This document shows, piece by piece, positions 1 through 64,000 of a DNA stretch of 64,000 nt. The number at the start of each line of letters is the position of its first letter. Within the stretch, counting starts at the first letter, position 1. This DNA is from Chamaelirium japonicum (taxonomy: Eukaryota; Streptophyta; Magnoliopsida; Liliales; Melanthiaceae), in assembly GCA_947650365.1 (NCBI GenBank), contig OX393552.1:46578999-46642998 (forward strand), read 5' to 3'. The translations under genes and the position numbers were made by a program. The notes beneath the pieces were generated by a model that had not been told where the DNA came from, did not search any database, and worked only from the letters and a program-made list of their open reading frames with translations.

Positions 1-244
1 CACCGAATGAGTTAGAATGGATCATACGAATGAATTAGAATGGATCGTATGAATGAATTAGATTGGATCGTATGAATGAATTAGAATGGATCATATGAAT
101 GAATTATAATGGATCGTGCGAATGAATTAGAATGGATCATACGAATGAATTAGAATAGATACATTCGTACGAATGAATTAGAATGGATCGTATGAATAAA
201 AAAGAATGGATCGTACGAATGAATTAGAATGTATCGTACGAATG

Positions 245-2437
245 AATTTGAACGGATCGTACAAATGAATTAGAATGGATACATTCGTGCGAATGAATTA
301 GAATAGATCATACGAATGAATTAGAATGGATCGTACAAATGAATTAGAATCGATACATTCGTGCGAATGTATAAGAATGGATCGTACAAATTAATTAGAA
401 TGGAACTTACGAATAAATTAAAATAGATATATTCGTGCGAATGAATTAGAATGGATCGTACGAATGAATTAGAATTGATACATTCGTGCGAAGGAATTAG
501 AATGGATCGTACGATTGAATTAGATCGGCTAGTGTGAATGAAATAGAATAAATCGTATGAATGAATTAGAATAGATCGCACGAATGTATTAGAATGAATC
601 ATAATAATGAATTAGAATCGATCGTGCGAATGAATTAGAATGTATCGTACAAATGAATTAGAATGGATACATTTGTGAGAAAGAATTTGAATAGATCGTA
701 CGAATGAATTAGAATGGATCGTAAGAATAAATTAGAATAGATCGTACAAATGAATTAGAATGGATCATACGAATGAAATACAATGGATCGTGCGAATGAA
801 TTAGAATGGATCGTACGAATGAATAAGAATGGATACATTCGTGCGAATGAATTAGAATGGATCGTATGAATGAATTAGAATGCATCGTCCGAATGAATAA
901 GAATGGATCATACGAATGAATAAGAATGGATTGTGCAAATGAATTAGAATGGATCATACGAATGAATTAGTACGGATACATTCGTGCGAATGAATTAGAA
1001 TGGATCGTACGAATGAATTAGAATGGATACATTCATACGAATGAAATAGAATGGATCGTACGAATGAATTAGAAAGGATACATTCATGCAAATGAATTAC
1101 AATGGATCGTACAAATGAATTAGAATAGATCGTACGATTGAATTAGAATGGATACATTTGTGCGAATGAATTAGAATGGATCTTCCGAATGAATTAGAAT
1201 GGATCGTGCGAATGAATTAGAATGGATCGTGTGAATGAATTAAAATGGATCGTACGAATGAATTAGATTGGATCGTACGAATGGATTAGAATGCATCGTA
1301 CGAATGAATTAGGTTGGAGCGTACGAATGAATTCGATTGGAGCGTTCGAATGAATTAGAATGGATCGTACGAATGAATTAGAATGGATACATTCGTGCGA
1401 AAGATTTAGAATGGATCGTACGAATGAATTAGAATGGATCATACGAATGGATTAGAATGGGTCGTGCGAATGAATTAGAATGAATCGTAAGAATGAATTA
1501 TAATGGATACATTCGTGCAAATGAATTAGAATGGATCATACGAATGGATTAGAATGCATCGTACGAATGAATTAGAATGGATCGTGCGAATGAATTAGAA
1601 TGAATCGTTTGAATGAATTAGAATAGATACATTCGTGCGAATGAATTAGAATAGATCGTACGAATAAATTAGAATGGATCGTATGACTGAATTAGAATGG
1701 ATCGTGCGAATGAATTAGAATTGATCGTACGAATGAATTAGAATAGATTCATTCGTGCGAATAAATTAGAATGAATCGTACGAATAAATTAGAATGGATT
1801 ATACGAATGAATTAAAATAGATAAATTCTTGTGAATGAATTAGAATGGATCGTACGAATGAATTAGAATAGATCATACGAATGAATTACTATGGATACAT
1901 TCATGCGAATGAAATAGAATGGATCGTACGAATGAATTAGAATGGATCGTGCGAATGAATTAGAATGGATTGTACAAATGAATTAGAATGCATAAATTCG
2001 TGCGAATGAATTAGAATGGATCATATGAATGAATTAGAATGGATCGTGCGAATGAATTAGAATGGATCGTACGAATAAATTAAAATGGATCGGGCGAATG
2101 AATTAGAATGGATCGTACGAATGAATTAGAATGGATCGATTCGTGTGAATCAATTAGAATGGATCGTACGAATAAATTAGAATGGATCGTACGAATTAAT
2201 TAGAATGGATACATTAGTGTGAATGAATTAGAATAGATCGTACGAATGAATTAGAATGGATCATATGAATGAATTAGAATGTATCGTATGAATGAATTAT
2301 AATGGATCGTGAGAATGATTTATAATGGATCGTACGAATGAATTAGAATGGATACATTCGTGAGAATGAATTAGAATGGTTCGTATGAATGAATGAGAAT
2401 GGATTGTACGAATAAATTAGGATGCATCGTATGAATG
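245..2437 (+). repeat. Higher-order repeat copy 1 (about 2.19 kb)
   Basis: The succession of variant monomers starting near 245 (a monomer with GAATTTGAA) recurs at 2438 and 4466. Copy 1 is about 165 bp (seven monomers) longer than copy 2. Markers checked by eye include the AATTTGAA monomer and the cluster near 320-800 that recurs near 4540-5020. The choice of start is arbitrary, as for any tandem repeat. Confidence 0.75.
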
Positions 2438-4465
2438 AATTTGAATGGATCGTACGAATGAATTAGAATGAATACATTCGTGCGAATGAATTAGAATGGA
2501 TCGTACAAATGAATTAGAATGGATTGTGCGAATGAATTAGAATGGATCGTACGAATGAATTAGAATGGATACATTCATGCAAATGAATTTAAATGGATCG
2601 TACGATTGAATTAGAATGGATTTTATAAATGAATTAGAATGGATCATGCGAATGAATTAGAATGGATCGTATGAATGAATTAGAATGGATAAATTCATGC
2701 GAATGAATTAGAATGGATCGTACAAATAAATTGAAATAGATCGTACGAATGAATTAGATTGGATCGTACGAATGAATTATAATGGATCTTGCAAATGAAT
2801 TAGAATGGCTTGTACGAATAAATTAGAATGGATACATTCATGTCAATAAATTAGAATGGATCGTACGAATGAATTAGAATGGATAATGTGAATAAATTAG
2901 AATGGGTCGTGCGAATTAATTAGAATGGATCGTACGAATGAATTAGAATGGATACATTCGTGCGAATGAATTAGAATGGATCGTACGAATGAATTAGAAT
3001 GGATCATACGAATGAATTAGAATGGATACATTCGTGCGAATGAAATAGTATGGATCGTACGAATGAATTAGAATGGATCGTACGAATGAATTAGAATGGA
3101 TCGTGCGAATGAATTAGAATGGATCGTACGAATAAATTAGAATTGGTACCTTCGTGCGAATGAATTAGAATGCATCGTACGAATGAATTAAAATGGATAC
3201 ATTCAAGCGACTAAATTAGAATGGATCGTACGAATGAATTAGAATGAATTAGAAATGATCATACAAAGGAATTAGAATGGATCGTACAAATAAAATAGAA
3301 TGGATCGTACAAATAAATTAGAATGGATCGTACGAATGAATTAAAATAGATCGTGCGACTTAATTAGAATGGATCGTACGAATGAATTAGAATGGGTAGG
3401 TGCAAATGAATTAGAATGGATCGTACGAATGAATTAAAATGGATCATACGAATGAATTACAATAGATCATGCGAATGAATTAGAATGGATCGTGCGAATT
3501 AATTAGAATGGATCGTACAAATGAATTAGAATGGATCGTACGAATGAACTAGAATGGATACATTTGTGCAAATGAATTAGAATGGATCGTACGAATGAAT
3601 TAGAATGGATCGTACGAATGAATTAGAATGGATCATGCGAATGAATTAGAATGGATCATACGAATGAATTAGAATGGATACATTCGTGTGAATGAATTAG
3701 AATGGATCGTACGAATGAATTAGAATGGATCGTGCGAATGAATTAGAATGGATCGTATGAATGAATTAAAATGGATACTTTCATGCGAATGAATTAGAAT
3801 GGATCGTACGAATGAATTAGAATGGATCATACGAATGAATTAAAATAGATAAATTATTGCGAATGAATTAGAATGGATCGTAGGAATAAATTAGAATGGA
3901 TCGTACGAATGAATTAGAATGGATAGATTCGTGCGAATGAAATAGAATGGATCGTACGAATGAATTAGAATGGATCATGCGAATGAATTAGAATGGATTG
4001 TACAAATGAATTAGAATGCATACACTCGTCCGAATGAATTAGAATGGATCGTATGAATGAATTAGAATGGATCGTGCGAATGAATTAGAATGGATCGTAC
4101 GAATGAATTAGAATGGATCGTGCGAATGAATTAGAATGGATGATACGAATGAATTAGAATGAATCCATTCGTGCAAATGAAATAGAATGGATCGTACAAA
4201 TAAATTAGAATGGATCGTACGAATTAATTAGAATGGATATATTAGTGTGAATGAATTAGAATAGATCGTACGAATGAATTAGAATGGATCGTACGAATGA
4301 ATTAGAATGGATCTTATGAATGAATTATAATGGATTGTGCGAATGAATTAGAATGGATCGTACGAATGAATTAGAATGGATACATTCATGCAAATGAATT
4401 AGAATGGATCGTATGAATGAATAAGAATGGATCGTACGAATGAATTAGAATGCACCGTATGAATG
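2438..4465 (+). repeat. Higher-order repeat copy 2 (2028 bp)
   Basis: Three markers match downstream at the same offset of 2028 bp: AATTTGAA at 2438 and 4466, GATACATTAGTG at 2208 and GATATATTAGTG at 4236, and GATAAATT at 1820 and 3848. The constant offset supports a true higher-order period rather than chance matches between monomers. Confidence 0.75.
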
Positions 4466-5030
4466 AATTTGAATGGATCGTACGAATGAATTAGAATGGA
4501 TAGATTCGTGCGAATGAATTAGAATGGATCGTACGAATGAAATAGAATGGATCGTACGAATGTATTAGAATCGATACATTCGTGCAAATGAATGAGAATG
4601 GATCGTACAAATGAATTAGATTGGATCGTACGAATAAATTAAAATAGATACATTCGTGCGAATGAATTAGAATGGATCGTACAAATGAATTAGAATTGAT
4701 ACATTCGTGCGAATGAATTAGAATGGATCGTACGAATGAATTAGGATGGATAGTGGGAATGAATTGGAATAGATCGTATGAATGAATTAGAATGGATTGC
4801 ATGAATGTATTAGAATGAATCATACTAATGAATTAGAATCGATCGTGCGAATGAATTAGAATGTATCGTACTAATGAATTAGAATGGATACATTTGTAAA
4901 AACGAATTTGAATAGATCGTACGAATGAATTAGAATGGATTGTAAGAATAAATTAGAATAGATCGTATGAATGAATTAGAATGGATCGTACCAATAAAAT
5001 ACAATGGATCGTGCGAATGAATTAGAATAC
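4466..5030 (+). repeat. Higher-order repeat copy 3 (partial)
   Basis: Matches copy 1 at an offset of 4221 bp, for example AATTTGAA at 245 and 4466 and the AAGAATAAATTAG monomer at 723 and 4944. Similarity of the variant order fades after about 5.03 kb. The end is estimated by eye. Confidence 0.65.
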
Positions 5031-6137
5031 ATCATGTGAATGAATTAGAATGGATCGTACGTTTAAATTAGATTGGATTGTACGAATGAATTAGAATGGA
5101 TCATATGAATGAATTAGAATGGTTACATTCATGCGAATGGATTAAAATGGATCGTACGAATGGATTAGAATGGATTGTACGAATGAACTAGAACGCATTG
5201 TACGAATGAATTAGAATAGATACATTTGTGCGAATGAATTAGATTGCATCGTACGAATGAATTTGAATGGATTGTACGAATGAATTAGAATGAATCGTAT
5301 GAATGAATTAGAAAGGATCATGCGAATTAATTAGAATAGATCGTACGAATGAATTAGAATGGATCGTACGAATAAATTAGAATGAATCGTACGAATGAAT
5401 TAGAAGGGATCGTACGAATGAATTAGAATGGATACATTTGTACGAATAAATTAGAATGGATTGTACGAATGAACTAGAATGGATTGTATGAAAAAATTAG
5501 AACGGATCGTACGAATGAATTAGAATTGATCGTGCGAATGAATTAGAATGGATACATTCTTGCGAATGAATTTGAATGGATCGTACGAATGGATCGTACG
5601 AATGAATTAGAATGGATCGTAGAAATGAATTAGAATGGATCGTACGAATGAGTTAGAATGGATCGTGCGAATGAATTAGAATGGATTAGAATGGATCGTA
5701 TGAATGAATACGAATGGATCATACGAATGAATTAGAATGGATCGTGCGAATGAATTAGAATGAATCGTACGAATGCATTAGAATGGATACATTCGTGCGA
5801 ATGAATTAGAATGGATCGTATGAATGAATTAGAATGGATCGTGCGAATGAATTAGAATGGATACATTTGTACGAATAAATTAGAATGGATTGTACGAATG
5901 AATTAGAATGGATACATTCTTGCGAATAAATTAGAATGGATCGTATATTCGTGCAAATAAATTAGAATGGATCATACGAATGAATTAGAATAGATCGTGC
6001 GAATGAATTAGAATGAATCGTACGAATGCATTAAAATGGATCGTACGAATGAATTAGAATAGATCGTATGAATGAATTAGAATGGATCGTGCGAATGAAT
6101 TAGATTGGGTACATTCATGCGAATGAATTAGAATGGA

Positions 6138-9100
6138 TCCATTCTAATTCATTCCTACAATCCATTCTAATTCATTCCTACGATCCATTCTAATTCATTC
6201 GTACGATCCATTCTAATTCGTTTGTACGATCCATTCTAATTCATTCGTACGATCCATTCTAATTCATTCGTACGATCCATTCTAATTCATTCGTACGAAT
6301 GTATCCATTCTAATGTATTCGTACGATTCATTCTAATTCATTCGCACGATCCATTCTAATTCATTCGTACGATCCATTCTTATTCATTCATACGATCCAT
6401 TCTAATTCATTTGTACGAATGAATTAGAATGGATCGTACGAATGGATTAGAATGGATCGTGCGAATGAATTAGAATTGATCGTACGAACGAATTAGAATG
6501 GATCGTATGAATGAATTAGAATGGATCGTACGAATGAATTAGAATGGATACATTCGAGCGAATGAATTAGAATGGTTTGTACAAATGAATTAGAATGGAT
6601 CATAGGAATGAATTAGAATGGATCGTACGTATGGATTAGAACGCATTGTACGAATGAATTGAATGGATCGTACAAATTAATTAGAATGGATACATTCGTG
6701 CGAATGAATTAGAATGGATCGTACGAATGAATTAGAATGGATCGTGCGAATGAATTAGAATGGATAGTGCGAATGAATTAGAATGGATCGTACGAATGAA
6801 TTAGAATGGATACATTCGTGCGAATGAATTAGAATTGATCGTACGAATGAATTAGAATGGATCGTACGAATAAATTAGAATGGATCGTATGAATGAATTA
6901 GAATGGATCCACCAAATGAGTTAGAATGGATCATATGAATTTATTAGAATGGATCGTACGAATGAATTAGAATGGATACATTCGAGCGAATGAATTAGAA
7001 TAGATCGAAGGAATGAATTAGAATGAATCATACGAATGAATTAGAATGGATCGTGCGAATGAATTAGAATGGATCGTGCGAATGAATTAGAATGGATTGT
7101 ACGAATGAATTAGAATGGATACATTCGAGCGAATAAATTAGAATAGATCGTAGGAATGAATTAGAATGGATCATACGAATGAATTAGAATGGATCGTGCG
7201 AATGAATTAGAATGGATTGTACGAATGAATTAGAATGGATACATTCGTGCGAATGAATTAGAATAGATCGGACGAATGAATTAGAATGGATCGTACGATT
7301 CATTCTAATTCATTCGTACGATTTATTCTAATGCATTCGTACGATTCATTCTAATTCATTCGCACGATCCATTCTAATTCATTCGTACGATCCATTCTTA
7401 TTCATTCATACGATCCATTTTAATTCATTCGCACAATCTATTCTAATTCATTCGTACGATCCATTCTAATTCATTCGTATGATCCATTCTAACTCATTCG
7501 GTGGATCCATCCTAATTCATTCGTACGATCCATTCTAATTTATTCGCACGATCCATTCTAATTTATTCGTACGATCCATTCTAATTCATTCATACGATCT
7601 ATTCTAATTCATTCGCAAGATCCATTCTAATTCATTTGTACGATCCATTCTAATTCATTCGTACAATCCATTCAAATTTATTCGTACGATGCAATCTAAT
7701 TCATTCGTACAAATGTATCTATTCTAATTCATTCGTACAATGCGCTCTAATCCATTCGTACGATCCATTCTAATTTATTCGTACGATCCATTCTAATTCA
7801 TTCGCACGAATGTAACCATTCTAATTCATTCATACGATCCATTCTAATCCATTTGTACGATCCATTCTAATTCATTCCTACGATCCATTCTAATTCATTC
7901 GCACGAATATATCCAGTCTAATTCATTTGCACGATCCATTCTAATTCATTCCTATGATCCATTCTAATTCATTCGTACGATCCATTCTAATTCATTCGCT
8001 CGAATGTATCCATTCTAATTCGTTCGTACAATCCATTCTAATTCGTTCGTACGATCCATTCTAATTCGTTCGCACGATCCATTCTAATTCATTCGTACGA
8101 TCCATTCTAATTCATTCGTACGATCTATTCTAATTCATTCGCATGATCCATTCTAATTCATTCATTCGATCCATTCTAATGCATTCTACAATCCATTCAA
8201 ATTTATTCACATGATCCATTCTAATTCATTCGTACGATCCATTCTAATTCATTCGTACGAATGTATCCATTCTAATTCATTCGTACAATCCATTCTAATT
8301 CATTCGCACGATCCATTCTAATTCATTCATATGATCCATTCTAATTCATTCCTACGATCTATTCTAATTCATTCGCTCGAATGTATCCATTCTAATTCAT
8401 TCGTACAATCCATTCTAATTCATTCGTATGATCCATTCTAATTCATTCGCACGAATGTATCCATTCTAATTCATTTGTACGATCCATTCTAATTTATTCG
8501 TACAATGCGTTCTAATCCATTCGTACGATCCATTCTAATTCATTCCTATGATCCATTCTAATTCATTCGTATGATCCATTCTAATTCATTCGCTCGAATG
8601 TATCCATTCTAATTCATTCGTACGATCCATTCTAATTCGTTCATACGATCCATTCTAATTCGTTCGTACAATCCATTCTAATTAATTCGCACGATCCATT
8701 CTAATCCATTCGTACGATCCATTCTAATTGATTCGTACAAATGAATTAGAATGGATCGTATGAATGAATAAGAATGGATCGTACGAATGAATTAGAATGG
8801 ATCGTGCGAATGAATTAGAATGAATCATACGAATGCATTAGAATGGATACATTCGTGCGAATGAATTAGAATGGATCGTACGAATGAATTAGAATGGATC
8901 GTACGAACGAATTAGAATGAATAAGAATGGATCGTGCGAACGAATTAGAATGGATCGTACGAACGAATTAGAATGGATCTTATGAACGAATTAGAATGGA
9001 TCGTACGAATTAATTAGAATGGATACATTCGAGCGAATGAATTAGAATGGATCGTACGAATGAATTAGAATGGATCATAGGAATGAATTAGAATGGATCG

Positions 9101-11007
9101 TGCAAATGAATTAGAATCGATACATTCGTGCGAATGAATTAGAATAGATCGTAGGAATGAATTAGAATGGATCGTGCGAATGAATTAGAATGGATCGTGC
9201 GAACGAATTAGAATTGATCATACGAATGAATTAGAATGGATCATACGAATGAATTAGAATGGATACATACATTCATGCGAATGAATTAGAATGGATCGTG
9301 CAAATGAATTAGAATGGATACATTCGTGCGAATGTATTAGAATGGATCGTAGGAATGAATTAGAATGGATCGTACGAATGAATTAGAATGGTTACATTCG
9401 TGTGAATGAATTAGAATGGATCGTACGAATGAATTACAATGGATCGTGCGAATGAATTAGAATGGATCGTACGAATGAATTAGAATGGATCGTGCGAATG
9501 AATTAGAATAGATCGTCCGAATGAATTAGAATGGATCGTACGAATAAATTAGAATGGATCATGGGAATGAATTAGAATGGATCATATGAATGAATTAGAA
9601 TGGATCGTACGAATGAATTAGAAAGGATCGAACGAATGAATTAGAATGGATCGTACAAATGAATTAGAATGGATCATGCGAATGAATTTGAATGGATCGT
9701 ATGAATAAATTAGAATGGATCATACGAATGAATTAGAATGGATCGTGCGAATGAATTAGAATGAATCGTACGAATGCATTAGAATGGATCGTACGAATGA
9801 ATTAGAATGGATCGTGCGAATAAATTATACGAATGAATTAGAATGGATCATACGTATGAATTAGAATGGTTACATTCGTGCGAATAAATTAGAATGGATC
9901 GTACGAATGGATTAGTATGATCCATTTTAATTCATTTGTACGATCCATTCTAATTTATTTGTACGATCCATTCTCATTCATTCGTACGATCCATTCTAAT
10001 TCATTCCTACGATCTATTCTAATTCATTCGCACGAATGTATCCATTCTAATTCATTTGCATGATCCATTCTAATTCATTCCTATGATCCATTCTAATTCA
10101 TTCGTACGATCCATTCTAATTCATTCGATCGAATGTAACCATGCTAATTCATACGTATGATCCATTCTAATCCATTCTAATTCATTCGTACGATCCATTC
10201 TAATTCACTCGTACGATCCATTCTAATTCGTTCATACGATCCATTATAATCATACGAATGAATTAGAATGGATCATACGAATTAATTAGAATACATCATG
10301 TGAATGAATTAGAATGGATCGTACGTTTGAATTAGAATGGATCGTGCGAATGAATTAGAATGGATCCATTCTAATTCATTCGTACAATCCATTCTAAGTC
10401 ATTCGCACGATCCATTCTAATTCATTCCTACGATCCATTCTAATTCATTCGTATGAATGAATTCTAATTCATTCGCACGAATGTATCCATTCTAATTCAT
10501 TTGCACGATCCATTCTAATTCATTCCTATGATCCATTCTAATTCATTCGTACGATCCATTCTAATTCATTCGCTCGAATGTATCCATTCTAATTCATTCG
10601 TACGATCCATTCTAATCCATTCGTACGATCCATTCTAATCCATTCGTACGATCCATTCTAATTCAATCGCACGAATGTAACCATTCTAATTCATTCGTAT
10701 GATCCATTCTAATTCATTCCTACGATCCATTCTATTTCATTCGCACAAATGTATTGATTCTAATTCATTTGCACGATCCATTCTAACTCATTCCTATGAT
10801 CCATTCTAATTCATTCGTTCGATCCATTCAAATTCATTCGCTCGAACATATCCATTCTAATTCATTCGTACGATCCATTCTAATTCATTCGTACGATCCA
10901 TTCTAATCCATTCATACGATCCATTCTAATTCATTCGTACAATGCGTTCTAATCCATTCGTACGATCCATTCTAATTCATTCGTATGATCCATTCTAATT
11001 CATTTGT
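6138..11007. repeat. Satellite with alternating orientation
   Basis: Same satellite family in alternating blocks: R 6138-6414, F 6415-7294, R 7295-8736, F 8737-9916, R 9917-10250, F 10251-10364, R 10365-11007. Junctions lie on GGATCC (6135-6140, 10362-10367) or on GTAC-centred palindromes (near 6414, 7294, 8736, 11007). No gene or other element is seen. Confidence 0.95.
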
Positions 11008-13395
11008 ACGAACGAATTAGAATAGATCATACGAATAGATTAGAATGGATCGTATGAATGAATTAGAATGGATCATACGAATGAATTAGAATGGATCGTA
11101 TGAATGAATTAGAATGGATCGTACGAACGAATTAGAATGGATCGTATGAATGAATTAGAATGGATCGTATGAATGGATTAGAATGGATCATACGAACGGA
11201 TTAGAATGGATCGTAAGAATGGATCAGGCGAATGAATTAGAATGGATCGTAGGAATGAATTAAAATGGATCGTACGAATGAATTAGAATGAATTAGAATG
11301 GATCGTACGAATGAATTAGAATAGATCGTGCGAATGAATTAAAATGGATACAATTGTACGAATGAATTAGAATGGATAGTACGAATAAATTAGAATGGAT
11401 CATACAAATGAATTAAAATGGATAAATTCGTGCGAATGAATTAGAATGGATCGTAGGAATGAATTAGAATGGATCGTACGAATGGATTAGAATGGTTACA
11501 TTCGTGCGAATGAATTAGAATGGATCGTACGAATGGATTAGAATGGTACGAATGAATTAGAATGGATACATTCGAGTGAATGAATTACAATAGATCGTAG
11601 GAATGAATTAGAATGGATCATACGAATGAATTAGAATGGATCGTGTGAATGGAATGGATCGTACGAATGAATTAGAATGGATCATACAAATGAATCAGAA
11701 AGTTTACATTCGTGAGAGTGAATTAGAATGGATTGTACAAATGAATTGGAATGGATCATGCGAATGAATTTGAATGGATTGTACGAATGAATTAGAATAG
11801 CTCATACGAATGAATTAGAATGAATCGTACAAATGAATTTGAATGGTTACATTCGTGCGAATGAATTAGAATAGATCGTACGAATGAATTAGAATGGATC
11901 GTACGAATAAATTAAAATGGATCGTGCGAATGAATCAGAATGGATCATACGAATGAATTAGAAGAGATCATAGGAATGAATTAGAATGGATCGTACAAAT
12001 GAATTAGAAAGGTTACATTTGTGAGAATGAATTAGAATGGATCGTACGAATGAATTAGAATGGATTTTACGAATAGATAAGAATGGATCATACGAATGAA
12101 TTAGAATGGATCATACAAATAAATTAGAAAGATTACATTTGTGAGAATGAATTAGAATGGATCTTACGAATGAATTAGAATGGATCGTACGAATGAATTA
12201 GAATGGATCGTACGAATGAATTAGAATGGATACATTCGTGCGAATGAATTAGAATGGATCGTACGAATGAATTAGAATGGATCATACGAATGAATTAGAA
12301 TGGATCGTGCGAATGAATTAGAATGGATCGTGCGATTGAATTAGAATGGATACATTCGTACAAATGAATTAGAATGGATCGTGCGAATGAATAAGAATGG
12401 ATCGTACGAATGAATTAAAATGGATACATTTGTGCGAATGAATTAGAATGGATCGTACGAATGAATTAGAATGAATCATACGATTGAATTAGAATGGATC
12501 ATGCGAATGAATTAGAATACATCATGTGAATGAATTAGAATGGATCGTGCGAATGAATTAGAATGGATCATACGAATAAATTAGAATGGATCGTACGAAT
12601 GAATTAGAATTGATACATTCGAGCGAATGAATTAGAATAGATCGTGGGAATGAATTAGAATGGATCGTATGAATGTTTTAGAATGGATCGTACGAATGAA
12701 TTCGAATGGATTGTACGAATGAATTAGAATGGATACATTCGAGCGAATGAATTAAAATAGATTGTAGGAATGAATTAGAATGGATCATACGAATGAATTA
12801 GAATGGATCGTGCGAATGAATTAGAATGGATTGTACGAATGAATTAGAATAGATACATTCGTGCGAATGAATTAGAATGGATCGGACGAATGAATTAGAA
12901 TGGATTGTGCGAATGAATTAGAATGGATCGTATGAATGAATTAGAATGGTTACATTCGTGCGAATGAATTAGAATGGATCTTACAAATGGTTTAGAATGG
13001 ATCGTACGAATGGATTAGAATGGATCGTACGAATGAATTAGAATGGATACATTCGAGCGAATGAATTAGAATGGATCATACGAATGAATTAGAATGGATC
13101 GTACGAATGGATTAGAATGGATCGTATGAATGGATTAGAATGGATCGTACGAATGGATTAGAATGTATCGTATGAATAAATTAGAATGGATCATACAAAT
13201 GAATTAGAAAGGTTACATTCGTGAGAATGAATTAGAATGGATCGTACGAATGAATTAGAATGGATACATTCGTGTGAATGAATTAGAATGGATACATTCA
13301 TGCAAATGAATTAGAATGGATCGTACGAATGAATTAGAATGGATCGTATGAATGAATTAGAATGGACCGTACGAATGAATTAGAATGGATCGTAC
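11008..13395 (+). repeat. Satellite, F block
   Basis: Head-to-tail F monomers of 23 and 28 bp. This is the first block with several copies of the GGTTACATTTGTGAGAATG variant that recurs through the rest of the array. No gene is seen. Confidence 0.95.
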
Positions 13396-14838
13396 TAATT
13401 CATTCACACGATCCATTCTAATTCATTCGTACGATGCAATCTAATTCATTCGTACGATCCATTCTAATTCATTCGTATGATCAATTCTAATTCATTCGTA
13501 CGATCCATTCTAATTCATTTGCATGAATGTATCCATTCTAATTCATTCACACGAATGTAACCATTCTAATTCATTCGTACGATCCATTCTAATTTATTCC
13601 TACGATCCATTCTAATTCATTCGCAAATTAGAATGGATCGTACGAATGAATTAGAATGGATCGTACGAATGAATTAGAATGGTTACATTCGTGTGAATGA
13701 ATTAGAATTGATCGTACGATCCATTCTAATTCATTCGTATGATCAATTCTAATTCATTCGCACGATCCATTCTAATTCATTCGTACGATCTATTCTAATT
13801 CATTCACATGAATGTAACCATTCTACTTCATTCTCATATGAAAGAATTAGAATGGATCGAGCGAATGAATTAGAATGGATCTAATATTCATGCAAATAAA
13901 TTAGAATGGATCGTACAAATGGATTAGAATGGATCATGCGAATGAATTTGAATGGATTGTACGAATGAATTAGAATGGATCGAACGAATGAATTAGAATG
14001 GATCGTGCGAATGAATTAGAAAGGTTACATTCGTGTGAATGAATTAGAATGGATCGTGCAAATGAATTAGAATGGATCATACGAATGAATTAGAATAGAT
14101 TGTGCGAATGAATTTGAATGGATCATGCGAATGAATTAGAATGGATCATATGAATGAATTAGAATGGATCATGCGAATGAATTAGAATGGATCGTACGAA
14201 TGGATTAGAATGGATCGTACGAATAAATTAGAATGGATCGTACGAATGAATTAAAATGGATCGTGCGAATGAATTAGAATGGATCATGCGAATGAATTAG
14301 AATGGATCGTACGAATGAATTAGAATGGATACATTCGAGCGAATGAATTAGAATGGATCGTACGAATGAATTAGAATGGATCATAGGAATGAAATAGAAT
14401 GGATCGTACGAATAGATGTACGAATGAATTAGAATGGATCGTACGTTTGAATTAGATTGGATTGTGCGAATGAATTAGAATGGATACATTCTTGCGAATA
14501 AATTAGCATGGATCGTATACTCGTGCAAATGGATTAGAATGGATCGTATGAATGGATTAGAATGGATCGTACGAATGGATTAGAATGGATCGTACGAATG
14601 AATTAGAATGGATCATACAAATGAATTAGAATGGATCGTACGATCCATTCTAATTCATTCGTCCGATCCATTCTAATTCATTCGCATGAATGTATCCATT
14701 CTAATTCATTTGTACAATCCATTCTAATTCATTCGCACGATCTATTCTAATTCATTCGTATGATCCATTCTAATTCATTCCTACGATCTATTCTAATTCA
14801 TTCGCTCGAATGTATCCATTCTAATTCATTCGTTCGAT
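13396..14838. repeat. Satellite with alternating orientation
   Basis: R 13396-13625, F 13626-13715, R 13716-13836, F 13837-14640, R 14641-14838. The F-to-R switch at 14640 is the first copy of the recurrent junction GGATCGTACGATCC followed one monomer later by CGTCCGATCC. Confidence 0.93.
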
Positions 14839-16509
14839 CGTACGAATGAATTATAATGGATCGTACAAATGAATTAAAATGGATACATTCGAGCGAATGA
14901 ATTAGAATAGATATATTCGAGCGAATGAATTAGAATGGATCGTACGAATGAATTAGAATGGATCGTACAAATGGATTAGAATGGATCGTGCGAATGAATT
15001 AGAATGGATCGTAAAAATGAATTAGAATGGATCGTATGAACGAATTAGAATGGATCTTACAAATGAATTAGAAAGGATACATTCATACGAATGAATTAGA
15101 ATGGATCGTACGAATGGTTACATTCGTGCGAATGAATTAGAATGGATCGTATGAATGATTAGAATGGATCGTGTGAATGAATTAGAATTGATCATACAAA
15201 TGAATTAGAATGGATCGTACGAATGAATTAGAATGGATACATACATTCATGCGAATGAATTAGAATGGATACATTCATGCGAATGAATTAGAATGGATAC
15301 ATTCATGCGAATGAATTAGAATGGATCGTAGGAATGAATTAGAATGGATCGTACGAATGAATTAGAATGGTTACATTCGTGCGAATGAATTAGAATGGAT
15401 CGTACGAATGAATTAGAATGGATCGTGCGAATGGATTAGAATGGATCGTACGATTGAATTAGAATGGATCGTGCGAATGAATTTGAATTGATCGTACGAA
15501 TGAATTAGAATGGATCCACTGAATGAATTAGAATGGATCGTAAGAATGAATTAGAATGGATCCACCAAATGAGTTAGAATGGATCATATGAATGAATTAG
15601 AATGGATCGTACGAATGAATTAGAATGGATCGTATGAATGAATTAGAATGGATCGTATGAATGAATAAGAATGGATCGTACGAATGAATTAGAATGGATT
15701 GTGCGAATGAATTAGAATGAATCGTACGAATGCATTAGAATGGATCGTAGGAATGAATTAGAATGAATCGTACGAATGAATTAGAATAGATCGTGCAAAT
15801 AAATTAGAATAGATCATACGAATGAATTAGAATAGATATATTCATGCGAATGAATAAGAATAGATCGTACGAATGAATAAGAATGGATCGTTCGAATGAA
15901 TTAGAATGGATCGTATGAATAAATTAGAATGGATCGTACGAATGAATTAAAATGGATACATTTGTGCAAATTAGAATGGATCGTACGAATGGATTAGAAT
16001 TAGATCGTACGAATGAATTAGAATAGATCGTACGAATGAATTAGAATGAATCATACGAATGCATTAGAATGGATCATACGAATGAATTAGAATGAATTAG
16101 AATGGATACATTTGAGCGAATGAATTAGAATGGATCGTACGAATGAATTAGAATGGATCGTGCGAATGAATTAGAATGGATTGTACGAATGAATTAGAAT
16201 GGATCATACGAATGGATTAGAATGGATCGTACGAATAAATTAGAATGGATCATGCGAATGAATTTGAATGGATCGTACGAATGAATTAGAATCGATCGAA
16301 CGAATGAATTAGAATGGATACATTCGAGCGAATTAATTAGAATAGATCGTAGGAATGAATTAGAATGGATCGTGCGAATGAATTAGAATGAATCGTACGA
16401 ATGAATTAGAATGGATCGTACGAATGAATTAGAATGGATACATTTGTGCAAATGAATTAGAATGGATCGTATATTCATGCAAATGAATTAGAATGGATCG
16501 TACAAATGA
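14839..16509 (+). repeat. Satellite, F block
   Basis: Head-to-tail F monomers, including two variants with GATCCAC in place of GATCGTAC near 15525 and 15559. The part after about 15690 belongs to the 5.7-kb segmental duplication. No gene is seen. Confidence 0.95.
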
Positions 16510-18235
16510 ATCCATTCTAATTCATTCGCACGAATGTTTCCATTCTAATTCATTTGCATGAATGTATCCATTCTAATTTATTCGTACGAATGAATTAGAA
16601 TGGATCGTATGAACAAATTAGAATGGATCATACGAATGAATTAGAATGGATACATTCGTGCGAATGAATTAGAACAGATCGTACAAATGAATTAGAATGG
16701 ATCGTAAGAATAAATTAAAATGGATACATTCGAGCGAATGAATTAGAATGGATACATTTGTGCGAATGAATTAGAATGGATCGTACGATGCAATGTTATT
16801 CATTCGTACAATGCGTTCTAATCCATTCGTACGATCCATTATAATTCATTCGCACGAATGTATCCATTCTAATTCATTCGTACATACTAATTCATTTGCA
16901 CGATCCATTCTAATTCATTCCTATGATCCATTCTAATTCATTCGTATGATCCATTCTAATTCATTTGCTCGAATGTATCAATTCTAATTCATTCATACGA
17001 TCCATTCTAATTCGTTCATACGATCCATTCTAATTCGTTCGTACGATCCATTCTAATTCATTCGTACGATCTATTCTAATTCATTCGTACGATCCATTCT
17101 AATTCATTCTCACAAATGTAACCTTTCTAATTCATTTGTACGATCCATTCTAATTCATTCGTACGATCCATTATAATCCATTCGTACGATTCATTCTAAT
17201 TCATTCGTACAATCCATTCTAATTCATTCGTACGAATGTATCCATTCTAATGCATTCGTACGATTCATTCTAATTCATTCTCATGAATGTAACCTTTTTA
17301 ATTCATTTGTATGATCCATTCTAATTCATTCATACGAATGTATCCATTCTAATCCATTCAAACGATCCATTCTAATCCATTCGTACGATCTATTCTAATT
17401 CATTCTCACAAATGTAACCTTTCTAATTCATTTGTACGATCCATTCTAATTCATTCGTACGATCCATTCTAATCCATTCGTACGATCCATTCTAATTCAT
17501 TCGTACGATCCATTCTAATTCATTCGTACAAATGTATCCATTCTAATTCATTCCTACGATCCATTCTAATTCATTCATACGATCTATTCTAATTCATTCG
17601 CACGAATGTATCCATTCAAATTCATTCGCACAATCCAATCTAATTCAAATGTACGATCCATTCTAATTCATTCACATGATGTATTCCAATTCATTCGTAC
17701 GATCCATTCCAATTCATTTGTACGATCCATTTTAATTCATTTGTATGATCCATTCTAATGCATTCGTACGATTCATTCTAATTCATTAGCACTATCCATT
17801 CTAATTCATTCGTACGATTCATTCTAATTCATTCGTCCGATCCATTCTAATTCATTCGCACGATACATTCTAAGTCATTCGTACGATCCATTCTAATCCA
17901 TTCGTACGATCCATTCTAATCCATTTGTACGATCCATTCTAATTCATTCTAATTCATTCGTACGATCCATTCTAATTCATTCGCACTATCCATTCTAATT
18001 CATTCTTACAATCCACTCTAATTCATTCCTACGATCCATTCTAATTCATTCGCACGAATGTATCCATTCTAATTCATTCGTACGATCCATTCTAATTCAT
18101 TCGCACAAATGTATCCATTCTAATTCATTCGTATGATCCATTCTAATTCATTCGCACGATCCATTCTAATTCCTTCGTATGATCCATTCTAATTCATTCC
18201 AACGATCTATTCTAATTCATTCGTATGATTCATTC
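16510..18235 (-). repeat. Satellite, mainly R block
   Basis: R monomers except for F monomers at 16586-16785. The R segment at 16510-16585 starts at a GAATCCATTC junction. The R-to-F switch at the right end is the palindrome CATTCGAATG at 18231-18240. Confidence 0.94.
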
Positions 18236-18666
18236 GAATGGATTAGATTGGATCGTACGAATGGATTAAAATGGATCATAGGAATGAATAAGAATGGATC
18301 GTGCAAATGAATTAGAATGAATACATTCGTGCGAATGAATTAGAATGGATCGTAGGAATGAATTAGAATGGATCGTACGAATGAATTAAAATGGTTACAT
18401 TCGTGCGAATGAATTAGAATGGATCGTACAAAAGAATTAGAAAGGTTACATTTGTGAGAATGAATTAGAATGGATCATACAAATGTATCCATTCTAATTC
18501 ATTCGTGCGATCCATTCTATTCATTCGTACGAATGAATTTGAATGGATCGTACGAATGAATTAGAATGGATCGTGCGAATGAATTAGAATGGATCGTACG
18601 AATGAATTAGAATGGATTAGAATGGATTAGAATGGATCGTATGAATGAATTAGAATGGATCGTTCA
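18236..18666. repeat. Satellite, short alternating blocks
   Basis: F 18236-18484, R 18485-18529, F 18530-18666. The central R segment is only about two monomers long. Near 18610 a truncated monomer, GGATTAGAATGGATTAGAAT, is locally duplicated. Confidence 0.92.
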
Positions 18667-20227
18667 AATATATCCATTCTAATTAATTCGCACAAATGTA
18701 TTCATTCTAATTCATTCGTACGATCTATTCTATTTCATTCGTATGATCCATTCTAATTTATTCGCATGATCTATTCTAATTCATTCGTACGATTCATTCT
18801 AATTCATTCGCACAATCCATTCTAATTCATTCGAACGATCCATTCTAATTTATTCGCACGATCGATTCTAATTCATTCGTATGATCCATTATTTATTCGT
18901 ATGATCTATTCTAATTCTTTCGTACGATCCATTATAATTCATTCGCACGATCTATTCTAATTCATTCGTACAATCCATTCTAATTTATTCGTACGATCCA
19001 TTCTAATTCATTCACACTATCCATCCAAATTCATTCGTACGATCCATTCTAATTCATTCGTACGATCCATTCTAATTAGATCGTATGATCCATTCTAATT
19101 CATTCGCACAAATGTATCCATTTTAATTCATTCGTACGATCCATTCTAATTTATTCATACGATCCATTCTAATTCATTCGCACGATCCATTCGAATTCAT
19201 TCGTATGATCCATTCTAATTCATTTGTATGATCAATTCTAATTCATTCGTACGATCCATTCTAATTCATTCGTATGATCCATTCTAATTCATTCGTCCGA
19301 TCCATTCTAATTCATTCGTACGATCCATTCTAATTCATTTGTATGATCCTATCTAATTCATTCTAATTCATTCGCACGATCCATTCTAATTCATTCGTAC
19401 GATTCATTTTAATTTATTCGCACGAATGTAACCTTTCTAATTCATTTGTATGTATCCATTCTAATTCATTCGTACGATCCATTCTAATCCATTCGTACGA
19501 TCCATTCTAATCCATTCGTACGATCCATTCTAATTCATTCGCTCGAATATATCCATTCTAATTCATTCGCACGATCCATTCTAATTCATTTGTACGATCC
19601 ATTCAAACTCATTCATACAATCCATTCTAATTCATTCGTAGGATCCATTCTAATTCATTCGCATGATCCATTCTAATTCATTCGCACGATCCATTCTAAT
19701 TCATTCGTATGATCCATTCTAATTCATTCCTACGATCTATTCTAATTCATTCGTACGATCCATTCTAATTCAATCGTACGATCCATTCTAATTGATACCT
19801 CGAATATATCCATTCTAATTCTTTCATATGATCCATTCTAATTCATTCGCACGAATGTATCCATTCTAGTTCATTTGTACGCTCCATTCTAATTCATTCG
19901 TACGCTTCATTCTTATTCATCGCACAAATGTATCCATTCTAATTTATTCGCACGTTCCATTCAAATTCAATCGTATGATCCATTCTAATTCATTCGCACG
20001 ATCAATTCTAATCCATTCGTACGATCCATTCTAATTCATTCGCACGATCCATTCTAATTCTTTCGCACGAATGTATCCATTCTAATTCATTTGCACGATC
20101 CATTCTAATTCATTCGTACGATCCATTCTAATTCATTCGTACGATCCATTGTAGTTCATTCTCACGAATGTAACCTTTCTAATTCATTTGTATGATCCAT
20201 TCTAATCCATTCGTACGATCCATTCGC
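18667..20227 (-). repeat. Satellite, R block
   Basis: R monomers throughout. This is the longest reverse block in copy A of the segmental duplication. No gene is seen. Confidence 0.95.
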
Positions 20228-21199
20228 TCGAATAAATTAGAATGAATCATACGAATGAATTAGAATGGATACATTGTAGCGAATGAATAAGAATGGATCG
20301 TACGAATGAATTAGAATGGATAATAGGAATGAATTAGAATGGATCGTGCAAATGAATTAGAATGGATACATTCATGCGAATGAATTAGAATGGATCGTGC
20401 GAATGAATTAGAATATGATTCATTCTAATTCATTCGTACGATCCATTCTAATTCATTCGTACGATCTAATTCTAATCCATTCGTACGATCTATTATAATT
20501 GATTCGTACGATCCATTCTAATTCATTTGCATGAATGTATCCATTCTAATTTATTCGTACGAATGTATTAGAATGGATCGTACGAACGAATTAGAATGGA
20601 TAGTACGAATGAATTAGAATGGATACATTCGTGCGAATGAATTAGAATAGATCGTACGAATGAATTAGAATGGATTGTACGAATGAATTAGATTGTACGA
20701 ATGAATTAGAATGGATCGTATGAATTAATTAAAATGGATACATTCGAGCGAATGAATTAGAATGGATACATTTGTGCGAATGAATTTGAATGGATCGTAG
20801 GAATGAATTAGAATGGATCGTACGATGCAATCTAATTCTTTCGTACAATGCGTTCTAATCAATTCGTACGATCCATTCGTTCATTCGTTCGATCCATTCC
20901 AATTCATTCGTTCGATCCATTCTAATTCATTTGTACGATCCATTCTAATTCATTCGCACAAATGTATCCATTTTAATTCATTCGTACGATCCATTCTAAT
21001 TTATTCATACGATCCATTTTAATTCATTCGCATGATCCATTCTAATTCATTCGTACGATCCATTCTAATTCATTCGCACACAAATGTAACCTTTCTAATT
21101 CATTTGTATGATCCATTCTAATTCATTCGTACGATCCATTCTAATCCATTTGTACAATCCATTCTAATCCATTCGTACGATCCATTCTAATTCATTCAT
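20228..21199. repeat. Satellite, alternating blocks
   Basis: F 20228-20414, R 20415-20558, F 20559-20821, R 20822-21199. The switch at 20822 has the unusual follow-on variants GATGCAATC and ACAATGCG, which are found again at the matching switch near 40598. An open frame at 20813-21022 is satellite translation only. Confidence 0.93.
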
Positions 21200-24100
21200 A
21201 GGAATGAATTAGAATGGATACATTCGTGCGAATGAATTAGAATGGACCGTACGAACGAATTAGAATGGATCGTATGAACGAATTATAATGGATAGTACGA
21301 ATGAATTAGAATGGATACATTCGAGCGAATGAATTAGAATGGATCGTACGAATGAATTAGAATGGATCATAGGAATGAATTAGAATGGATCGTGCAAATG
21401 AATTAGAATGGATACATTCGTGCGAATGAATTAGAATGGATCGTAGGAATGAATTAGAATGGATCGTACGAATGGATTAGAATGGATCGTACGAATGAAT
21501 TAGAATGGATCGTACAAACGAATTAGAAAGGTTACATTTGTGAGAATGAATTAGAATGGATCGTATGAATGAATTAGAAAGGATCGTACGAATGGATTAG
21601 AATGGATCGTACGAATGGATTAGAATGGATCGTACGAATGAATTAGAATGGATACATTTGTGCGAATGAATTAGAATGGATTGTATGAATGAATTAGAAT
21701 GGATCGTACGAATGAATTGGAATGGTTACATTCGTGCGAATGAATTAGAATGGATCGTACGAATGAATTAGAATGGATACATTCGAGCGAATGAATTAGA
21801 ATAGATCGTACGAATGAATTAGAATGGATTGTATAAATGAATTAGAAAGTTTAAATTTGTGAGAATGAGTTAGAATGGATCGTATGAATGAATTAGAATG
21901 GATCATACGAATGAATTAGAATGGTTACATTCGTGCGAATGAATTAGAATGGATCGTACAAATGGATTAGAATGGATCGTACGAATGGATTAGAATGGAT
22001 CGTACGAATGAATTAGAATGGATCGTACAAATAAATTAGAAAGGTTACATTTGTGAGAATGAATTAGAATGGATCGTACGAATGGATTAGAATTGATCGT
22101 ACGAATGAATTAGAATGGATACATTTGAGCGAATGAATTAGAATGGATCATACGAATGAATTAGAATGGATCGTAGGAATGAATTAGAATGGATACATTC
22201 GTGCGAATGAATTAGAATGTTTCGTATGAATGAATTAGAATAGATCGTACAAATGAATTAGAATGGATCGTGCGAATGAATTAGAATTGATCATACGAAT
22301 GAATTAGAATGGATCGAACGAATGAATTAGAATGGATCGTGCGAATGAATTAGAATGGATACATTCGTGCGAATGAATTAGAATGGATTGTGCGAATGAA
22401 TTAGAATGGATCGGGCGAATGAATTTGAATGGATCATGCGAATTCATTAGAATGGATCATACGAATAAATTAGAATAGATCGTACGAATGAATTAGAATG
22501 GATACATTCGTGCGAATGAATTAGAATGGATCGTACGATTGAATTAGACTGGATCGTACGAATAAATTAGAATGGATACATTCATGCAAATGAATTAGAA
22601 TGGATCGTACGAATGAATTAGAATGGATCATACGAATGAATTAGAATGGATCGTATGAATGAATTAGAATGGATCATATGAATGAATTAGAATGGTTACA
22701 TTCGTGCGAATGAATTAGAATGGATTGTACGAATGGATTAGAACACATTGTACGATTGAATTAGAATGGATCGTACGAATGAATTAGAATGGATACATTC
22801 GTGCGAATGAATTAGAATGGATTGTACGTATGAATTAGAATGGATTGTACGTATGAATTAGAATGGATCGTGCGAATGAACTAGAATGGATGCATACATT
22901 CATGCGAATGAATTAGAATGGATCGTATGAATGATTTAGAATGGATCTTATGAATGAATTAGAATGGATCATACGAAAGAATTAGAATGGATCATACGAG
23001 TGAATTAGAATGAATCGTACGAATGAATTAGAATGGATCATAGGAATGAATTAGAGTGGATCGTACGAATGAATTAGAATGGATTAGAATGGATCGTACG
23101 AATGAATTAGAATGGATCGTACAAATGGATTAGAATGGATCGTACGAATGGATTAGAATGGATCGTACAAATGGATTAGAATGGATCGTACGAATGAATT
23201 AGAATGGATCATACAAATGAATTAGAAAGGTTACATTCATGAGAATAAATTAGAATGGATCGAAGAAATTAGAATGGATCGTACGAACGAATTAGAATGG
23301 ATCGTACGAACGAATTAGAATGGATCGTATGAACGAATTAGAATGGATCGTACGAATGAATTAGAATGGATACATTCGAGCGAATGAATTAGAATGGATC
23401 GTACGAATGAATTAGAATGGATCATAGGAATGAATTAGAATGGATCGTGCAAATGAATTAGAATGGATACATTCGTGCGAATGAATTAGAATGGATCGTA
23501 GGAATGAATTAAAATGGATCGTACGAATGAATTAGAATGATTACATTCGTGCGAATGAATTAGAATGGATCGTACGAATGGATTAGAATGGATCGTACGA
23601 ATGAATTAGAATGGATCGTACAAATGAATTAGAAAGGTTACATTTGTGAGAATGATTTAGAATGGATCGTACGAATGAATTAGAATGGATCGTACGAATG
23701 GATTAGAATGCATCGTACGAATGAATTAGAATGGACCGTACGAATGAACTAGACATAGGAATGAATTAGAATGGATCATACGAATGAATTAGAATGGATC
23801 GTACGAATGAATTAGAATGGATCGTATGAATGGATTAGAACGCATTGTACGAATGAATTAGAATGGATCGTACGAATGGATTAAAATGGGCCGTATGAAT
23901 GAATTAGAATGGATCGTACGAATGAATTAGCATGGATACATTCGAGCGAATGAATTAGAATGGATCGTACGAATGAATTAGAATGGATCATAGGAATGAA
24001 TTAGAATGGATCATGGGAATGAATTAAAATGGATCATGCAAATGAATTAGAATGGATACATTCGTGCGAATAAATTAGAATGGATCGTAGGAATGAATTA

Positions 24101-25605
24101 GAATGGATCGTACAAATAAATTAGAATGGTTACATTCGTGCGAATGAATTAGAATGGATCGTACTAATGGATTAGAATGGATCGTACGAATGGATTAGAA
24201 TAGATCGTACGAATGAATTAGAATGGAACGTACAAATGAATTAGAAAGGTTACATTTGTGAGAATAAATTAGAATCGATCGTACGAATGGATTAGACTGG
24301 ATCGTACGAATAAATTAGAATGGATCATACGAATAAATTAGAATGGATACATTTGTACGAATAAATTAGAATGGATTGTACGAATGAATTAGAATGGATT
24401 GTATGAATAAATTAGAACGGATCGTACGAATGAATTAGAATTGATCGTGCGAATGAATTAGAATGGATCATAGGAATGAATTAGAATGGATCGTGCAAAT
24501 GAATTAGAATGGATACATTCGTGCGAATGAATTAGAATGGATCGTAGGGATGAATTAAAATGGATCGTACGAATGAGTTAGAATGGTTACATTCGTGCGA
24601 ATGAATTAGAATGGATCGTACGAATGGATTAGAATGGATCGTACGAATGGATTAGAATGGATCGTACGAATGAATTAGAATGGATCGTGCGAATGAATTA
24701 GAATGGATCGGATGAATGAATTAGAATGAATCGTGCGAATGAATTAGAATGGATCGTACGAATGAATTAGAATGGATAGTGCGAATGAATTAGAATGGCT
24801 CGTACGAATGAATTAGAATGGATACATTCGTGCGAATGAATTAGAATGGATCATACGAATGAATTAGAATAGATCGTATGAACGAATTAGAATGGATCGT
24901 ACGAACGAATTAGAATGGATCGTATGAACGAATTAGAATGGATCGTACGAATGAATTAGAATGGATACATTCGAGGGAATCAATTAGAATGGATCGTACG
25001 AATGAATTAGAATGGATCATAGGAATGAATTAGAATGGATCATACAAATAAATTAGAAAGGTTACATTCGTGAGAATGAATTAGAATGGATCGTACGAAT
25101 GAATTAGAATGGATCATGCGAATGAATTTAAATGGATCGTACGAATGAATTAGAATGGATCGAACGAATGAATTAGAATGGATACATTCGAGCGAATGAG
25201 TTAGAATAGATCGTAGGAATAAATTAGAATGGATCATACGAATGAATTAGAATGAATCGTGCGAATGAATTAAAATGGATTGTACGAATGAATTAGAATG
25301 GATACATTCGTGCGAATGAATTAGAATGAATCGTACGAATGAATTAGAATGGATCGTACGAATGAATTAGAATGGATCGTACGAATGAATTAGAATGGAT
25401 ACATTTGTATGAATAAATTAGAATGGATTGTACGAATGAATTAGAATGGCTACATTCTTGTGAATAAATTAGAATGGATCATATATTCATGCAAATAAAT
25501 TAGAATGGATCATACGATTGAATTAGAATGGATCGTGCGAATGAATTAGAATGAATCGTACGAATGCATTAGAATGGATCGTACGAATGAATTGGAATGA
25601 ATCGT
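21200..25605 (+). repeat. Satellite, long F block
   Basis: The second-longest single-orientation block in the window (4.4 kb). A four-monomer haplotype, with ends ATTCGAGC, GTAC, ATAGG and GTGCA in order, recurs near 21314, 23369, 23934 and 24964. It is often followed by ATTCGTGC, GTAGG, and the GGTTACATTTGTGAG variant. Spacing of the haplotype is irregular, so this is scattered rather than strictly periodic higher-order structure. Confidence 0.95.
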
Positions 25606-25928
25606 ATGATCCATTCTAATTCGTTTGTCCGATCCATTCTAATTCATTAGCACGAATGTATCCATTCTAATTCATTCGTACAATCCATTCTAATTCATTC
25701 GTACGATCGTTTCTAATTCATTCGCATGATCCATTCTAATTCATTCCTACGATCTATTCTAATTCATTCGCTCAAATGTATCCATTCTAATTCATTCGTT
25801 CGATCCATTCTAATTCATTCATACGATCCATTCTAATCCATTCGTACGATCCATTCTAATTCATTCGTACGATCCATTCTAATTCGTTCATACGATCCAT
25901 TCTAATTCGTTCGTACGATCCATTCTAA
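25606..25928 (-). repeat. Satellite, R block
   Basis: Entered through the recurrent F-to-R junction at 25606 (GAATGAATCGTATGATCC, then GTCCGATCC one monomer later). It ends abruptly at CATTCTAAAATAAG, a non-palindromic join to F monomers. Confidence 0.94.
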
Positions 25929-27914
25929 AATAAGTTAGAATGGATCATACGAATGAATTAGAATGGATCGCATGAATGAATTAGAATGGATTGTGCGAAT
26001 GAATTAGAATGGATCGTATGAATTAGAATGGATCGTGCGAATGAATTAGAATGGTTCGTCTGAATGAATAAGAATGGATCATACGAATGAATTAGAATAG
26101 ATATATTCATGCGAATGAATTAGAATGGATCGTACGAATGAATTAGAATGGATCATACGAATGAATTAGAATGGTTAGAATGGATACATTCGAGCGAATG
26201 AATTAGAATAGATCATACGAATGAATTAGAATGGATCGTACGAATGAATTAGAATGGATACATTTGTGCGAATAAATTACAATGGATCGTGCAAATGAAT
26301 TAGAATGGATACATTCATGCGAATGAATTAGAATAGATCGTAGGAATGAATTACAATGGATCGTACGAATGAATTAGAATAGATCGTGCGAATAAATTAG
26401 AATGGATCATACGAATGAATTAGAATAGATATATTCATGCGAATGAATTAGAATGGATCGTACGAATGAATTAGAATGGATCGTGCGAATGAATTAGAAT
26501 GGATCGTACGAATGGATTAGAATGGATCGTACAAATGGATTAGAATGGATCGTACGAATGGATTAGAATGGATCGTATGAATGAATTAGAATGGATCATA
26601 CAAATGAATTAGAAAGGTTACATTCGTGAGAATGAATTAGAATGGATCGTACGAATGGATTAGAATGGATCGTACGAATGAATTAGAATGGATCGTACAA
26701 ATGAATTAGAATGGTTACATTCGTGCGAATGAATTATAATAGATCGTAGGAATGAATTAGAATGGATCGTATGAACGAATTAGAATGGATCGTACGAATG
26801 AATTAGAATGGATACATTCGAGCGAATGAATTAGAATGGATCGTACGAATGAATTAGAATGGATCATAGGAATGAATTAGAATGGATCGTGCAAATGAAT
26901 TAGAATGGATATATTCGTGCGAATGAATTAGAATGGATCGTTGGAATGAATTAGAATGGATTGTACAAATGAATTAGAATGGCTACATTCGAGCGAATGA
27001 ATTAGAATGGCTACATTCGTGCGAATGAATTAGAATGAATCGTAGGAATGAATTAGAATGGATCGTACGAATGAATTAGAATGGTTACATTCGTGCGAAT
27101 GGATTAGAATGGATCGGATGAATGAATTAGAATTGATCATGTGAATGAATTAGAATGGATCATACGATTAAATTTGATTGAATCGTACGAATAAATTAGA
27201 ATGGATACATTTCTGCGATGAATAAGAATGGAGCGTACGAATGAATTATATTGGAGCGTACAAATGAATTAGAATGGATACATTCGAGCAAATGAATTAG
27301 AATAGATCATAGGAATGAATTAGAATGGATCGTGCGAATGAATTAGAATGAATTGTACGAATGAATTAGAATGGATCGTACGAATGAATTAGAAAGGATC
27401 ATGCGAATGAATTAGAATGGATCGTACGAATGAATTAGAATGGATCGTGCAAATGAATTAGAATGGATCATACAAATGAATTAGAAAGGTTACATTCGTG
27501 AGAATGAATTAGAATGGATCGTACGAATTAATTAGAATGGATCATGCGAATGAATTTGAATGGATTGTACGAATGAATAAGAATGGATCGTACGAATGAA
27601 TTAGAATAGATCGTATGAGTGAATTAGAATGGATCGTACGAATAAATTAGAATGGATCGTGCGAATGAATTAGAATGGATCGTACGATTGAATTAGAATG
27701 GATCCACCGAATGAGTTAGAATGGATCATACGAATGAATTAGAATGGATCGTACGAATGAATTAGAATGGATTGTGCGAATGAATTAGAATGTATCGTAT
27801 GAATGAATAAGAATGGATCGTACGAATGAATTAGAATGGATCGTGAGAATGAATTAGAATGAATCATACGAATGCATTAGAATGGATCATACGAATGAAT
27901 TAGAATGAATCGTA
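25929..27914 (+). repeat. Satellite, F block
   Basis: Head-to-tail F monomers. The final 275 bp belong to the 650-bp duplication shared with 33.86-34.51 kb. A GATCCACCGAATGAG variant occurs at 27701. No gene is seen. Confidence 0.95.
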
Positions 27915-28290
27915 CGATCAATTCTAATTCATTCGTTCGATCCATTCTAATTCATTCGCACGAATGTATCCATTCTAGTTCATTCATACGATCCATTCTA
28001 ATTCATTCGTACGATCCATTCTTATTCATTCATACGATCCATTCTAATTCATTCACATAATCCATTCTAATTCATTCGTACGATCCATTCTAATTCATTC
28101 GTATGATCCATTCTAACTCATTCGGCGGATCCATTCTAATTCATTCGTACGATCCATTCTAATTCATTCGTACGATCCATTCTATTTCATTCTAATTCAT
28201 TCGTACGATCCATTCTAATTCATTCCTACGATCCATTCTAATTCATTCGCATGATCCATTCATACGATCCATTCTAATCCATTCGTACGA
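27640..28290 (+). repeat. About 650-bp duplication, copy 1
   Basis: Matches 33860-34510 at a constant offset of 6220 bp, checked at GATCCACCGA (27701 and 33921), at the flip CGTACGATCA (27911 and 34131) and at ATTCATTCGC (28241 and 34461). The duplication includes the flip junction itself. End points are approximate. Confidence 0.8.
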
Positions 28291-28342
28291 TCCATTCTAA
28301 TTCATTCGTACGATCCATTCTAATTCATTCGTATGATACATT
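27915..28342 (-). repeat. Satellite, R block up to the LTR insertion
   Basis: R monomers up to GTATGAT; the last five bases, ACATT at 28338-28342, form the left target-site duplication of the LTR element. GATCCGCC, a variant of the GGTGGATCC marker in reverse, occurs near 28128. Confidence 0.94.
28338..28342 (+). repeat. Left 5-bp target-site duplication (ACATT)
   Basis: ACATT directly precedes the TGTGGG start of the LTR and is repeated exactly at 29325-29329 directly after its CCAACA end. A 5-bp duplication is usual for LTR-retrotransposon integrases. ACATT is also the block that distinguishes 28-bp from 23-bp monomers, so chance agreement must be considered. Its exact position at both TG and CA ends argues against that. 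Confidence 0.85.
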
Positions 28343-28374
28343 TGTGGGTGCAAATTTTGGCATAAATCTACCAC

Positions 28375-28790
28375 GGGACCCACCGGCCCTGCCTGGTGGG
28401 CCCACGACGACTACAGCGGGACCCACCGGCCCTGCCTGGTGGCCCCACGAGGACTACCACGGGACCCACCGGCCCTGCCTGGTGGGCCCACGAGGACTAC
28501 CACGGGACCCACCGGCCCTGCCTGGTGGGCCCACGAGGGCTACAGCGGGACCCACCGGCCCTACCTGGTGGGCCCACGAGGACTACAGCAGGACCCACCG
28601 GCCCTGCCTGGTGGCCCCACGAAGACTACCACGGGACCCACCGGCCCTGTCTGGTGGGCCCACGAGGGCTACAGCGGGACCCACCGGCCCTGCCTGGTGG
28701 GCCCACGAGGGCTACAGCGGGACCCACCGGCCCTGCTTGGTGGGCCCACGAGGACTACAGCGGGACCCACCGGCCCTGCCTGATGGGGCC
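28375..28790 (+). repeat. 43-bp GC-rich minisatellite inside the LTR
   Basis: Units begin GGGACCCACCGGCCCTGCCT at 28375, 28418, 28461, 28504, 28547, 28590 (A for the first G), 28633, 28676, 28719 and 28762. The spacing is exactly 43 bp, giving nine full copies and a partial tenth that fades into CTGATGGGGCC. Two subtypes alternate at the unit end, CTACAGC and CTACCAC. Because 43 is not a multiple of 3 and the unit lacks stops on the + strand, all three + frames are open here (up to 202 codons); these are not genes. The repeat lies upstream of the TATA box, in the U3 part of the LTR. Confidence 0.95.
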
Positions 28791-28894
28791 AAGAGCCAGT
28801 GGAATCCCCTAGAAGATGGTAACAGGGCCCACAACTTTACCTGGAGGATCCCCAGATACGATAGCAAAAACCGCAATTCGCCACCCGAAATGTC

Positions 28895-28903
28895 TATAAA
28901 TAG
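28895..28903 (+). promoter_or_regulatory. TATA box of the LTR promoter
   Basis: TATAAATAG lies about 550 bp into the LTR. A transcription start about 25-35 bp downstream would place the U3/R boundary near 28925-28935. The position fits an LTR promoter; activity is inferred only. Confidence 0.6.
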
Positions 28904-29324
28904 CAGAGCCTTCGAATGTAAAAGGATCGAAATCAAAGATCCGGAATTCTGATTTCCACTCTGTGATCTGACTTTCAGAACCAGAGCTCTGGGATTTCTA
29001 ACTTCCGATCTACCATCTCTCTTTGATCTTCTTTTCTCTTTCGAAGAGATCAGGGAGCTTTCAGTGACACTCGGCCTGTCGAGGTCACTTCAACTGAAGT
29101 GTTAGTGAATTCGGGTTGCTCCCTATAGCACGGAGACGTAGGCTTCGGCTGAACTCCGAGATCACATCTCGTGTCACAATTTCTCTGATTGCATTCCTCT
29201 GTTTGCATATCAAAAAGCTTCGACTTCAATCAACAGATCGATCAACGATCTTCAGCATCAACTTCGACTCCAATTGACTGGTGCTGCGAGAATCTTCGGG
29301 TCGGCACGAAGATTTTCCCCAACA

Positions 29325-29329
29325 ACATT
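29325..29329 (+). repeat. Right 5-bp target-site duplication (ACATT)
   Basis: An exact copy of 28338-28342, directly after the CCCCAACA end of the LTR. Removing the LTR and one ACATT leaves GTATGATACATTCATACG, an R-to-F satellite junction with GTATGA/TCATAC arms around TACAT. Confidence 0.85.
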
Positions 29330-30501
29330 CATACGACTGAATTAGAATGGATTGAACGAATGAATTATAATTGATCATACGAATGAATTAGAATGGATCG
29401 TACGAATGAATTAGAATGGATCATATGAATGAATTAGAATGGATCGTATGAATGGATTAGAATGGATCATACGAATGATAATGCGAATGAATAGAATGGA
29501 TCGTATAAATGAATAAGAATGGATTGTACGAATGAATTAGAATGGATCGTACGAATGAATTAGAATGGATACATTCGTGCGAATGAATAAGAAAGGATCG
29601 GATGAATGAATTAAAATGGATCGTACGAATAAATTAGAATGGATCGTGCGAATGAATTAGAATGGATCGTACGAATGAATTAGAATGGATCCACCGAATG
29701 AGTTAGAATGGATCCTTCGAATGAATTAGAATGGATCGTACGAATGAATTAGAATGGATTGTGCGAATGAATTAGAATGGATCGTATGAATGAATAAGAA
29801 TGGATCGTACGAATGAATTAGAATGGATCGTGCGAATGAATTAGAATGAATCGTGCGAACGAATTAGAATAGATCGTATGAATGAATTAGAATGGATCGT
29901 ACGAATGAATTAGAATGGATCGTGCGAATAAATTTGAATGGATTGTGCGAATGAATTAGAATGGATCATACGAATGAATTAGAATGGGTCGTACGAATGA
30001 ATTAGAATGGATACATTCGTGCGAATGAATTAGAATGGATCGTACGAATGAATTAGACTGGATCGTAGGAATAAATTAGAATAGATACATTCATACGAAT
30101 GAATTAGAATGGATCGTAGGAATGAATTAGAATGGATCGTACGAATGAATTAGAATGGATCATATGAATGAATTAGAATGGTTATATTTGTGCGAACGAA
30201 TTAGAATGGATCGGACGAATGGATTAGAATGGATCGTACGAATGGATTAGAATGGATCGTGCAAATGAATTAGAATGGTTACATTCGTGCGAATGAATTA
30301 GAATGGATCGTACGAATGAATTAGAGTGGATCATAGGAATGAATTAGAATGGATCGTGCAATTGAATTAGAATGGATACATTCGTGCGAATTAATTAGAA
30401 TGGATCGTAGGAATGAATTAGAATGGATCATGCAAATGAATTAGAATGGATACATTCGTGCGAATGAATTAGAATGGATCATATGAAGGAATTAGAATGG
30501 A
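29325..30501 (+). repeat. Satellite, F block
   Basis: F monomers from the right flank of the LTR to a GGATCC flip at 30499-30504. It contains one GATCCACCGAATGAG variant near 29690. No gene is seen. Confidence 0.95.
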
Positions 30502-31205
30502 TCCATTCTAATTCATTCATACGATCCATTCTTATTCATCATACGATCCATTCTAATTCATTCTCACAAATGTAACCTTTCTAATTCATTTGTACGATCC
30601 ATTCTAATTCGTTCGTACGATCCATTCTAATCCATTCGTACGATCCATTCTAACTCATTCGCACGAATGTAACCATAATAATTCATTCGTACGATCCATT
30701 CTAATTCATTCCTACGAGATCCATTCTAATTCATTCGTATGATCCATTCTAATTTATTCGTTCAAATATATCCATTTTAATTCATTCGTACGATCCATTC
30801 TAATTCATTCGCATAATCCATTCTAATTCATTCGTACGATCCATTTTAATTCATTCGTACGATCCATTCTAATTCATTCATACGATCTATTCTAATTCAT
30901 TCGTACAATTCATTCTAATTCAGTCATATGAATGTATCCATTTTAATTCATTCGTACGATCCATTCTAATTCATTCGTACGATCTAATTCATTCGTACGA
31001 TCCATTCTAATTCATTCGTACGATCGATTCTAATTCATTCACATGATCCATTCTAATTCATTCGTACGATCCATTCTAAGTCATTCGTATGATCCATTCT
31101 AATTTATTCGTTCAAATATATCCATTCTAATTCATTCATACGATCCATTCTAATTCATTCATATGATCCATTCTAATTTATTTGTTCAAATATATCCATT
31201 CTAAT
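30502..31205 (-). repeat. Satellite, R block left of LINE 1
   Basis: R monomers, with the TTCAAATATATCC variant near 30771, 31111 and 31185. The third of these is where LINE 1 inserted. Confidence 0.95.
31193..31205 (+). repeat. Left target-site duplication of LINE 1 (13-14 bp)
   Basis: TATCCATTCTAAT precedes the LINE and recurs at 32660-32672 after its poly(A) tail; one more A may belong to it. The motif is common in R satellite. However, the right flank resumes at the phase expected for a duplicated target, matching the uninterrupted TTCAAATATATCC variants nearby. Confidence 0.7.
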
Positions 31206-32270
31206 AAAATGCCTCTTCTTGCTGAATATTCTTGGATTTGGCACAAGAAAAGGATTGAAAGACATGCGACCTGTTTATGGAGATCTATTCAACAAACTCT
31301 TCTAACTTCTGATAAACTGCAAAAAAGAGGGATAAATGTTCATTCTTTATGCTCTCTTTGCTGGTCGGACAGGGAGAATCATGATCACATTTTTTTTAAA
31401 TGTTCCTACTCCAATTGGATATGGAGATCAGTTCTTGATCGTCTTGGGATTAAAGCTGTGAGTATTGGAGGTATTAAAGAGGAAATTCATAGACTGAATA
31501 ATAAATTCAAAGGAGAAGGTCTGATTGCTACTATTGCTAGGATTGCTTTAGGATGTGTAGTCTATCTGTTGTGGGAGGAAAGGAATAAGAGAATTTTTGA
31601 AAAGAGTTCTAGACATAAACGAGTGCTGCTTGCTAACATTACTAGGATAATTCATCTTCGAATATCTGATAGCAAGTTGCATGAAGAAGACAACTATGAA
31701 GCTAGAATATCTGCAGCTAAATGGGGATTGTCTTTCTCTTCTTATCACAAGCATATAAAACAAGTTTTCTGGGAGAAACCTTCAGCTGACTGGATTAAGC
31801 TCAACACAGATGGGGCTGTTAAAGAGAATAAAACCTCAATTGGAGGGATTTTCAGAAATTCTGAAGGTCAGGACATTTTGAGCTATTATGGTCCATCTAG
31901 GCATAAGCGGATTATTGCAGTGGAATTGGATGCTATAGAACAAGGATTGTCTTATGCTGATAATCTGAACATTTCTCAATTATGGATTGAATCGGACTCA
32001 TTAACAGCAGTCAATTACATTAAGGAAATTTTTCCTATCCCTTGGAGTTGTTATCAACAAGTTCAACATATTCAGAAGAAATCTGAAAGGCTAAAGAGAT
32101 TTCAAATTACGCATATTTGGAGAGAAGGGAATCAGCCAGCAGATATCCTCTCCAAAATGGGACAAGATAGTGACCATGTAAATAAGCTTTACCCTGCGGA
32201 GCTCAAAGGTAATCTGAGGATTGCTATTGAAGCTGATAGGATGCAGAAGCACTATAACAGAATGGGTTAG
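31206..32270 (+). pseudogene. LINE ORF2 C-terminal fragment: zinc knuckle and RNase H
   Basis: An open frame of 362 codons runs from 31182 to the stop at 32268-32270, but the first eight residues (MFKYIHSN) are read from satellite, so the element's own part begins at the lysine codon at 31206. Numbering from 31182, the zf-RVT knuckle is C57, C60, H69, C74 in a WRS...HIFFKC context. An RNase H type 1 domain covers about residues 204-326. Its likely acidic residues are D210 (NTDGA), E248 (AVELDAI), D272 (ESDS) and D321 (QPADILSK). The protein would degrade RNA in the RNA-DNA hybrid during retrotransposition. The reverse transcriptase and endonuclease parts are missing, so the fragment cannot move by itself. 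The frame has no internal stop. The aligned part agrees with the LINE 2 protein at roughly four in five residues by eye. Confidence 0.9.
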
Positions 32271-32499
32271 CAGAACAATTCTGTTTTGGAACTGAGATTG
32301 GTTCTAGTAAAGTTTGGCCCAGAAGGGATTGGAGAAGATATAATGCTTTACAGTTTTCAGATTGCTTTTGAAGTTGATAGGTTGCAAAAGTCCTATGACA
32401 GAATGTGATAGCAGAAAATTCTGTTTGGAGCTGTGATTGGTTTAGCAAAGTTTGGTCCCATAATGGATTGGAGATGATAAAATGCTTTACAGATTTCAG
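32220..32499 (+). repeat. Diverged 141-bp tandem duplication at the LINE 1 ORF2 end
   Basis: Two copies, 32220-32360 and 32361-32499, differ at a number of positions. The first encodes the ORF2 end (IEADRMQKHYNRMG then stop). The second would encode a similar tail (FEVDRLQKSYDRM) and lies after the stop as 3'UTR. The divergence suggests the duplication was already present in the source element. LINE 2 lacks this region, so it cannot be checked there. Confidence 0.85.
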
Positions 32500-32624
32500 A
32501 TTTCTGATCCAATTCTTGAGGAATACTTCTTGTATAGCTATATTTCTGTAGTTTTTTTTTCTCTTCTTGGTTTGTTCTTTTAAGTACAGAGATGTAATGA
32601 TTTTCTTTGTTGGGCGGGGTCCCA

Positions 32625-32630
32625 AATAAA
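32625..32630 (+). terminator. AATAAA polyadenylation signal of LINE 1
   Basis: AATAAA lies 18 bp upstream of the 12-A tail and at the equivalent place in LINE 2. It is within a short 3' end conserved between the two elements. Confidence 0.75.
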
Positions 32631-32659
32631 ATCCCCTAGCATTGATTAAAAAAAAAAAA

Positions 32660-33576
32660 TATCCATTCTAATTCATTCACACGATCCATTCTAATTCATT
32701 CGTACGATCCATTCTAATTCATTCGCACGATCCATTCTAATTCAATCGAATGATCCATTCTAATTCATTCGTATGATCAATTCTAATTCATTCGCACGAT
32801 CCATTCTAATTCATTTGTACGATCTATTCTAATTCATTCGTACGATCCATTCTAATTCATTCGCACGAATGTATCCATTCTAATTAATTTGTACGATCCA
32901 TTCTAATTCATTCGCACTATCCATTCTAATTCATTCGTACGATCCATTCTAATTCATTCGTACGATCCATTCTAATTCTTTCGTACGATCCATTCTAATT
33001 AATTCGCACAAATGTATCCATTCTAATTTATTCGTACGATCCATTCTAATTCATTCGCACAATCCATTCTAACTCATTCGCACAAATGTATCCATTCTAA
33101 TTCATTCGTACGATCCATTCTAATTCATTCGCATAAATATAACCTTTCTAATTCATTCGTACGATCCATTCTAATTCATTCCTATGATCCATTCTAATTT
33201 ATTCGCACGAATGTATCCATTCTAATTCATTTGCACGATCCATTCTAATTCATTCCTATGATCCATTCTAATTCATTCGTACGATCCATTCTAATTCATT
33301 CGCTCGAATGTATCCATTCTAATTTATTCGTACGATCCATTCTAATTCATTCGCACGATCCATTCTAATTCATTCGCACGAATGTATCCATTCTAATTCA
33401 TTTGCATGATCCTTTCTAATTCATTCCTATGATCCATTCTAATTCATTCGTACGATCCATTCTAATTCATTCTCACAATGCATTCTAGTCCATTATAATT
33501 CATTCGTACGATCCATTCTAATTCATTCGCACGATCCATTCTGACTCATTCGTACGATCCATTCTAATTCATTCAT
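32660..33576 (-). repeat. Satellite, R block right of LINE 1
   Basis: R monomers continue after LINE 1, starting with the right target duplication TATCCATTCTAAT (32660-32672). The block ends at a CATATG flip at 33574-33579. No gene is seen. Confidence 0.95.
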
Positions 33577-34133
33577 ATGAACGAATTAGAATGGATCGTA
33601 CGAAAGAATTAGAATGGATCGTGCGAATGAATTAGAATGAATCGTACGAATGCATTAGAATGGATCGTACGAATGAATTAGAATAAATCGTACGAATGAA
33701 TTAGAATAGATCGTGCGAATAAATTAGAATGGATCATACGAATGAATTAGAATAGATATATTCATGTGAATGAATTAGAATGGATCGTACGAATGAATAA
33801 GAATGGATCGTACGAATAAATTAGAATGGATCGTACGAATGAATAAGAATGGATCGTACGAATAAATTAGAATGGATCGTGCGAATGAATTAGAATCGAT
33901 CATACGATTGAATTTGAATGGATCCACCGAATGAGTTAGAATGGATCATACGAATGAATTAGAATGGATCGTACGAATGAATTAGAATGGATTGTGCGAA
34001 TGAATTAGAATGTATCATATGAATGAATAAGAATGGATCGTACGAATGAATTAGAATGGATCGTGAGAGTGAATTAGAATGAATCATACGAATGCATTAG
34101 AATGGATCATACGAATGAATTAGAATGAATCGT
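33577..34133 (+). repeat. Satellite, F block
   Basis: F monomers, with the GATCCACCGAATGAG variant at 33921. It ends at the recurrent flip CGTACGATCA at 34131. Confidence 0.95.
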
Positions 34134-34510
34134 ACGATCAATTCTAATTCATTCGTCCGATCCATTCTAATTAATTCGCACGAATGTATCCATTGTAATT
34201 CATTCGTACGATCCATTCTAATTCATTCGTACGATCCATTCTTATTCATTCATACGATCCATTCTAATTCATTCGCACAATCCATTCTAATTCATTCGTA
34301 CGATCCATTCTAATTCATTCGTATGATCCATTCTAACTCATTCGGTGGATCCATTCTAATTCATTCGTACGATCTATTCTAATTCATTCGTACGATCCAT
34401 TCTATTTCATTCTAGTTCATTCGTACGATCCATTCTAATTCATTCCTACGATCCATTCTAATTCATTCGCATGATCCATTCGTACGATCTATTCTAATTC
34501 ATTCGTAGGA
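33860..34510 (+). repeat. About 650-bp duplication, copy 2
   Basis: Partner of 27640-28290 at a constant 6220-bp offset, including the F-to-R junction. The LTR and LINE 1 lie between the two copies and account for about 2.4 kb of the offset. Confidence 0.8.
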
Positions 34511-34779
34511 TCAATTCTAATTCATTAGCACGAATGTATCCATTCTAATTCATTTGTACGATCCATTCTAATTCATTCGTACGATCCATTCTAATTAATT
34601 CGCACAAATGTATCCATTCTAATTTATTCGTACGATCCATTCTAATTCATTCGCACAATCCATTCTAACTCATTCGCACAAATGTATCCATTCTAATTCA
34701 TTCGTACGATCCATTCTAATTCATTCGTATAAATATAACCTTTCTAATTCATTCGTACGATCCATTCTAATTCGTTCAT
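34134..34779 (-). repeat. Satellite, R block
   Basis: R monomers between the recurrent flip at 34134 and a CATATG flip at 34777-34782. ACTCATTCGGTGGATCC, the reverse form of the GATCCACC marker, lies near 34340. Confidence 0.95.
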
Positions 34780-36196
34780 ATGAATGAATTAGAATGGATC
34801 GTACGAATGAGTTAGAATGGATCGTGCGAATAAATTAGAATGGATCGTACGAATGAATTAGAATGTACTAGAATGTATTGTGAGAATGAATTAGAATGGA
34901 TCGTACGAATGAATTAGAATGGATCATACGAATGAATTAGAATGGATACATTCGAGCGAATGAATTAGAATGGATACATTCGTGCGAATGAATTAGAATG
35001 GATTGTACGAATGAATTAGAATGGATCGTACGAATAAATTAGAATGGATACATTCGAGCGAATGAATTAGAATGGATCGTACGAATGAATTAGAATGGAT
35101 CATAGGAATGAATTAGAATGGATCGTGCAAATGAATTAGAATGGATACATTCGTGCGAATGAATTAGAATGGATCGTACGAATGAATTAGAAAGGTTATA
35201 TTTATGCGAATGAATTAGAATGGATCGTACGAATGAATTAGAATGGATACATTTGTGCGAATGAGCTAGAACGGATTGTGCGAATGAATTAGAATGGATC
35301 GTACGAATAAATTAGAATGGATACATTTGTGCGAATTAATTAGAATGGATCGTACGAATGAATTAGAATGGATCGTACGAAAGAATTAGAATTGATCGTG
35401 CGAATGAATTAGAATGAATCGTACGAATGCATTAGAATGGATCGTACGAATGAATTAGAATGAATCGTACGAATGAATTAGAATAGATCGTGCGAATAAA
35501 TTAGAATGGATCATACGAATGAATTAGAATAGATATATTCATGCGAATGAATTAGAATGGATCGTACGAATGAATAAGAATGGATCGTGCGAATGAAATA
35601 GAATGGATCGTATGAATAAATTAGAATGGATCGTACGAATGAATTAAAATGGATACATTTGTGCGAATTAGAATGGATCGTACGAATGGATTAGAATTAG
35701 ATTGTACGAATGAATTAGAATCGATCGTACGAATGAATTAGAATGAATCATACGAATGCATTAGAATGGATCATACGAATGAATTAGAATGGATACATTC
35801 GAGCGAATGAATTAGAATGGATCGTACGAATGAATTAGAATGGATCGTGCGAATGAATTAGAATGGATCGTACGAATGAATTAGAATGGATCGTACGAAT
35901 CAATTAGAATGGATCGTACGAATGAATTAGAATGGATCATGTGAATGAATTTGAATGGATCGTACGAATGAATTAGAATGGATCGAACAAATGAATTAGA
36001 ATGGATACATTCGAGCAAATGAATTAGAATAGATCGTAGGAATGAATTAGAATGGATCGTGCGAATGAATTAGAATGAATCGTACGAATGAATTAGAATG
36101 GATCATACGAATGAATTAGAATGGATACATTTGTGCGAATAAATTAGAATGGATCGTATATTCGTGCAAATGAATTAGAATGGATCGTACAAATGA
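34780..36196 (+). repeat. Satellite, F block
   Basis: F monomers; from about 35390 this is part of segmental duplication copy B. It contains the rare monomer GGATCGTATATTCGTGC near 36152. No gene is seen. Confidence 0.95.
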
Positions 36197-37849
36197 ATCC
36201 ATTCTAATTCATTCGCACGAATGTATCCATTCTAATTCATTTGCATAAATGTATCCATTCTAATTTATTCGTACGAATGAATTAGAATGGATCATACGAA
36301 CGAATTAGAATGGATCGTACTAATGAATTAGAATGGATACATTCGTGCGAATGAATTAGAATAGATCGTACGAATGAATTAGAATGGATCGTACGAATGA
36401 ATTAGTTCGTACGAATGAATTAGAATGGATCGTACGAATGAATTAAAATGGATACATTCGAGCGAATAAATTAGAATGGATACATTTGTGCGAATGAATT
36501 AGAATGGATCGTACGAATGAATTAGAATGGATCGTACGATGCAATCTAATTCATTCGTACAATGCGTTCTAATCCATTCGTACGATCTATTATAATTCAT
36601 TCGTACGATCTATTCTAATTCATTCGCACGAATGTATCCATTCTAATTCATTCGTACATTCTAATTCATTTGCACGATCCATTCTAATTTATTCCTATGA
36701 TCCATTCTAATTCATTCCATACGATCCATTCTAATTCATTCGCTCGAATGTATCCTTTCTAATTCATTCGTACGATCCATTCTAATTCGTTCATACGATC
36801 CATTCTAATTCGTTCGTACGATCGATTCTAATTCATTCGTACGATCTATTCTAATTCATTCTCACAAATGTAACCTTTCTAATTCATTTGTACGATCTAT
36901 TCTAATTCATTCATACGATCCATTCTAATCCATTCGTACGATCCATTCTAATTCATTCGTACGATCCATTCTAATTCATTCGTACGAATGTATCCATTCT
37001 AATGCATTCGTATGATTCATTCTAATTCATTCAGATGATGTATTCTAATTCATTCGTACGATCCATTCCAATTCATTTATACGATCCATTTTTATTCATT
37101 TGTATGATCCATTCTAATGCATTCGTACGATTCATTCTAAATCATTCGCACGATCCATTCTAATTCATTCGTCCGATCCATTCTAATTCATTCGTACGAT
37201 CCATTCTAATTCATTCGTACGAATGTATCCATTCTAATGCATTCGTACGATTCATTCTAATTCATTCACATGATGTATTCTAATTCATTCGTATGATCCA
37301 TTCTAATTCATTTATACGATCCATTTTTATTCATTTGTATGATCCATTCTAATGCATTCGTACGATTCATTCTAATTCATTCGCACGATCATTCTAATTC
37401 ATTCGTCCGATCCATTCTAATTCATTCGCACGATCCATTCTAATTCATTCGTACGATCCATTCTAATCCATTAGTACGATCCATTCTAATCCATTCGTAC
37501 GATCCATTCTAATTTATTCTAATTCATTCGTACGATCCATTCTAATTCATTCGCACTATCCATTCTAATTAATTCGTACGATCCATTCTAATTCATTCCT
37601 ACGATCGCTTCTAATTCATTCGCACGAATGTATCCATTCTAATTCATTCGTACGATCCATTCTAATTCATTCGTACGATCCATTCTAATTCATTCGTATG
37701 ATCCATTCTAATTCATTCGCACAAATGTATCCATTCTAATTCATTCGTATGATCCATTCTAATTCATTCGCACGATCCATTCTAATTCATTCGTATGATC
37801 CATTCTAATTCATTCCTATGATCTATTCTAATTCATTCGTATGATTCAT
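36197..37849 (-). repeat. Satellite, mainly R block
   Basis: R monomers except F at 36273-36535. It contains the 235-bp local duplication of copy B, at about 37000-37390. Confidence 0.94.
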
Positions 37850-38341
37850 TCGAATGGATTAGAATGGATCGTACGAATGGATTAAAATGGATCATAGGAA
37901 TGAATTAGAATGGATCGTGCAAATGAATTAGAATAGATACATTCGTGCGAATGAATTAGAATGGATCGTAGGAATGAATTAGAATTGATCATACGAATGA
38001 ATTAGAATGGTTACATTCGTGCGAATGAATTAGAATGGATCGTACGAATGGATTAGAATGGATCGTACATATGATTAGAATGGATCGTACGAATGAATTA
38101 GAATGTATCGTACAAATGAATTAGAAAGGTTACATTTGTGAGAATGAATTAGAATGGATCGTACAAATGTATCCATTCTAATCATTCGTACGATCCATTC
38201 TATTCATTCGTACGAATAAATTTGAATGGATCGTACGAATGAATTAGAATGGATCGTGCGAATGAGTTAGAATGGATCGTACGAATGAATTAGAATGGAT
38301 TAGAATAGATCGTATGAATGAATTAGAATGGATCGTTCAAA
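37850..38341. repeat. Satellite, short alternating blocks
   Basis: F 37850-38168, R 38169-38211, F 38212-38341. This is the counterpart of 18236-18666, including the two-monomer R island. Confidence 0.92.
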
Positions 38342-40027
38342 TATATCCATTCTAATTCATTCGCACAAATGTATCCATTCTAATTCATTCGTACAATCTA
38401 TTCTAATTCATTCGTATGATCCATTCTAATTTATTCCCATGATCTATTCTAATTCATTCGTATGATTCATTCTAATTCATTCGCACGATCCATTCTAATT
38501 CATTCATACGCTCCATTCTAATTCATTCGCACGATCGATTATAAATCATTCGTGTGATCCATTCTATTTCATTCGTACGCTCCATTCTAATTCTTTCGTA
38601 CGATCCATTATAATTCATTCGCACGATCTATTCTAATTCATTCGTACAATCCATTCTAATTTATTCGTACGATCCATTCTAATTCATTCGCACTATCCAT
38701 TCAAATTCATTCGTACGATCCATTCTAATTCATTCGTACGATCCATTCTAATTAGATCGTATGATCCATTCTAATTCATTCGCACAAATGTATCCATTTT
38801 AATTCATTCGTACGATCCATTCTAATTTATTCATACGATCCATTCTAATTCATTCGCATGATCCAATCTAATTCATTCGTACGATCCATTCTAATTCATT
38901 CGTACGATCAATTCTAATTCATTCGTACGATCCATTCTTATTCATTGGTATGATCCATTCTAATTCATTCGTACAATCCATTCTAATGCATTTGTATGAT
39001 CCATTCTAATTCATTCTAACGCATTCGTACGATTCATTCTAATTCATTCGCACGATCCATTCTAATTCATTCGTACGATTCATTCTAATTCACTCGCATG
39101 ATTGTAACCTTTCTAATTCATTTGTATGTATCCATTCTAATTCATTCGTACGATCCATTCTAATCCATTCGTACGATCCATTCTAATCCATTCTTATTCA
39201 TTTGTACGATCCATTCTAATCCATTCTAATTCATTTGTACGATCCATTCAAACTCATTCATACTATCCATTCTAATTCATTCGTACGATCCATTCTAATT
39301 CATTCGCATGATCCATTCTAATTCATTCGCACAATCCATTCTAATTCATTCGTATGATCCATTCTAATTCATTCGTACGATCCATTCTAATTCATTCGTA
39401 CGATCCATTCTAATTCGTTCATTTGCACGAATGTATCCATTCTAATTCATTCGTACGATTCATTCTAATTCATTCGCATGAATGTATCCATTCTAATTCA
39501 TTCGTACAATCCATTCTAATTCATTTGCACGATCCATTCTAATTCATTCCTATGATCCATTCTAATTCATTCGTACGATCCATTCTAATTCATTCGCTCG
39601 AATGTATCCATTCTAATTCTTTCATATGATCCATTCTAATTCATTCGCACGAATGTATCCATTGTAGTTCATTCGTACGCTCCATTCTAATTCATTCGTA
39701 CGCTCCATTCTTATTCACTGCACAAATGTATCCATTCTAATTTATTCGTACGATCCATTCAAATTCAATCGTATGATCCATTCTAATTCATTCGCACGAT
39801 CAATTCTAATCCATTCGTACGATCCATTCTAATTCATTCGCACGATCCATTCTAATTCATTCGCACGAATGTATCCATTCTAATTCATTTGCACGATCCA
39901 TTCTATTTCATTCGTATGATCCATTCTAATTCATTCGTACGATCCATTCTAATTTATTCTCACAAATGTAACCTTTCTAATTCATTTGTATGATCCATTC
40001 TAATCCATTCGTACGATCAATTCCCTC
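38342..40027 (-). repeat. Satellite, R block
   Basis: R monomers; counterpart of 18667-20227. No gene is seen. Confidence 0.95.
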
Positions 40028-41050
40028 GAATGAATTAGAATGAATCGTACGAATGAATTAGAATGGATACATTCGAGCGAATGAATTAGAATGGATCGTA
40101 CGAATGAATTAGAATGGATCATAGGAATGAATTAGAATGGATCGTGCAAATGAATTAGAACGGATACATTCATGCGAATGAATTAGAATGGATCGTGCGA
40201 ATGAATTAGAATATGATTCATTCTAATTCATTCGTACGATCCATTTTAATTCATTCGTACGATCTAATTCTAATCCATTCGTACGATCCATTCTAATTCA
40301 TTCGTACGATCCATTCTAATTCATTTGCATGAATGTATCCATTCAAATTTATTCGTACGAATGAATTAGAATGTATCGTACGAACGAATTAGAATGGATC
40401 GTACGAATGAATTAGAATGGATACATTCGTGCGAATGAACTAGAATAGATCGTACGAATGAATTAGATTTTACGAATGAATTAGAATGGATCGTACGAAT
40501 GAATTAAAATGGATACATTCGATCGAATGAATTAGAATGGATACATTTGTGCGAATGAATTAAAATGGATCGTACGAATGAATTCGAATGGATTGTACGA
40601 TGCAATCTAATTCATTCGTACAATGCGTTCTAATCCATTCGTACGATCCATTATAATTCATTCATACGATCTATTCTAGTTCATTCGCACGAATGTATCC
40701 ATTCTAATTAATTCGTACGATCCATTGTAATTAATTCGTACGATCCATTCTAATTCATTCATTCGATCCATTCTAATTCATTTGTATGATCCGTTCTAAT
40801 TCATTCGAACAAATGTATCCATTTTAATTCATTCGTACGATCCATTCTAATTTATTCATACGATCCATTCTTATTCATTCGCACGATCCATTCTAATTCA
40901 TTCGTACGATCCATTCTAATTCATTCGCACACAAATGTAACCTTTCTAATTTATTTGTACGATCCATTCTAATTCATTTGTACGATCCATTCTAATCCAT
41001 GCGTACGATCCATTCTAATCCATTCGTACGATCCATTCTAATTCATTCGT
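40028..41050. repeat. Satellite, alternating blocks
   Basis: F 40028-40212, R 40213-40356, F 40357-40597, R 40598-41050; counterpart of 20228-21199. Confidence 0.93.
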
Positions 41051-42579
41051 AGGAATGAATTAGAATGGATACATTCATGCGAATGAATTAGAATGGATAC
41101 ATACGAATGAATTAGAATGGATCGTATGAACGAATTAGAATGGATCGTATGAACGAATTAGAATGGATCGTACGAATGAATTAGAATGGATATATTCGAG
41201 CGAATGAATTAGAATGGATCGTACGAATGAATTAGAATGGATCATAGGAATGAATTAGAATGGATCGTGCAAATGAATTAGAATGGATCATGCGAATGAA
41301 TTAGAATAGATCGTGCGAATGAATTAGAATGGATCGTGCGAACGAATTAGAATGGATCGTATGAACGAATTAGAATGGATCGTACGAATGAATTAGAATT
41401 GATACATTCGAGCGAATGAATTAGAATGGATCATACAAATGAATTAGAATGGATCATAGGAATGAATTAGAATGGATCGTACGAATAAATTAGAATGGAT
41501 CGCACAAATGAATTAGAATGGATACATTTGTGCGATGGATAAGAGTGGAGCGTACGAATGAATTAGAATGCATCCATTCTAATTCATTCGTACGATCCAT
41601 TCTAATTCATTTGCATGAATATATCCATTCTAATTCATTCGTTCGATCCATTCTAATTCATTCGTACAATCCATTCTAATTCATTCACATGATCCATTCT
41701 AATTCATTCGTACGAATGGATTAGAATGGATACATTTGTGCAATCCATTCTAATTCATTTGTACGATCCATTCTAATTCATTCGCACGAATGAATTAGAA
41801 TGGATACATTCGTGCGAATGAATTAGAATGGATCGTATGAATGAATTAGAATGGATCGTACGAATGAATTAGAATGGATACATTCGTGCGAATGAATTAG
41901 AAAGGATCATACGAATGAATTAGAATGGATCGGGCGAATGAATTAGAATTGATCATACGAATGGATTAGAATGGATCGTACGAATGAATTAGAATGGATC
42001 GTACAAATGAATTAGAAAGGTTACATTTGTGAGAATGAATTAAAATGGATCGTACGAATGAATTAGAATGGATCGTACGAATGAATTAGAATGGATCATA
42101 CGAATGAATTAGAATAGATATATTCATGCGAATGAATTAGAATGGATCGTATGACTAAATTAGAATGGATCGTGCTAATGAATTAGAATGGATCGTATGA
42201 ATAAATTAGAATGGATCGTACGAATGAATTAGAATGGATTGTACGAATGGATTAGAATGGATCGTATGAATGAATTAGAATGGATCGTACGAATGAATTA
42301 GAATAGCTCATACGAATAAATTAGAATGAATTGGAATGGATCGTACGAATGAATTAGAATGGATTGTGCGAATGAATTAGACTGGATTGTATGAATGAAT
42401 AAGAATGGATCGTACAAATGAATTAGAATGGATCATAGGAAAGAATTAGAATGGATCGTACGAATGGATTAGAACGCATTGTACGAATGAATTAGAATGG
42501 ATCGTATAAATGAATTAGAATAGATACATTCATGCGAATGAATTAGAATGGATCGGACGAATGAATTAGAATGGATCGT
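41051..42579 (+). repeat. Satellite, mainly F block
   Basis: F monomers interrupted by R at 41571-41711 and 41741-41786, which are among the smallest flips in the window. No gene is seen. Confidence 0.93.
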
Positions 42580-43775
42580 ACGATTCATTCTAATTCGTTC
42601 GTACGATCCATTCTAATTCATTCGAAAGATCCATTCTAACTCATTCGGTGGATCCATTCTAATTCATTCGTACGATCCATTCTTATTCATTCATACAATC
42701 CATTCTAATTCAATCGCACAATCCATTCTAATTCATTCGTACGATCCATTCTAATTCATTCTAATTCATTCATATGAGCTATTCTAATTCATTCATATGA
42801 TCCATTCTAATCCATTCGTACAATCCATTCTAATTCATTCGTACAAACCATTCTAATTCATTCTCACAAATGTAACCTTTCTAATTTATTTGTACGATCC
42901 ATTCTAATTCATTCGCACGAATGTATCCATTCTAATTCATTCGTACGATCCATTCTAATTCGTTCGTACGATCCATTCTAATTCGTTCGTACGATCCATT
43001 CTAATTCGTTCGTACGATCCATTCTAATTCATTCGCACGAATGTAACCATTCTAATTCATTCGTACGATCCATTCTAATTCATTCGTACGAACCATTCTA
43101 ATTCATTCTCACAAATGTAACCTTTCTAATTTATTTGTACGATCCATTCTAATTCATTCGCACGAATGTATCTATTCTAATTCATTCGTACGATCCATTC
43201 TAATTCATTCGTACGATCCATTCTAATTCATTCTCACAAATGTAACCTTTCTAATTCATTTGTACGATCCATTCTAATTCATTCGTACGATCCATTCTAA
43301 TCCATTCGTACGATCCATTCTAATTCATTCGCACGAATGTATCCATTCTAATGTATTCCTACGATTCATTCTAATTCATTCGCACAATCCATTCTAATTC
43401 ATTCGTACGATCCATTCTAATTTACTCGTCCGATCCATTCTAATTCATTCGTATGATCCATTCTAATTCATTCGGATGATTCATTCTAATTCATTCGTAT
43501 GATCCATTCTAATTCATTCGGTGGATCCATTCTAATTCCTTCGTACGATCCATTCTAATTCATTCGCACGATCCATTCTAATTTTTTCGTACTGTCCATT
43601 CTAATTCATTCGTTGTATCAATTCTAATTCATTCGTACGATCCATTCTAATTCATTCGTACGATCCATTCTTATTCATTCATACGATCCATTCTAATTCA
43701 TTCGCACGATCCATTCTAATTCATTCGCACAATCCATTCTAATTCATTCGTACGATCCATTCTAATTCATTTATA
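42580..43775 (-). repeat. Satellite, R block
   Basis: R monomers, with the GGTGGATCC marker near 42645 and 43509. A local duplication of the TTCTCACAAATGTAACC variant tract lies at about 42860-43260. No gene is seen. Confidence 0.95.
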
Positions 43776-45339
43776 CGAATGAATTAGAATGGATCGTACG
43801 AATGGATTAGAATGGATCGTACGAATGAATTAGAATGGATCGTATGAACGAATTAGAATGGATCGTATGTACGAATTAGAATGGATCATATGAATGAATT
43901 AGAATGGATTGTACGAATGAATTAGAATGGATTGGGCGAATGAATTAGAACGGATTGTGCGAATGAATTAGAATGGATCATGTGAATGAATTAGAATGGA
44001 TCGTACGAATGAATTAGAATGGATCATAGGAATGAATTAGAATGGATCGTGCAAATGAATTAGAATGGATCGTATGAATGAATTAAAATGGATCGTACGA
44101 TCCATTCTAATTCATTCTCACAAATACATCCATTCTAATTCATTCGTATGATCCATTCTAATTCATTCGCACGATCCATTCTAATTCATTCGCACAAATA
44201 TATCGATTCTAATTCATTCGTACGATCCATTCTAATTCATTCGTACGATCCATTCTAATTCGTTCGTACGATCCATTCTAATTTGTTCGTACGATCCATT
44301 CTAATTCATTCGCACGATCCATTCTAATTCATTTGTACGATCCATTTTAATTCATTCACATGATCCATTCTAATTCATTCGTACAATGCGATCTAATTCA
44401 TTCGCTCGAATGTATCCATTCTAATTCATTCGCACGAATGAATTAGAATGGATCGGACGAATAAATTAGAATGGATCGTACGATTCATTCTAATTCATTC
44501 GTACGATCCATTCTAATGCATTCGTACGATTCATTCTAATTCATTCGCAGATCCATTCTAATTCATTCGTACGATCGATTCTTATTCATTCATACGATCC
44601 ATTCTAATTCATTCGCACAATCCATTCTAATTCATTCGTACGATCCATTCTAATTCATTCGTATGATCCATTCTAACTCATTTTAGAATGGATCGTACGA
44701 ATGAATTAGAATGGATCGTATGAATGAATTAGAATGGATCGTACGAATGAATTAGAATGGATACATTCGTGCGAATGAATTAGAATGGATCGTAGGAATG
44801 GATTAGAATGGATCGTACGAATGAATTAGAATGGATCGTACAAATGAATTAGAAAGGTTACATTTGTGAGAATGAATTAGAATGGATCATACGAATGAAT
44901 TAGAATGGATCGTACGAATGGATTAGAATGGATCGTACGAATGGATTAGAATGGATACATTCGTGCGAATGAATTAGAATGGATCGTACGAATGAATTAG
45001 AATGGATCGAACGAATGAATTAGAATGGATACATTCGAGCGAATGAATTAGAATAGATCGTAGGAATGAATTAGAATGAATCATACGAATGAATTAGAAT
45101 AGATCGTAGGAATGAATTAGAATGGATCATACGAATGAATTAGAATGGATCGTATGAACGAATTAGAATGGATCGTACGAACGAATTAGAATGGATTGTA
45201 TGAACGAATTAGAATGGATACATTCGTGCGAATCAATTAAAATGGATCGTACAAATGAATTAGAATTGATCGTACGAATGAATTATAATAGATCGTATGA
45301 ATGGATTTGAATGGATCGTACGAATGAATTAGAGTGGAT
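43776..45339. repeat. Satellite, alternating blocks
   Basis: F 43776-44096, R 44097-44433, F 44434-44480, R 44481-44682, F 44683-45339. Most switches lie on GTAC-centred palindromes; the one at 44683 (CATTTTAGAATGG) does not. Confidence 0.93.
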
Positions 45340-45568
45340 AGAATGTAACCTTTCTAATTCATTTGTACAATCCATTCTAATTCATTCGCACGATCCATTC
45401 TAATTCATTCGTATGATCCATTCTAATTCATTCCTACTATCTATTCTTTCGCACGATCCATTCTAATTCATTCGTACGATCTATTCTAATTTATTCGTAC
45501 GATCTATTCTAATTTATTCACATGATCCATTCTAAATCATTCGTACGATCCATTCTACGATCCATTCT
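45340..45568 (-). repeat. Satellite, R block left of LINE 2
   Basis: R monomers ending in a shortened monomer, CCATTCTACGATCCATTCT. The last 15 bases are the target duplication of LINE 2. Confidence 0.93.
45554..45568 (+). repeat. Target-site duplication of LINE 2, tail side (15 bp)
   Basis: TCTACGATCCATTCT here recurs exactly at 48103-48117. The shortened TCTACGATCC join is uncommon in the array, so the match at both element ends is good evidence for a target duplication. Confidence 0.85.
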
Positions 45569-45604
45569 TTTTTTTTTTTTTTTTTTCAATCAAGATTAGG
45601 GGAT

Positions 45605-45610
45605 TTTATT
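45605..45610 (-). terminator. AATAAA polyadenylation signal of LINE 2
   Basis: TTTATT on the + strand (AATAAA on the element strand), about 18 bp from the tail and inside the 3' end shared with LINE 1. Confidence 0.75.
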
Positions 45611-45715
45611 AGGGACCCCGCCCAACAAGAATATCCATTACATCTCTGGACTTTATATAAACAAGTCCTCAAGAAAGAAAATAAAGGAACCAAAATACAA
45701 CAAAAGAAAAATTTG

Positions 45716-45843
45716 CATCTTAGTCATGAAAGAACTTTCTGAATCCAGAAATCAGCTTAACTCCCCTCAAACAAAGCCTAGAACAAAACAAGCTTAGACC
45801 ATATATCAGCCAATATAGACTGAATCTGAAGATATCAACCTTT
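45716..45843 (-). repeat. Inverted repeat arm 1 in the LINE 2 3'UTR (128 bp)
   Basis: This arm starts CATCTTAGTC and ends ATCAACCTTT on the + strand and is the reverse complement of 46028-46155 with about five mismatches. It is in the natural 3'UTR orientation, as it continues into the poly(A) signal and tail. Confidence 0.9.
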
Positions 45844-46027
45844 CTGATAAAACTATCTCTGAAATCAGCTTAACTCCCCTCAAACAAGCCTTCTCACAGT
45901 CTCAGCCTCTGCTCCAACCTTCTCTGAAAATTAGAAATTCAGTAAACCTTCTCAATCACAACCTTGAGACAAAAGAATACAGCAGACAATTCAGATAGTC
46001 CTCCTTTCATAATGAATCGTCCTTCTA

Positions 46028-46155
46028 AAAGGTTGATATCTTCAGATTCAGTCTACTTTGGCTGATATATGGTCTTAGCTTGTATTGTTCTAGGCTTTGT
46101 TTGAGGGGAGTTAAGCTGATTTCTGGATTCAGAAAGTTCTTTCAGGACTAAGATG
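46028..46155 (+). repeat. Inverted repeat arm 2, replacing the RNase H end of LINE 2
   Basis: The reverse complement of arm 1, separated from it by 184 bp. It abuts the truncated RNase H codons with about ten intervening bases. A direct repeat of 25 bp (AATCAGCTTAACTCCCCTCA plus AACAA) also occurs at 45750-45774 and 45863-45887, showing further local copying. Confidence 0.9.
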
Positions 46156-46160
46156 AATTG

Positions 46161-47399
46161 CTATTTGTAGTTCACTGCTAGTAAGGAATCAGATTCTATC
46201 CATAAATGCGAAATATTCATCTTCTCTGCATAAGACAGCCCATACTCTATAGCATCTAATTCCACAGCAATTATTTGCTTATGTTTAGAAGGACCATTAT
46301 AGCTCAAAATATCCTGACCTTCAGAATTTCTGAAAATCCCTCCAATTGAGGTGTTACTATCTTTAACAGCCCCATCTATGTTGAGCTTAATCCAATCCAC
46401 TGTAGGTTTTTCCCAGAATACATGGGTTGTATTCTTGTGATAAGAAGAGAAAGAAAGACCCCATTTAGCTGCAGAAATTCTCGTTTCATAGCTGTCTTCT
46501 TCATACAATTTGATATCAGAAAGCCGAATATGAATAGTTCTAGTAATAATAGCCAACAGTAGTCTTTTATGTCTAGTAACCTTATCAAAGATCCTTTTGT
46601 TCCTTTCCTCCCATAACACATAAACTACACATCCTAAAGCTATTTTAGCAATAGTAGCAATCAAACCTTCCCCTTTGAATTTATGTTGAAGCCTTTGAAT
46701 TTCCTCTTGTAGAGATCCAATTCTCATTACTTTGATCCCTAACCGAGCAAGAACTGATCTCCATATCCAATTTGAATAAGAACATTTAAAGAAAATATGG
46801 TCATGATTCTCTCTATCCGACCAACAGAGAGTGCACCATGAATGAACATTAATCCCTCTTCTTTGCAGTTTATCACAAGTGAGAAGATTCTGTTTAAAGG
46901 ATCTCCATAAACATAGGGCATGTCTTTCAATCCTATGCTTATGCCAAATCCAGTTGTATTCAGCAATGAGAGGCATTTTAATTCTGATAGCATTCCAAGC
47001 TGATTTAAGAGAGTAAAGGCCATCACTTGAAGACTTCCACACAATTAAATCTGAACTATCTGGATATTGGATGATATGAGCTCTAATCTTCTCATACATA
47101 ATCATAAGCTCTGCAGAATTAGGTGAAGGAAGAGACCAGCAATTGCCATTCCTGAATTTGTTAATCATAAATTCAGTACCATACCCCATATCATAAGCTG
47201 CTCTTTTACCATATTTATCAATCAGCCTGCCTTCAGAATGCCATATATCCATCCAAAAATTAGTGTTGCAACCATTGCCCACTATATTTTGAATAAGAGG
47301 TTGAACCTGATCTCTGCATTTAAGAAGACCTCTCCAGGTGCCTGAAGCTCTTGGATTATTTTTACAGTCCCAAATAGTATCCTTCTTCAAATACTTCAT
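46161..47399 (-). pseudogene. LINE ORF2 fragment: connector, zinc knuckle and partial RNase H
   Basis: An open frame of 412 codons that continues the RT fragment after a one-base frameshift; its ATG overlaps the preceding stop and is not a natural start. The zinc knuckle is C189, C192, H201, C206. RNase H starts near residue 335 with D342 (NIDGA), E380 (AVELDAI) and D404 (ESDS). The frame stops at VNYK, so the fourth acidic residue (D321 of the LINE 1 frame) and the rest of the domain are lost. The loss coincides with the start of an inverted copy of the element's own 3'UTR, so it comes from a rearrangement rather than a point mutation. Protein agreement with LINE 1 across the shared part is roughly four in five residues by eye. 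Confidence 0.9.
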
Positions 47400-48102
47400 C
47401 TAATCCATTTAGACCATAAAGACTGATCATTAGAGCAAATTCTCCAAATGTATTTAGCCAAAGCTGCAATGTTCCAATCTCTAATATTTCTAAATCCCAG
47501 ACCTCCTTCTTTTTTGGGAAGGCAAAGCTTTTTCCAAGCAATAGGAATCATCCTCTTCGAATTACTGTTTCCTCCCCACAGGAATCTGGTGAAAATCCTT
47601 TCAATCTCCTTTATAATAGACTTAGGAAATTCAAACACACCAGACCAATAAACTTGGATAGAATTAAGCACTGATTTTATCAATTCAACTCTACCAGCAA
47701 AGGAGAGAAAATTCTTATTCCAAGAGCTGATTCTGACTCTGATTTTATCAATAAGAGTTTGGCAATCAGCTTGCTTAAGACACTTAGAAATAAGAGGAAG
47801 ACCAAGGTACTTAACTGGCAGTTTACCTTCTCCAAAGTCAAGGATAGAAAGAAGTTCTTGCTTATCCATAACATTATGACTGAAGAAGATCTTTGACTTA
47901 TTATGATTGATGTCTAACCCTGATTAAGCAGAAAAAGTTTTGAGAACTTCATTTAAAACTTCCGCAGTTTTTCTATCAGCTTTGCAGAAAATAAGCAGAT
48001 CATCAGCATAAGCAAGATGCGAGATAGCAATACTGCCCAGAGAGGGAACTTCAATAAGCTGATTATCTATAGCTTCCTTAAGCATACAAGAAAGAACATT
48101 AA
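47396..48102 (-). pseudogene. LINE ORF2 fragment: reverse transcriptase from YADD box onward
   Basis: Translation of the - strand from 48102 gives INVLSCMLKEAIDNQLIEVP, then HLAYADDLLIFCKAD, the catalytic YADD box of LINE reverse transcriptase. One in-frame TAA (47924-47926 on the + strand) interrupts it after KTFSA. It then continues as a 157-codon open frame from 47869 (MDKQELLSIL...) through KYLGLPL, FAGRVELIKSVL, FLWGG and KKEGGLGFRNIRDWN. These are standard thumb/connector motifs that follow the RT palm in plant L1s. The frame ends at TGA next to WIR, where a one-base frameshift moves the reading into the next frame (MKYLKK...). Upstream RT blocks and the endonuclease are absent. Confidence 0.9.
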
Positions 48103-48117
48103 TCTACGATCCATTCT
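48103..48117 (+). repeat. Target-site duplication of LINE 2, 5' side (15 bp)
   Basis: TCTACGATCCATTCT, identical to 45554-45568. Satellite then continues in the same R orientation as on the left side. Confidence 0.85.
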
Positions 48118-48201
48118 AATCCATTCGTATGATCCGTTCTAATCCATTCGTACGATCCATTCTAATTCATTCTCACAAATGTAACCTTTCTAATTCATTT
48201 G
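48103..48201 (-). repeat. Satellite, R block right of LINE 2
   Basis: About four R monomers ending at TTCATTTGACGAATG, a shortened R-to-F join. Confidence 0.94.
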
Positions 48202-48809
48202 ACGAATGAATTAGAATGGATCATACAAATGAATTAGAAAGGTTACATTCGTGAGAATGAATTAGAATGGATCGTGCGAATGAATTAGAATTGATCATAC
48301 GAATGAATTAGAATGGATCGTACGACTGAATAAGAATGGATCGTACCAATGAATTAGAATGGATACATTCGAGCGAATGAACTAGAATAGATCATAGGAA
48401 TGAATTAGAATGGATCATACGAATGAATTAGAATGGATCGTATGAATGAACTAGAATGGATCGTACGAATTAATTAGAATGGATACATTCGTGCGAATGA
48501 ATTAGAATGGATCGTACGAATCAATTAGAATGGATCGTACGAATGAATTAGAATGAATCGTACGAATGAATTAGAATAGATCGACGAATGAATTAGAATG
48601 GATACATTTGTATGAATAAATTAGAATGGATTGTACGAATGAATTCGAATGGATACATTCTTGCGAATAAATTAGAATGGATCGTATATTCGTGCAAATA
48701 AATTAGAATGGATCATACGAATGAATTAGAATGGATCGTGCGAATGAATTAGAATGAATCGTACGAATGCATTAGAATGGATCGTATGAATGAATTAGAA
48801 TGAATCATA
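48202..48809 (+). repeat. Satellite, F block
   Basis: F monomers that include the tract ATTTGTA, GTAC, ATTCTTGC, GTATATTCGTGC, ATACG, GTGCG (48600-48740). This tract precedes the recurrent flip at 48810 and is also found near 5861, 25398, 50636 and 55487. Confidence 0.94.
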
Positions 48810-51675
48810 CGATCCATTCTAATTCATTCGTCCGATCCATTCTAATTCATTCGCACGAATATATCCATTCTAATTCATTCGTACAATCCATACTAATTCA
48901 TTCGTACGATCCATTCTTATTCATTCATATGATCCATTCTAATTCATTCGTACGATCCATTCTAATTCATTCGTACGATACATTCTAATTCATTCGCATG
49001 AATGTATTCATTCTAATTATATCGTACGATCCATTCTAATTCATTCATACGATCCATTCTAATTCATTCGTATGATCCATTCTAATTCATTCCTACGATC
49101 TATTCTAATTCATTCGCTCGAATGGATTGTACGAATGAATCAGATTGGATCATGCGAATGAATTTGAATGGATCGTACGAATGGATTAGAATGGATCGAA
49201 CGAATGAATTAGAATGGATACATTCGAGCGAATGAATTAGAATAGATCGTAAGAATGAATTAGAATGGATCATACGAATGAATTAGAATGGATCGTACGA
49301 ATGAATTAGAATGGTGCGAATGAATTAGAATGGATCATAGGAATGAATTAGAACGAATCGTGCGAATGAATTAGAATATATCCATTCTAATTCATTTGTA
49401 CGATCCATTCTAATTCATTCGTATAATGCGTTCTAATCCATTCGTACGATCCATTCTAATTCATTCCTATGATCCATTCTAATTCATTCGTACGATCCAT
49501 TCTAATTCATTCGCTCGAATGTATCCATTCTAATTCATTCGTACGATCCATTCTAATTCGTTCATACGATCCATTCTAATTCGTTCGTACGAATGTATCC
49601 ATTCTAATTCATTCGCACGATCCATTCTAATCCATTCGTACGATCCATTCTAATTCATTCGTACAAATGAATTAGAATGGATCGTATGAATGAATAAGAA
49701 TGGATCGTATGAATGAATTAGAATGGATTGTGCGAATGAATTAGAATGAATCGTATGAATGCATTAGAATGGATACATTCGTGCGAATGAATTAGATTGG
49801 ATCGTACGAATGAATTAGAATGGATCATACAAATGAATTAGAAAGGTTACATTCATGAAAATGAATTAGAATGGATCGTACGAATGAATTAGAATGGATC
49901 ATGCGAATGAATTAGAATGGATCTTACGAATGGATTAGAACGCATTGTATGAATGAATTAGAATGGATCGTACAAATGAATTAGAATGGATATATTCATG
50001 CGAATGAATTAGAGAATGGATCCACCGAATGAATTAGAATAGATCGTACGAATGAATTAGAATGAATCATCCGAATGAATTAGATCGTACGATTCATTCT
50101 AATTCATTCGTACGATCCATTCTAATGCATTCGTACGATTCATTCTAATTCATTCGCACGATCTATTCTAATTCATTCGTACGATCGATTCTTATTCATT
50201 CATACGATCAATTCTATTTCATTCGCACGAATGTAACCATTCTAATTCGCACGATCCATTCTAATTCATTCGTACGATCCATTCTAATTCATTTGTACGA
50301 TCCATTCTAATTCATTCACACAAATGTATCCATTCTAATTCATTTGTATGATCTATTCTAATTCATTCGTACGATCAATTCTAATCCATTCGTACGATCC
50401 ATTCTAATCCATTCGTACGATCCATTCTAATCCATTCGTATGAATGTATCCATTTTAATTCGTACAAATAAATTAGAATGAATTAGAATGGATTGTACGA
50501 ATGAATTAGAATGGATACATTCGTGCGAATGAATTAGAATGGATCGTACGAATGAATTAGAATGGATCGTGCGAATGAATTAGAATGAATCGTACGAGTG
50601 AATTAGAATGGATCGTACGAATGAATTAGAATGGATTCATTTGTACGAATAAATTAGAATGGAATGTACGAATGAATTAGAATGGATACATTCTTGCGAA
50701 TAAATTAGAATGGATCGTATATTCATGCAAAAAAATTAGAATGGATCATACCAATGAATTAGAATGGATCGTGCGAATGAATTAGAATGAATCGTACGAA
50801 TGCATTAGAATGGATCGTACGAATGAATTAGAATGGATACATTTGTCCGAATGAATTAGAATGGATCGTACGAATGAATTAGAATGGATCGTACGAATGA
50901 ATTAGAATTGATCATACTAATGAATTAGAATGGATCATATGAATGAATTAGAATGGATCGTGCGAATGAATTAGAATGGATTGTACAAATGAATTAGAAT
51001 GGATCCACCGAATGAGTTAGAATGGATCATACGAATGAATTAGAATGGATCGTACGAACGAATTAGAATGAATCGTATGATCCATTCTAATTCATTCGTC
51101 CGATCCATTCTAATTCATTCACACGAATGTATCCATTCTAATTCATTCGTACAATCCATTCTAATTCATTCGCACGATCCATTCTAATTCATTCGTATGA
51201 TCCATTCTAATTCATTCCTACGATCTATTCTAATTCATTCGCTCGAATGTATCCATTCTAACCTTTCTAATTCATTCGTACGATCCATTCTAATTCATTC
51301 TCACGAATGTAACCTTTCTAATTCATTTGTATGATCCATTCTAATTCATTCGTACGATCCATTCTAATTCATTCGCACGAATGTAACCATTCTAATTCAT
51401 TCGTACGATCCATTCTAATTCATTCCTACGATCCATTCTAATTCATTCGCACGAATGTATCCATTCTAATTCATTTGCACGATCCATTCTAATTCATTCC
51501 TATGATCCATTCTAATTCGTTCGTACGATCCATTCTAATTCATTCGTACGATCCATTCTAATTCATTCGTACGATCTATTCTAATTCATTCGTATGATCC
51601 ATTCTAATTCATTCCTACGATCTATTCTAATTCATTCGCTCGAATGTATCCATTCTAATTCATTCTAATTCTAAT
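48810..51675. repeat. Satellite with alternating orientation
   Basis: R 48810-49120, F 49121-49377, R 49378-49662, F 49663-50088, R 50089-50463, F 50464-51076, R 51077-51675. It contains the recurrent flip at 48810 and 51076 and the GATCCACCGAATGAG variant at 51001. No gene is seen. Confidence 0.94.
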
Positions 51676-53229
51676 TAGAATAGATCATACGAATGAATTA
51701 GAATGGATTGTACGAATGAATTTGAATGGTTACATTTAAGCGAATGAATTAGAATGGATCATACGAATGGATTAGAATGGATCGTACGAATGAATTAGAA
51801 TGGATCATATGAATGAATTTGAATGGATCGTACGAATAAATTAGAATGGATCGTACGAATGAATTAGAAAAGGTTACCTTTGTGAGAATGAATTAGAATG
51901 GATCGTATGAATGAATTAGAATGGATTAGAATGGATCGTACGAATGAATTAGAATGGATTGTGCGAATGAATTAGAATGGATCGTACGAATGAATTAGAA
52001 TGGATCGTATGAATGAATTAGAATGGATACATTCGTGCGAATGAATTAGAATGGATCATATGAAAGAATTAGAATGGATCGTGCAAATGAATTAGAATGG
52101 ATACATTCGTGCGAATGAATTAGAATGGACCGTAGGAATGAATTAGAATGGATCGTACGAATGAATTCTAATTCATTCGTACGATCCATTCTAATTCGTT
52201 TGTACGATCCATTCTAATTTGTTCATACGATCCATTCTAATTCGCTCGTACGATCCATTCTAATTCGTTCGTACGATCCATTGTAATGAATTCGTATGAT
52301 CCATTCTAATCCATTTGCACGATCCATTCTAATTCATTCCTATGATCCATTCTAATTCATTCATACGATCCATTCTAATTCATTCGCTCGAATGTATCTA
52401 TTCTAATTCATTTGCACGATCCATTCTAATTCATTCGTACAATCCATTCTAATTCATTCGTACGATCCATTCTAATTCTTTCGTACGATCCATTCTAATT
52501 CATTCGTATGATCCATTCTAATCCATTTGCACGATCCATTCTAATTCATTCCTATGATCCATTCTAATTCATTCATATGATCCATCCTAATTCATTCGCA
52601 CGAATGTATCCATTCTAATTCATTTGCACGATCCATTTTAATTCATTCGTACAATCTATTCTAATTCATTCGTACGATCCATTCTAATTCGTTCGTACGA
52701 TCCATTCTAATTCATTCGTTTGATCCATTCTAATTCATTTGTACGATCCATTCTAATTCATTCGTACGATCCAATCTAATTCATTCATATGATCTATTCT
52801 AGTCCATTCGCACGATTAGAATGGATACATTCGAGCGAATGAATTAGAATGGATCGGACGAATTAATTAGAATGGATCGTACGAATGAATTAGAATGGAA
52901 ATATTCGTGCGAATGAATTAGAATGGATCATATGAAAGAATTAGAATGGATCGTGCAAATGAATTAGAATGGATACATTCGTGCGAATGAATTAGAATGG
53001 ATTGTAGGAATGAATTAGAATGGATCGTACGAATGAATTAGAATGGTTACATTCGTGCGATTGAATTAGAATGGATCGTACGAATGGATTAGAATGGATC
53101 GTACGAATGAATTAGAATGGATCGTACAAATGAATTAGAAAGGATCCATTCTAATCCATTCGTACAATCCATTCTAATTCATTCGTCCGATCCATTCTAA
53201 TTTATTCGCTCGAATGTATCCATTCTAAT
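51676..53229. repeat. Satellite with alternating orientation
   Basis: F 51676-52165, R 52166-52814, F 52815-53144, R 53145-53229. Flips lie on GAATTC (52163-52168) and GGATCC (53142-53147). A local duplication in the R block repeats a tract near 52270-52420 at about 52500-52640. Confidence 0.94.
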
Positions 53230-54189
53230 CGTGCGAATGGACTAGAATAGATCATATGAATGAATTAGATTGGATCGTATGAATGAATTAGAATGGATCG
53301 TACAAATGAATTAGAATGGATCATACGAATGAATTAGAATGGATCGTGCGAACGAATTAGAATGGATCGTACGAATGAATTAGAATGGATTGTACGAATG
53401 AATTAGAATGGATCGTGCAAATGAATTAGAATGGATACATTCGTGCGAATGAATTAGTATGGATCGTTTGAATGAATTAGAATGGATCATAGGAATGAAT
53501 TAGAATGGATCGTGCAAATGGATTAGAATGGATCATACGAATGAATTAGAATGGATCGTACGAACGAATTAGAATGGATCGTACGAATGAATTAGAATGG
53601 ATTGTACGAATGAATTAGAATGGATCGTGCAAATGAATTAGAATCGATACATTCGAGCGAATGAATTAGAATGGATCGTACAAATGAATTAGAATGGATC
53701 ATAGGAATGAATTAGAATGGATCGTGCAAATGGATTAGAATGGATCATACGAATTCATTAGAATGGATCGTACGAACGAATTAGAATGGATCGTATGAAC
53801 GAATTAGAATGGATCGTATGAACGAATTAGATTGGATCATACGAATGAATTAGAACGGATATATTTATGCAAATGAATTAGAATGGATCGTACAAATGAA
53901 TTAGAATGGATCATACGAATGAATTAGAATGGATCGTATGAATGAATTTGAATGGATCGTACGAATGAATTAGACTGGATCGTACAAATGAATTAGAAAG
54001 GTTACATTTGTGAGAATGAATTAGAATGAATAAGAATGGATCGTACGAATGAATTAGAATGGATCGTGCGAATGAATTAGAATGAATCGTACGAATGCAT
54101 TAGAATGGATATATTCGTGCGAATGAATTAGAATGGATCGTACGAATGAACTAGAATGGATCGTACGAATGAATTAGAATGAATCATAC
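53230..54189 (+). repeat. Satellite, F block
   Basis: F monomers with a local duplication of a four- to six-monomer tract near 53330-53480 and 53530-53720. It ends at the recurrent flip at 54190. Confidence 0.94.
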
Positions 54190-56345
54190 AATCCATTCTA
54201 ATTCATTAGTCCGATCCATTCTAATTCATTTGTACGATCCATTCTAATTCATTCTCACAAATGTAACCTTTCTAATTCATTTATACGATACATTCTAATT
54301 CATTCGTACGATCCATTCTAATCCATTCGTACGATCCATTCTAATCCACATTCTAATCCATTCGTACGATCCATTCTAATCCATTTGTACGATCCATTCT
54401 AATTCATTCGCACGATCCATTCTAATTCATTCATACGATCCATTCTAATTCATTCGTTCGATCCATCTTAATTCATTCGTACGATCTATTCAAATTCATT
54501 CGCATGATCCATTCTAATTCATTCGTACGATCCATTCTAATTCATTCTCACGAATGAAACCTTTCTAATTCATTTGTATGATCCATTCTAATTCATTCGT
54601 ACGATCCATTCTAATTTATTCGCACGAATGTATCCATTCTAATGCATTCGTACGATTCATTCTAATTCATTCGCACGATCCATTCTAATTCATTCGTACG
54701 ATCCATTCTTATTCATTCATACGATCCATTCTAATTCATTTGTACGAATGAATTAGAATGGATCGTACGAATGGATTAGAATGGATCGTGCGAATGAATT
54801 AGAATGGATACATTCGTACGAACGAATTAGAATGGATCGTATGAACGAATTAGAATGGATCGTACGAATGAATTAGAATGGATACATTCGAGCGAATGAA
54901 TCAGAATGGATCGTACGAATGAATTAGAATAGATCATAGGAATGAATTAGAATGGATCGTACGAATGGATTAGAACGCATTGTACGAATGAATTAGAATG
55001 GATCGTACAAATGAATTAGAATGGATATATTCATGCAAATGAATTAGAATGGATCGTACGAATGAAATATAATAGATCGTGCGAATGAGTTAGAATGGAT
55101 AGTGCGAATGAATTAGAATGGATCGTACGAATGAATTAGAATGGATCCACCGAATGAGTTAGAATGGATCATACGAATGAATTAGAATGGATCGTACGAA
55201 CGAATTAGAATGAATCGTACGATCCATTCTAATTCATTCGTCCGATCCATTCTAATTCATTCGCACGAATGTATCCATTCTGAATGAATTATAATGGATC
55301 ATACGAATGAATTAGAATGGATTGTGCGAATGAAATAGAATGGATTGTGCGAATGAATTAGAATGGATACATTTGTGCGAATGAATTAGACTTGATCGTA
55401 CGAATGAATTAGAATGGATCGTGCAAATGAATTAGAATGAATCGTACGAATGAATTAGAATGGATCGTACGAATGAATTAGAATGGATACATTTGTACGA
55501 ATAAATTAGAATGGATTGTACAAATGAATTAGAATGGATACATTCTTGTGAATAAATTAGAATCGGTCGTATATTCGTGCAAATAAATTAGAATGGATCA
55601 TACGAATGAATTTGAATGGATCGTGCGAATGAATTAGAATGAATCGTACGAATGCATTAGAATGGATCGTACGAATGAATTAGAAAGAATCGCATGATCC
55701 ATTCTAATTCATTCGTAAGATCCATTCTAATTCATTCTCACGAATGTAACCTTTCTAATTCATTTGTATGATCCATTCTAATTCATTCGTACGATCTATT
55801 CTAATCCATTCGTATGATCCATTGTAATTCATTCATATAATCCATTCAGATTTATTCGCACAAATGTATGCATTCAAATTCATTCGTACGATCCATTCTA
55901 ATTAATTCGCACGATCCATACTAACTCAGTCGTATGAATATATCCATTTTAATTCATTCGTATGATCCATTCTAATTCGTACGATCCATTCTAATCCATT
56001 CGTACGATCCATTCTAATCCATTCGTACGATCCATTCTAATTCATTCGCACAAATGTAACCATTCTAATTTATTCGTATGATCTATTCTAATTCATTCCT
56101 ACGATCCATTCTAATTCATTCGTACGAATGTATCCATTCTAATTCATTTGCACGATCTATTCTAATTCATTCCTATGATCCATTCTAATTCATTCGTACG
56201 ATCTATTCTAATTCATTCGCTCGAATGTATCCAGTCTAATTCATTCGTATGATCCATTCTAATTCATTCGTACGATCCATTCTAATTCGTTCATACGATC
56301 CATTCTAATTCGTTCGTACGATCCATTCTAATTCATTCGTACGAT
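54190..56345. repeat. Satellite with alternating orientation
   Basis: R 54190-54743, F 54744-55219, R 55220-55280, F 55281-55694, R 55695-56345. Recurrent flip junctions are at 54190 and 55219; at 55695 a relative has CGTAAGATCC where the others have CGTCCGATCC. GATCCACCGAATGAG lies near 55145. Confidence 0.93.
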
Positions 56346-58955
56346 CGTACGAATGAATTAGAATGGATCGAACGAATGAATTAGAATGGATACCTTCGAG
56401 CGAATGAATTAGAATAGATCGTAGGAATGAATTAGAATGGATCATACGAATGAATTAGAATGGATCGAATGAATGAATTAGAATGGATACATTTGCACGA
56501 TCCATTAGAATGGATCGTATGAACGAATTAGAATTCATTCGTACGATACATTATAATTCATTCGTACGATCCATTTTAATTCATTCGTACGATCCATTCT
56601 AATTCATTTGTACAAATGTATCCATTCTAATTCATTCGTACGATCCATTCTAATTCATTCGCACAAATCTATCCTTTCTAATTCATTTGTACGATCCATT
56701 CTAATTCATTCGTACGATCCATTCTAATTCATTCGCACGATCCGTTCTAATTCATTCGTACGATCCATTCTAATTCATTCCTATGATCCCTTCTAATTCT
56801 TTCGTACAATCCATTCTAATTAATTCGTACGATCCATTCTAATTCATTCGCACGATCCATTCTAATTTATTCGTACGATCCATTCTAATTCATTCGTACG
56901 ATCTATTCTAATCCATTCCTACAATCTACTCATTTGTGAGAATGAATTAGAATGGATCGTACGAATGAATTAGAATGGATCGTACGATCCATTCTAATTC
57001 ATTCGTCCGATCCATTCTAATTCATTCGCACGAATGTATCCATTCTAATTCATTCGTACAATCCATTCTAATTCATTCGCACGATCCATTCTAATTCGAG
57101 CGAATGAATTAGAATGGATCGTACGAATGAATTAGAATGGATCGTATGAATGAATTTGAATGGATCGGATGAATGAATTAGAATGGATCGTACGAATGAA
57201 TTAGAATGGATCATAGGATTGAATTAGAATGGATCGTGCAAATGAATTAGAATAGATACATTCGTGCGAATGAATTAGAATGGATCGTGCGAATGAATTA
57301 GAATGGATCGTACGAACGAATTAGAATGGATCATACGAATGAATTAGAATGGATCGTACGAATGAATTCATTCTAATTCATTCGTACGATCCATTCTAAT
57401 TCATTCGTACGATCCATTCTAATTCATTCGCACGATCCGTTCTAATTCATTCCTATGATCCATTCTAATTCATTCGCACCAATGTAATCATTCTAATTCA
57501 TTCGTACGATCCATTCTAATTCATTCCTACGATCCATTCTAATTCATTCGCACAAATGTATCCATTCTAATTCATTTGCACGATCCATTCTAATTCATTC
57601 GCTCGAATGTATCCATTCTAATTCATTCGTACGATCCATTTTAATCCATTCGTACGATCTATTCTAATTCATTCATACGATCCTTTCTAATTCATTCTCA
57701 CAAATATAACCTTTCTAATTTATTCGGACGAATGGATTATACGAATGAATTAGAATGGATCATACGAATGGATTAGTATGGATCGTACGAATGAATTTGA
57801 ATGGATCGTACAAATGAATTAGAAAGGTAACATTTGTGAGAATGAATTAGAAAGGATCGTACGAATGAATTAGAATGGATCGTACGAATAGATTAGAATG
57901 GATCGTACGAATGAATTAGAATGGATACATTCGAGCGAATGAATTAGAATGGATCGTGCAAATGAATTAGAATGGATACATTTGTGCGAATGAATTAGAA
58001 TGGATCGTAGGAATGAATTAGAATGGATCGTACGAATGAATTAGAATGGTTACATTCGTGCGAATGAATTAGAATGGATCATAGGAATGAATTAGAACGG
58101 ATCGTGCGAATGAATTAGAATGGATCGTACAAATGAATTAGAATGGATCGTACGAATGAATTAGAATGAATTCATTCGTACGATCCATTCTAATTCATTC
58201 GTATGATCCATTCTAATTCGTTCGTACAATCCATTCTAATTCATTCGCACGATCCATTCTAATTCATTCGCACGAATGTATCCATTCTAATTCATTTGCA
58301 CGATCCATTCTAATTCAATCCTATGATCCATTCTAATTCATTCGTACGATCCATTCTAATTCATTCATCCGATCCATTCAAATTGATTCGTACGATCCAT
58401 TCTAATTCATTCGTACGATCCATTCTAATTCATTCGCTCGAATGTATCCATTCTAATTCATTCGTACAATCCATTCTAATTCATTCGTACGATCCTTTCT
58501 AATTCATTCGCACGATCCATTCTAATTCTTTCATATGATCCATTCTAATTCATTCGCACGAATGTATCCATTCTAGTTCATTCGTACGCTCCGTTCTAAT
58601 TCATTCGTACGCTCCATTCATATTCATCGCACAAATGTATACATTCTAATTTATTCGTACGATCTATTCAAATTCAATCGTATGATCCATTCTAATTCAT
58701 TCGCACAAATGTATCCATTTTAATTCATTCGTACGATCGATTCTAATTTATTCATACGATCCATTCTAATTCATTCGCATGATCCATTCTAATTCATTCG
58801 TACGATCCATTCTAATTCATTCGCATGAATATATCTATTCTAATTCATTCGTATGATCCATTCTAATTTATTCGCACGATCTATTCTAATTCAATCGTAC
58901 GATCCATTCTAATTCATTCGTACGATCCATTCTAATTCATTCGCACGAATGTATC
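56346..58955. repeat. Satellite with alternating orientation
   Basis: F 56346-56493, a scrambled R/F patch at 56494-56533, R 56534-56930, F 56931-56984, R 56985-57097, F 57098-57366, R 57367-57727, F 57728-58171, R 58172-58955. Flips at 57366 and 58171 lie on GAATTC. No gene is seen. Confidence 0.93.
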
Positions 58956-59910
58956 ATACGAATGAATTAGAATGGATCATGCGAATGAATTAAAATGGAT
59001 CGTACGAATGAATTAGAATGGATCGTACAAATGAATTAGAAAGGTTACATTTGTGAGAATGAATTAGAATGGATCGTACGAATGAATTAGAATGGATCGT
59101 ACGAATGGATTAGAATGGATCGTACGAATGAATTAGAATGGATCATACAAATGAATTAGAAAGGTTACATTCGTGAGAATGAATTAGAATGGATCGTACG
59201 AATGAATTAGAATGGATCATGCGAATGAATTAGACTGGATCGTACGAATGAATTTGAATGGATCGAACGAATGAATTAGAATGGATACATTCGAGCGAAT
59301 GAATTAGAATAGATCGTAGGAATGAATTAGAATGGATCATACGAATGAATTAGAATGGATCGTGCGAATGAATTAGAATGGATTGTACGAATGAATTAGA
59401 ATGGATACATTCGTGCGAATGAATTAGAATGGATCGGACGAATGAATTAGAATGGATCGTACGATCCATTCTAATTCATTCGTACGATCCATTCTAATTC
59501 ATTCTCACAAATGAGTAGATTGTAGGAATGGATTAGAATAGATCGTACCAATGAATTAGAATGGATCGTATGAATAAATTAGAATGGATCATGCGAATGA
59601 ATTAGAATGGATCGTACGAATTAATTAGAATGGATTGTACGAAAGAATTAGAAGGGATCGTAGGAATGAATTAGAATGGATCGTACGAATGAATTAGAAC
59701 GGATCGTGCGAATGAATTAGAATGGATCGTACGAATGAAATAGAATGGATCGTACAAATGAATTAGAAAGGATAGATTTGTGCGAATGAATTAGAATGGA
59801 TCGTACGAATGAATTAGAATGGATACATTTGTAGAAATGAATTAGAATGGATCGTGCGAATGAATTAAAATGGATCGTACGAATGAATTATAATGTATCA
59901 TACGAATGAA
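58956..59910 (+). repeat. Satellite, mainly F block
   Basis: F monomers with one short R island at 59462-59509. The block ends on a GAATTC flip at 59910. Confidence 0.94.
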
Positions 59911-61027
59911 TTCTAATTCGTTCATACGATCCATTCTAATGGATCGTGCAAATGTATCCATTCTAATTCATTCATTCGATCCATTCTAATTCATTCGTAT
60001 GATCCATTCTAATTCATTCCTACGATCTATTCTAATTCATTCGCTCGAATGTATCCATTCTAATTCATTCGTTCGATCCATTCTAATTCATTCATACGAT
60101 CCATTCAAATTCATTCGCATGATCCATTCTAATTCATTCGTACGATCCATTCTAATTCATTCTCACGAATGTAACCTTTCTAATTCATTCGTACGATCTA
60201 TTCTAATTCATTCGTACGATCCATTCAAATTCGTTCATACGATCCATTCTAACTCATTCCTACGATCCATTTTAACTCATTCCTATTATCCATTCTAATC
60301 CATTCGTACGATCCATTCTAATTTATTCGTACGATCCATTCTAATTCATTCGCACGAATGTATCCATTCTAATTCATTCATACAATCTATTCGAATTCAT
60401 TCGCACGATCCATTCTAATATATTCGTATGATCCATTCTAATTCATTTCTACGATCTATTCTAATTCATTCGCTCGAATGTATCCATTCTAATGCATTCC
60501 TATGATCCATTCTAATTCATTCGTACGATCCATTATAATTCATTCGCTCGAATGTATCCATTCTAATTCATTCGTAAGATCCATTCTAATTCGTTCATAC
60601 GTTCCATTCTAATTCATTCGTTCGATCTATTCTAATTCATTCGTACGATCCATTCAAATTCATTCGCATGATCCATTCTAATTCATTCGTCTGATCCATT
60701 CTAATTCATTCTCACGAATGTAACCTTTCTAATTCATTTGTATGATCCATTCTAATTCATTCGTACGATCCATTCTAATCCATTCGTACGATCCATTCTA
60801 ATCCATTCGTACGATCCATTCTAATTCATTCTCACAAATGTAACCTTTCAAATTTATTTGTACGATCTATTCTAATTCATTCGTACGATCCATTCTAATC
60901 CATTCGTACGATCCATTCTAATCCATTCGTACGATCCATTCTAATTCATTTGCATGAATGTAACCATTCTAATTCATTCGTACGATCCATTCTAATTCAT
61001 TCCTACGATCCATTCTAATTCATTCGG
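59911..61027 (-). repeat. Satellite, R block
   Basis: R monomers, with a 14-bp F scrap at 59941-59954. The 99-codon frame at 59999-60298 is satellite translation. No gene is seen. Confidence 0.94.
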
Positions 61028-61455
61028 TGAATGGATTAGAATGGATTGTACGAATGAATTGGAATAGATACATTTGTGCGAATGAATTAGAATGGATCAT
61101 ACGAATGAATTAGAATGGATCGTACGAATAAATTAGAATGGATCGTGCGAATGAATTAGAATGGATCGTACGAATGAATTAGAATGGATCGTGCGAATAA
61201 ATTAGAATGGATCATACGAATGAATTAGAATGGATCGTACAAATGAATTAGAATGGATCGTGCGAATGAATTAGAATGGATCGTACGAATGAATTAGAAT
61301 GGATCGTGCGAATAAATTAGAATGGATCGTACGAATGAATTAGAATGAATCGTACGAATGAATTAGAATGGATCGTACGTGCGAATGAATTAGAATGGAT
61401 CGTATGAATGAATTAGAGTGGATCGTACGAATGAATTAGAATGGATCGTACGAAT
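61028..61455 (+). repeat. Satellite, F block
   Basis: F monomers close to consensus, mostly alternating GTAC and GTGC ends, with few 28-bp monomers. It is one of the most uniform tracts in the window. Confidence 0.94.
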
Positions 61456-62446
61456 GTATCCATTCTAATTCATTCGTACGATCTATTCTAATTCGTTCAT
61501 ATGATCCATTCTAATTCATTCGTACTATCCATTCTAATTCTTTCATATGATCCATTCTAATGCATCCACACAAATGTATCCATTCTAATTCATTCGTACG
61601 ATCCATTCTAATTCGTTCATACGATCCATTCTAACTCATTCGCACAATCCATTCTAATTCATTCGTACGATCCATTCTAATTAATTAGCACGAATGTATC
61701 CATTCTAATTCATTTGCACGATCTATTATAATTCATTCGCATGATCCATTCTAATTCATTCGTACGATCCATTCTAATTCATTTGTATGATCCATTCTAA
61801 TTCATTCGTACGATCCATTATAATTCATTCGCACGAATGTATCCATTCTAATGCATTCGTACGATTCATTCTAATTTATTCGCACGATCCATTCTAATTC
61901 ATTCCTATGATCCATTCTAATTCATTCGTACGATACATTCTAATTCATTCGCTCGAATGTATCCATTCTAATTCATTCGTACGATCCATTCTAATTCGTT
62001 CGTACGATCCATTCTAATTCGTTCGTACGATACATTCTAATTCGTTCGTACGATCCATTCTAATTCGTTCGCACGATCCATTCTAATTCATTCGTATGAT
62101 CCATTCTAATTCATTCGTATGATCTATTCTAATTCATTCGCATGATCCATTCTAATTCATTCGTACGATCCATTCTAATTTATTTGCATGAATATACGAT
62201 CCATTCTAATTTATTCGCAAGAATGTATCCATTCTAATTCATTCGCACGGTCCATTCTAATTCATTCGTATGATTCATTCTAATTCATTCGTACGATCCA
62301 TTCTAATGCATTCGTACGATCCATTGTAATTCATTCGTAAGATTCATTCTAAATCATTCGTACGATCCATTCTAATTTATTCGTACGATCCATTCTAATT
62401 CATTCTCACGATCCATTCTAATTCATTTGTACGATCTAATTCTAAT
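61456..62446 (-). repeat. Satellite, R block
   Basis: R monomers; several near 61990-62070 end TTCG rather than TTCATTCG. No gene is seen. Confidence 0.94.
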
Positions 62447-63107
62447 TAGAATAGATACATTTGTGCGAATGAATTAGATTGCATCGTACGAATGAATTTG
62501 AATGCATTCCAATTCATTCATATGATCTAATTCTAATGCATTCGCACGATCCATTCTAATTAGAAAGGTTACATTCGAGCGAATGAAATAGAATAGATCG
62601 TAGGAATGAATTAGAATGGATCATACGAATTAATTAGAATGGATCGTGCGAATGAATTAGAATGAATCGTACGAATGCATTAGAAAGGATCGTACGAACG
62701 AATTAGAATGGATCGTACGAACGAATTAGAATGGATAGTACGAACGAATTAGAATGGATCGTACGAATGAATTAGAATGGATACATTTGAGCGAATGAAT
62801 TAGAATGGATCATACGAATGAATTAGAATGGATCATAGGAATGAATTAGAATGGATCGTGCAAATGAATTAGAATGGATACATTCGTGCGAATGAATTAG
62901 AATAGATCATACGAATGAATTAGAATGGATCGTACGAATGGATTAGAACGCATTGTACGAATGAATTAGAATGGATCGTACGAATGGATCATACGAATGA
63001 ATTAGAATGGATCGTACGAATGGAACCGAATGAGTTAGAATGGATCATACGAATGAATTAGAATGGATCGTACGAATGAATTAGAATGGATCGTACGAAT
63101 GAGTTAG
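62447..63107 (+). repeat. Satellite, mainly F block
   Basis: F monomers except R at 62505-62559. No gene is seen. Confidence 0.93.
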
Positions 63108-63623
63108 AATCCATTCTAATTCATTTGTATAATCCATTCTAATTCATTGCTCGATCCATTCTAATTAATTCGCTCGAATGTATCCATTCTAATTCATTCG
63201 TACGATCCATTCTAATTCATTCGTACGATCCATTCTAATTCATTCGCACGATCCATTCTAATTCATTTGTACGATCCATTGTAATTCATTTGTATGATCC
63301 ATTCTAACTCATTCGGTGGATCCATTCTAATTCATTCGTACGATCCATTCTAATTCATTCGCACGATCCATTCTAACTCATTCGTACGATCCATTCTAAT
63401 TCATTTGTACGATCCATTCTAATTTATTTGCACGAATATACGATCCATTATAATTCATTTGCACGATCCATTCTAATCCATTCGTACGATCCATTCTAAT
63501 TCATTCGTACGATCTATTCTAATCCATTCGTACGATCCATTCTAATTCATTTGTACTATCCATTCTAATTCATTCGCACGATCCATTCTAATTCATTCGT
63601 TCGATCCATTCTAATTCATTTGT
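63108..63623 (-). repeat. Satellite, R block
   Basis: R monomers with the GGTGGATCC marker near 63314. It ends on a GTAC-centred flip. Confidence 0.94.
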
Positions 63624-64000
63624 ACGAATAAATTAGAATGGATACATTCAAGTGAATGAATTAGAATGGATCGTGTGAATGGATTAGAATGGATCGTATG
63701 AATGGATTAGAATGGATCGTACGAATGGATTAGAATAGATCGTACGAATGAATTAGAATGGATCGTACGAATGGATTAGAATGGATCGTGCAAAAGAATT
63801 AGAATGGATCCTAGAAATGAATTAGAATGGATCGTACGAATGGATTAGAATGGATCATACGAATGGATTAGAATAGATCGTACGAATGAATTAGAATGGA
63901 TCGTGCGAATGAATTAGAATGGATTGTACGAATGAATTAGAATGGATATATTCGTGCGAATGAATTAGAATGGATCTTACGAATGAATTAGAATGGATCG
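63624..64000 (+). repeat. Satellite, F block running off the window
   Basis: F monomers to the last base, so the array continues beyond the window. Confidence 0.95.

Follow-up and report, generated by a model that had tools for sequence, protein, structure and literature searches.

Organization of the satellite array

The window, by which we mean the whole 64,000-bp stretch of DNA analysed at C4:46.58-46.64 Mb, is largely occupied by a short-monomer satellite that changes orientation many times and is interrupted by a solo LTR and two LINE fragments. It contains the following features.

1..28342: Chio1/Chio2-like satellite, mixed orientation (core scan)
5-6138: first block, all forward, 256 cores (core scan)
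16481..21202: 12-flip segment, copy 1, direct duplicate of 36168-41053
28343..29324: solo LTR, 982 bp, TG...CA ends (sequence features)
28338-28342 and 29325-29329: 5-bp target duplication ACATT of the solo LTR
28374-28795: 43-bp tandem repeat inside the solo LTR
29325..31205: Chio1/Chio2-like satellite, mixed orientation (core scan)
31206..32658, plus strand: poly(A)-tailed LINE fragment carrying zf-RVT and RNase H-like domains
32659..45568: Chio1/Chio2-like satellite, mixed orientation (core scan)
36168..41053: 12-flip segment, copy 2, direct duplicate of 16481-21202
45569..48104, minus strand: LINE fragment, poly-T left end, one stretch with zf-RVT and RNase H-like domains
48105..64000: Chio1/Chio2-like satellite, mixed orientation (core scan)
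52184..53860: inverted duplication, arms 52184-52899 and 53145-53860
56343..60101: additional inverted copy pair, 56343-57097 versus 59347-60101
57094..58443: inverted duplication, arms 57094-57720 and 57817-58443

The first LINE fragment has a 14-bp target duplication, ATATCCATTCTAAT, which is weak evidence taken alone because it is located inside a repeat. The ends of the second fragment were placed by eye; a scripted search for a target duplication at this element found none, and its second stretch (47399-47923) has no Pfam family match.

Scanning with the core GAATGAATTAGAATGGAT, at a tolerance of at most five mismatches, identifies 1,466 forward and 1,000 reverse monomer cores in the window (2,466 in all), compared with 12 to 14 cores in each of five base-shuffled copies. 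All-forward arrays simulated at 7% and 15% substitution give 0 reverse cores, and the reverse blocks are therefore not a product of divergence. These counts bear out the original prediction that one monomer runs in both orientations within a single array. Neighbouring cores of the same orientation are spaced by 23 bp (n = 1,869) or 28 bp (n = 390), as expected for the two monomer lengths that had been proposed. The window monomer, CGAATGAATTAGAATGGATCGTA, contains the 9-mer TTCGTACGA, and a 5-bp deletion and one substitution separate the two spacers found between cores, CGTAC and ACATTCGTGC. The scan delimits 97 orientation blocks with a median length of 373 bp; two of the boundaries are splits between reverse blocks caused by the inserts at 31.2-32.7 kb and 45.6-48.1 kb, and joining the split blocks leaves 95 blocks by orientation. 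The predicted number of about 95 and upper length of 6.1 kb (maximum 6,134 bp) are thus correct; the shortest block of the scan is 18 bp. Flips with less than 200 bp separating the core starts number 93, and one additional flip carries the solo LTR in between. Satellite had been assigned to the entire window; it does make up most of it, but only about 58.5 kb of the 64 kb, the remainder being mainly the solo LTR and the two LINE fragments.

Identity and centromeric role

Matching through described sequence features indicates that the satellite is almost certainly Chio1/Chio2, which Kuo 2023 (PMC10264360) describes as the holocentromere satellite bound by CENH3 in Chionographis japonica. A 5-bp deletion and a 1-bp substitution are reported to distinguish Chio1 from Chio2, and the Chio arrays are described as CENH3-enriched, with forward and reverse arrays mixed (PMC10264360); Kuo 2025 (PMC12722358) terms this orientation "frequently alternating" and names the 9-mer TTCGTACGA as part of Chio. 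The window has the same 23- and 28-bp monomers with the 23-bp form dominant, the same deletion and single substitution, dyad symmetry, a mixture of forward and reverse arrays, and dispersal along chromosomes, and no difference from Chio1/Chio2 was found in the consulted parts of PMC10264360. In our own reading, the published 8-bp dyad of Chio is TCGTACGA. A full-text literature search with monomer strings gave no match; the published consensus letters sit in a figure and in the supplement. The marker gene rbcL gave 131 matches, which establishes a plant source, and the species assignment comes from the literature.

The published genome share of Chio is 16-17% (PMC10264360). Our very rough estimate, from pooled pattern density in eight sequences (the window and loci L031-L037), is 22% of the genome, with single loci, at 7.87 to 4.04 per kb, corresponding to about 15.5% to 30%. 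Published Chio units number 7 to 11 per chromosome and are evenly spaced (PMC10264360). On chromosome C1 (137 Mb) we count by eye about 10 clusters among the matches listed, and none among the matches listed between 76.4 and 114.4 Mb, where the sparse pattern alone is listed. Genome-wide, exact tandem 28-mers are nearly balanced between strands (921,469 forward versus 932,880 reverse).

By analogy with the published Chio arrays, a centromeric role for the window is very likely, and identity and role taken jointly can be held with high confidence. The window presumably lies inside one of the megabase centromere units composing the holocentromere, where its DNA would provide a platform for CENH3 nucleosome and kinetochore assembly, as published for Chio arrays. 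Because both the satellite and the way it alternates in orientation have already been published, the observation made in the window is not new: the small monomer size and the high frequency of inversion are real and, as flagged at the outset, unusual, though described for Chio1/Chio2 (PMC10264360, PMC12722358). The examined parts of PMC10264360 make no mention of junction registers or copied flip series.

Registers of the flip junctions

Genome-wide, 24,023 reverse-to-forward (RF) junctions have 0-14 bp separating exact half-cores, and 17,034 of them fall in two of the 15 registers, those of the palindromes TCGTACGA (4-bp gap; 9,936) and GATC (12-bp gap; 7,098). Forward-to-reverse (FR) junctions with exact half-cores number 28,394, of which 4,765 (16.8%, versus 6.7% if even) have the TCGTACGA gap; the preference for this register is weaker here than at RF junctions. 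Exact FR junctions in the GATC register number 828. Of the 4,765 FR junctions with the TCGTACGA gap, 2,878 (60.4%) retain an intact palindrome, compared with 1,854,349 of 4,210,057 tandem joints (44.0%). In the window and L031-L035, the palindrome is likewise intact at 22 of 29 FR junctions versus 1,321 of 3,443 background joints, and intactness at RF junctions in the same loci (8/25) is not above background. Shared-run length predicts register use at FR junctions (rho 0.54, p = 0.008) and shows no significant relation at RF junctions (rho 0.23, p = 0.28) in ten sequences, namely the window, L031-L035 and L005-L008.

These genome-wide counts include copied flips. When junctions in the same ten sequences are de-duplicated by flank similarity, the in-register excess depends on the threshold, ranging from 2/12 for FR (p = 0.09) and 3/21 for RF (p = 0.06) up to 9/29 (p = 2.5e-6) and 5/32 (p = 0.012); the thresholds applied, 0.60-0.70, lie within the background, whose maximum is 0.79, and 3 of 147 junctions, having no flanks, were excluded. 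Loci L032, L033, L034 and L037 were chosen from genome matches. L031, L035 and L038 were chosen at FR matches and L036 at RF matches, so that flip densities in these four are not random samples. Locus L030 (+112 kb), which had been taken for a copy of the window, turned out to be mostly non-satellite (80 cores) and was excluded from later counts.

Copied series of flips

Twelve successive flips at 36.2-41.1 kb match twelve at 16.5-21.2 kb in order and type, with one spacing 1 bp off. Within 60 bp on either side of each junction, the two copies are 92.9 to 98.5% identical over aligned columns. Over the whole segment, identity is 94.9% (84.5% with gaps counted), compared with 88.1% (81.6% with gaps counted) for the one unrelated forward pair used as a comparison. 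Since this series occurs twice, the flips are not all separate events. In addition, the separate contig C184 has six successive flips of the same types and in the same order as the window (FR16, RF22, FR24, RF22, FR15, RF40), with junction identities of 91.6 to 98.6% over aligned columns, the lowest being 84.5% with gaps counted. One block of this series is much shorter than its window counterpart, which argues against one sequence having been assembled twice; the series may be another copy, possibly another haplotype.

Origin of the flips

The junction registers, the two inverted duplications and the copied flip series lead us to see an even chance that most flips are of fold-back origin. A broken or stalled strand would fold back and pair through the short palindromes of the monomer, and copying of its own upstream sequence by the folded strand would produce an inverted duplication together with a flip; segmental duplication and exchange might later spread whole multi-flip segments along the genome. 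Inverted arms around an unduplicated loop, as expected of fold-back, are found in two window pairs with arms at least 96.5% identical. The duplication at 52184..53860 has 96.5% arm identity, an unduplicated loop of 245 bp and a single FR flip at its inner end (53144, at GGATCC), and that at 57094..58443 has 97.9% identity, a 96-bp loop and a single RF flip at its inner end (57734); both look like products of fold-back repair. The additional copies at 56343-57097 and 59347-60101 are 98.7% identical with about 2.2 kb between them. As to short inverted homology, GGATCC occurs at 53144, and RF junctions lie mostly, but FR junctions only partly, in palindrome registers. Fold-back inverted duplications described from human and yeast similarly have unduplicated loops between inverted arms, with short inverted homology at the junction (PMC3907307, PMC7467729). 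Those are single rearrangements, however, with spacers of 766-70,466 bp in human and predicted loops with a median of 36 nt in yeast when MRE11 and SAE2 are intact, whereas the loops here are about 100-400 bp and lie inside a satellite.

Across nine sequences (the window and L031-L038), close inverted copies with loops of 0-399 bp make up 14 of 121 inverted pairs, compared with 3 of 127 direct pairs (Fisher p = 0.005), an excess that weakens to p = 0.11 when overlapping direct copies are counted. A flip lies at the inner end of 12 of the 14 close pairs (P = 0.0004 under uniform positions), although this tally counts two flips twice and is partly forced because alignments cannot cross a flip. 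Also against fold-back stand the use of the 8-bp palindrome register by only 16.8% of the FR junctions scanned, the threshold-dependent excess after de-duplication, the lack at RF junctions of both a significant shared-run relation and above-background palindrome intactness, and the ordinary similarity of arms beside flips reported below.

The principal alternative is that the flips are balanced inversions arising by recombination between inverted monomers, in which palindrome pairing gives the register and gene conversion keeps some arms alike; we rate this origin somewhat below even. In the window and L031-L035, for flips with blocks of at least 230 bp on both sides, adjoining arms are no more alike than random at either FR (median 0.683 vs 0.678, p = 0.64, 41 flips) or RF junctions (0.698 vs 0.696, p = 0.21, 34 flips), and only 6 of 75 flips (2/41 FR, 4/34 RF) exceed the 95th percentile of the null. 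That most tested arms are not unusually alike favours balanced inversion, as do in-register junctions, which reciprocal exchange between inverted copies would be expected to give, and near-equal strand totals, which fit random inversion. The two looped inverted duplications and the excess of close copies, however, require duplication or strong conversion. A protein such as a recombinase, transposase or kinetochore factor might instead use TCGTACGA as a specific cut or recombination site, making the flips enzymatic rather than homology-driven. Junctions do centre on TCGTACGA in both directions, and the 9-mer that holds it is common to Chio and to the Chama satellite (PMC12722358). This explanation is nevertheless very unlikely, given that the register of an unrelated 4-bp palindrome, GATC, is often used, that many FR junctions are in neither palindrome register, and that three bases of TCGTACGA are the least conserved of the window monomer (0.79-0.80). 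Satellite arrays are difficult to assemble, and flips could in principle be assembly errors. HiFi reads are much longer than 373 bp, and the median block is well contained in one. The repetition of six flip types in order on C184, with the junction identities given above, the construction of the published assembly from 58.5x HiFi reads (PMC10264360) and the authors' own description of the alternating pattern (PMC10264360, PMC12722358) make assembly error extremely improbable.

Returning to fold-back, we put forward tentatively, and with some doubt, the broader proposal that palindrome-guided fold-back repair at TCGTACGA or GATC randomises the orientation of the holocentromere satellite. If true, more than 50,000 junctions (28,394 FR and 24,023 RF) would form a readable record of centromeric break repair, and fold-back repair would explain both why the strands are so evenly balanced and why the sister genus, with its uniformly oriented arrays, is different. 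According to a suggestion in Kuo 2025 (PMC12722358), hairpins may form at the 9-mer common to both satellites and so cause collapsed forks, breaks and ectopic repair by which repeats are moved. The assembly already holds evidence either way on this model if flips on the palindrome show fold-back signatures, and junction analysis renders one open point testable. Chama, in Chamaelirium luteum, is also centromeric and dyad-rich and contains TTCGTACGA, but it differs in its 60-bp monomer, consistent array orientation and higher-order structure over hundreds of kilobases (PMC12722358). Since Chama has the same 9-mer in consistently oriented arrays, the palindrome alone is insufficient for flips, and an additional factor is needed, given Chamaelirium without frequent flips. 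The heterochromatic CUS-TR24 arrays of Cuscuta europaea, another holocentric plant, likewise have LINE insertions, segmental duplications and inversions (PMC8091179); this is a different satellite, however, and its neighbouring arrays mostly share one orientation (40-45% versus 10-15% opposite).

RNA hairpins and silencing

The flips had also been proposed to serve silencing, with transcripts that cross them forming double-stranded RNA that feeds 21-24-nt siRNA and heterochromatin. A hairpin is physically possible, but published data mostly speak against the idea: Chio is CENH3-enriched, its CHH methylation is low, like that of genes and TEs there, mCHG is enriched at array flanks, and the correlation of CENH3 chromatin with the transcriptome is negative (r = -0.50; PMC10264360). 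The terms "small RNA" and "siRNA" have zero occurrences in the main text of PMC10264360. The idea is therefore highly improbable, even though there is a weak correlation between CENH3 chromatin and H3K9me2, a mark of heterochromatin (r = 0.33; PMC10264360). In its favour, a long RNA hairpin of -379.4 kcal/mol is predicted across the inverted duplication at 57.4-58.0 kb, compared with an average of -136.1 kcal/mol for 20 shuffles and -130.7 kcal/mol for a tandem stretch of equal length.

Array structure and identity

Scanning the window with an 18-bp part of the monomer (the core) reveals a tandem array of 23- and 28-bp monomers in mixed orientation, comprising 1,466 forward (F) and 1,000 reverse (R) monomers with adjacent-pair spacings of 23 bp in 1,869 cases and 28 bp in 390. 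Only 12-14 cores per copy were present in five base-shuffled copies of the window, and reverse cores were absent from simulated all-forward arrays. The scan yields 97 blocks (median length 373 bp, maximum 6,134 bp); at two of the boundaries, however, an insert merely divides an R block (R/R), which leaves 95 blocks by orientation, as the original prediction of about 95 blocks of 23- and 28-bp monomers in both orientations had it.

By features rather than consensus letters, the array matches Chio1 (23 bp) and Chio2 (28 bp), the satellite of Chionographis japonica described in PMC10264360 (here and below, published work is represented by portions of the texts cited). The match follows from the monomer lengths, the 5-bp deletion and one substitution between monomers, the 9-mer TTCGTACGA, which is named in PMC12722358, and the mixed orientation. 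Satellite abundance is 22% pooled, and about 15.5-30% by single locus, versus 16-17% published (PMC10264360), an agreement that is only rough, as is that between the clustering along contig C1, among the matches listed, and the published pattern. The alternating orientation is already known, because the "frequently alternating orientation" of Chio has been set against arrays in Chamaelirium luteum whose orientation is consistent (PMC12722358). Neither the register in which flips lie, nor the copying of flip series, nor a fold-back reading was found in the portions of PMC10264360 and PMC12722358 or in related titles and abstract beginnings, and no priority is claimed for them.

Junction registers across the genome

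Junctions were located as exact half-core patterns in the whole genome (1,518,659,071 bases, 3,253 contigs; the window is at C4:46578999-46642998) and classified by register, the gap in bp between half-cores; such exact matching undercounts junctions, and the totals include copied ones. RF junctions total 24,023 over the gap range 0-14 bp, and two of these 15 registers, gap 4 (that of TCGTACGA; 9,936/24,023) and gap 12 (that of GATC; 7,098/24,023), hold 70.9%, the palindrome not always being intact at the in-register places listed. Gap 6, the FR register of TCGTACGA, accounts for 4,765 of 28,394 FR junctions (16.8% versus 6.7% if even), and further FR classes, in many of which a 23-mer meets a 28-mer, recur among the matches listed. 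The TCGTACGA palindrome is intact at 2,878 of the 4,765 in-register FR junctions (60.4%) versus 1,854,349 of 4,210,057 tandem joints (44.0%). Among sampled loci it is intact at 22/29 FR junctions, 8/25 RF junctions and 1,321/3,443 tandem joints, and the last two values imply no RF excess. When junctions in sampled loci were de-duplicated, the in-register excess varied with the threshold. Register use is predicted by the length of shared sequence for FR junctions and is not so predicted for RF junctions. The satellite of C. luteum (Chama) carries the identical 9-mer TTCGTACGA, yet its arrays are consistently oriented (PMC12722358), implying that the palindrome is not sufficient for flips.

Exact tandem 28-mers are nearly equally divided between strands genome-wide (921,469 versus 932,880). 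In addition, CATTCGTGCGAATG inside Chio2 nearly equals the sequence at RF junctions, and Chio2 looks as if it were derived from Chio1 by a tiny double flip.

Copying and origin of flips

Twelve successive flips at 16.5-21.2 kb reappear at 36.2-41.1 kb with identical junction types and order, one spacing being off by 1 bp; identity over aligned columns is 92.9-98.5% around the junctions and 94.9% for the segment overall, versus 88.1% for a single unrelated forward pair. Six window flips (FR16, RF22, FR24, RF22, FR15 and RF40) recur on contig C184 at 91.6-98.6% identity, with one block much shorter than in the window. Flips are inherited and copied, and the recurrence of these series means that independent events are fewer than flips and that assembly error is unlikely to explain them. 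The first kilobase of the window is also present twice on C184 (699 kb), in copies at 36410 (+) and 393352 (-), about 357 kb apart and both 97% identical to it, which possibly form a large inverted repeat.

The window contains two inverted duplications, one with arms 96.5% identical around an unduplicated loop of 245 bp and the other with arms 97.9% identical around one of 96 bp; a third inverted pair shows 98.7% identity. Arm identity in 75-bp bins is at least 0.93 up to the inner end, the one exception (0.89) being the bin farthest out in one of the pairs, and in both duplications the inner end is the flip itself. This picture fits an origin of flips by fold-back repair, as described in human and yeast (PMC3907307, PMC7467729), after which segmental copying would spread them; balanced inversion with conversion, which could also make flips, is a close rival. 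Over nine sequences, close copies (loop <400 bp) account for 14 of 121 inverted pairs and for only 3 of the 127 direct ones (p = 0.005), an excess that drops to p = 0.11 when overlapping direct copies are added. A flip lies at an inner end in 12 of the 14 close inverted pairs (P = 0.0004 if uniform), which is weak evidence because two of the flips enter the count twice and no alignment can continue past a flip. Adjacent arms showed no general likeness when 75 flips were tested.

Predicted folding and silencing

Transcripts crossing flips had been proposed to form double-stranded RNA that feeds small-RNA silencing. RNA across the inverted duplication at 57.4-58.0 kb is predicted to fold strongly (-379.4 kcal/mol versus -130.7 for a tandem stretch). 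Published chromatin data, however, mostly speak against siRNA-driven methylation: mCHH is low on Chio, a level also seen for TEs and genes, and transcription is low where CENH3 is high. Pointing the other way, CENH3 and H3K9me2 are weakly correlated (r = 0.33) (PMC10264360). Small-RNA terms are absent from the main text of that paper.

Inserts and minor observations

Inserts in the window
28343-29324: solo LTR, 982 bp, 5-bp target duplication
31206-32658: LINE fragment, zf-RVT and RNase H-like domains
45569-48104: LINE fragment, opposite direction to that at 31206-32658, zf-RVT and RNase H-like domains

The solo LTR lies on an RF flip and contains about 10 copies of a GC-rich 43-bp repeat. A third translated stretch from the LINE inserts gave no domain match. 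LINE insertion into satellite is common to the window and Cuscuta arrays (PMC8091179).

Three of the five bases at monomer positions 19-23 (CGTAC) are the most variable of the monomer (0.79-0.80), and many variants there are CpG-to-TpG/CpA changes, consistent with the high CpG methylation published (PMC10264360). Finally, the large Rubisco subunit has 131 matches in the assembly, on contigs C265-C1772 (the six sized are 43-252 kb), which are probably plastid contigs remaining in the assembly.
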